Assembly (NCBI GenBank): GCA_914767715.1
Contig: OU612065.1
Coordinates: 6,200,001-6,264,000 of the forward strand
Direction: 5' to 3'
From: Membranipora membranacea
Taxonomy: Eukaryota > Bryozoa > Gymnolaemata > Cheilostomatida > Membraniporidae
Length of the DNA stretch: 64,000 nucleotides
Of the stretch, positions 1-64,000 are shown piece after piece. How positions within the stretch are numbered: the first letter of the stretch is position 1; each line of letters opens with the position of its first letter. Below the pieces are notes generated by a model that saw only the letters and a program-made list of their open reading frames with translations, had not been told where the DNA came from and ran no database searches. A program made the position numbers and the translations under genes.

Positions 1-319
1 CCATTACTTAGGCCAGAAAAATTATTTTTGAAAATTCTCACATACGAATCCGCTTTGATTAAGCATAGTACAAACAGGAAATGCCAACAGAAAATGGCAC
101 TGCCAACCAGTTTTCCCCGAATTGCGCACCATAGAATGCCCAAAAACACCTAAAATAGCCCCTTAAATTGGCTGTTTTGGGCATTCTGTGGTGCGCTCTT
201 TGAGGAAAACAGAAATGCAGTGGCATTTTCTGTTGGCATTTCCTGTTTTTACAATGCTTAATCAAAGCGGCTTCGTATGTGAGAATTTTCAAAAATAATT
301 TTTCTGGCCTAAGTAATGG
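1..319. mobile_element. Large palindromic foldback/MITE-like element
   Basis: Bases 1-16 (CCATTACTTAGGCCAG) are the exact reverse complement of 304-319, and pairing continues inward for almost the whole 319 bp around a centre near base 160, with only small mismatches. The arms share blocks such as GAAAATTCTCACATACGAA and GAAATGCCAACAGAAAA with their complements. No coding capacity is credible. This is the structure of a foldback transposon or long-TIR MITE. The left edge coincides with the window edge, so the true end and any target-site duplication cannot be judged on that side. Confidence 0.8.
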
Positions 320-1095
320 TCATTTTGACGGCATGCTTGGCGTTATGGAAAAATGACGCAAAATGTATCTACCTTTGAAGGTCTGCGCTGATGTTGATAA
401 TTTTTTTATACTGCTGAAAATTGAAGTGTGTGTCATTTAATCAGTTCTTCAATGAGAAATAGCAAAAAAACTTGGTTATTACTTATTTAATCTATCTCAA
501 GTCGTTGCTTAAAATTTCACATTATATTTTCCTCAAATTTAAAAAATCACTCACATCATGACATGACGTAAAAAGCCACTTTGGGCGCATCATATATTAT
601 TTTCAACCAAAAAGAAGGATGAACTATACCTCTAAGAATAAATAAAACCTGTTTTGAAAATTCTAGCAATCAAATTAGCCCAGCCACACCCTTTGCTAAA
701 AACAGCCTTTTCGGCCTCATTTCCTTGATAAGATGACGCAACATCATCTAATAACATTTCTGATGAGCTCTTAACAGTCAGTAGCTCGGCAGCTTTCCAA
801 CGATGTATAGAAAGTTGATATTTGCTGACCCCCTTGTCTCTACCTTAAGACTACATCCGCAGTTTGTGTTACGATCAATATGTAACATTGTGTCCACCTA
901 CCATTGTATTGTTGCCAAAATACAATTTTAAGTTGACCTCAAATGTACCTCAGACATGAGCGGGAGCTATGTACGCATGTGAAATAATAACTACCTGAAT
1001 ATCTCGTGATTTGCATGCATTTCCGGCCAGAACAACGCCTACAGAAATAATCTAGCTTGCATAAATTGTGTTTTTAGTTGGTGCAATCACAACAG
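320..1095. other. Upstream intron or intergenic sequence; no exon identified
   Basis: AT-rich sequence between the palindrome and the first recognisable laminin G exon. I looked for exons on the + strand that could join in phase 1 and found none I can support. It is probably an intron of the laminin G gene, whose 5' part would then lie outside the window. Confidence 0.4.
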
Positions 1096-3130
1096 CCTAT
1101 TTCAAAGGCTCCAGCTATTTGATGCTGCAAGAAGATACTGTCATATCAAGGTTAGCGTAAGATGGTCACTTCATTCCACTCTCACACCCCCAGATATTTC
1201 TGATTCGATATTGTTACAAGTTTTCAATCAAAGAAGCTCCCTTGCTCCTTTGAGACGAGCAACTTCAACATGATTGCCAATAGGCACAGACTCTCTTACA
1301 AGTTTCTCCCCCATGAGACACAAATTCCTTCTTCTCCGCACTCTTCGCTTATAGTGCTGTCTAGGAAAATAACAAACTCGAGTTGAATATTCTGAGTAAT
1401 GGCTACATTTGAGACTTGATCAGTCTAGTCTACCTGTCCTTATAAGATGAAGGAATGCATTATATCAAAGGCTCAGAATTGGTCGTGTGCTATAAAATGA
1501 CCTACAAAATAATCTCACTCCACTGTAGTGCTAGTGTAAAGGATAATCTTTTTTTTTCAGCATTAACAGTAACAGATGGGACATAGGTATCATCTTAAGA
1601 GCGACGTGTACTTCCTGTATCATACTATGGATCGGTCAGGATATGAGTATTCTGGGCGGAGATTATCTATTTGTGGCTCTTGATGATCAGGGCTTTCCCG
1701 TGGTAATATTTGATCTGGGAGGAGGTCAAGTGACTCTTAAATATGATCGACTCAACATCACCGATGGATTACAGCATCACATCGGGATTTTGAGGTAAGG
1801 TGATTCCTATGTACACAAACAAAATTGATGAGTAACTTTGTTATGTTTGTTGTACTATACCATTGAACTCCATATCTGGAATGGTATAATTAGCTTTATT
1901 TTGCGCAACAATGGGCTTGCAAAAATAGCAAGTCCCTAGTAGCATTCTAGAAAAGCCCAAGTCATCGACGCTGAAAGCAATTTATTACTGTTTGCAGTTT
2001 TGTAAACAAGATAACTTCCCAGGCTATATTATTTATGCTAGTAGGGACAGCCAATCAGATCAATGTCAGATCAACCCCTGTGTTGAGTGTTCTAACTGTA
2101 TAAGGTTATCCTGATTTTTCCGTTATATGAGAAGAATTTATTTCAGTGTACTATACAAATATCACTTTTTGTTAATATGATTTGGATGATTCAGTAAGTT
2201 CGATAAGTCCTGTAATTACATAGCAGGCTAGATACTGAGTAGATAGGTTAGGTAGATGATACATGTGTGTGCGGACCATTCACACATACACAGCAAAACA
2301 CATTAGACACTCGACAAACAACAAGAACTATGTTTTGTGATAAGATTCTGAAGACTGGTTTGGCTATTAAAATTTGTGGAAACATATTTGGCATTCAGTA
2401 TACAATGGTACCATCTTTTGTTGACAAGCTGGTTTGTCTATCTATGTCATAGTTTTATGTATCGTGTTCCTTAGATACGACACTGATGCCTCCATGATTG
2501 TGGATGGTGGTATGTTGGAGAAGTTTCCAGAGATGCTTCCAAATTATAAAGAGCTGAATACAAACAGTGGATTGTATTTAGGTATGTATTGGGCAAGGGC
2601 CTGGTGCTATAACCTAAAGAGATCAAGCCAATAGAGTCAAGGAATGCTTAGTGTGCCTTAACCTACAGTATTTTTTCCTATTTGGCCTCCTGCAAATCCG
2701 TGATTTGGTTGGTTTCAAATACATTTTGACATTGTAGCTTGATAGGACAATAATTCAGTGATGCATTGATTGATTGGTTTATTTGTCACTCACATATAAG
2801 TATGTTGCGAAATTCGTTGTTTGATACACTGCTGTCCACATAAAGCAAAGATAACAAAAAAAACTTGAAATGCATGCATGTACTTTTGTCTCTGACAGCT
2901 GGGCCTATGTACTGGCTACATCCTTATAGCATTTATTATTGCATGTTATCAATCACATTGACTTGTATATTACAGGTGGCTATCCACCTGGACTAGGTAT
3001 CACAGAGTACCAGCCCTTCATAGGGTGTATCGAACTGTTATCACTCAGCACTGTGAATAGTTACCCAATAAACCCTATAAAGCTGGCAGCAAGGGGTGAA
3101 AATATAGAGCAGTGTGAAGCTGGCAGCTGA
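1096..3130 (+). CDS. Laminin G-domain protein, C-terminal part (5' end not in window)
   Basis: Four + strand exons join in frame: 1096-1150, 1561-1794, 2475-2581 and 2976-3130 (TGA stop). Together they encode one laminin G-like domain. It opens with YFKGSSYLMLQ, continues through RWDIGIILRA and a beta-rich stretch ending GLQHHIGIL, and closes with FIGCIELLSL and a final Cys (IEQCEAGS, then stop). The GCIE(L) motif near the end is typical of laminin G domains in agrin, perlecan, neurexin and eyes-shut proteins, which are extracellular matrix or cell-surface molecules. The domain is the last thing in the protein. The first exon begins in phase 1, so more coding sequence must lie upstream. The first small exon is the least certain. 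Which LamG family member this is cannot be told from one domain. Confidence 0.75.
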
Positions 3131-3696
3131 CATGTGATGATAGGGGAGACTGCTCAAATTGCGATACCATTGCCAAAGAAGATTCTGAATTTTAAAGGTC
3201 ATCCATTTGCATATATTCTCTATGTAGATAAATTGTCTCGTGCTTTTTCTTTTAACGATAGTGGTTAAAAAACTAACGCACGTATTTTCATTTTTATTTG
3301 CTGTCAAAATGAGCTGAAGAAACTAGCTAGAGATTTAATGATTGTATATATTATCATGATTGGCAATAAAAAAATTAGAAACTTTTGCAATGTCAATAAT
3401 AAAGAAGGAAGGACTAAACATTAACATACAAAGAATACTTGGCAAAAAACCTGGTCATAGTGGCATTGATTCTCAAATGATGGCAATATAAATTGCAAAT
3501 GATATGCGGTTCTTGATATACATTCATCTTTCCAAAAAATAATATATGATAAATTTGCCCTTGACAGACCCGCATCTACAAATCAGACCAAGTAACATTG
3601 CTGATATTGTAACACACCCCCACCGAAACAATCATTTCAAACATAAAAAAAGGCATATACAGCTGCATTTCGGGTTTTGATTTGAGCATTACCTAT
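3131..3696. other. Convergent 3' UTR region of laminin G gene and GNPAT
   Basis: No exon is seen. An AATAAA at 3365-3370 on the + strand can serve the laminin G gene, and TTTATT at 3293-3298 (AATAAA on the minus strand) can serve GNPAT. If both are used, the two 3' UTRs overlap tail to tail by roughly 70 bp or more. This is inference from signals only. Confidence 0.45.
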
Positions 3697-6600
3697 TTAC
3701 AATTTAGCTTTAAATGAGGAGTTTATGGCCGCTTCAATCAGCAGTGTATCAGGGATTAGAGGTAGCAAAGCTAGTGATTGTAGACCGCTGATCACCTGGT
3801 TCACCATAGGTAACCTGGCAGCTACAAACCGCTCACCATTTCTCACCTGAAAGCAGAAATAAGGCTAATTAATATGATAGCGTTGTATTAAACATGTACT
3901 GAGCGATGATCCAGAAGCAGCGGAATTCTATAGAGCTAAAGCCTGCCTTCCTTCTATTTTGTGTACAATACTGAAAGATCAATTTCTGAGAGAAGTATTT
4001 AGAAATGATCACAACTTAGGGAGTTTGTTATGAAATACTAGGTTAGAAAATTAAATGGTGAAAATTCAACTGTTCAAATTTATTGAATATCCAACGAGCC
4101 ATGATGTTCAGATGGAAACCATTGTCAGGTACTTAATGGTGTAACAAGCACAAAGGAGAAGTTTTTCCCATGATGACAGGCGAAATAAATTGATGATAAG
4201 ATTCTTGGAAAAATTAAAAGTAGCTGTAGCATAACAACATAAAACCACCCGGTAAAACATTCTATATAATGAACGGTGTCGAAACTGTTAATGCCATAGC
4301 ATTGATAATTTGTTTCATGCAATGTACTTTTACACTTGTTTCAAAGTGATTAGAGCGTAGTTTTGATCTTTGTGATTGTGCAGATTACATATTAGGCACC
4401 TGAGAAAAGAGGATGTCGCAATGTTGACACAATTATGTGTTGTCCACTTATCCTGCTTTGGGAAAGGTCATGGCATTATTGAGATTGCTTCATAGGGGTT
4501 GAAATAATGATTCTCCATTGATATGTTATTGTTTTGAGAGGTGAAATAACTTGCCTCATAATAAACAGCGTTGAACTGTTTGAGAGCCGCCACCGCATTG
4601 CTCAGCATATCGAGGTTGAGCAGTTCATAATCTTGGATATGTTTGTTGTTGATCAGGTTAAGAACGAAATATTGTGTAGATGTTGAGAGTTCTTTGGGCC
4701 TCACCACAGTCTCCTTACCCATACCTATATCTATGGTTGTGTGTACTATGTATTGACATAGAATCTGTAAAATGCAGCGAAAAATCATACGACTGCATAT
4801 ATGTTTATACATAAAAATGTTTCAACGTCAACTAAAGATTTGAGATATCTCATCTTTGGAAACTCATTTTCAGCATATGGATCTTTTACAGGCTTGAAAA
4901 CCAGTCGGGGAAAATGAAGCATTTGTGATACATCAGTTCAAAATGATTTGTAATTGTCCTCTTTTGAAAAAATAAAGGCGTCAAAACTCCCAAAAGGGGC
5001 ATCCAGTCTATGTTCCAAAATACACTCATCACACGCTACGCATTTTCCAACTGTAATTTCCCATATTTACTTTTTGGACCCGATGGTCGTGGATGGCATG
5101 TTCAATTTATAATTTCAGGGAAACGATGATATTTGATTCTGACAGAAGAAACACATCAACTTTTACAAAGTTCACTTTTTCAATAAAATACATACGTACC
5201 CAATATCCAGACACAAATGGTAGGAGCATATTACTGAGGAACTTGGTAAACCGAGTGACACTCTCTGCGAGTATTATCGCTCCTGTTCTGTCCACTGACA
5301 TGTCACCTGTGTGCACAAGCACCTGTACTGCATTCTCATATGCCTGTCAAACAAAAGTATACCTCCCTTAATGTTCTCCTTCTATCAAACAATTTGTTAC
5401 AAATCACATCAATTTTTATCAGAAACCCACTGAAGATTCCAGCAACATGAGATTGTATTCACAAACCTTTTGAACTGTCCTTGTATCCAGCACAAACTCC
5501 TTTGCAAAGATGTTCACAGCAAATGTAAATAGCTTCAATGCTGCCTCTGTAAAAAGATTAAGAGCAACCTCATAAATTTGTTTCTTAGCAGCAATATGTG
5601 GTGCCAAGAGCGCTTAACCAGGCCAATACACAGTACATGGCAATTATGATACCAGCTGACAGTATCCTGGGCCGCCAGGCAGCATTTATAGGATGTATAC
5701 CTTGTCTGTGTGTGCTCAGCATTTCATACTGTTTTGTACACAGCAGGTTGATTTATGAAGATAAACCTTGGACACATTGGTAAATAAGGCATGCTGATTT
5801 AAAATGTAGCCACCATTATGCTAGATTAACCCATGACCTTCAGCATGTAAGCAATAATATTTCCCACTAAATACTATAGTGTTTGATCTATTAAGTATTT
5901 GATGAAGGGTAGTATGTAAGTTAGATTGAGGCATGCAGGAGAGAGTAAACTTCAGCTCGATCATGTAAGAACAGCAAAACATAACATCATGGGCATGGCC
6001 CGAATTTTTAGGTATGAGCAAACCAATATTAAATTTACTACGATACTTCAAGAAGATGGTCTTACTGATTGAAAAAATCATAATACCAGCATTTTGTGCA
6101 CCCGACATTCCAGCTTGTTAGAGATTCAAGACGGTATTTAATAAAGTTTCTCACCTTTAGGTAGTAGAGATTGGCTTCTGCTCGCATTGACAATAATCAT
6201 AGAGAGCAGACTATATGGCACAAAGGCGTGTACCACTTGATTTCGATATATTACTAGGACCATGTGGGTTGCGGCGTCAGCGATAGTCCCATCATGTATA
6301 TGTGATGCCTTTTCAAGACGGTCACCATGGTCGACAGGTGCTATGGTGACAAAGTCTGCTGTTATATTCACATAACTCTGATGGGAGCTGAGACAGGAAC
6401 ATATAACCTCCTCATCTGTCAAACCTCCTAAAAAAAGTATGTCATATTAACCATCAATGCAATGTAACAAAAATATGTCAGCCTGATATATAACATAAGG
6501 ATCAACATAGCATAACAAGAATATACAAAGTTCATCTATTTAACATGCCAAGTGTTATGACATGCCACCTATGTTGAGTCAAATCATTTTCAGTTTGGAT

Positions 6601-9600
6601 TATTTTCGACAACCCTTATAGTTGGTGTAAAAAATGAATGTGCAAGTTCATATTGAAATGTCAGTTCAGCTAGCTTAGTTTACAACAGGACATACACTTG
6701 ACCCCTATATGTTATGTAGATCAAGTGTTATTTTTCAGGTTAACATATTCACGCTAAGTCAGTGGAGTCGGTAATACTACGAATGCCGAGGACATTTTGG
6801 TACTATAGAAAATATTGGCACTTTCTCAAGAGTCGTCCTCCCTTTTTTCATGTGGGGGGAACAAGTTCACACATAGCTTAAAGAGGTAGGAATCGAAGGG
6901 GGTGCACGGGGATTAATCATGTGAAGTGACAGGCAAGACCATTGGCTGATCAATGTAATTAGAGGCGGAGAATGGCCTTGGTCTCCGCCTCTAACAGCCA
7001 GTCCACGTTGCGTTCTCAAGTGGTCAAGTGTGTTATATAAGAAATTGTGATTCGCAGACACCCATAAATAAAGTTGAATAGAAGCTATGATATAGCTATT
7101 GTTGTGTTGGCTCATCACACTTGGGATTATAGGGTTTAATTACAACGGTCAATTTCAATCTTGACAACGGTATCTAGGCAACCTCTAAAACCATAAATCA
7201 TAACGTCAAAATTGACCAATAAGAGCTCGTATATTTTGAAGCGGATGATTTGAAATCATCGGAACTGGGCAATTTCGTATGACATTAGTCATATTTTCAC
7301 CACTTTCCAATGCCATTATTGGAATTAAAATTTATTGGGCATGTGTATCACACAATTCCGCATCAGCTTGTCTGATTCCCATTAAAAATAATTCACTGCT
7401 TCTCCTCTTAATTCCGAAAAAGCAGGAGGAATTTGAATGCTGCTAACCCCATTTGAATTTGATATGGCTGGGTGATCGCTTTACATTGACTGGCCCTTAT
7501 ATACCGGTCGAGGCACTTTAAATATGCTTGTTAGTTATAAGGGAAAACATCCATCATTCTCTCACCAGGCCAGTCTATATAAGCTCCCACATTGTTAGCG
7601 TGTCGCTTCAACCATCTAACAGTCTCAGTGAGATCGGATATAGTGATACCGTCCCTGTGCTGTAGTAGAACTGTAGCTATGAGACACCACACCGACAGCA
7701 CCATGTGTTTCTGCTGCTGCCAAATCACAGCATGACCTATTTCACTGACCAATGCCTCCTCCTCATCTGTGATATTTATCATAAACCTACACAACATATC
7801 AGAAGTTAAATGAAATTCTGTATTCCTAGGCATAACTCATGGGGTTACAGATAAATGAATATGAAATTTACTCAATGAACGTTATCTATTTCCTAGATGA
7901 AAAGCCAACTTCTTCATATCATGTGTGCCTGGCTTGTTGATAGATGTAACCCATTATTATTAACCACTAAAAAATTTGCCCATCCGTTTGGGCGGTTGTT
8001 GATAGTGGAGCGCGACTACAAGCAACCCAGACATACTTCCAGCACTCAAACTACATATTATGCTGCTTACAGCTCTCTTTTTACAATGATCTGTGGCTCT
8101 TTAATGCGCAGGAGCATGGTTAAAAAGCAGCAGGAAAGCAAATTTTAATTAATGGAAATATCAATATTTTTAAAACACAGTGAGAATTCAGTAAAAATTT
8201 ATACTGACCTTGGCTCAAGACTATGCAGAGGTCTATGAATTCTCCCAGTGGCTATCCTTCTAGTACTGAGGGGGTCGGCGATTGTCACATGAATGCTCCC
8301 TGGGAAACAATAGAATAGTAGTCATATCGATGGTTGTGTGTGAACTATGAAGGGAGAAAGCAAAGGCAATGCCATGATGCGGTAGGTACGAATAAATTTG
8401 AAGATAATCCAAATATTTGAAGTTTGAATGCAAACCAACTGTTTCATTATCAAGGCAGTAATCCGATACAGACAGTGAGTATGGTGAGGATAATATTAAA
8501 AATTCACAAACCGTAGTTTTCATTGAGTATATTGAAGACTTTAAATAGTTTAGACGTAGATTCTTTAGGCTTTGGTATGCCAAGAAGCTCTTGAGCAAAT
8601 AGATTTTCTTCGAGGACGCGGTCGTAGCTGATACTGATAGGAACTATCATGATATCTGGTACAAGGCCTTTAAAATACGCCTCCAAAGATCCCGCTAACA
8701 TTCCTACAAAACAAAAGAGACCACACCATAAACACCCGAATATATAAGGATCAATCTCAACAACTATACTTAAGTTGATGAAAACTAATTTTTCTCTTGA
8801 TGTAAATATGGTAAAAAAATTACTTTTACTGCATGACAATCAAATAGGCTACTTTACCTAGCTTTGGCGCGTAGGACTTCTGTGTTCTACTCCGTGTACC
8901 TTCTACAAAAAACTCTATTGGATGGTCGCCGTTGTACAGCTGTGTTTGAACATATTCTGTAAATATCGCCCAGTATAGTTCATCAGAGCGAAACGTCCTT
9001 TTTATATAAAAAGCTCCACTATTACGTAGCATGCTGCCTACTATGAACATACTCTGGAAATCTTGGGCAGCAACAATAGCTGGAAGAGGCAAGTCATAAT
9101 TGAAGCACATTATAGAAAAGATCAAAAAGTCAAAGTAGCTTCTATGACTTGGCACAAGAAGAACTGGGTATTCCTGCACAAGATTGTTGAGCATTGCCAA
9201 TCCTGTGGTATTCACATAAACATGATCAAGTAGCTTTTTAAGCACTTTGATCAGAATATAGCCTAGCGTTCGTACTGATCTCATATTGAACTTATGCGCC
9301 ATTTCTTTAATGATCTCCTCAGCTTCTTTCTGTACATCATGGAACGACATCTTAGCTTCCTTGCTTATCTAAAATACAAGTATTTTGTCTGTGGAATGCT
9401 TATAAATATCATCTCGGCAATCCATCCAGATGCTCAAATCCAACTTCGCAAACTAAGAAGCACATTACATTGACGGACTATCAAAGACGTTGGCGGTCTC
9501 TATAAAAAGAACCACGGCGGATTTTTTGCTTTGATCAAAGGCCCTATATCCCACTAGAAAAAAAACCCGATAGATAATAAACTATTTATAAAATTTACAT

Positions 9601-9980
9601 ATATTTAGTTATCAAATTAATATATATTTATGTATATAAATATAATATATAAATCACAGCAACCATCCATTGTTTGTTGGAGTGGTACACTACGAGCAAT
9701 ATACATGGAAGCATAGTAGACCCAAAGGACTCACCTTTTCTATGACATTAGTGACACGGTTACTATTCAGTACATCTTTGTTTAGCTGAGCATAATCTCT
9801 CTCATGTTGGTATTTATATGCAGGGGTCTGAACCTTTTTCAGCACCCAGGTAAGATCATTGAAAGGTTTTCTCCTATCTGCAAGCATATCGATATAGCCA
9901 TCTTTGAAATTTTCATCAGATGTTGAAGGATCAATGCCCTTCTTCAGCCAAGCACTGGTAGATTCATCATTCACAGCCAT
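3697..9980 (-). CDS. GNPAT: Dihydroxyacetone-phosphate acyltransferase (peroxisomal), complete
   Basis: Ten minus-strand exons: 9735-9980, 8858-9368, 8512-8703, 8209-8299, 7566-7825, 6155-6427, 5467-5546, 5200-5343, 4555-4764 and 3697-3846. They total 2157 nt and encode 718 aa; the human protein is about 680 aa. All phases close. The acyltransferase signature HRSYFD (residues 157-162, catalytic His and Asp) and the glycerophosphate-binding block EGTRSR (238-243) are both intact, with GAFYIKR between them. The protein ends in AKL, a type 1 peroxisomal targeting signal, as in vertebrate GNPAT. The enzyme acylates dihydroxyacetone phosphate, the first step of ether lipid and plasmalogen synthesis, on the peroxisomal lumen side. 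The intron between the last two exons starts with GC (GAG|GCAAGT) rather than GT. The gene is head to head with the PPM1D homologue, 302 bp away. Confidence 0.93.
6959..6994. repeat. GC-rich 13-bp perfect inverted repeat in GNPAT intron
   Basis: TTAGAGGCGGAGA at 6959-6971 is matched by its complement at 6982-6994, with a 10-base loop. It lies in the intron between GNPAT exons 5 and 6 and is clearly more GC-rich than its surroundings. No flanking direct repeat was found. Confidence 0.6.
9590..9660. repeat. AT-rich low-complexity tract
   Basis: A run of TATATATTTA-like sequence with almost no G or C, inside GNPAT intron 1. It is simple sequence with no other feature. Confidence 0.6.
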
Positions 9981-10282
9981 TATAAGGCCCCAATATGCAC
10001 ATCTGCCTCAATTCATTGAAAAGTGGGCATGTCACACCACTTTCTTCTTGACCTGATTCAAGAGGACATAGCATTTTCCTACCTCCAAACATATAAGGTA
10101 TCTTAGATACAGCCAATCAGAAGGGCTTTGAGAAACTTAAGGTGTGAGAAACAACCAATCATGTAGAATGTCACAAAATTGGCAATTAATCGAAACTTCT
10201 AAAATTGGAGGGAATCAGCTGAGTGGGAACTTCTGTGTTGTTTATGAACTTTATTACTTTTTACACATTTTAATCTGTAATT
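9981..10282. promoter_or_regulatory. Putative bidirectional promoter between GNPAT and PPM1D with four CCAAT boxes
   Basis: The two start codons point away from each other across 302 bp. CCAAT occurs at 10113-10117 and 10155-10159 on the + strand and as ATTGG at 10178-10182 and 10203-10207, so two boxes face each way. There is no clear TATA box. NF-Y binding to CCAAT boxes is a well known feature of bidirectional housekeeping promoters. Promoter function here is inferred from position and motifs. Confidence 0.6.
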
Positions 10283-13200
10283 ATGGCTCTCTGGAACCTT
10301 AGGGTATCAGCTGCCTTACACCAAGGAGACAGGAAATACATGGAAGACCAATATGCTATACACTATGAATGTGATAAAGAAACTGGACAGTTTTTGTATG
10401 TATACTTTGGGATATTTGATGGACATGGGGGAGCTGATGCAGCAAAATATGCTAAGGCTCACCTTCACAAGAACATCACATCAAATAGTCTTTTCTTCAG
10501 TGACCAACCTGCTGATGTCAAAAAATCTATAAGGGAAGGGTTTCTGCAAACTCATGAAGACATGTGGAAAGATCTAGGTGAGTGAACTGAATTAGAATAG
10601 TAGTCAATCAATCAATATAGAAGTACAGTAGAGTAGTACTAGTCTAGTAAATAAGTAGGTAGTGGAGTGAAGTGAGTTCAGTCAGTGACTCAGCAGAGCA
10701 GTGTGTGTTGAGTTCTTGGTTGAGAGTCCTCACTCCATACACTACTATCTATCCACTATCTATATATTACATTTCTACAGTAATAGCTATTTCATTTCTA
10801 TATTTTAATTAATTAGGCCCTACAATAACACTACCTTGACTTAGCATAGATTAGAGAAGAAAGAGTATATATTATTATTAATAATCATAATGATTAGTTA
10901 GTTAGTACTACTAAGTCAAGGTAGTGTTATTGTTATTTATGATCATCATAGCCTGGACAGAGCTACGATTATTATCTTAATCTATATGATTTACTGCTGG
11001 GCTCGACTTGAATGGTCATTACTTGTCAAGTCACTTGTGTTCTCTCCTTATTATAATGAAACAGTTCCCTAGGATTAGGAGTGGGTTGTTGCTTTACACA
11101 AAACACTAAACTAGAAGCAGATATACCTTGTAACAAATGAGATAGTCTACTATCAATGGCACTAGTTAGCATGAAATATTGGTCACTGTAGGCATTAACT
11201 GTTAAGACTAAGATGATAACAGAAAGAGTTTTTGTCGGGGTAATCCCTCACTCTTCCTCTTTAAGCTTTTGTATTTAAACAAACCATAGCCCACAACATT
11301 ATATGTCTAGTCAAAGTAGGTAACTAACACCACCATAGGCAATGCAGACTACAGCTGCTCTATCAAGGGCAAGTCAGAAAACCAAGGTGTGTAGACAGTA
11401 ACAGTAAGCATAGACTGATATTACATGAATTGAGTAAGAGCAAGTGGAGGCGCTGTACATTTGTTGTCAAATCTGAAACTCACTCAACCCCTCAATAATT
11501 GTTGAAACCCTTAGCTTGTGATTAGATGCGGTTCCACTTGTCATGATCCAACGGCAAATCTTCCATTGACAGAATTTTAACACCCATATGGGACTTGCCA
11601 ATGCCGAAGCAAAAGAAAGTCCCGCTGCAGTACAATCCTGTCACTTGTTTATTTTTGTATCTGCAAGTTAAAAAGTTTTACCCCCACCCAACTTCGGTGA
11701 GGACCATCAAGCATTCCTAAAATTTCTTCTATTTAGTCTCTTTGTTTGATATAGCTACAATAAAATTAACAACTAAGTTTAGAAAAAAATGTTGTGTCAT
11801 TTCTATTAGTATAGATAGGGATTCATGGGCTTGCATGAACTGTATTGTTCAACAGATGAAAGGCCCTAGCACATTGTAAGGTATGAGGGATTTTCCATCT
11901 CACTATCATTTACCCGGTTTTCCCATGTCCTCATATTTTTCAAGTCTGTAATGTGCATAAACATAAGTATTTATATGATTATGGTAATGTGTAATGGTAC
12001 CTTCCTAGCATACATTATATACACTCTGTATATGCATTCAAGCTTAGCTTACTCATGATTATGGTGCAACAGTATAATGGGAGGCCTTCACTCACATGAA
12101 TTAAAATATCCTTTGTTATAACAGTAATTATTGTCCCTTGGCACAATAAAGTTGTTTGTGACGCTGATTTTGCTAGTCCAGGTCACAAACCATGTGAATG
12201 GGAATACACTTTACACTGAAAATCAAAACTACGTCTTTGTACTGCATTACTGTATACCTCATTACTCACTAAACTGTTAATCCCTAGACAGTAGGTAATA
12301 ATTTGTGGTCACTGGTTACTTGGTCTGTGCTTGATTGCCACCATATGGAGCACTAGCTGGACTTAGTTAGAAAAAAACACATGTTGAGTTGAATAACCTG
12401 ACAGCAACAACCCAAAAATATAAGTATAGCCAAGCTACTCTGTTTTGATAACTATTGTCATCATCGCTAAGGGGATGACAATACTAAGTTTTTATCCTGC
12501 TTCATTTTGCAACAGATTCTGTAGAAAGTTGTTTCTAGTACACTTTATCCTTTTTCTCTTCACAGGACAATGGCCTACAACTGCCACAGGCCTACCAAGT
12601 ACAGCAGGGACCACAGCCAGCGTTGTCTTCATCAAAGGAGATAAAATTTACACAGGACATGTTGGTGACAGTGGTATTGCTCTGGGGCTGCAGAAAGAAT
12701 ACCTTGGGCGTGGTAACTGGAAGTCACAGTATATTACCATAGTAAGTTATTATTGTTGTCGACAAAGTTGTGTCTGTGTAATGTAAGGATATATCCGGGT
12801 AGGGCTCTCTGGTCCTGTCTAGTTTAAAGGGCTGTGTGGTCATCTTTGAAATAGTGCTGAACACAGTCCACAACTCTTCTCAGCACTAAAGTTACCTGTT
12901 CTTTGCAGCAAGGTATCAATATGTGAAAACAATACCCGAATTGCAGAGCATGTTCAGGTCTTGTAGATGGTTAAAAAGGTCATATTCTTACCCGAGCAAA
13001 CATCTCAAACTCCTAAACGCTACTATGGCTTTGTTGGAAATCAGTCACCTTTGTATTGGTTGAATGACAAACCTTTAAACGTTACAGGATCACAAGCCCG
13101 ACTCTCCGATAGAGAAGAGCCGTATAGAGAAGATGGGCGGTCGTGTTGTACCCAAAGCTGGAGTACCTCGAGTAGTATGGCAAAGACCACGTGAGAAAGG

Positions 13201-16200
13201 ACCTGTCAGGAGAACAAATCAAATAGACCATATACCTTTCCTTGCTGTCGGCAGGGCTCTAGGTGAGTATATAGGCTTAGTACTTAGATAATAGCCGTAT
13301 TGCGGTATCAAAATTTTATGTACTAAGATTTATATCTTAAATGTCCATTTTCATTGAAAAAATGTTATTTTCATATGGAAGGCCATCTGTTCTGTTTCCT
13401 TCATCAAAGCCATGTTTGTTTGTATTTTGTAGGAGATTTGTGGAGTTATAACTTTGATAATAGGCAGTACGCAATTAGTCCAGATCCAGATGTTGATGTA
13501 GTCGATTTCAATCCATATCAGCAAAAATGTCTGGTGCTGGCCACTGACGGAATGTGGAACCTGATCGACGCCAAGGCGGCCATTAAAACTGTGGAGATGA
13601 CTGAGAGGAAGTGGTTCAGAGAAGCTATCTATGAGAAGGTTAGTAAAGTCTCAGCCTCATAACTGTCCTGTCACTGCTGCTAACCTTCCTGGTGGTGGTG
13701 CAACTTTATAATGCTGAGCAAAAACCTCATTTGTGTTATCTGGTAATTTCATGCTATATGGAAAAGAAAAAAGACATAGGTATTGCTGATATGTTTTGCA
13801 CACTCTTAAGTTTGGACTTTGGAATCTAGCATTAACAGCCCTACTCCAAGTGAGACTAAGATCAATGCAATTCTAGAATATAAATTTTTGATTAAATAAC
13901 AGCATTACAATATACTTTCCAATGTCTGGTACTTTCAATTTACGCACACCTGATACTGACCAACCAGTAGTTGTACTAACTTAACTGAGAAAAAAAGACT
14001 TTCTTCTTGTTTTTAAAATGAACCCCTGCCCCACCAAATGGTTATACCCACCCAAATAATATGTTCAAATAAGCTCTGTGAAGTGTAAGGCTCAACTGAC
14101 TTCAAAGGATCATTTAAATTCGATATTTTCCAGGGGAACGGCATCACGGTTAGTATCAGAACCCATAGTGGAACTCATTGCACTTGTGTTAGTTTGTGTA
14201 AATGCACTTTCTTTACCTTTTTTTCTGTGTATAGAGTAACATTTCCGTTTTCACTTAACCATACACGCACTAACACCATGAGAGGCCCATGTAGTGATTT
14301 CTTTCTTCGTGTTGTTTCCAGTGTCGTATCATAACTTATGCTGTTGAACACACACTTAATTTATAAAACATGCATGATATCTGAGAGTTGTGTGTCCTTA
14401 TCGCTCAAAGATGGCTGACAACTCCTTTAATCAACTATCTTCATCCATGGTCATTTTGGCAATGGGAATGATCTGTTGCCTCCAAGTTATCATTCTGTTT
14501 ATTGCAGAAAAAAAGCTGACAGCAACACTCTTGTCTGCAATAGCAAATGAACATATTTTGCAAACTCTGTGACACTATCAGTGATAATGTGTACATGTTT
14601 TCTGTAGGGTTTCCCCAAGACCGGTAATCCATACTATCACCACGCATCGACATTAGTAAACCTGGTGTTACGTCGCTGGAGAAGTAGGAATCTGAGAGCA
14701 GATAACACCAGTGCTATCGTTGTGATGATTGACCCTCCAGGACTGAATGTGAGCAGGTCTGTGGATAAAATAGCTGCATTAGCCGATGATACGCGAGTCA
14801 AGGGAAAGAAGTTCTGTGCCAGAGCTCATAACAAGGTAAGCGATGTTGCTTAATTAAAGATATATTCTCTAGACTTGTTACCGCTGAAAGACCAGCTGAT
14901 CTGATATAATTGATCCAAATAGCAGACGCGGTTCAGTAGGTTAGATTCCCAGCCACACAAAACTCAACCCACTTCCACCAGACCTTGGTGCCACAGACGT
15001 ACCCCGGCATTCCTACCTATTGGAAACTTTATATTATCAATGCCCAATTTATATTGTAACGTCTTGCGCTGAAACCAAATCTTCACTCAAATATTGTTCT
15101 ACATGTTTATTTGAACTGTGAGAAAATGTTGACTCTACTTGTGTGTGTGATTTGAACCTCTGCACTAAATCTTAATAATTATTTACTCTTCTTTATTGCT
15201 GCAGGCTAATGAGGAGTATATGGAGGACTGTGAGCGTTACCTGACAGGGATGGCAGGCTCATATAATATACAGTATTATGATGACAGGGATCGATTTGAA
15301 CTACACTATGGCAAGCCTGCAGTCAGATACAATGTACCAAGGAATGATAACAATGAGAAGGCAACAGCTAGTGTGGCCATGTATGATGTTATTATACACA
15401 AAGTAATGACTCCTGCCAAGAGCACAACTAATCTCGCCAGTCTGCAATCACCTCTCAATACATTCTCTAAACTCAGGTGGGTGAATGTGATTCTCTGTTC
15501 CGTAACTGACTAGATAGACTATGATTATGTGATGATGATTTAATGCACTGTGCACAAAGATGATGATATGTTGAAATTTGTTTAGATGTTATTCAGTTTG
15601 GTTTGTACATATATGAAATGGGCAGTTGCTAAGAAAACTATCAGGCCCAACCTATTTGTCTACTTTGATATCACCTATTTGTTACACTCACAGGAAAACA
15701 CAGTCAAGTAAAGACCTACGTAAGTTCAGACCTCAGGCAGGTGTGCTGCAATTTGGCTCCTGGATAGACAAGGATAAGTTTGGTCATACGCCTTCCATGC
15801 TCTGTGATAGTCCTACTATGTATTCTGGGGCTAAATATGACAGCAATAAGAGCTTAGTTGTGGATAGATCTCCCGGAGAATTACCATCATTTGCAACCAA
15901 GGTAAAAGTACTACATATACGTAGAAATGTCCCCCTCCCCCATCTCTAAAGACCCAAATGTGTCGATTATATGAGGTCACAAAATCAAACTAAACAAGGC
16001 AGAAAGTTTGCTTATCAATTAATCTCTGCTTCTCAGCTTCACCCCCTACCCGAAGGGATGATGAAATTCACCTGCTTACATTCACAATCTTATCTGTACT
16101 GCATCTGATAAGCCAAAATGTAGAACTCTTCACTATCTACTGTTACTTGTCAACGGTTGATATCGATGTTGGTATGTGGATAAATAGGAACAGAATAGGT

Positions 16201-16904
16201 GCAAAATAAATCATGATATTTTGGTCACATGAGGGAGCCTAATTTATGGTAGAAAAAAATATTTTTGCAACATCTAAATTTTCTCCATTCCCAACTATTC
16301 TTGTCGATCTTTGGGCCCTAATAGGAAATGCCATAACCCATAAGCCTGATAAAAGCAACTGTGTGCATCTTCATAAGTTGTCATCTCATTACAATAATTT
16401 GTCTTTTAATATTTGCAGACTGAACCTCAGGAGGTACCCAGCCCTACTGTATCCTCTCCTGAGTCTAGTAACGATATTACAAACAACTCGCACTTTCCTG
16501 ATTCTACCTCATCTATTACACCACCTACACCACCTTCATCTCTAATAGAAAGCCGTCAAGTCGCTACAAGGTCCAATACTGTCATCAAACGGCTCAAGGG
16601 AGCCGTCGCCAAATCGCTAGTCTCTCTACATGATCACATCAGACCAGCTACAAGGAGATCGACAGGTGCACTCAATGCAAAACCAGATACAACATCCTCC
16701 TCTAGATGTCTGAGACGTACAAGCAGACGTCCACTAGCTGTAAAAACAAGTCCACTCAAAGTCAAGCGACGCAGCAGTAGTGTAGACCTCCTCAGTACTA
16801 AACGACAGCGGCTGTCTGCTCCTTGTGTTCAGCTTACCAAAGTTACCGCTGTGACAGAACCATCAACCAAAAGCATCTGTCTTCGACCTCGCCAAAAATC
16901 ATAA
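10283..16904 (+). CDS. PPM1D: PP2C-family Ser/Thr phosphatase, PPM1D/Wip1-like, complete
   Basis: Eight exons: 10283-10577, 12566-12741, 13088-13262, 13433-13638, 14608-14835, 15205-15476, 15694-15901 and 16419-16904. They total 2046 nt (681 aa; human PPM1D is 605). PP2C metal-binding motifs are intact: GDRKYMED near the N-terminus, DGHGG at residues 46-50, [24 protein letters not shown] and [10 protein letters not shown]. Between HVGDSG and FLAVGRALG lies a basic, proline-containing insert ([14 protein letters not shown]) matching the B-loop that sets PPM1D apart from other PP2C enzymes. The C-terminal 200 residues are Ser/Thr-rich and then strongly basic ([25 protein letters not shown]), which suggests nuclear localisation. 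Wip1 dephosphorylates ATM/p38/p53-pathway phosphosites and shuts down DNA-damage signalling. Orthology rests on the B-loop and overall order of motifs. Confidence 0.92.
10823..10932. repeat. 22-bp perfect inverted repeat, MITE-like, in PPM1D intron 1
   Basis: CAATAACACTACCTTGACTT plus AG at 10823-10844 is the exact reverse complement of 10911-10932. The 66 bp between are AT-rich with further imperfect symmetry (ATTATTAATAATCATAATGATTA). This looks like a small non-autonomous DNA element, but no target-site duplication is obvious. Confidence 0.65.
10949..10965. mobile_element. Possible degraded TAGCC micro-element (17 bp)
   Basis: TAGCCTGGACAGAGCTA has the TAGCCTGG start and GCTA end of the micro-MITE family seen at 22891, 25240, 38741, 56670 and 61319. 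The flanking 9-mers TGATCATCA and CGATTATTA match at 6 of 9 positions, all differences being C/T transitions. It may be an old, shortened copy. This is the weakest member of the set. Confidence 0.3.
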
Positions 16905-17990
16905 TCAGTCAGTTGTGTGTATAATACGAGGTAGGAATTTTGAGTTGTATATATTGTAGATTAGGGAAGTAATGAATGATATTATTTATACATAAATTCA
17001 TTTTTATGCAAATGATTAAATGAAGTCTTATTTTATTAAGTTAGTTGTCTTTTAAATTTAAATGATGATTTTACTCCAAAAATCACAGCACCTACAATGA
17101 GCAGATCTCCGTTTTGTGGTCTTTTTGAAAACTTAATATTTTGCCTTTCTCTGTATCGTTTATGTATTGTCTGATGCAATGAATTAAACCTAGGTGGGTT
17201 TAAGCTCAATACTTTTGGTGGTCTTCAGTTTCACTATGTGCAACTTTTTCTCTCAGAATACAATTTTCTGCTATATGAAGTCTTAGTGATTTTAGTTGAA
17301 ACTTGCATGGTTGATTTGTCTTAGTTTAATTAGGATCATTATATTTATGGTTGGCTGAATTTCATCTATGAATTTTTGTTCAATGCTCATTTCTAGTTGC
17401 ATGATAAACCAAATCTCACCAATTTAGTAATTACCCAATGTATTTTGTATATAAAATTTCAAAACAATTATGAAGTTGTTTATTTAATCATTCCTTTTAA
17501 TCTAATATTCTGTGGAAGCAAATTTCATGAGTGCCCTTGAGTTTTCTTTTAGTTATATTTATTGCATGCCAACAATGCAGTGTTCATTGTACAGTTATCT
17601 TACTCTTTTCTCTCTTCACACTGAAAATAAAAATTTAAACAACAAATATGTCTGCTACAGAGATACTAAAGATGTACTGTTACCACCCTCCCTGTGAGTT
17701 GTCTAGCCATGAACAGTGAGTAGGCAATTCTAACTCAATTGGTGCACAAGATATTTTAGATCCCAATGAGGCACATAGAGTTTCACCACCTGATTTAAAC
17801 CGCATATACCAATGATTTTTTGGTTCCTGTAATAAACAATGATATCTGTAGGTTTGTTTGAAGTATGTGCACACATGTTAACCTTGTAGGCAGTAAGCCT
17901 GCATGGCTGAGCCATCACTCTGCTGGTATTAATCCCTTCACTCTTCAAAGACGGATTAGTTTTATATAAAATAATTAAGTAGACGTGATC
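16905..17990. other. Convergent 3' region of PPM1D and properdin-like gene
   Basis: AT-rich sequence with no supportable exon. It should contain the 3' UTRs of both neighbours; several AATAAA and TTTATT hexamers are present (for example TTTATT at 17479-17484), but none can be singled out. Confidence 0.5.
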
Positions 17991-20900
17991 TCAACAGTCT
18001 TCATCATCTTCGTAACCGCCTGAGCCATCTAAGTCATCTCCATTCTCAGATGTGTCATCGAAGAGTAAAGCAGTTTTTCTTCTGCACCTTCGTGAACTTT
18101 GTGTGGTGGTACTCGGACACTTGTCTATGTCAAAGTCTATACCTGAAATAGTATAATTATAGACAAGGTTTGATATCTATATGGAATATTAAAGTTTGAC
18201 TACCCACAGCAGTTGCTTGCTCCTCGGAAATCCATAAATTACATATATTCTTGTTTTTGGTACCCAAATACAGCAGTTGATAACGTATCTAATATTATCA
18301 GCAGAACATCAGCCTGTCTCCTATACACTCTTTGTTGACCATGTTGTTGAATCAGGCAAATACAACTACTATAATCAAAAAAGTTAATTCTTGCTATATA
18401 ACTACTGCAAAGGATTAGATTTATACATTTGAAATCCTGGCTCAAAACAACCGATATAGGCTATAGGTTTATATAATAAAAAATATTCTCTTCAAAAAGT
18501 TTCCACAAATCTTTTACCAAAATAAAGAAAGCGAATTCTAATGACTCTCTCAATTAAGCTAAATAACTCTAATAGAGTTAACTATATTAAATAGAGTAAA
18601 TTAACTTCTAATTGGCAATTTTCTGCCAGACATCATAAATAGCAATCAGATGGGCTTCTTCAAAAGATCCACTGTAAGCGTATGATTAACGATGAGATTA
18701 TAATGGGTTGAAGTGATCTTTCTTAATGTTTGGAAAACCAATGAAATGTTGTCTAACTAAACATTAATGTGGGCCAGTTCAGACATTTTCAAGCTTTTGG
18801 TTAGTTGTTGTTGGCAAGTTGGCCATAACTAGGTAAATCATTAAATATAATTGCCCAAGTTGATACCAATATTGGTTAGACCATTTCTAGTAGGTGAAAA
18901 TACAACAATACAAGGCGTAAATATTCGATACACCCCAGGGTTGCTATTTTGGCAACTCAACTCAGCACTAATGTCTGGTGTCATGTTTGCCTGCTTGTGT
19001 GACGCTGTGTTTGGCTTACCTGGACAAAGTTGACCCCCACTCTCAGGTGCTGGGCATCTACATTGTCTTGTTTTTAACTTGAACTCTCCTGTGTCATGTG
19101 GCAGGCAAGGGCTGTATTCACCCCAAGCACACCAATCTCCATCAACTATGAATACATTCAATAATAAGATACTGTATGTATACAAGTTAAGGCTCATTAG
19201 CTTCTGCCCAGGTGTTATCATGAGCAACAATTTTTATACCGAGAAAATGTCGCTTATGGCTTCATGTACTTATTATTGGTTCATTTGAACATGGAATTCT
19301 CATATGGGACAACAGCAGCAAGAATTACAGCTAGAGTGGCAATACCAAGTACAAATAACAGACATAAAAATACTTAGTATATCAAGTAGAAATTCTACCC
19401 TCATATTTCAGTGCCTCAAAGCATTAGGTTATCTTTCCACACATTGAGTTTTGTACCTGGGCACTGCTCGTTATTCAGACAGGGCTGCCATTCTAAGCTC
19501 ACTCCAACACAGTCTGTTCCACCATACTGAGGTAAAGGGTTGGAACATGTACGACTGCGGGTGGTGTTCCCTCTCTCCCCAGTGCATGGTCGAGCTAAGC
19601 AAGGACCCCAGGCACTCCAAGGCGACCAGCCGCCATTCACTGAAATGAATAAGAGCTTTGTGTTATCTGTTAGAGCAGACAGTCAGTAAGAAAAGTCAAA
19701 ATGGCGATCAATCATGACTGTGTTTTAATCTGTGGTGCCTATACAGCTATGCTTGTGGCACTTCAAAAATAATTAATCATCAACTGTTATTATTTTTAGA
19801 CCCACCAGATGCAAATTAACTAGCTAAAGAGAGTTATTCAGCTTAATCATAACTTGTTACCAACTGGTAGATCACATTTGATTTGACTCCATCATTACCA
19901 GAGCTACTCTCTGGATTCTTATAAATTATTCTCATTATTTAGGCGAGTACCAAATTAAATAATCGATTGGTCAATACCACAATCCAGCGGTAAAAATTAA
20001 GGGGTAAAATCCCTCACAATTCACGTAGTTTGCACGATAATTTATAATTGTTTTATGCGGCAGGGTATTTTGGCAATGAAATATTGAATTGCTCAGTTCA
20101 TTTCGAAGACAAGGAAGAATGGCCTGTGATTTTCTTTTTCACTCAATAAAAGTTCATATATAGCACATTTAAACCATCATCTGCAGACCAAGCAATTAAT
20201 TTAATTAATTAATTTGAAATCTGTTAACAAATTTCTCCAGGTCTTTTAAATCTCTCTGACTTAGTACACACCTTAGGGTGACAGAAAAATATATGGTGCG
20301 TGCGTTACCTTGACATGGGTAAAGGTTGACACAGACTCCCTCATCAAATGCGCTGCCAGTGCAGTTCTGTCCGCCACGTTTTGGCTTGGGAGCCACACAC
20401 TCCCTTGTCCTAGTCTTTGTTCCATGTCCACATGTGGAGTCACAGTCATTCCATGAAGACCACAACGACCAACCACCATCAACTTATAAAACACCACAGA
20501 GATGAAAGGGATTAACTATTACTTTACTTCCAGTTTAGCTGCTTTCGAGTTTGTATGTCTGGTGGTTGATGTTTATGAGAACATGAACTTTTTTTCCTCA
20601 AATATTTCATTATAAAATTATAATACCAACTCCTGATGCACTTTTCATGACATTTTGAACTGAATCACCTACTGCATTTCAGCTCATCTATCGAAACTGT
20701 CTGAAGCTGTCTTTGAGGATTATCTCAACAGCTTGGCGATAGTATGAAACACGTTAATGAAGCATGTCTACATCTTACCAGGACATTTGGGTAGATGACA
20801 CGCAAGATAATCAGAGCCTGTACCCTGACAAGTCATTCCTCCATTACTAGGCGATGGATTAGTACAAGTTCGGTTTCTCTGTAATCTTCCTCTTCCGCAG

Positions 20901-23900
20901 CTCACCGTACACGAGCCAATTTTCCAGTCACTCCAGCCTCCATCAACTGTACAGTTTCAATGTAATGAACACTAACAAAATTTATATAAATGGCACCATT
21001 TATGAATTGGCCTTGAGATTATCTGTTGCTTGTTGGCTACATATTTTCATCGGGCCCATCCACATACACAGTATTTCAATTCAATGCTTGTCAGAATAAT
21101 GCACCAAAGATCTAGAGAATAAGGAGCTTCCAAATAAATGGAACTGCAGAATTTTTAGCTCTACCCACTGACCTGGACAAGGGTTTGTACTACATGGTGT
21201 GGCTTCCATTGCATCACCAGGACATTCTTTTCCACCATTTTTTGGCTCTGGATTGTTGCACCGTCTCTGACGTGTAACATTTCCCCCTCCACAGGTAACC
21301 GGGCATTTACTATACTTACTCCATGGCCCCCATCCACCATCAACTGATAAAACAAAAAAATGCAGTTTGGGTATTTGAATTCTGAATTATTGATCAAATA
21401 TTAACACTGACGTCAAATTGCATAATAGGACTGATAGCAGCTTGAGTTGTTTACAAATATGAGGTTCCTCTCTTGTATTATTATTGTTGTTTGTTGTGGT
21501 TCCCATGTACAGTCTGATCAATGCTAAACTGGTAGCAGACATCTGAAAGCTACCACTACTCTCTCATTGATTGATAAAAAAAAATCACTTTTTCAACTTG
21601 TGAGTTGGCCAATCCTCTAGTAAATGTTAATCCTGACAGTCCCTGTCTTATTATTGTCCATCAGATTAGAAAGCTGTGGGCAGTTAAGCTTCACCACTCA
21701 CTCTTCACAAGGCTGTGGATGAAGGGAGTTGCCATAACAAGCTACCAGTAGACTGCTGTTACAAATGATTACAGCTTTGTTCGTTGGATATATATTCCAT
21801 CTGAAAATGGCTCAGTTTGATTGAATAAACAGGGACACGGTGTTATAGCTTGTGATTTGTTTATAATTATGGGGTGATGTAATTGTTACCTTGTTACCGC
21901 ATTTAATGCCAGACTACGAGAAGGGAGGTTACAATTTGATCAAATATCACTAACCAATTTGAACACTCTTTATCATGAATAATAGTGCAACAATTGTAAA
22001 GATTTACCTCAAATAGTATGAACCAGTGCATGTTCTCAAGATCTTAGGGGGTCAAAACAGGACAATATAAGTAGCTATATGGTCACAAACTCATCGGATC
22101 AATCATTACGTCATTGTTTTAGGTAATCCTCGCTGTATTGCATATGTGCTGTATTGCATATGTGTGCGTGTTCACACAAACTGGAATTGAGATGTGAGTA
22201 TGGGGTGCAGTGGAGGCTTTATGATGGGTACAACACCCCACAACATGTAAGAACCTTGGCTTGGCGAACCAACCTAAAGATAATCTCATCTTCTATAAAC
22301 ATATAAATTATGTTTCCATATTTAAGGCCGTTTCATATGTATCCATTGAACCCTGAAGCCCTTAGCCTTTGTCTCCTTTCCAAGTTTTGCAGAGACTGCG
22401 TGGCAAAGCTGGGGATCCGTCATGGGTGAACAAGCCCCAGGCGGAAAGCACCATATCATCAATATATGTAGGCGAGTGCAACTAGTCATTTGAAGGTGGA
22501 ATATTTTCTAAGTTTCCATGACAATTCAGTAATTGATGGGTTTCTATTATTTAGGGTGGGGTATTTGGATGGCTAGAAGCCAGCGGAGAGTTTCATCATA
22601 GTTCAATTACTCATTAGGATATCAGGAGAAGAAGGCTACAGTAGACTTGTTGACAGGACCCACCACACAGGTAAGAGAGCATCCAACATTACTGTAACAT
22701 CCTGGACTCAAACCTTGTAAGCCTCATCTCATGATTTTACCCACATATAATATTTTCACAATATTATATTTATTCCCCGAAAAAAGAAAGAGGGAATAAA
22801 GCAGAGCTTGCATATGATGAGATGATTTTTCTGGGAAAAGAATAAAGGTTCTGGGTAAATTGATTTCTAGAAATTAATACTGAGGGTACTTAGCCTGGGT
22901 AAGTTACCCCAAGACAGCCTGCCCAGGCTAGAGGGTACTGATGTATGTTTATATATTAACATATTGAGGTTTTCGTGTCAGTTTCACAACAAAAAACTAA
23001 AACAATCTTTTGACCTCATAACTCGAAGGAAAAGGAAACTTAATCAGATTTGGAATGACTCACATGACTCGATATCTTATAAATAGAAATTGGGTTAGAT
23101 TACAGTTGTGTCTTTTAACATTGTAGTTATCAGTAGCTATGACAAGGTTAGACTGAGAAAAAGAATCTCTCTGCTCCCCTTTAGCCATTATCAAGTCAAG
23201 TTGTCGTCACATAATTTTACTGCTGCAATAGATGATCTTTCTCAGTAACATTAATATTACTTCTTTGTTTTAGGATGCCTCGGATGAATAAAACAGTTAT
23301 TGCCAAGAGGCAAACCAACTTGTCATGGGCTATCTGCTCTACACTGATGTGCATCTGCTTCCCCATCGGATTAATTGCCCTTTTTGTGGCTCTGAAATCT
23401 AAGAGAGCATGGAAAGATGATCGCCCTGAGTCAGCTGGAGACCTGGCAGATATGGCAAAGACCATCGCTCTCATCTCCATCCTTTTCAGCATGATCATTT
23501 TATGTATCTTCGTGGCTCTGATTGCATCCGGATATTTCTACCAATTTCTTGAATACATCGGAGTTATGAAAAAAAGTGAAGTGGCTAAGCTAATGCAGGA
23601 ACAAGGAGAGACAAAGGTGGAAGAGATTCCAGACGACATCGATACAGCTACAGATGAACCAGAGTACTACTATGACTATGACTATGAGACAGTCACTATC
23701 AAGGTTCCCGGAAACGTCGCCGACCAGTAAACCTGCTCATCTTCTGATTATTATCCATTGCTCAATATATCGGACCAGTTTACTAAAGGATTAGGATTAC
23801 AATATCAGTGATGATCTAATATGGTGGACATGATTATCACGCACATCCTAGAACTAGGAGGATTTCAGGTCACGCTCATAGAAACAATTCAGTGAACTCA

Positions 23901-26900
23901 CTGGACCCATCAAAAAGAGAAAAACATTCAACAGGATCATAGGGTTGTGACAGAAGTATGTGGTTTTGTAGGTTGTGGTTCAAATTAGTGGAATCTTATT
24001 TCATTTTTTCGACATCTCTGATTTGTGCCATGCTGATCTACTCTGCTCTACTTTCCCATAGTGTTGTGACCGATACATATTATTTTTAATGAAATTATCC
24101 TATTTATATCACTGACATTTACTTTTTTTATTAGGTATGATTTTCCCACAATAATAGTGTCAAGGAATATATTGCCTAAAGAACTCTTATATCCTTGGTT
24201 CCTGTACAGCCCAGCTGGGGCCAAGTCCCTGAGGGATAGTCTGATGGAGAGTAAGCAAGGCTGCTGTCAAAACAACGTTTAAGTTTTGTGGTTTTGCCTC
24301 TTTTTTCAATTAGTTACAGAGAGCACTGAGGTATCATATAAAATATTAGTGATAGGGAGCTCATATTCACATATTCATATGTGAATCAATAATAAGGTAG
24401 GTGACAATGTTCAATGTTGATGGCACGTAATACAGCTTCGCTGTAGAGCTACATTTATGCCCACAGGCTCCTGTTTCTCCAGATTGTTACCTGGACTACC
24501 ATATTGATATGTCTTTGAGTAGCCAATGTTATAAAAGTGATTTAAGTGATTTGGTATCTTGTATGGGTTAGCGCAGTTACTGCGTCAAATTATAGGTTTG
24601 GGAGAAGATTAAGTGATATCAAAGATGTTGTGTGCTGATACAAATGTAAGGGAGTGTGAGAAGTTCAAACCCGATACCTGAGGGTTTATTTCTTTTGTGA
24701 CAATATTTTCCCACTGATACTGGGATACCTGATAACTGAATGACAGGTTATAACTTTAATTTGCGACTTTCCATGGGATTGTAAGTCTAGTTATGGGATG
24801 AAGCAAGGTATGCATCAGCAGTAGCCCTCTTTCATCCTCCCTTGACTGTGTTATTTCATGCATAGGATCTCGACTTACCCGGACACACCGTTCTCAGGAC
24901 ACATATAGAGGTAGTTTCTTCCACTTCGTTATTACAATCGCTAGACAGGCATAGTTTTTGCCTCCTTTTTGTTCCGATACCACAAGATACTGAGCATTCA
25001 GTCCAAGGTCCCCATTCTGTCCAGCCTGTTTGCCCGGCTCTTGTAACAAACAGATCTTTTGTCATTACTGCAGGCGTTACATCCATTGCCTCGGTAGTTT
25101 TCAGTGCGGCTGTGGTAAGTTTTTTCTTACCGTTTGACTTTTTGTATGTACAAATCAGACAGCGGTATTTTTTCCCTCTCCTTCCTAACTGAGTCTAAAG
25201 ATAAAGATAAGGATGATAAGTCTTAGCATGCCTCATACCTAGCCTGGGCAGGCTGTCGGGGCTACCCAGGCTACCTCATAACCCTTCCCTTTTTCGATCA
25301 GTATCACTGCTTCTGACAATGAAAGGTGGACGCACATGACAAAAATGGTGTACAACACACAACCAAAGCTTATGCGCCAATCAGACTTATTGCACCAAAG
25401 CCAATAGTCAGACAGAGCTGTTCAAAGCAGCGGCTAGAAGAGGCGCAGACTCGGTAAGCTGGAAACTGTTCTGAGATTGTAAGCACAGATAATGCTGCAT
25501 ATGTAGAAGCGCAGAAAAACATGCTTGAAACTCTGAACCCACTAGACTGGCTGGCAAGGGTGAATTACTCCAATTTAAAAATATAAGCTGTGGCACAATG
25601 AGCATGTGAGTCAATGAGCGTAAATGCATAGCTTCTCCTAATTGCATTGTACTACATACATCAGTACCATGGGACCATGCATTATACATGATTCTGTTTT
25701 GCCTTCTGACCCTGACAATCTAGACTAATTAACCAAACTGCTCAGATTTATTACTGACTGATTATGTTGTGATCAAGTATAGTTAGAGACATCTCTAATT
25801 CTAACTCATTGTTATGATCACCAGTAGATTCACATTTTGTCATACCTAGTTGCCGAGACAAAAGCATGCACGCAGGCACATTTTTTTACCAAATTAAAAT
25901 TCCAATGGATATAATTTATTTAAAGTGATTACAAGTCTGCTAGCAGTTGGCCTCAATCATAGAGTTAACTCTATGGCCTCAATTCATTGTATAGATCAGA
26001 ACAAATAATTTAACCCCTGCTCAACTTCAGAGAGGAAAAACATATTCACCAATAATTGTATGTCAAATTTACCTACCCATTCATAATCTTGTCTCTACAA
26101 CACGCAGTATTGACAGACCATCTAAATAAATGTCGGATGGATGGTAGTGAAATGTGTACCCTAAGCCGAAACTATATCCGTTAACAATATTTTTTTCTCT
26201 TTTGTATTGTATTTTGAAAGCGTGTTCGAGACAAAGTCATTTTCCCAATTAGAAGGAAGGGAAAACATGGAACTTGATAGTTTTAACGGTAGCATGTAGG
26301 AGTCAAGACAAGTATATTATTCAAAACTTGTTTAGTATAGCAGTGCATCACTGAGTCTGATATCTGGGTTCCAAAACAGAATACATTTTTACTTATTTGG
26401 TTTCGAAACTGGCCTTTGTTCTAGTACGAAACGTGTATCTAAAAAGCTACAAAGTAAGTTGCGAGTAAATTGGTAAGCTCACCAGCTCTTGGGCATAACC
26501 AACACCTCCATTCTTACAGCAGCCTCTCGGACTCTTGAAGGACTTCTCTGTGCCACCATTCTTCGTAGACTTGTTGATTAATCCACGACAGATTGGGCCC
26601 TCTTTGTCCAGGGCATTGTGAATCTTTTTGAAGCAGTATATTTCTTTTGCATCTACAAGTCATCGAGTCAAGGTTTCAGATTTACAAACCATACTTGTTC
26701 TTTCAGATATGTTATTTATGGAATATGCTAAAACATCACATTAATTCCTGGCGCCCAAATTTCAGATTTTATTTTATTCCATAGAAAAGACAAAGCTCTG
26801 TGATGATATGCCAGTTGTGAATGAAGTCACAAGATTTGGGAAAAATGAATAAGTAACTTACCAATGAGAAGGGGAAGCGTGAAATATGACAGCATACATA

Positions 26901-26928
26901 TGGCGATCCATCTAGAATGTCTATCCAT
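17991..26928 (-). CDS. CFP-like: Properdin-like secreted protein: TSR0-like domain plus six TSP1 repeats
   Basis: Nine minus-strand exons: 26862-26928, 26483-26652, 24879-25194, 21173-21343, 20779-20946, 20309-20482, 19457-19639, 19020-19145 and 17991-18142. They total 1527 nt (508 aa; human properdin 469 aa) and every phase closes. Residues 1-22 are a signal peptide. Residues 23-94 form a Cys domain with IYCF, ICRGL, RGCCKNG and a CLIC (CxxC), the pattern of the properdin N-terminal TSR0. Six TSP1 repeats follow, starting WTEWGPW (137), WGPWSKY, WSDWKIG, WSLWSSW, WSPWSAW and WCAWGEY; five of the six are encoded by one phase 1-1 exon each. The tail is acidic (GGYEDDEDC). Properdin stabilises the alternative-pathway C3 convertase by binding C3b/Bb. 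Function here is inferred from architecture; another TSP1 protein that converged on six repeats is the alternative. Confidence 0.75.
22132..22163 (+). repeat. Perfect 16-bp tandem duplication
   Basis: GCTGTATTGCATATGT occurs twice head to tail with no spacer. It lies in intron 3 of the properdin-like gene, about 0.5 kb upstream of the putative 5' UTR exon of the nested dispanin gene. Confidence 0.8.
22600..22670 (+). promoter_or_regulatory. Putative 5' UTR exon of the dispanin-like gene (5' edge approximate)
   Basis: A good donor (CACACAG|GTAAGAG) at 22670/22671 precedes the acceptor at 23272-23273 (TTTGTTTTAG) that abuts the start codon of the dispanin-like gene. The transcription start cannot be located, so the 5' edge is arbitrary. 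Inference from splice signals only. Confidence 0.4.
22891..22930. mobile_element. 40-bp palindromic micro-MITE with perfect 9-bp target duplication
   Basis: The element starts TAGCCTGGG and ends CCCAGGCTA. It is flanked on the left (22882-22890) and right (22931-22939) by the identical 9-mer GAGGGTACT. It is an approximate reverse complement of the copy at 25240-25273, sharing TAGCCTGGGCAGGCTGTC read from its right end. It lies in the intron upstream of the dispanin coding exon. Confidence 0.8.
23275..23730 (+). CDS. Dispanin/CD225 (IFITM-like) two-pass membrane protein
   Basis: A single coding exon of 151 aa begins at ATG 23275, right after an acceptor (TTTGTTTTAG). Residues 15-42 form the first membrane segment (NLSWAICSTLMCICFPIGLI), followed by ALFVALKSKRAW, a polar loop with a GDLADM block, and a second membrane segment (ALISILFSMIILCIFVALIA). 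The order (membrane segment with paired Cys and Pro-x-Gly, basic A-x-K loop, G-D-x-x-x-A, second membrane segment) is that of the CD225/dispanin family, which includes IFITM, SynDIG and PRRT2-type proteins that act on membranes and vesicles. The C-terminal tail is acidic and Tyr-rich (EYYYDYDYETV). It sits entirely inside an intron of the properdin-like gene on the other strand. Specific function is unknown. Confidence 0.8.
   Translation: MPRMNKTVIAKRQTNLSWAICSTLMCICFPIGLIALFVALKSKRAWKDDRPESAGDLADMAKTIALISILFSMIILCIFVALIASGYFYQFLEYIGVMKKSEVAKLMQEQGETKVEEIPDDIDTATDEPEYYYDYDYETVTIKVPGNVADQ
25240..25273. mobile_element. 34-bp palindromic micro-MITE with near-perfect 9-bp target duplication
   Basis: TAGCCTGGGCAGGCTGTC opens the element and CTACCCAGGCTA closes it. 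The flanks are CCTCATACC (25231-25239) and CCTCATAAC (25274-25282), 8 of 9 identical. It lies in intron 2 of the properdin-like gene, about 45 bp from the acceptor of exon 3, and is inverted relative to the copy at 22891. Confidence 0.75.
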
Positions 26929-29063
26929 TTGTGTAGTTCACTGATTTACAATAATTATGATTTCTAAAATCTATGTCAGCTCTGTTTGATCGACTACCTA
27001 AAGTGTATGAAAGCTGATGCTAAGATTCACGCTTAAGCTGCTGACAGCATTTAAGTAATCCTATAAATTCCACACAACATATTCATACCTAAAATGCAGG
27101 CATTGCCTTCTTTAAGCCCGTCTAAGTATAAACAATGTCGTAATGAGCTCTTGAATCTGCAGATTTTACACCTTGGTATGTATCATACTAGACTTGAACA
27201 AACAGATCTGACTAGCGACACGTAGACCCCTAGCTCCCCTAAATTAATGGAGATAGTGTAGAGATTGTAGATAGATTCCCATGTGAATTCCTGTACTAGT
27301 TGCGCTTAATCCCAAGATTTTACTTCTGAGAGAGTAAATGCCACAGCGCCTGCTAATAAATAGATGCCTTGACTACTTGGCACTTGCTAGTTAATGGAAC
27401 AAGCGAAGATGATTCAATAATTGAATTCACATTCAGCTAGTCGGTTTGTAACCAATTAATTCATCTTTGATCATCAGCAGTTGTGAGGGCATAAAAAACC
27501 ATATCTAGAGTGGGATTGATGATGTTTGTAAAAACAAAGAGACAGTATATTGAATGTGTGTCAAGGCATCAATCACTGTGAAACACTTGTTCAAACTGTT
27601 TTCTGCTTTTGACATCTGCTCGCTGTTTTTCTCATCAATATGTTATGTCAAATTATTTTTCTACCTCTGAAAGAAAACAAGTGCACTTATGGTTTTTCGA
27701 TTACACACAAGATCAGGTATCGTAAAACACCTAGTATCCAGCAGAAAGTGATTAATCTGTTAGCACTGTAGTGCCTGCCAGTCACGGGGTTTGGGGTTTG
27801 GGGTAAGAACTGGCATGAACCTTGAATTAGGCAATCTGGCAGCTCTCATTACAAATTATGAGCTTCTGAAAATTTATGCATAACAATAATCAAATCCCAT
27901 TTACAAAACTCTATCCAATTAAAATGGCCCTCTCGAAGGTGATATACAGTACAACCATATTATAAACATCCATGAGAAATTTATAAAACGATTGAGTATG
28001 TATCAGCCAACAAAATTGATACCAATTTGAAGATATTAGACCATATCAACATTCGTATATAATCTCTACAATTTACTCATCCAAGTTCGGAAAAGTTCAT
28101 CTCAAATATTCTTAATTATCTAATATTTGTTTTGGATTTATTTTATGTGCTCAAAATGTGGTTGCAAGTCGTATGCAAGCTGTGTTTGAAATTTGAGTGA
28201 AGAATTTGTCTAATATAAAGGTGATTGACTGATAGCTATGCTTGCCTAGCACCCAAAACACAGGTACCTGGGTAGGCAATAAGAAGCAAAACTGAAATAG
28301 TATTGATCTGCAGGGAATTAAAAAGAAAAACATACAACCTGGTACCTCCGTGATGACCCCAGGCTCAGTTATTCCCAAACATGCGAACTTGTCTGCTCAG
28401 TTGGAAATGAACATTAGGCTTCTCCGTAATTACAATCACTCTCTGACCTCATATTTTGTTTGTTTTACCGCAATGAGCTCCCTTAGTAAAGATGTGAAGA
28501 TTTCCAACATTGTAAGTTGCGCTATCATGATAAGAGAGGAGATAATTCTCCTCTTTAAGAAAATAAATATTGATGCAGTTCTGTTTGAGATGTAAGAGTT
28601 TACCTAGAACATATTTGATCCAGTTTGCCTGCATTGTAGTTGCTCTCCTTCAACGACGTGACCAGTGGAGGGCAAGCAACTCCGAATGTCAGCAAATGGA
28701 TTTAACTTGGTCTAGAGTTTACCTCTTGCCTTTCCCAACATCCTTCACAAAAAATTCAGAAAACCTCAATACCTCAACGCCCTTTAGTCGAGTGAGCATT
28801 TAGACAGAAAATACAACACTTGTAATGCAATGCTCAAAATACCAAAACCTTGCTGAATCTGCTTATGCTTACCTTGTAATGATGTGTAGTGTACATATCA
28901 ACACACGTTGAATAATGCATGGATGGATGTATAAATGCATTTTATTTTTATAAATAAGGCTGTCATGGGTGTTTTTTACCAAAAAGAGTAGGTGTATAAT
29001 TTTTTTTTACAAAAAAACTAAATTTTAATCAGGAATTGATATTGTCTGCTCTTGTGCCTCACT
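26929..29063. other. Intergenic region between properdin-like gene and GPCR
   Basis: No supportable exon was found on either strand. It includes the promoter side of the properdin-like gene (26.9-28 kb) and the 3' flank of the GPCR gene. A G-rich tract with three GGGG runs separated by TTT lies at 27786-27803. Short open stretches at 28350-28800 have no recognisable domain. Confidence 0.5.
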
Positions 29064-30551
29064 TCAGACTCTATAAACACTCATTCTAATCGCACTTGAT
29101 ATCTCGCTTATCCTTAATCTGGAATTGTGGTAAACTTTACGAATGTTTTTTATTTTACCATTCTTACCACAACAAGCATTAAAGATTCCAGATGACATCA
29201 TGTAAATAAGTGGATTCATAATGGTACAAATATATGTAAGAAATTTTAGTACATTAATTATTTCAATAGTATCTAGAAGGCTTTCTGGTACTTTAAAAGT
29301 CAGCTGGAGCTTATATATAAGATATGGTCCCCACAAACAAATGTACACGGCGACAAGGAGTATGATGATTATAGTGTGACGTCTACGAGCAGCCTCCAAC
29401 CGACGGGCAGTTTGTGAGACCACGCCCTCTAGCTGAGCCATGATCCTACGAGTGAATAGTTTGCGGAGTATGAGACCATAACAGATGATCATTATGATGG
29501 AAGGTAGAAGATAGCCGATGACAAAATATACTACTTGGATTGCATTATAGTGTGTTTCAGTCACCATCATTTTACAGGCCTTTACTGTTATTGGAACCAA
29601 ATTTTCATCTAGCTGATAGACTTGTCTTTTCTCATTTTTCCAAACTGATTGGTTTGGTAGAAATCGTAGTTCATTTCTTTCATAGTTGAAGACTGAATAG
29701 TTGTACTTTTTTAATCCTTCCTCATATTCCAGGGGGATCCTTGTGAAAACGCCATCGTGCACCGATATTGTAAGTGCTAACAACCAAACTACAATCAGCG
29801 ACCACATAGTTGAGTTGTGTCTACAGCAAACATTATTTGCTCTGTCCAGGCGGGAGCGCCTATTCGCAGACAGTACAATTGTTCTGTACCTATTTGAGAA
29901 AGAGATTATCAGTGAAAATGGATATTATGATGAGCTGACATTGTTTTCCATGACCTTATTTTTTTTCTCACCAAGGTGTGTAACTGAAAATGAATATTCA
30001 TTCTTTGATTTATTTAGTTAACAATGGTGAGGTGAACATAGTTAATTTTAAATGCTAAAATCATCTTACCTGTCCACAGAAAGAGCAGTAAGTGTAAACA
30101 TACTACTCAGTACAGAGACCGACTGAATATAGCCTGAGAGGTGACAGCTCCAGGTGTTCAGTGTTATGTCGCTGATTATTGTCCATTCGTAGCTCGTGTA
30201 TATGCGGTAGATGTTGAACGGAATAACAAGAAATGAAATAAGAAAGTCTGACACTGCCAATGATATGATGAAATCATCTGTCTTTGGACGCCGATTTCTG
30301 CTTTCAGCATTGCACCTTGCAGCTACGATGTAAGAGATGATGCTAAAATTCAGCACCACAGATAGTGCTATCAAAATTGAAAAACTTACGATGTAGAACT
30401 CCTTCTGAGTCTCTGATGGAGGAATTTCATTGAAGGTGAGAAACGGGGAAAGGAGGTCCCGAGTTAATTCAGCACATGACCAAAAATTCATTGAATTATT
30501 CAATATATTTTCTATACTGTTCGTTGTTAGGTTACAAATTATTTGCTCCAT
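29064..30551 (-). CDS. Class A (rhodopsin-like) G-protein-coupled receptor, two exons
   Basis: Exons 30070-30551 and 29064-29889 join in frame to 435 aa. Seven membrane segments are visible at about 53-77, 93-115, 136-158, 189-206, 276-301, 332-355 and 374-397. Hallmarks: SLAVSD in TM2, Cys136 at the start of TM3, DRY at 160-162, WGP in TM6, and NPLIY at 386-390 in TM7, followed by a basic helix 8 with a Cys-Cys pair. The N-terminus carries N-glycosylation sites (NLT, NNS) and no signal peptide. Extracellular loop 2 is very long (about 70 residues, with Cys266 to pair with Cys136). The only coding intron splits the Arg codon of DRY. Ligand and subfamily are not evident; receptors with a DRY-splitting intron recur across bilaterian and cnidarian genomes. 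Confidence 0.88.
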
Positions 30552-33371
30552 GAAAATAATTCTGAGCAATCAGTTTTTGTTTTCACCAAACGAGTTTTTG
30601 ACTGAACTAAATAGCAAACAGCTTTGAACATGAATGACATAAAGATAACTTACTTCTACAAGATGTAATTTGATCTGCTTATTACATGTGAAGAGCCCTA
30701 TAAGTGGAACCCTTTTTCTTTGATTTTTCAGTTTTATTGGCTCTGAAGTATACATGTTACGTATATATAATGGCTTCCTACACTTCATTATTCACTGGGA
30801 TAATCTTCAGGTACTTGGTGCCATCTTATCGCTGATATTGAGATTACAAAACATTTGCGTCACTGGCAAACTTGAAAATGTTATGAGAGAGCGAAAGAGT
30901 AACCTGTCACAGCTTGGTAACAGGTATTGACTGTTTTTTTCAGCTCTGCCGGGTTTCTGATAGATGCTCTAGGTTCAACGTGAAGTTAATCAGGAAGTTA
31001 ATTATAAAACTCCATCGTGAAGTTAATTATAAAATATTACAGATATACAAAAAACATCCAAAAAAACGCATTGAACACAAGCTCATGGTCATAAAGATTC
31101 AGTTACAAATTATCCCCATACTTATAATATAAAAATACAACTCAAAGTGCGGAACACCACCTTAGGTTTATCATCAATCACAAAGGTGCAGCTGCCCGTT
31201 CTTGCAACATGATAACAAATAACAGACTTAGCACACTTTTACACATACAGGGAATGGGGAGGATATGCAGGTTATGATTAGTTTATTTTCACAAGAGCTG
31301 TGTAGATAGAAATATGAAGCAAATAATTGACTCATTGACTTATCGTTTGTGACACAACAAATGGATGTCACGTTTGTCATCTCCCAAGTTGGGCATGATA
31401 CTATAGCACATTTTCAACAGCCTAAGTTGGAAATTGATGATCATAGCATTCATTTGTTGCGTCATCTAAATTATAAGCAAATGACATTCTTATATTTGTT
31501 TCATAATTCTACCCTACCCTGCTCGTATGAGTATACATCTGCCTGCTGTATTTAAAAATCAAGTTTGGTACATCGAAGGCACCATTGGACAGAAAATTGT
31601 ATTGTTAGCGGTATAACAACAGTGAACTTTGTGATGGTAATGGTACTATTATCAATTTGCTGCCCAGAGTCAATACATTTTTGTGGATAAATCGATCAAT
31701 TTCAATTGGATTATGGGTTTTAAAGTTGAAATAGATCATCATCATTAAAGCAATGAACTAAAGTTCATTGATTAAAGTGATCACAATTATTTGCTGAATC
31801 TATGGCATTTCCAAACTAGTCAAAACTCAATCAAAATTAGTTGGACTGGACTGTGGGCTTCAAATCATGGATAAATGTAACACCATGGCTACTGCCATAA
31901 TTCAATTTGGTTAAATCATCCACAATTAAGTGCATCAATGTATCATAACAATGCTTATGGCAATTATAGTGTCCTGTCTATGCTAATTATTACCAAGTCC
32001 GGGATCATCTATTATCTTCTCCTTGATAAAAAGGAGATAACTTTATAACATAGTTTATTCATTTTTAGGAGAGATCATGGAAAGTTAGACTAAAATCATC
32101 AAATTTACAACTCTGGTGAATAATCACTATACTAAACATAGGAGATCTGATGATAATCCCTCGTTCACAGGCTAACTAAGATGTCATAGAGGAGAGAAAA
32201 TCAAAACTAGCTTATTTATGCCCAAAACCCACTGTTTTTCTTAGTTCCTATACATTCGGTGTTCTTCAGCCTCTATCAATCCGTCTAGTCACTATATTAC
32301 ACATGGCATGTGGCACATACCGCAGAAGCTTGTGATTGTGGTGGGATAATTTACTTACCTGTCACTCTCCTGTCCATGCCAATAACTGAGTGAGAGGAAG
32401 AATTCCAACAACAATCAATGAATTCTTTTATTTTTCAATGCACTTTTTAAAATCATTTGATATCTCACCAAGTGGATGACCAGTCAATGTCAGTAAATAT
32501 ATTAACAAAAGTTGACATACCTTCATAACCACTTGCAAATCAAGGAAGTTAGAGTATTTGAATGATCAAAGCAAAGGAATGGAAGAACACAGGAATGAGG
32601 AACAGGGCAGATGGCATGACAGTTCCTTGTTCCAAGTCATCACATTTCATGCTGGGTCTTTTTTCCTCCACTTTACAGGGACTCTGCTTCTCATCAAAGT
32701 GTCTTTACCTGTGTTTTTGTTTTAATCATATAGGTAATGTTTGTCACTGTGTTAATTTACCACTCGAAGCCCGAGGTGTTGACGAAGTGAATTGATTGAG
32801 CCCTCACAATATTTATATACGTAATGAAATCTCATGTATTCAAGTTAACCCGATGAGTCTCTCTTCCAAGTAGAGTCTATGAATAAAGCTGCTATGCACA
32901 CAAGCCACTCTCCCTGAGAAAAGTAATGATGTAATCCCCTTATCGGAGGATCATATTGTGCTATATGTTGGCTTAAAGATCTTTCCCAAAGACAAAGACA
33001 GACAAAGAGCAGTAGCTTTTTGCTTCAAACTAGTAGCATTTGTAGTAGTTTTGATTTGCTGAGTTTGTTAATAGTATTTCATTAACTTGTCAAAGCGTTT
33101 ACATGGTCAACTTTTCAATCCTTTATGCTGATCATCAAAGCTAGGGCAAAGGCAAAGCTACTTCCATGTAATCATGTAGGCCTAGTTGAGATAATGGATA
33201 GTTTTTGTTTTAATTGACTTGATGTGCTTTATCCTTTTATCACATCAATTACATCAACTACTGTATAACATTATGTTACATTCCGAATTCTATTTAAGGG
33301 AGAGAATCGAGACAAACAAATCACTTTATTGCAGCAATTCTGCCTAAGGCAGAAATAGTTGTCAGGTTGTC
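30552..33371. other. Intergenic region between GPCR and CUL2
   Basis: 2.8 kb with no supportable coding exon. It holds the 5' flanks of both divergent genes (GPCR minus, CUL2 plus). An acceptor-like TGATTGCTCAG (minus strand, about 30562-30572) just upstream of the GPCR start codon suggests a spliced 5' UTR there. A short direct repeat containing GAAGTTAATTATAAAA occurs twice around 30990-31036. Confidence 0.45.
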
Positions 33372-40053
<6,682 letters not shown>

Positions 40054-42645
40054 TCACCATAAAGAAAGATTCTAAAGACAATAATTATTCTGCCTCGTAA
40101 TAATTCCAATGCAGGCTTGTGCTGATATGTGTCATGTTCGATGTTACTGAATGCACCAGGAGCACAGTGCCTGTCCGTCCCAGGCTAAATGTTGAGACTG
40201 ATTCACCCATCCCTGGTAACTTTCAGTCAAATATAGCATTCACAACTAAACCATGACACATTACTTTCATGCCTAACACTGCACTATGATATTTGTGTAC
40301 AGTTGCAGCTTGCCAGGATTGGATGTCTGACAGGATGATTTTCCAGTCTTTTGTACATTTATTCAACATACTGTGGTTTTTCTATTGAGCCTTCAATGGT
40401 TTACATATAGAAACTTTAATCTCATACTGTTCACCACCATTTAAGATTATTTGGCTATCTCATCGAATATTTTTGTTATTTATCTCACCAAGTGATTACG
40501 ATGCTGTTTTTAAGTCCAAAATACGAACATTTTTCAGTCACTACTGGTATCAAAATAAAGTATTCTATACTTGTCCTCGTGACTAGTTCTATCGATTTAC
40601 ATATTATCTATACATGGCCATACATAAAAAGCCATGTGTCATATGTGTGTAGAGTGCGCTGTCAAATTAATAAAATAATAATAGTGATAATAGTGGGTCA
40701 TTTAGAGCAAATGAATCTTGCGCATGCAAACAAACCGGATAATGATTTAACATTCGTTCGCCTATCTTTAGAGCAAGGAGTAAAATACTCATTTTTAGGA
40801 TTTCCCAATGACCTGTTGTTTAAGTTATCAGGAGTTGTCTTTTCTGAGATGAGTCTCTTCTGTTAGATGGGATTACGACCTGTGTGCTACTTGGTAAAAA
40901 AAATCAATTACAAGAACTATTTCTGTGTAAAAATTGAAAGACCGTTTAAAATGTTTGATGTTGGAACCATAAGCATAAGCTTTGAGTGTCAGCTATGGAG
41001 AAAAAATCCTGATTGATAATCTCGGCAAGCAGAAATGGGGAAAGAGGTCTTCATGTAACCGGAACCAGTGACCTAATTGCTCAGAGGAGAAGCAAATTTT
41101 ACCAACTAAATTATTGCATGATAGGAAACTTAAACTTGATTAAAAAATCTGCCAACTTCATCTGGATGACACAGTTTTCTCTACACTCTGTGTAAGTATC
41201 CAAAACTTAATCAACCAGTCAATGAAGAGTAAAAAATGTAATCCCTATCTCCAGCCACTGATCAACCTGTATGGTGGTGGTGGTCATGATGGTCACGGTG
41301 GTGGTGTTTTTTGTTTGCTGAGACGAATGAGAGATATATGGCTATAGCTAGTCTGGACTCCTTTGCCTGCCTTGTTGTTGGTGGATTTGGATGGAAGCAA
41401 TATCAATGACCAACATAATGCATAGATTATAGACCACACTTTTCCTTCAAGTCAATGGTTACAAGAGGAAGAGGTTAACAAAAAAGAAGAGTTCAAGATA
41501 ATAATGTACCAAAAAAAGAAGCACCCATTAATGGGACTCATTGGCTCATTTCACTGACTAACTACTACATTGTTGAGAACATGTTAATCTATTTTATTTA
41601 TGCTTGGTTACTTCACTTTCCACTTTACTGTACTCTTGATTATTGACCATATCACCACCAAACTTGAGCGTACAAGAGCCAATATAGAATATGTGCTTAT
41701 AAAAAGACCCAACTGTTCAAACTGATGGGAAATGATTTGCTCGTCACTCTCTTCATATGGGGGATAGGCTTCTGAATTTATAAGCATGTATACTTGGCTA
41801 TGTCCATGATCAACCGCCACATTAGCCCAATGCACAAAGTACAGACTTGTAACTCCAGATGCCATCTATATTATCAGGCCCCACTTTGAGATAACCAACA
41901 GCAGAAGTGTTGGGCAGCCATGCAAATAAACATTATTTTGGTGTTCCAATATAGCCGACTTTGTGTGCGGCATCACAATGCTATGTCCTAGCATCGTTAC
42001 CAGCTATAGGCCCACTAACTCCCACACATCAAGTATCTTACAGTTCTATCATCTACCTTTCAACGCTGAAGACAACATGTTGCATGACAGGAGAGGCTGG
42101 TTCGGACCTGTATTTCACCCACGTTATGCCTATGAACACATTTTTTTCGCAGTCGACACACTTGTGTTAAGCCGTAAATTAAGTTAAATCAACAGAGAGA
42201 TGGTGTGAGGTGTTGTTTCTGTTCTAAATAAAGCTTTAGTTCCCTTCTGTTTTTGGACATAGCAGGGTTTGACGAACATAACCTCATTCTAATGGACAAT
42301 AAGATGATCTTTGTTTGATGAAACTCAACTGTAGTTTATACTCTTCCTCTACGCATCGAGCTAGTGCTGAGGTGCAATATAGTAGAGTTCTCTCAGGGAA
42401 AGTCACTTGAGCTCAGGGCAGGCTTTTGCTCTTTTTTCTCTTACACAGCTAGAATCACAAGTATTTAATGTTGCTGTCTCTGTGAATGAGAGTATTATGA
42501 GTCCAGTTGCTGAATTTCATCCAGTGCAATTTTTTCACCTGCCAGGTACCATCAAGAATCCTTGATAGGCTCCAGAGACCATTTTTACCATCCGTTTGTT
42601 TGACCATCATAGTATTGATGTTAACATTGCTAAAATTTTTCACAG
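40054..42645. other. CUL2 3' UTR and intergenic region before the LRRFIP-like gene
   Basis: An AATAAA at 40554-40559 could end the CUL2 transcript about 0.5 kb after its stop. A GGT-rich tract lies near 41270-41310. Open stretches at 40492-40866 (+) and 41608-41865 (-) have no recognisable domain and no convincing splice context. Confidence 0.5.
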
Positions 42646-42674
42646 TTTGATCTGGAAAACGTAGATGAGCTAAG

Positions 42675-45600
42675 ATGTCGTCAGGCGCTGGATCCAGCGG
42701 ACGGCGTCGAGATAGAGACAAAGTCAAAAAGAAATCACTCAATACATCAACAGGAGAGGATGCCGCCCTAGACAGCATAGCCCGTCGGGTTAGTATGAAT
42801 TTGAATGATAATATAATAAAATGTTCAAATTATGTCCCAAAATAACACGCTGTACAATATTTACTTTGTTCTCTATATCACAAGTACATAACAGCGCTGC
42901 ATTTTGGAAATATTTCCTGCTTCATATTGTTATAAAAAAATTAATTGATTTATGTTTGTTCTTAAGGCTGAGGAAATGTTACAAGAAAAGAGGAAAGAAC
43001 GGGAGCGGGCCAGACGGATAAGAATGCAAGAAATAGAGAAGAAACAGCGTGAGGTAAGGCAGCAATGATCAATTTCAATATGGTTTAAGAGTACAGCTTT
43101 TTTCAACACAGTATATTTATGATTATGTGTTCACATAAACACATCCCGAATTGTGAGATTGTTTTGCTGATACCTTGGCCCATTGTGTTAAGCTAGTGTA
43201 ACCTGAGAGTTATAATCCTAATCTTTACTTTTTACATGTAACCCACGCTTTACCTGTTTTGTCTAATACAATGGTGTCCATGCTTTTGGTGACCTTTATT
43301 TACATGTGTTCAGGTACTAGTTTCAGTTATGTGTACCATACAAATTGCCCATTGTGAGATAGCTATGCATTTTACTACCATAAACTAATGACCTCTCACC
43401 AGTAGATTCCTGACTATGTAATGTGAATTCCATTGAGTAAGTCATTAGGATCACTAATTGCTGCTTTTTGTTTTACACTATACATATTGCCATGACTAAT
43501 TGTGCCATATGAAACATAGCCCACACATCATCGGGGTAACACAGTTTATTATTCCTAATTTTAGATTGGGCTGAGTTGCTTTATTCTAAACAGTCTCATT
43601 CTGAGTGAATGTTAGAAGATGTGATGCCCAATGATGGTAAACTTGTGGTTACATCCTTTTTCTGTCAATACTATGTTTTCTGGTGTCATTTGTAGGAGGA
43701 TGAAACTATGGATAGGCAGTATGGAATCGATAAAACTACTACATCATCAAGGGCTTATGCTGCATCTAATACAGCTGCTACAGCTGCTACCTCTGCGGGT
43801 TCAGTTGGTAGTCGAGAAGATGTTCGGTCCTCGAGGAGAAGTAGTATGGACTCTACTGATTCTACCGATCATCCGGCTTCGTCTGCAGGCAAAGATTTAA
43901 AAGTATGATGTACTGATTGTAAACTTAGATATACATTATTGAAGCTCTGTCATTGTGATTTAGCTTTAGGCATTGATGTAGAAAAGATACTGACTGGTCA
44001 GCCTGCATTACAACTGTTACTCTCTAGCATACAAGCATAAAGCATGTATAGTAAATAGAAGAGATTTTGCTGAATTATATGAAACAACCGAATAAGTGAA
44101 TAATCAACATGTACATTTATTTAGTGTAACACTATATGTTGTCTTTCTATACCAGATTATAAATTATTCATGAGTATGAACTAGAATACCGGTTGGATTG
44201 ATTTCCTCAGTGACAGTATGATGTCCCTGTAGACACACAAAGGTATGGCTCACCATCGCAGGCAAAGTTGATTATAGTTGCAGATGTTTGCTTATATTGT
44301 TTAATCCTTTCATTCCGTTTTGAAGGTTTTATATAATGAACTAGATGAAAAATATAGACGGTCTATGATGACTAATGCCCAACTAGATAATGAGAAACAA
44401 GCATTGGTCTATGCAGTCGAGGATTTAAAGGTAAACTTTTTTCTCAAGTAACATGGATGTTCAAACATCATATACTGCTATGTGGGTTTTGAGGATCGGA
44501 ATTTTGAATAGCTTTAGTAAGTTATGATCAGTGTACTTAATCTAGCCTCAGACTCGGCGAGACCGACTCATACCCTGTGTAAATACATGATATCATTCTT
44601 ATCTGTATGAGCAGAGCATTAGCGCTATTTATGTAACTAAGATCTCACAAGTTATCTGTGTATCAACTATGTCTCTTGTAGCTGCCACATCTAAGGCGTT
44701 AGCTGTGGGCCTTGGGATTATCTACTTTACATATGACTGACTTTCTAACCCCTTAGGTCCATTACAGTTGTTAATTTGCTGCTTCAGATCTTACAAACTC
44801 TGACCCTTTTGTGAATGTTTTCACAGGACAAACTGGATGACATGGAGGAATCAAAATACTCAATCCAGCGTGAATTAAAAGACAAGGATAGACAATTAGG
44901 TGCTGAGAAACGGATAGTCAAAACGAAAGACACAGAGGTGGACAGATTAAAAGCCATGATTACGCAACGAGATGAGTTACTCAAGGTAGTCTATTCGTTC
45001 TCTCTGTACAGTATATATGGTATTCATTCTCTGTGTTGATGGCAAAATTTAAAGTTCTAGTGGGTGTGAAAATGACCAAATATTCAAATCATGAAAGCTA
45101 GTGCTAACTACAGGAATAATTCAATATTGCTACTGAAAGTATTGCAACATAAAACAACACTGAAGCTAATGAATTAGTTTTTTTTATGAGCTGTACTATA
45201 CTGCACCGGCTAAATATAACCCAATGAGCTCTGCTCCCATAAGCAATTGGTTGGCTCCCCAACTTTACTGTAGAAAAATAACATATTATAATGATCACCA
45301 ACAAGATAAGGAAAGAAATCTTATTTCACAATAGTGTATTTCAAATTTGTTTTACCAAGAAAGTGACCAATTCTAGGATGAGATTACACAGAAAGGAGCA
45401 TTTTGGCTTAGTATGTAGGCCTGTTGACATATCATAATGATTAAAAATTACAATATCACAGACTATCGCATCACTTCAGTCTGACTTTACAATAGTATTT
45501 TTGATTGCCAATGAGAGTGTCATATCCTTATGCTGTGAAAATATCATGCATGGTTGAAGCATAAAAGGAACACTCGTTGTATCATTTAGTTTCTTTCAAG

Positions 45601-47883
45601 TGATAATTATTTCCCTACTTGAGGACACCGACTTGCTCTCTTCAGCCTCTTCAGCGTTGTTTATATATAGGTGTTTGTTATGAATTAAAATGAAACATGA
45701 AACTCACCATAGAGAGTTATCAAAGGGAGACCCATAAAGTTATATGACTTACGGATCCCTTATCTATGTGGAGAAGATGAGCATATATACACAAACACAT
45801 TATCAAACCACAAAATACCAAACATCCAAAGATGTAGATTTGATCAGTGTTAGCACCAATGATCTCTTGTGTGTCACACTCACAACACACTCAGTCATAT
45901 ACTACACTCTACATACTCAATCTTTACTTCTTCTTTAGGAACATAAACTCATATATGTTGAGGCAGAGGAGCCTAAACCAACTGTTCCTGTTGAAAACGG
46001 CCTCGAGAATGGTGATAACGTTCACAATGATGAGTTTTATATAGAGCCTGAACCATTACGGGCAGCTCTTATATCTAAGGATATTATGGAGATCTTAGAC
46101 TCATATACTCCGGGTTCATTAGGCGAGTAGCGGGTACAGGCATGAGCATGTCACTAAGGTTTCTCTATTGAAAAGAGATTATGATATAAGAAAAATCCAG
46201 AGGGATTGTGTTACCTTGGTTCTTGTTATTATGGAATTTGTGACAGCTTACATATTGTTGGCAATCACTTTTGGCATGTCACACTGTCAATATGTGTATT
46301 GCAACATTGCCTGAGGTGAAAAGATAAATACTGGGTAACACAAAGTGTTATAATAGCCATGTTATAATATTGAGATGATAGATTAACCTGCAGAGACCTA
46401 AAATTAGTGATTATGAATCTGATTGCTGAATCTTGGCTTGTACAATTGCCCTGCTGCAATGTAACAGAACTCTTTTTACACATAGATATACCACCACTGT
46501 GGATTTTATATGTCATACTGAAGCACTCAAGTCACTGTGGCTTCGTTTTCTTTTTTGTAGAAGACAAAGTTAAACTTGTTCTAAATGAGAATTCCAAATT
46601 GAAGCGAGAGGTAAGACAACACTATGACAACCCCTCAGTTTAACTAAAGCTACAGAATGATTCATCAACAAAATATTGTTCCATCATAAATGGGAACTCA
46701 ACATCAGAATAATCTAAAAGCGTTTATCTATAATTATTACTCATCATTAGAGACTAAACATCATTTTGAGCTCGTCTGTAACTTGTGAGCAGCACTAGAT
46801 TCTGAGCTCATGTAATTATTGCCCATGTATTACGGCTCTGCTTGATTACTCTAATGTACTGCAATGTGCCTCCTGACCAATGGAGTCAACTTATTCATAT
46901 ATTTATTTTTGAAGCTGAACACAGTAAAAGAAGATTTGGACAGTGAACGGGAGCAGGCTCAAAAGCGACCGCAGAAGAGACCATCCGATGCACAAATAAA
47001 TGGGATAGATGTGACTTCTAATCCACAAGTTGTGGAATTACAACGAGAATCATCCAGACAAATCAGCGAATATAAACTTAAAGTTCAGAAAGCTGAGCTG
47101 GATATTGCAGCTTTGGAAAGCAGTGTAAGTTACGCATAATCAGTGAAACATCTACATCTGTACGATAGGGGATGATTACTCCAAGTCTCCAATCATCAGT
47201 GTAAATTCCATAGAGTATATTTTACCTCTATGGTGAATTCTTTTGTTCTGGTAATTTGTGAGAAGGTAATTGGATGTCATGTCATCAGTTGTTCTACCCT
47301 TTCTTTACAAGCAGTGTTTGGTTAATCGGGAATCGGCATCGGCAATCGGTAACTGATGAATACTTTCTGTTGTCAGGTTTCACGTTTAGAAGGCCAAGTA
47401 AAACGATATAAAGATATGGCTGAAGATTCAGAAAAGGCAGAAGATGATTTGAAAGCAGAAAAAAGAAAGATGCAGCGTGAGGTGTGTAAAATATCAATCT
47501 CAGTTTACACTCATGTTGTTTTTTTCAATGGTAATACTAGATTTGTAAAAACATGTTAACTGTCTCAGGAGTTGTCTGATTTGTCAGAAAATAAAAAAAA
47601 AAGGTTTATTGGAAACTATTAAATGAATCAGTCTTATCAATCTCTATAACAATCAGTCAATCTTAAAATGCCTGGACTGAAAATCTGCGTGTATAAATCA
47701 GTTACAGTTTTGTTGCTTAGAGAAACTTTGTACTTATTCTCATGTCCTGCTGTTTTGTAGCTGCGGGAGTCTCAAACACAAATTGAAGAGTTGGAGACTC
47801 AAAAAAGTCACTTACAAAATAGACTTGATAGAATAAGGCAGGCAAGGCGTGAAGTGTTGGGTAGTACTGACCCTGGTGCTTGA
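42675..47883 (+). CDS. LRRFIP2-like: LRRFIP-like (leucine-rich-repeat Flightless-interacting) coiled-coil protein
   Basis: Ten coding exons: 42675-42788, 42967-43053, 43696-43902, 44326-44430, 44827-44985, 45939-46122, 46561-46610, 46915-47124, 47377-47481 and 47761-47883. They total 1344 nt (447 aa). An in-frame stop just upstream fixes the start; an acceptor ends at 42645. The N-terminal [20 protein letters not shown] and [11 protein letters not shown] correspond to the conserved LRRFIP head. [20 protein letters not shown] begins the main coiled coil, and [20 protein letters not shown] through [10 protein letters not shown] matches the conserved C-terminal coil. LRRFIP proteins bind Flightless-I and act in Wnt/Dishevelled and MyD88 signalling. 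The exon 6 to 7 join needs a GC donor (TTAG|GCGAGT at 46122); without splicing there, translation stops at the TAG at 46127-46129. Orthologue 1 versus 2 cannot be resolved. Confidence 0.87.
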
Positions 47884-49581
47884 CTCATATTTATACTAGA
47901 GACAGTCCTCTCACGCAGCGGAGGGACCGGTAGTCTGTGGAGATTGAGGCCATGCATTTTGCTGTGCCACAAGATTTCCCCATACAGATTGGCTGAATGG
48001 TCACTCACATATACATGATGAAGAGAGTGAGAAGGTTTCTTCCAGTATGCTCTAAATAGATAACATATCCTACTATTCACCCACAAACCGCCCTGTAGTA
48101 TGGTAGTATCTCAGTAGTCAGTCTCGTCAATCATACATCCATGTTTGTCTGAAGATATCACATGTACGCCAAATCAACAGCCCATACCAGGACAAAACAG
48201 ACATTATGCATGTTATGCTTTGTACCACCCTACACCAATATCATATCTGCAGACAGACTATCCAGTGCAATTCTTTTTCTAATTAATTCTTTGCTGTATT
48301 CATGGACATACTAAGGATTAAAAATTTGGTCCATCATTTCTTACTAAGTCTTTTTGCAACACAATTTCAGGATGGTTGCCTGTCTGCTCGCTTTTTTTTC
48401 ACATTAGCACTGCAATGCATCTCAATCATGACTATCTGTAATGTACAGTTTTGCAATCTGTTATCATTACTTGGCTGCTGTTGATGTTTAAGTCAAACAC
48501 GCTTTATCCAAAATTGACTTCTAAATATTAGGGCACTACTTAGCTATCATCTCTATGCTTATAATTATTTTGATGCCGTATGTCTATTCAGTGTTGAGTT
48601 GTTGGACACATTAGCCATTACCCATTAAAAATGGTTGCTTTTTTCATGTATTGATAAATGATTTTGTATGGTTTGGAATTTTAAGAGCTGTATCCAGGAG
48701 TTTTTAAGCATTCCTGGTTTGTTGGGTTGTTGCTCAAGCTCAAAAATAAACTTTTGAGAGAAAAGTTTTCACAAAATATATTTATTTAAGTGCTCAAACT
48801 GTGTTGAAGGTAGCGGTATTTCATTATCATGCAGATTCCCATCATGATAGGTAGGTGGGAATGCGGTTGAAATGCCACCATCAACCAGGGCAGAAAGACA
48901 CTTCCCCACAACAGACAGACTTGATTGCTCTTCATACCTAGACGATAGTTGACCCTGGGCAACTGACTATGTTTTCAAGTTGATTTTGAAAAGTAAGAAT
49001 AGTAGTATGTAGCATTTCCAAAGTAAAAACTAGCATGAGATACTAGCCATATTGCTCACATGTGATTTTTCAATTTTAATACCATCAAATGCTATCCACC
49101 ATGGAAGCGGGGAGTTGGGACCCAACAGTGATATATTCAGGGAACTTTGATGCAAAACAACGACTTGTCCTTTTTATGAGGTCTGTATTTCCTCTAAATT
49201 CCCCCTCATTGGTACTGCTTTATGTGCAAAACACTATGCTTACCACTTCTCAAACAAAACTGGTAGGGCTCTATTTAAATGACAAATAGCATTTCCTGTC
49301 AGCAGGGAGCTGACAGGAAAATCTATGGGAAAATCCCGTAGTACCTTATACAGTAGGAGTTGTCCTCACACTAAATCCAATTTCGAGAGTAATGTCTGAA
49401 AAATAGTGTTGCTCATTTACCTAGAACATTCGCGGTTATCAATCAAATTCCGATAATATTCAGTGATCTGTATTTCCGGACAATGACTGTAAGGTTCTTT
49501 CTCTTTGGAAAATAGCGACTAAGTTATCCCCTGGCCCGTTGCACGTCTTCTCTCTCGAATCTCACTTACTAAAGGAATAAA
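47884..49581. other. 3' UTR of LRRFIP-like gene and FKBP upstream region
   Basis: No supportable exon. An AATAAA at 48745-48750 is a candidate poly(A) signal for the LRRFIP-like transcript (about 860 nt after its stop). The last few hundred bases hold the FKBP promoter and 5' UTR; no TATA box is evident. Confidence 0.5.
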
Positions 49582-50655
49582 ATGGGAGTTGAAGTGGAAA
49601 CCCTCAAACCAGGAGATGGTAGGTTTACCAAGGCTTCTTGTGGTTTAGTTACATGACAGGATTTATTTATAGTTAGATAGACTAACTAAAGCATAGTAGT
49701 TGGACAAACAAAGGGCAGCCGTTCTGAGAGTGAGTGACTCACTGAGTGATCAGCAATTACTATGATTACTCCTTGATTGAATGATGAGTTCCTTTCGAAT
49801 TCAACTATACTACCATCCTATTGACACTGTGACAGAATGAGCCCTCATACTACATATTCATTCCCTGCCCGCCAACTGTTTCTTCCCTTCTGATGAAAAA
49901 AGGCAGAATTTTCTGATTGATTCAGTCCCAATTTTCTTTCTTAGGTGTTAGCTTCCCTAAAACTGGACAGAAAGTGCAGGTGCATTATACCGGTAAGTAC
50001 TATATTATTTTGAGAAATATGTGCAGTAAATGATTGATGTTAACATAATCATACGTTATTAAAGCAAGGAGCAATAGCGTTAAGTAAGTGCACATTTTAG
50101 CAGTTATATGTACGTGGAAACAATGGTGAGAGCTGACAAACTACCTCTATTTTGGTTTCAGGTACACTTACTGATGGAAAAAAGTTTGACTCATCCAGGG
50201 ACAGGAACAAACCTTTTGAGTTTGTGATCGGCGCTGGTCAGGTCATCCGAGGATGGGATGAGGGTGTCGCCCAGGTATTATATTCGTATATTATTTTGTG
50301 TGTGAATTTTCATGACATCACAAGATAGTCCTATTGATTAAAATCTAGGAAAGGTTTTTCCAAAGCGTATTAGACCGCCCATATGTAGCGAATTTTGAGA
50401 AATATACTCATGTTGATTGTTGACAAAGACCCCAAATGGGCAATGAAAACCCTAGATATATAGTGATGATTTGATTCCTGCATTAGCGAATATGATTGCA
50501 ATCAAGTATTCTCTCTCCCGTTTCAGATGAGTATCGGACAGAGAGCAAAGCTAACTTGTTCACCAGATTACGCTTATGGCGCCAAAGGCTACCCTGGAAT
50601 AATTCCACCCAACTCTGTACTTGTATTTGATGTAGAGCTCCTAGGAATGCATTGA
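49582..50655 (+). CDS. FKBP1A: FKBP12-type peptidyl-prolyl isomerase, complete
   Basis: Four exons, 49582-49618, 49945-49992, 50162-50274 and 50527-50655, give 327 nt and 108 aa, exactly the usual FKBP12 length. Active-site residues are all present: [33 protein letters not shown] (including the pocket Val-Ile and Trp) and DYAYG, followed by the closing strand [12 protein letters not shown]12 is a cytosolic prolyl isomerase that binds FK506/rapamycin and regulates TGF-beta type I receptors and calcium-release channels. The gene is convergent with the TXNDC11-like gene, 353 bp between stop codons. Confidence 0.96.
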
Positions 50656-51008
50656 GACATTGTCTTTCATACGAGTACATTTGAATGAGTCTTCATAACC
50701 TTTCTTTTACTAATCTTATATTGCTGCTTGACCTCATGCTGATCTTGAACCGCTCTAATCAGGTTTATCTGTAAACGTTCTCGTCACTTATTTAACTAAA
50801 ATATTTTCTACCTATGACTCTTTTACATTCAGTTGCAATGTGCTGTAGTTGCATCAAAAGTTTTATTTTGATTGCAGTAGAAAAAAGTTTTACATGACCA
50901 CCAACAAACCATAGTATGTGATAGTTTGAACAAAATTTGCTATAGTTCTTTTCTTTTAAGATTGTCTCGTCATAGACTTGATAAGTTATAAAAAAAAATT
51001 GGTGTAGT
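50656..51008. other. Convergent 3' UTRs of FKBP1A and TXNDC11-like gene
   Basis: No coding sequence. TTTATT at 50862-50867 (AATAAA on the minus strand) is a candidate poly(A) signal for the TXNDC11-like gene, about 142 nt past its stop. No AATAAA was found here for FKBP1A. Confidence 0.5.
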
Positions 51009-54000
51009 TCAGTATGACGGCTTAGTCAAGTTTAGCCTGGCCTTAAATCTTGTCAAATGATGACGGAGGTCTAGATTATAATAAATACAGCGATAAATTT
51101 TCCTAAGACTGAGCAGTTGAAGTTTGAGAGATCCCACGTTGTGGTGTATGACGGGGTGTAGTGACTCATATATCTGGTCATATTGTGTTTCTGGCCACTC
51201 ATCACGTGTGTAGGTCTCCAAATGTATTTGTAGTTGAGTTATTTTAGACCTCAGCTTCGGTATAATATGTTGAACTGGTGGAGTATGGCGTGATAATACA
51301 GTCTCTATCAAATGATTGACGCTTGCATACTGTATAACCTCTTTTAGTATGTCACCAACATCATTGAATGGAGTCAGCCGATGTGTGTGACCGCTGTAAC
51401 AGAAGAAACAAACCTAGACAAAAGTCATATAGAGTTATATTCTTGTTTAAGAATCGTGTCTCCATTTATCAAGGGTAGACAACTAGACAACACTGATGAA
51501 AAAGGAACAGCTATAACTGGATGCATTTCCAGTTAGCATAACGCAGAGTGGTAATGAGCAAGTTGACTTCAGCATGATGTGAAGTTAATGACATCAGCAA
51601 AGATAAGATGCCTCAGATTGTGAATAAGTATAGACAATAATTATATGCACAGCTGCTATGAGATACTTACTGTTGGATGAACATGGTGAAAGTTGGTACC
51701 TGAGATACGGAATATTTCCATGGTAATGTTTCAGCTGAGACGTCAAATCTGCAATAATTTTTCCAGTCAGTGTTAGTTAAGTTGTATCCTTTGACTTGGG
51801 ATCATCCAGTTTAATGACTGCAAACTTGGTAACATAAATAATGATGCAACTAACGCATTACCAGATGGTAAATCTTAAGACATCTGAGACAGTGTTACTT
51901 TTACCACAAAGCTATGTAATACAAACAAGTTGACACAGATTAGCAGGATAAGCCAGTAGTAATTCACCTGAGGAATTTGATTGAAGTGAGTCTACTAAGA
52001 TATCTAGATAGCGATATAAACTTGTGATGAACAGCTTTACAATGTAAGCACCATTTGGAATAGAAATACACCAAGAAGTCCTGTGAAAAGAAAGAACACG
52101 GAAGATGAGAAACACAACACTTTGGACATTGAATATGAATCCACCAGGCTGTGATGCAAGGAGATTGGCAAGGAAAAAACATGAAGGGACCAAAGTCAAT
52201 CCTGTGTCACATGTGTAAATTACATTGAGGTAAAAGAGGTGATTATTTGACTTGTAGTAAAGGGCTACCTATATTTACTCAACTCTCACAAGTTTATGTG
52301 TGGTTTACAACGGGATTGATTATTATGTCTGCATGCTGTTGGGTTCATAAACATATTTACTGAGGAGTTCATTATTTCGCTAGCATGGTTGGCTGATTAA
52401 ACAGTCCCCAACTTGCTGTTAAACCTCACTTTCACTCTCAGCGGAATAAATACATTATAACAACTACACATTGAATATAAATACCGGTCGATGCAGTGTC
52501 TCTATATATGTCACGAGTTGCCTGCTGTTGACGTCCATGATGAGATTATTGTTTCCATCAGGTTGTGTTTTAGAGTGTGAAACAATGTGATCTCGAGATA
52601 AATTTCCTGATGAATACTGCTCCAAAAACTCAACTAGAAAAAGATCACGGCATACATTTGTAGCATTGCATTGTCATCAATCAATTACAAACAAACAATA
52701 CATTACACAAATAATTCTATACCAAGGTTCATGTACTGACACATTGCAGTTTGCCCAGGCTCAAGTGAGCCGCGGAGCTGCTTTGATTGTTTGATTTGAC
52801 TTACCTATGTTTCTCTTATTGTAGGAACCTCTTAAGATGTGATGCGCTTCCTGTGTTAAGTCTATGAGGATAAGCTGAGGATATAATGTTTGATTTAGGT
52901 GCCTTAGCGAAGAGAGACGTATGCTTAATTCATTACACAATTTTCTGTCGACTGCTATAAATTTTGGTGTTGAGTTTTTATTGCATACAGTACTGTTGTT
53001 CGGAAGTCTGATATTGGCGATGCATTCCTCTGGGTGATTATTAGTGACAGGGAGAGGGGCACAGCCACGATGGTCATAAACAAAACCGTCAGTAAAGAAT
53101 CGCGAAGAGGTATGAGCCTTACAGCACACCTATAAAACAGAATGTGATAGATAGATATTCTTACACTAGTAGAAATGGATATTCAGATTTTTAAGGAAGT
53201 TGAGAGAATGCAATCGTACTAGATGCAGCTACCGTGATATCAGGCCAGTCCTTTTAATTCGGCATTCTAACTGCACCATTTTTTAAAAATACATACCTGA
53301 TTGAGTTGACTAGAGAAGAGGTAGGATGACTTATAAGAGTAACATGAGAGCTTGTCAGATGCTAACGCCGTCAGTCTGGTAGGATTAATACTGTCACATC
53401 CCTTACATGTACCACTACATGGTAATTGGTTTAAACACGCCTAAAACAGTTTGGGAGATAATATCAACACCATTCTCATAGCCTTGTTATGTTGCTGGAT
53501 AATGGTATAATTTATTAGGGAAAGTTTAAATGAGCTCTCATTCTTGTGTTTGGAGGGAGACATTAGAAGCTAGAAATCAAAGTATACTGAGAAATCATTG
53601 TTGATGTGAAAACACAATAATATTCAATGTTTGCTAAAAATTATGTTGCTTCCGCACATTCAGAAAAGTGGTGTTCCTTTCTAAAAGCCATCTCCTGTTT
53701 TATAGGGATGCGTGAAAGTGGGCGTCACTATTTGTCCTTTATCAGATCAGTGATGGCGCAAGCTAGGATTACATGTTACAACCTAAAGACTACCAACGTT
53801 TAGCAATGTTCCCAAACAAGCCATTATGAGTGCAATATGTAGTGTCATGATTTGACGAGGTCATTTCTTGTCATTGATCAAGATTCCCATTGCCTTGTAA
53901 ATGTATAGGTTACTGGATAGAGATGCTCATGGTAACACAATCCTTTGTCATAATCATTTCCTCACCCAATCTGAATTTGTTATATACAAACGGTCTTGGA

Positions 54001-57000
54001 GCAAGAATCAATTCATGTAGCCTGAGTATTTTCACAAGGAAGTTGATGTGACAACTAAAGGTAAAATTTTATAATTCAGGGGCACACATTAGGTACTTAG
54101 ATAAGTTTCACTCTCCCATTCAGAGCCACACAAGCTAATGACATGAGCTTGATGGCAGTGTGCTATTAGTAGCCAACAGTCCAAGTTAAGGCACCTAAAA
54201 TAACCAACTTTTTAAAATCAATTCGGGTTATGCCATCAAACAAATTTTTCTAGCTTATCTCTCATCGATAAGCTGAAACAAAGTATTTTTAAAGTGAGTT
54301 TTGATATCATAAGTACAAGAGCCCTGGCCTGCATAGATGCCCAGCTCCATGACCCCTTACTCATAGAAACTGAAGAACCCGGTATTTATTATTTCTGCGC
54401 TCATGTTAGTTGACTAAGCGCCGGGTCGGATACTGATAATATTGGCTTACCTGACACACAGAGTTACGATCAGCTACGGTATAACAGCATTGATCAATAT
54501 CACTGTCATCCAGCTCCGACCACTGCTGCTTATTGTGGCACATAATACACAGCGGATTGTCGTAGGGGTTCCTTGACTGTCTATTTTTAATTGATCCAAG
54601 AATCATCTGATTTATCTTTTGTTTGAGTTGATGCTCTGTAGTGTTACATGTGTAGTAGTCTAGCACAACCTCTCTCAACTACAAAATGAATTATTGAAAT
54701 GCATCCAACCTGACAATCAAAAACCGATTACACTGGGCATGGATGTGCATGGTTTGTTATAAGGTAAGACGCTAAACTGACAACAGAAGTATAGAACACC
54801 TGATATGTCATAATACTTGGTAGACCTTGGTCTTCCTGCCAAACTTACAAGATTGACATGTGTGTTGTGTTGTGAGCAGGCATCATATTCTGTCAGTAAG
54901 AGAACAGTAGGTCCTGACTGTAACGTCCGATATAACGCTGTACTCTTCCTTCCATTAGGGAACTTCCATTTCACAGCAGGCTACAATAAAAATATATTTG
55001 ACCGCTAAAAATCAAAATAAAAGACTGTGTTTTTTCTCATAATTCCAAAGAATAAAACAGTGGTTCTCAGGAAAAAGTGATTGATATTAAAATCAATAAT
55101 TCACAGCCTTTGCTCTCATATACTCATATATGCAAAAGCACATTGCTTACCTGAAGTTTATTTTTGTTGACCCACTTGTTGATTGCAGAAGAAGTAAAGT
55201 TACTCTCAGATGGATATGGCTGCAAAAGAAAGGCAATACATTCAGATGGAGCGGTATCGCAAACAAGACCGAGAATTATTGTGCTTAAACCAGTAAAAAA
55301 AGTCGAGTACATTGTAAATTGAGCCAATAAGATGAGATCATACGAAGCAGAGTTTCTATGATGCTGATGGAATCCTTTGGTAGCAACGTTGCCACATTCA
55401 TACAAGATGATGACATTGTATTGTGAGAATGTCATTACAAAATATCAAAATACCTACCAGATTATCTGTGATGCTCCTCACTAGCAGCAGAGGTTTAACA
55501 TCATTCATCTCAAACTCAGAAGCAAACTTATCATCTGACAAGAGACCGAACCGTACAGGTTGGATAAAATCTGTAAATTAACAACAATTTCCTAGTATTT
55601 TTAAACAAATTTCTCGTTAATCTTAAACAACTACTGCAGACAAATGGAAGCAGGGAGTATGGGACAAATTCCATGATGGGAGTGAATTTAGTTCTTATCA
55701 TAAGTTCAGAAGTTATGCCCTTATGGACATTAACACGACAACTCCAAATAACAGAACATTTTGTGTGATAATTTAGTTTCAGAATAAGTAACATATATGG
55801 ACTTCTGATCAGGTGAGTTTTCACATGGCTCATATTCACATTCACTCATTGCAGTAGCTGCAAAGAATTTCATTGGCTCAACCATGAAGCATGATCACTC
55901 AAGGACATCTATCAGAGGGTGACCCAAAGAGGTACTAGTAGAGATTTCTCATAAAAAGGATTCATTTGATTGGATAACATTGGCCAATCTGAGCTGTGTA
56001 AATATGAATCCTGCAACTTATTTATCCCGTATTTACAGGTCAGGCACTTTGACTTCTAAATTAGGTTTCAGACTTAATTCTAGTTTTCATGGAGTGCAAT
56101 TTGATTGTGGCCCAAAGGATATGTTTTACAACAGTTTACTAATTATTCTCACCTGCTTCTATGGAACGGAGGGAGGCATAATAAAACTGCTGGAAACGAG
56201 CCCCTGGTTCGTGACTAGACAAGTTGAAGTATCCAACAAGGGATGACTGAAAATATATGGAAAGAAATATTTCATTCTGACAAGCAAATGGGTTAAATAA
56301 ATAAGGAAATTCAGGTTTTATGTCCATAAAATATCCATCTTGAACAATCTACAATTGAAATGTCACTTAGAAACGAGTTTTGTTTCCAGGATTGATGAAC
56401 ACTTACCTCTTGAGAGGAGACAAAGCTGATGAGCTGGCTGGAGTTTGAAATATGAGTAATCGGATTTAGTAATGACTGGATGAAGCGCACCAAATAATTT
56501 GCTTTTTCAATACCTATAAAAACGAACAGATCATTAGGATACCAGAGAAGGTGTACATGTCAGCCTTACAAAAACTTCGCACAATTAGAGTGAAGGTAAG
56601 TAAAATTTTGTTGGTAAGTAGGAAAAGTCAAGTAGAACAGTCAATACACACTGTAATATACATGCTATCTAGCCGTGTCACGCAGATACGGGTTTTGGTT
56701 TTTTTAGTTTGTACACAACAAACCGAAAGAGCCAAAACCTGTGGCGCATGACAAGGCTACATGCTATCATTAACAAACCATTACCATGTGGTTCAAATCT
56801 CCTCAACTAGTCAATATTCACACAATGCTTCTTCCATGCTCCGAGATGGCTTGATCCTGCCTGATGCAGACATCACAGCAGCAGAATTAACATAATTTGT
56901 ATCTCAGCGCACATATTGCATTGACATTTTGTTTACAAAGCTCGGCTAGGCCTCATTGAATGATCTGAACTAACGTACAACATTTGTGAGATCTAAACTT

Positions 57001-58717
57001 GTCTACACATCAAATCGTCTAACTACATAATGGTATTTTCAATACTGCAACAAACAGAGATTCATTTTCAGACGAAGATAATATGATACATACCTGTGTA
57101 TGTGAATCCAAGGTCCATACCAGAGGCGTAGACATAGAACGATGGGTAACTATAAAACTTATATTTATCCTTACATTGGCTGTTAGGATGCCAACAATTG
57201 ATGGCAACAAAAGGAACCTGCAAAAAATAACACCTAGGAACTGTTATAGAGAACATGATTTAGAACGGAATGATGACCTGAGATCATGTAGAAAAGTATA
57301 TATCCTTTACACAATGAAGAAAGGTAAGAAAACTTATTGACAGATTGAATATTTTGCGGCCAATACTTTGTTGTGTACAGTTGTTATTTTTAGTAGAGCT
57401 ATTCAGGGGGGTCTTTCAATTAGAAACAGCCAAAATTGCAATCATATCACTCACTCAGTGAGTGAGTGATACCTGCTAGGGCTCTCGCTTTCAGATCACT
57501 CACTCAATGATGGAACTATATACATTCTGAGTGAGTGATTTGGGAGTGATTTTGTCTAATTGAAAGACCAAGTGAGTGATAATTTTGAGTGATGTGATAG
57601 TGATAACTTGCTTTAGTAATACATCGCTCTTTCTAATTGAAAGACCCCCCTGCTTCAGCAAAATTTAGACAAAAAACTATGTTGATTATCTGAGTGATTT
57701 GACCTGGAAGGCGCGCATACCACAGACATTGCGTCACATTTTGAACTGTTACCCTAGATCTACTCATGAAACAAACAGGATGTGATTTGAGTAGACTAGT
57801 CATATACTAGTTATACATATGAAGATTCTAACTCACCCTGGGATACATGATACGAGCTGCTTCTGCAAATTCATCTCTAGCTAGCATACACCTGGTAGAC
57901 CATGAGGCATAATACATCACAAACACATAGCCATACTCCTCCATGGCTTGAGCGGCGTACGCAAGCTCTCCTCTATACGAGTCAAACACAAAACTACTGG
58001 CAGGAAAGAATGGCTGTGGAGGGTGAGCCACCTGATATACTGTGTCAGGCCCGTCTGATGGTACACTGTTGGAAAATAGTTTTAAATTTTCATAGTAAAG
58101 CATCATAATCTCTCAAATCTGATGTGTATAAAATCTTATAATCATGTCTATAAGCAAATTAGAGTAGCATAACCCCAATTTGGCCACGTTCTACCGGCAT
58201 GTGCCAACTTGACACTAGCATTCACTAGTAACTACAACATCGCCATGAAGCTGTACAAATCAAAATATGATGGACTCATATATACCAGTGACTAGAACTG
58301 TTGAAACTGAAAGATCGCTCTCCTTCAAATTATGAGCTGAAATGAAGTTTACATAACCAGGTATTACCTTGTGACTGAAGAAGCTTGGGATCCATCCTTC
58401 GTTAATCCCAGCTGAGTTGATAAGGTAGGAATCAATGATACTGCCACATATACCAGGGTTATTGAAGTGAGCATTTTAGGTACTGTAAACAAGTTAGTGC
58501 AAAAATCATTACTCTCTGAAGGTAATTGGCTTTGCTCCTTTTGTTGACCTAAGCTAGTGGAATTCTCTGTAGTCTCCAGTTCATCTGTGTGCGTGTTTGA
58601 GTCGGACGATCTGCTTTCCGTGGAACTAGACTCACTGCATGATGAGTATTCCTCTTCTGTCAGGTCACAAACCTCATGTGCAGTGACCTTACTTGCAGAG
58701 GGAGTTATTTTGTTCAT
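51009..58717 (-). CDS. TXNDC11: TXNDC11-like ER thioredoxin-domain protein, complete
   Basis: Fifteen minus-strand exons: 58368-58717, 57837-58065, 57094-57217, 56407-56513, 56153-56246, 55458-55570, 55151-55219, 54849-54980, 54451-54678, 53297-53440, 52805-53129, 52485-52633, 51968-52080, 51671-51748 and 51009-51393. They total 2640 nt (879 aa) and all phases close. An acidic, Ser-rich N-terminus is followed by a membrane segment at about 82-100. The first thioredoxin-like domain has YYASWSTRC in place of a CxxC, then VPFVAINCW. A Cys-rich middle part follows. A second thioredoxin domain carries an intact WCLHC site (Cys699 and Cys702), then DVSAETLPWKYSVSQVPT, and a helical C-terminal region follows. 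This order is that of TXNDC11 (EFP1), an ER membrane protein tied to DUOX maturation and ER-associated degradation. A 90-bp micro-element and a foldback lie in its introns. Confidence 0.86.
56670..56759. mobile_element. 90-bp palindromic MITE with perfect 9-bp target duplication
   Basis: Starts TAGCCGTGTCACGC and ends GCGCATGACAAGGCTA. Left and right flanks are the identical 9-mer CATGCTATC (56661-56669 and 56760-56768). The terminal repeats run about 28 bp each way, with GGTTTTGG and CCAAAACC inside, and the core is again symmetrical (TTTGT...ACAAA). It lies in the intron between exons 3 and 4 of the TXNDC11-like gene. It is the longest copy of the TAGCC micro-element family here. Confidence 0.85.
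57404..57652. mobile_element. Foldback/MITE with 23-bp perfect terminal inverted repeats
   Basis: CAGGGGGGTCTTTCAATTAG plus AAA at 57404-57426 is the exact reverse complement of 57630-57652. The interior is built from repeated ATCACTCACT/AGTGAGTGAT units in both orientations, so most of the 249 bp can fold. It lies in intron 2 of the TXNDC11-like gene. The CAGGGG end resembles hAT-type termini, but an 8-bp target duplication is not visible. Confidence 0.75.
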
Positions 58718-59381
58718 GAGAGATCGCCAAGAACATAGCTGGTAGCATCAGTGTGAGCAGCAGCTCAAAGGTTCTACTACAAATAAAGCAAAATATGAAA
58801 CTGATGAATATCACAAGACTAGGTTATTTCCGAAATGAACAGACTCCCAACATTGGCAGTGTCGAAGAGTAAGTATGCGAGTTCTACTACCTATTAACTG
58901 TAAGTGTGTCACATACACTGTATGTGACACGCCTAGGTGCATGACTCTACATGAAGTTAGGCACTGTATATTGCACTGTCATGGTTGCCATGGTCTTAAT
59001 CTGATTAATTGTTATAATCTTCCGCATTTACTTCCATTTTTTGCACATTTAATTACCATCTAAATGCGGAGGTTGGCCATCAAAATAATGACGTATCATC
59101 CCACCTGTTTCTATTTTTACGACCTATTTATACAAGTCAGTATAAAGAACAGTGGTTTTTGATCTGAAGATTCAGTTACAACTTGGCGTTGCAATTTATC
59201 AGTTGCCTGGGGCATTTGCCCCAGGGTGTAGTTCCGTAATAAAATCATCAAACTGCCGAAAAACTGCATTCAGTATTATAAAGAACTCTGCCAGCAGTGA
59301 ACTGTCGTGATCTTTCTCGATCCGACAAGTGTTACAGAGGAAGCGAGGGATTTCTGTCTCCCCTTTCTCTGAGACGATTCT
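58718..59381. other. Upstream region of the TXNDC11-like gene
   Basis: Presumed promoter and 5' UTR of the minus-strand TXNDC11-like gene. It contains a perfect 25-bp palindrome at 58906-58930 and a small TGGGGCATTTGCCCCA hairpin near 59207. No coding exon is recognised. Confidence 0.45.
58906..58930. repeat. Perfect 12-bp-arm palindrome about 190 bp upstream of TXNDC11-like start
   Basis: GTGTCACATACA, one C, then the exact reverse complement. Its position just upstream of a gene makes either a symmetrical protein-binding site or a small insertion possible; nothing in the sequence decides between them. Confidence 0.7.
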
Positions 59382-59659
59382 TTGTTGTCAATGATCAGTT
59401 GGGTATTCATAGGTAGGGCCATGGTGACTCTACTCTATAAGATGATCAACAATCTCATTGGTGTACAGATAGCTCTTCGTCAGTCAGCTGTCCACCCTGG
59501 GAAGTATACTCAGCTCCATTGTAGAACAGTGGCTTTCCAGAAATCGTATTCCCTTACACGATCGTCCTGTGGAACTCCTTGCCACCAAGCGTGACGTCTG
59601 TGGTTCCTGTGGACGCCTTCAGAACTGCTGCAGCTGGCGTCCTGACCAAAGCCTACTAA
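59382..59659 (+). pseudogene. 3' remnant of a non-LTR retrotransposon (LINE) reverse-transcriptase ORF
   Basis: Conceptual translation gives TLLYKMINNLIGVQI, then after a frameshift near 59545 gives FPYTIVLWNSLPPSV and continues to VDAFRTAAAGVLTKAY and a TAA at 59657-59659. The LYKxxNNL ... FPxTIxxWNSLPxxV ... DAF pattern is the conserved C-terminal tail of CR1/Jockey-type LINE ORF2 proteins. Only this tail is present and it is frameshifted, so the copy is dead. Confidence 0.7.
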
Positions 59660-60099
59660 TCTCTACACTCCTCTCTTTTCTTCCAGCACAAGCACCCTGC
59701 ACTTGCATTATTGTTACAATGTATTCACAGAAACGCACAAGCAACACAGATGAGTGGAGATGAGACCACAGACTTTTTCCACTCACAGATCAACGTAAGA
59801 AAGACCCTACCAACTTTTCAGCAGGTCAATTTTGAAAAGGCCCTAAAATTTCAAGAGTCATAATGAATATACATTAACGCCATGTATTTTTATCATTAAC
59901 AGGTACACAAAGAGGTCGATAGTGCCATTGATGGGAGGCCACCATACCAACTTCCGGCGGGCAAGCGCTATGGCGTCCCTCCCACGCGGCCCTATCACTG
60001 AAAAACCCATGATACAGCCCTGTCAATGATGATGGAGCTGTTGTACTAAAATAGTGTCCGGTAAATGGCCATCCGCCACGCATCTCTGTAAAAGGGCCA

Positions 60100-60490
60100 T
60101 CCGCTCATGACAAATACTAATCCGGCAGTGCTAACTGGCCATCCATTTTACCTTGTATCAATCTCAATATGTGACTGTCACAAACCCATCCGCATGCCTA
60201 TTAAGTCGGATGTCCGAGTGGCATTTGGTGGTTGCCGAATAGGCATCCGGTTAGCACTCGGGCATCCGGATGGGTTTGTTGACCTGATGATGATTGTCTC
60301 CAACCCATCCTCCTCTGTTACAAAGCCATCCGCCTCCGTCAAAATTGTGTCCGGACGCGTTTATTGCAACCGGATGCCTATTTGGCATCCGCCGGTTGTC
60401 CGATTGCCAACCGGATGCCCGTAGGGCAACCAGCGGATGCCACGCGGACATTCGGCGGTTGTCCGGGCATCCGGATGGGTTCTTAGCGCA
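60100..60490. repeat. GC-rich cluster of short direct and inverted GGCATCCGG-type repeats
   Basis: GCATCCGG/CCGGATGC and CCATCCGC/GCGGATGG motifs recur more than ten times in both orientations, for example CAAACCCATCCGC at 60181 facing CATCCGGATGGGTTTG near 60265. ATAGGCATCCGGTT at about 60241 faces AACCGGATGCCTAT at about 60370. The block is markedly more GC-rich than the rest of the window. It may be a degenerate satellite-like array or a compound foldback element. Open frames through it are by-products of the repeats. Confidence 0.6.
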
Positions 60491-61318
60491 GTAGGAGCAA
60501 CGCATGAATATGATGATGATTATTATAACAAATATAAAACATAATAAATATGTGACAATGAATAGAGAATTAGTAAATAACAATTACGTCAGTGTTTAGA
60601 TTTCACAGACAGGTAGTTTAAGCAAGGAGATTGGAAGCCTTCCATTCTCTCTGTGTGGTTAAATTAATAAAATAATTAAGTTCATACATCATTATCATTT
60701 AATTTATGAACTCCCTCTCAGCAATGAACTCTCATGCAATGAACTCCCTCTTGTTCTCAGTCTCTCCCCCTCACTTTATTTATGTGAAGCTGTGCAAGCA
60801 AGGAGTCCTTGGTGCAAGGAAGCCTTGGCAAAGGATAGCCTGGGCCGGCTCTACAAGCAGCATTTAAATGTTTTATCATTCAGGCTTTAAAGAAACCCTG
60901 AATGAACTATTATTTACTTATCACAATAATGTAGTAGTGCTTATTCATCATTCAGGATTTTTTGCCAACCACTAGTTCAACCTTGAACTTTATCAAATCA
61001 TTATAATGTGTAAAGTGGGTGGGTTGTTAGCAAAGGATTATTATGTGGGATTTGTTTTCCCACTCACCTTGTAATAACATGGAAGGATGACTAACATTTG
61101 CCTACACCAATTAAAGCGCTTCGTTTACTAAAAATATATGACCATATATATCAGTATTATGAGTGATTGAGTGATGATATAGATATTGCTATCAGCTTTC
61201 CTTTACTCCTTGAATATGGAGTATCAATGCAAAATGCATTCTGCAATTATACGTCCTTAAGAGGAATTTTTGAAAAAGTATTTGCGCTCATTATCTTTTT
61301 TAGACCATATGTCTAACC

Positions 61319-61352
61319 TAGCCTGGGCACCCCCGCCACCCTGCCAAGACTA
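61319..61352. mobile_element. 34-bp micro-MITE, one end decayed, near-perfect 9-bp target duplication
   Basis: Starts TAGCCTGGGCA and ends CCAAGACTA, a decayed form of CCCAGGCTA. Its length equals that of the copy at 25240. Flanks are TGTCTAACC (61310-61318) and TGACTAACC (61353-61361), 8 of 9 identical. Intergenic. Confidence 0.6.
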
Positions 61353-61655
61353 TGACTAACCCCTAAAATAGTAGATGCAATGCTGTATTAACTGATAAAA
61401 GCAGGCGTAGAGTAGAGGAAAGGGAGAGCGAGAGAGAATTATGCCCAATAAATTTTTGTCGGCTCCATGCAACGGGTATGCGCTTTCCATTTTGAATCAC
61501 AAGGTCAATTCACAATATTATTATCAAGCACATAAACACTGTGATTTGAAATCAAGGCTGATAATACAAACTGCTGAAACATCAAGATAATTAAGAGGCC
61601 CAACTTCCAATAAACTTCCCAAAAAAGCTGCATCTATAAAGCTAACAGGCAGGCA

Positions 61656-61870
61656 GGGTGGCGTAGTGGTTAGGATTCGAGCATCTCAATCTGAGAGTTG
61701 CAGGTTCGAATCCCGGTCACTACCCATGCTGCTGAAGGAGGTCAGCTCTCTGAACAATAGCCTAGCTTGCCCACTCCTACCTTGTACAGGAGTGTCTATC
61801 TTATATTCATGTAAAGATTGCTGGAGAGCAGCTAAATAAAAAGTGATTTACATTTTTATTTTACATTTTA
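61656..61870 (+). mobile_element. tRNA-derived SINE
   Basis: 61656-61725 is tRNA-like: RNA polymerase III box A (TGGCGTAGTGGT, 61659-61670) and box B (GGTTCGAATCC, 61703-61713) at the usual spacing. The cloverleaf pairs poorly in the acceptor and T stems, so it is not a working tRNA. About 145 bp of unrelated body follows, ending in an A/T-rich tail (AAATAAAAAGTG and TTTTATTTTACATTTTA). The 3' boundary is approximate. Confidence 0.75.
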
Positions 61871-64000
61871 CAGCTAATTTTTTAAATGTGAGACCATAAA
61901 TACTTGCAAAGAGTTTGCTGCAAGCTGTCTATAAATATATTGATCAGATCAGATTAGGTGAATCAACACTGCTAAACATAGACCCGACAAATTGACACTT
62001 CAATCTTAGCCATTGGCAGAGATGCACATTCCATCTTGACATATTAACTCAGCAAGTAATTACAGGACAAAGTAATACTGTTATGCAAGTGACAGATTTT
62101 TATTGTTTACAAAAAAGTGTGTCCAGTTTCCGATTGCTTGGCATAGTAAAGCATGTAAGCAGACACCTTTTAGAGTGAATTGTTTAAGTTTAGATCACGC
62201 TAAATTAGATAGCACACAGAGCTGTTAATCTATGATGATAATTGCAATTGCAGCAAGTCAACTGAGTGCTTTGAGAAAAATGTATACCACAATGCAATTT
62301 AACAACGTTCTATTATATTAGATATTTCATTATATTATGTACTGATTTTATAATCCTAAATTGCAGTAATCAAAGAATTCACTCTATTCCTGTTTAATAT
62401 ACAGTTTACAGTCTCTGTTTTGACCCTGAACAAAATAATAATGTGTCGAGAGCGTATTGGGATCATTGATATTTGATATCTAGGTGACAGCCTAAATCTT
62501 TAATATAAACACAGTACAAAAAGTAAGAACCTACCAGCAAACAACTTGTTTTGTTATCTAAGCATTTTTATTTTGTTTTCCTATGGCTTTATGGTTTCTG
62601 AGTCATTCATGGGCATGTTTATCTCTAAGCTTTACTGCTTCTTGAAGTGATACACTTGCTGATGGAATTTGCTAAGAGCAACTTGCACTAGATTGATCAT
62701 AGCACTGAGCACGGCACAAAAAATCTGAAGATGATACGAGGGCAGTTTCAAGTGGAGGGGTGTTTAAGCTGAGTAATGGGTCCAAAATTGTAAACCTGAC
62801 ACAAGAACAGCCCTCAGGCTAGCCTAATGCGCAGGGTTAAGGCTGGGTGAGCCCAACCTTAAATATTTATAGTGCCTGTATAGGATTACACCGTGACCAA
62901 TGAAATAGAAAACCGATATCATACTATGCTCATACCAAATGAACAGGTTATTGTTTCATAAAGTTACATTAGGAACTGGTAATTAGATTTTATTAATGCT
63001 CTTTTCTTATCAGGTAACGTAAAATTATTCCACATTTCTCTGTTAGGCATTTTAACTTGTGATTGAAACAAACTTGCTTGTATCACACATGCTTCGACAT
63101 AGTTTGTGGCTTCAGAGCATTAGAATGTACTTGTTACAGTTTTATAAAATAAAAACCCTTTTAACATCTCACACAAAACTGGAATATAACGGAGACATCT
63201 TTTCTCTTGACGTTTTTGTGTAAAAAAACTTTAAGTTTATGATGACAGCTGAGCGATTTGTTTGTATTTGAGATAAATAGCGAACTATTAAGTAACATAA
63301 CGGGATGCCACACAAGAGCTACAGAGACACTTGAGCTTCATGAGCGGATAATCAAAGCACCTCAAAATAAGGTAAGAGAAGCAGAAGAGAAGGAAACCAT
63401 ATAACCATCATTTCAAGTATCATCATACTATGAATGGCACAGCGTGACACATGTGTCCAGTGAAAGAATAACTCAGCAGTGGGGCTTTCCAACACTGAAA
63501 TTAAAGCTGTGATTTGTATCCCTCACTTGAGAGTGGTGTATCACAACGAACTTGATGCATGTGAGGATGGTAGTAACATGATATTAATTATACTTTGTAC
63601 TTGTGCTGGAAGACTATAGAACTATATTATTATTAACACATTTACCACAGAAGGGTACTTGAGAACCTGCTATGATTAAATATGCGGTAAGAAGCTGAAA
63701 TTAAACCACTTTTATTATTGGGCTGTGTTCAGTGAGGATAAATAGGCATCAAGAACCGGAGACCTGTCTCATGCGCCTCAGTGAGTTACACGCATCTCTA
63801 CGGTATTATCGGTACTCCTTATCAACCTGACCTTCAACATGCAAGCTCTTACTATCGCTGTCACCATCAACAGAGGCTGACCTTGTGGGTGAGTATTCAG
63901 GTAAGTGCGAAAATCCAGGAGGTGTCATATCATATAGCTGCATGACTGTCAAATGGAAATATTCAAAACAAAGATTTGCAAAGTAATTCTTTACATGTCA
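61871..64000. other. Intergenic sequence, nothing recognised
   Basis: AT-rich sequence with no exon, RNA gene or clear repeat that I can support. Donor-like GTGAGT and GTAAGT sites at about 63890-63905 might mark a 5' UTR exon of a gene starting beyond the window, but this is speculation. Confidence 0.4.

Follow-up and report, generated by a model that had tools for sequence, protein, structure and literature searches.

Short inverted-ended insertions with 9-bp target duplications in a bryozoan genome, probably minimal non-autonomous DNA transposons

The window analyzed is a 64,000-nucleotide stretch of the Membranipora membranacea genome (contig OU612065.1, positions 6,200,001 to 6,264,000), the genes of which look animal. 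A protein search with an acyltransferase exon retrieved 35 proteins, of which those without a species name reached 93% identity and the two with one, from Pinctada and Limulus, 55% and 52%. Direct re-reading of its letters confirmed five short insertions at the coordinates and with the 9-bp flanks reported in a first-pass annotation. In window order, these elements are 40, 34, 32, 90 and 34 bp long, and their flanks, all read on the plus strand, agree at 9, 8, 8, 9 and 8 of nine positions. The first, a subfamily A element in minus orientation (22891–22930), lies between identical copies of GAGGGTACT (22882–22890 and 22931–22939), and the second, a plus-strand member of the same subfamily (25240–25273), between CCTCATACC (25231–25239) and CCTCATAAC (25274–25282). 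Two subfamily B elements of ambiguous strand follow, the shorter one (38741–38772) bordered by ACTACCGAG (38732–38740) and ACTCCCGAG (38773–38781), the longer one (56670–56759), which is palindromic nearly end to end, by two copies of CATGCTATC (56661–56669 and 56760–56768). The last element belongs to subfamily A, again in minus orientation (61319–61352), and is enclosed by TGTCTAACC (61310–61318) and TGACTAACC (61353–61361).

An intronic location had been proposed for four of the five elements. This holds for 38741–38772, which is situated between two cullin-2-like exon pieces in an intron read by eye as 38556–38842, with borders 185 and 70 bp outside the element, whereas the other four are not placed in a closed gene model. 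Among the latter, 22891–22930 stops 345 bp short of the ATG (23275, assigned by eye) of a CD225-domain exon and 25240–25273 lies upstream of a thrombospondin-1 (TSP_1) domain encoded on the minus strand.

All elements bear inverted terminal repeats, as expected for a non-autonomous TIR DNA transposon. The common ends TAGCC...GGCTA ascribed to the whole group are found in four of them, while the plus-strand right end of 61319–61352 reads GACTA, with one mismatch. The boundaries run TA..TA in all five, at a duplicated unit of 9 bp; since TA is self-complementary, any inverted repeat starting with TA will also run TA..TA. Compared with shuffled sequences, DNA folding gave z values of –2.0 (22891), –3.3 (25240), –4.0 (38741) and –6.5 (56670), whereas 61319, whose right end carries the mismatch, folds no better than shuffles (z of 0.55). 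Three of the five duplications contain a mismatch, indicating that the insertions are not fresh and that later deletion is possible.

Exact TAGCC..GGCTA pairs of 20–200 bp occur seven times in the window, and four of these are flanked by 9-bp repeats with at most one mismatch (null mean 0.0025, maximum 1 in 400 trials). When one mismatch per end is permitted, 1303 pairs are obtained, including five with 9-bp flanks (null mean 0.275, maximum 3 in 400). Hence, the claim that five such flanks are beyond chance is well founded. Among the same 1303 pairs, neither 8-bp nor 10-bp flanks were found, and 6-bp flanks accompany five pairs, under the null mean of 8.7. The duplication thus has a defined length of 9 bp, as is characteristic of the fixed-length target sites of non-autonomous TIR DNA transposons, and it agrees with the 8–10 bp, mostly 9-bp, duplications of Mutator-like elements. 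A blind scan of the whole window for all inverted 5-mer pairs up to 200 bp apart with 9-bp flanks matching at 8 or more positions returned eight places, half of them TAGCC. In ten first-order Markov sequences, the same scan gave between zero and six places each (mean 1.8), none with TAGCC, and the four other places in the window were accordingly taken as chance. Other hairpins were also considered as possible sister families. The scan used for this purpose (12-bp arms with at most one mismatch, 24–160 bp apart) recovered just one of the five elements, and among the 58 hairpins listed only 25240 carries an 8–12 bp duplication at its ends; hairpin 31748–31773 has a 7-bp repeat shifted by 3.

The three subfamily A elements, 22891, 25240 and 61319, are alike in the interior and not only at the ends, although they occupy unrelated sites. 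With 7 bp fixed per end, the better orientation exceeds all 2000 interior shuffles in each of the three pairs. After trimming 9 bp per end, the similarity of 25240 to 22891 was matched by none of 5000 window stretches and none of 5000 shuffles, and that of 25240 to 61319 by no window stretch and one shuffle (5000 each), whereas the pair 22891/61319 is weak at this trimming, its score being reached by 51 window stretches and 24 shuffles out of 5000 each. Moreover, 25240–25273 and 61319–61352 are equal in length and register and identical at 28 of 34 positions in an ungapped alignment. In line with this, the form of about 34 bp seems, judging from the sequence comparison, to have spread as a unit and not to have been whittled down copy by copy. 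The idea that hardly anything apart from the ends is mobile is thereby strengthened, as the body of 25240 beyond its ends is common to both 22891 and 61319. In subfamily B, the 32-bp element 38741 is similar to the two ends of the 90-bp element 56670 put together, in one orientation, with none of 2000 shuffles being as good. Related copies at different sites are thus present, three in subfamily A and, with weaker evidence, two in subfamily B.

Taking these observations on five copies from one window together, the insertions are probably non-autonomous inverted-repeat elements of the cut-and-paste type, moved in trans by a transposase that duplicates 9 bp and is most likely Mutator-like. Little would be left of such a DNA transposon other than two end sites of about 16 bp lying directly side by side, and most copies indeed barely exceed the length of two ends. 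A transposase encoded elsewhere would bind both inverted ends and excise the element, and its insertion at a 9-bp staggered cut would create the 9-bp duplication. Subfamily A may have been dispersed as a ready-made unit of 34–40 bp, and subfamily B may comprise a palindrome of 90 bp and a shorter version of 32 bp, close to the summed ends of the palindrome. Since looping is not feasible in a duplex of only 32–40 bp, the ends are probably paired through transposase subunits that touch on one short duplex, or with the end of a second element. More tentatively, the 34-bp form could be a self-sufficient mobile unit consisting of two back-to-back transposase sites, its ends paired on an unloopable duplex; this is possible, though we would not go as far as calling it probable. 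Set against the favored explanation is the report that the excision complex of Paramecium largely fails at these sizes, around 38 bp (PMC3464196; PMC9942856).

Neither the 24 ORFs of at least 110 aa in the window, compared with Pfam, nor the reading frames scanned in part of it gave a match to a transposase, and an autonomous partner with the same ends was not found within the window. Likewise, no element of 200–3000 bp with TAGCC-like ends and a perfect 9-bp duplication is present in the window. Seven lone ends (2026, 10949, 23150, 40187, 51033, 53479 and 60836) could not be convincingly paired within 20 kb, each of the eight matches listed being mismatched in both end and flank. One subfamily A and one subfamily B pattern were without matches in viral contigs, as was one subfamily A pattern in prokaryote genome contigs, which says little because these collections are not animal. 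A literature search covering titles and abstract openings, with few subscription papers and without Repbase, returned no animal transposons of 30–40 bp.

A Mutator-like (MULE) origin is plausible, the 9-bp duplication being the sole evidence, and MULEs with TAGCC ends are not known to us. As the assignment hangs on duplication length alone, the same minimal element might instead depend on a transposase from a different superfamily (Merlin, hAT, P, IS3EU-like or an undescribed one), an alternative overlapping the favored explanation save for the MULE label and considered rather unlikely. The absence of 8-bp flanks among the 1303 pairs, together with 6-bp flanks at less than the null mean, speaks against it. 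hAT and P elements usually produce 8-bp duplications. For Merlin 8 bp, for IS3EU usually 6 bp and for MuDR/IS256 4–10 bp are given, while the TA..TA element ends are also a feature of IS3EU families (PMC10045372), which is in favor of such an origin. Duplications of 9 bp are documented for animal Mutator-like elements, with Muta1 of the mosquito Aedes aegypti showing 8–9 bp without apparent sequence preference (PMC5225508) and Tm1, a Mutator/Foldback family of the nematode Meloidogyne, most commonly 9 bp (PMC3169594).

Alternatively, longer elements with 9-bp duplications could each have lost their middle in place, by abortive gap repair after excision or by slippage between the inverted ends, in which case the short forms themselves would never have transposed. 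Cut-and-paste elements often undergo internal deletion, 38741 resembles both ends of 56670 put together, and the mismatches in three duplications allow time enough for such decay. However, 25240 and 61319 sit at unrelated sites and yet agree in length and register, for which loss in place would need identical breakpoints twice, and the lack of 200–3000 bp copies with a perfect 9-bp duplication in the window likewise disagrees with this scenario, which we regard as unlikely. That outer ends and duplications are intact in all five copies also speaks against it, albeit as a weak point because the search targeted such copies. Far less probable still, and nearly refuted, is an origin as chance palindromes or from a non-transposon process, such as template switching at hairpins, with similar flanks. 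Short hairpins without 8–12 bp duplications do exist in the window (e.g., 6958–6995, 37181–37217 and 49291–49321), but common ends, a single duplication length and bodies shared across separate sites are at odds with such an origin, as are the four and five flanked pairs observed versus the null expectations.

For bacterial cut-and-paste transposons, a minimum size of 64–70 bp is quoted (PMC3464196). If the 34-bp elements indeed transpose as such, the minimum for DNA transposons would fall well below this value, 34 bp would be close to the smallest size that a transposon can have, and one would need to explain how ends pair when the DNA does not loop. The elements also provide a counterpart to the limits on size deduced in Paramecium. 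Such elements may also fill animal introns unseen, as the repeat finder checked begins at 50 bp; annotation using this limit would overlook shorter insertions with 9-bp duplications in the introns of animals.

Several known systems share features with these insertions. Introners are likewise short, non-autonomous and located in genes, some having inverted ends and 3–9 bp duplications, but they drive intron gain (PMC9860276), whereas 38741–38772 is not itself a spliced intron and lies inside a larger one. Paramecium IESs, which are handled by a domesticated transposase, are also tens of bp long with inverted ends beginning with TA. Their minimum is 26 bp, with a main peak at 26–28 bp and a largely absent second peak (about 38 bp), a length at which, according to the authors, direct contact is no longer possible and looping not yet (PMC3464196; PMC9942856). 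In contrast, the copies found here at 32–40 bp fall into just this class and possess 9-bp duplications, which the source passages on IESs do not describe. With the Mutator-like elements Muta1 and Tm1, the insertions have 9-bp duplications and inverted ends in common. Inverted ends exceed 100 bp in 12 of 14 Aedes MULE families and are shorter than 60 bp in two (PMC5225508), and MITE-like copies of Tm1 are typically below 0.5 kb with composite ends (PMC3169594), whereas here the whole element measures 32–90 bp without a linked transposase, thus lacking the long inverted ends that are typical of, but not required for, MULEs. With MITEs in the broad sense, they share the lack of coding capacity, inverted ends, target duplications and related copies elsewhere. 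Compared with the 50–800 nt range of detectMITE (PMC4726161), four of the five elements are too short at 32–40 bp, the limit of 50 bp being a detector setting rather than biology. For this reason, the elements are termed MITE-like rather than MITEs, representing a variant of extreme size.

All five insertions of the TAGCC family, named here by their start coordinates, were found where the first-pass annotation had placed them and with the 9-bp flanks it had described. The copies at 22891-22930 (40 bp), 25240-25273 (34 bp), 38741-38772 (32 bp) and 56670-56759 (90 bp) bear the ends TAGCC..GGCTA, and the one at 61319-61352 (34 bp) has the ends TAGCC..GACTA. Flanking 9-mers are identical at 9/9 positions for 22891 and 56670 and at 8/9 for the other three. 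As had also been claimed, these flanks are beyond chance, with counts far over the null means: of the 7 pairs measuring 20-200 bp with exact TAGCC and GGCTA ends, 4 carry 9-bp flanks that differ at no more than one position (null mean 0.0025), as do 5 of 1303 pairs when one mismatch per end is permitted (null mean 0.275). Among the latter pairs, duplications of 8 or 10 bp were absent (0 and 0), and 6-bp and 7-bp flanks occurred in 5 and 2 pairs, fewer than the 8.7 and 2.8 expected on average under the null. The 9-bp peak was reproduced in a second flank-length scan of the window. Moreover, a blind scan for all inverted 5-mer pairs that lie within 200 bp of each other and carry nearly identical 9-bp flanks returned 8 places, four of them TAGCC, while ten Markov controls gave 0-6 places per sequence, TAGCC in none. 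As the duplication length is a single one (9 bp), it marks a staggered transposase cut.

The proposed assignment to Mutator-like elements (MULEs) is plausible. The 9-bp duplication fits such elements better than families with 8- or 6-bp duplications, as the consulted portions of the sources give 8-9 bp for Muta1 from Aedes aegypti (PMC5225508) and most commonly 9 bp for the Mutator/Foldback family Tm1 from Meloidogyne (PMC3169594). A transposase match was found neither among 24 window ORFs of at least 110 aa (10 and 14 in two sets) nor in the longer frames scanned, covering part of the window, and a longer copy of the family was not found within the window. By analogy in duplication length, a MULE origin is likely.

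The exons of the window (acyltransferase, PP2C phosphatase, rhodopsin-type receptor, CD225, thrombospondin-1 and cullin) are animal-like. Copy 38741 is flanked by two exon pieces whose best match is cullin-2, sits in an intron read by eye as 38556-38842, and ends 70 bp ahead of the last base of the acceptor AG. The end of 22891 is 345 bp upstream of the ATG of the CD225 exon, and since an acceptor-like TTTTAG precedes this exon, a location in a 5' UTR intron is possible. Copy 25240 is on the upstream side of the thrombospondin-1 domain (minus strand) and 56670 some 4.6 kb off, on the upstream side, from a weak thioredoxin match (minus strand, below the curated cut-off); for 61319, no gene was assignable from the frames scanned there. 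Family patterns gave 0 matches in viral and prokaryote contigs, as expected for an animal element.

Other repeats accompany the family. An inverted repeat at 1-319 (145-bp arms, 90% complementary, 29 nt between) touches the window edge and resembles an element of foldback or MITE type. A tRNA-like stretch at 61656-61725 (GGGTGGCGTAGTGGTTAGGAT ... GGTTCGAATCCCGGTCACTACCC) was judged by eye to be the probable head of a SINE; ARAGORN detected no tRNA anywhere in the window, and Rfam was likewise without a match. At 60080-60480, a short GGATGCC/GGCATCC-type motif is clustered in direct and inverted copies forming several interlocking palindromes, and a lone TAGCCTGGGCCGGCT at 60836-60850 resembles the left end of subfamily A (22891, 25240 and 61319), with no partner or duplication found. 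Isolated near-perfect hairpins of 31-38 bp (6958-6995, 37181-37217 and 49291-49321) were rejected as kin, being unrelated by eye and devoid of 8-12 bp flanking duplications.

Folding was near-complete for 56670 (z -6.5), above shuffles for 25240 and 38741 (z -3.3 and -4.0), weakly so for 22891 (z -2.0) and not beyond shuffles for 61319 (z 0.55). Subfamily A shares a common orientation with 22891 and 61319 on the minus and 25240 on the plus strand. When 7 bp per end were held fixed and the interior was shuffled 2000 times (20 pairings tried in all), no shuffle reached the better-orientation score of any of the three pairs. After removing 9 bp per end, the score of 25240 against 22891 was reached by 0/5000 window stretches and 0/5000 shuffles and that of 25240 against 61319 by 0/5000 and 1/5000, respectively, while 22891 versus 61319 was weak (51/5000 and 24/5000). 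Hence, these copies are related past their ends, strongly for two of three pairs; 25240 and 61319 have the same length with an ungapped identity of 28/34, and 22891 differs by small internal indels.

As two equal, alignable 34-bp bodies occupy unrelated target sites, movement of the 34-bp form itself is the simplest explanation, albeit from few copies, and this putative unit transposition is supported by the body homology. Separate loss of the middle in every copy after insertion is rather unlikely, as independent losses would require coinciding breakpoints, though subfamily B (38741 and 56670) is equally compatible with such loss and with unit transposition: the 32-bp copy resembles the two ends of the 90-bp copy joined side by side (matched by 0/2000 interior shuffles for one orientation and by 0.7% for the other). 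A 34-bp element moving as a unit would consist solely of two sites, each about 16 bp long, and as so short a DNA should not loop, its ends would need to be paired by transposase subunits in contact or with a partner end from another copy.

The observation is confirmed and has strong statistical support, and the elements represent a variant, extreme in size, of non-autonomous inverted-repeat transposons. Searches of an open-access library retrieved no title or abstract beginning that reports animal transposons of 30-40 bp, and one detector, as described in the part of its publication consulted, covers 50-800 nt (PMC4726161), excluding four of the five elements. According to excerpts of the ciliate literature, the quoted in vivo minimum for bacterial cut-and-paste transposons is 64-70 bp. 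Sequences excised in Paramecium are no shorter than 26 bp and peak mainly at 26-28 bp; their second size peak is nearly empty, its lengths being, as the authors suggest, too great for direct contact and too small for looping (PMC3464196). A further source puts this second peak around 38 bp and the first one of Blepharisma at 65 bp (PMC9942856). The gap in Paramecium warns that one transposase-derived complex cannot make good use of such lengths. The 32-40 bp copies fall within the range of this near-empty peak, which makes them remarkable.
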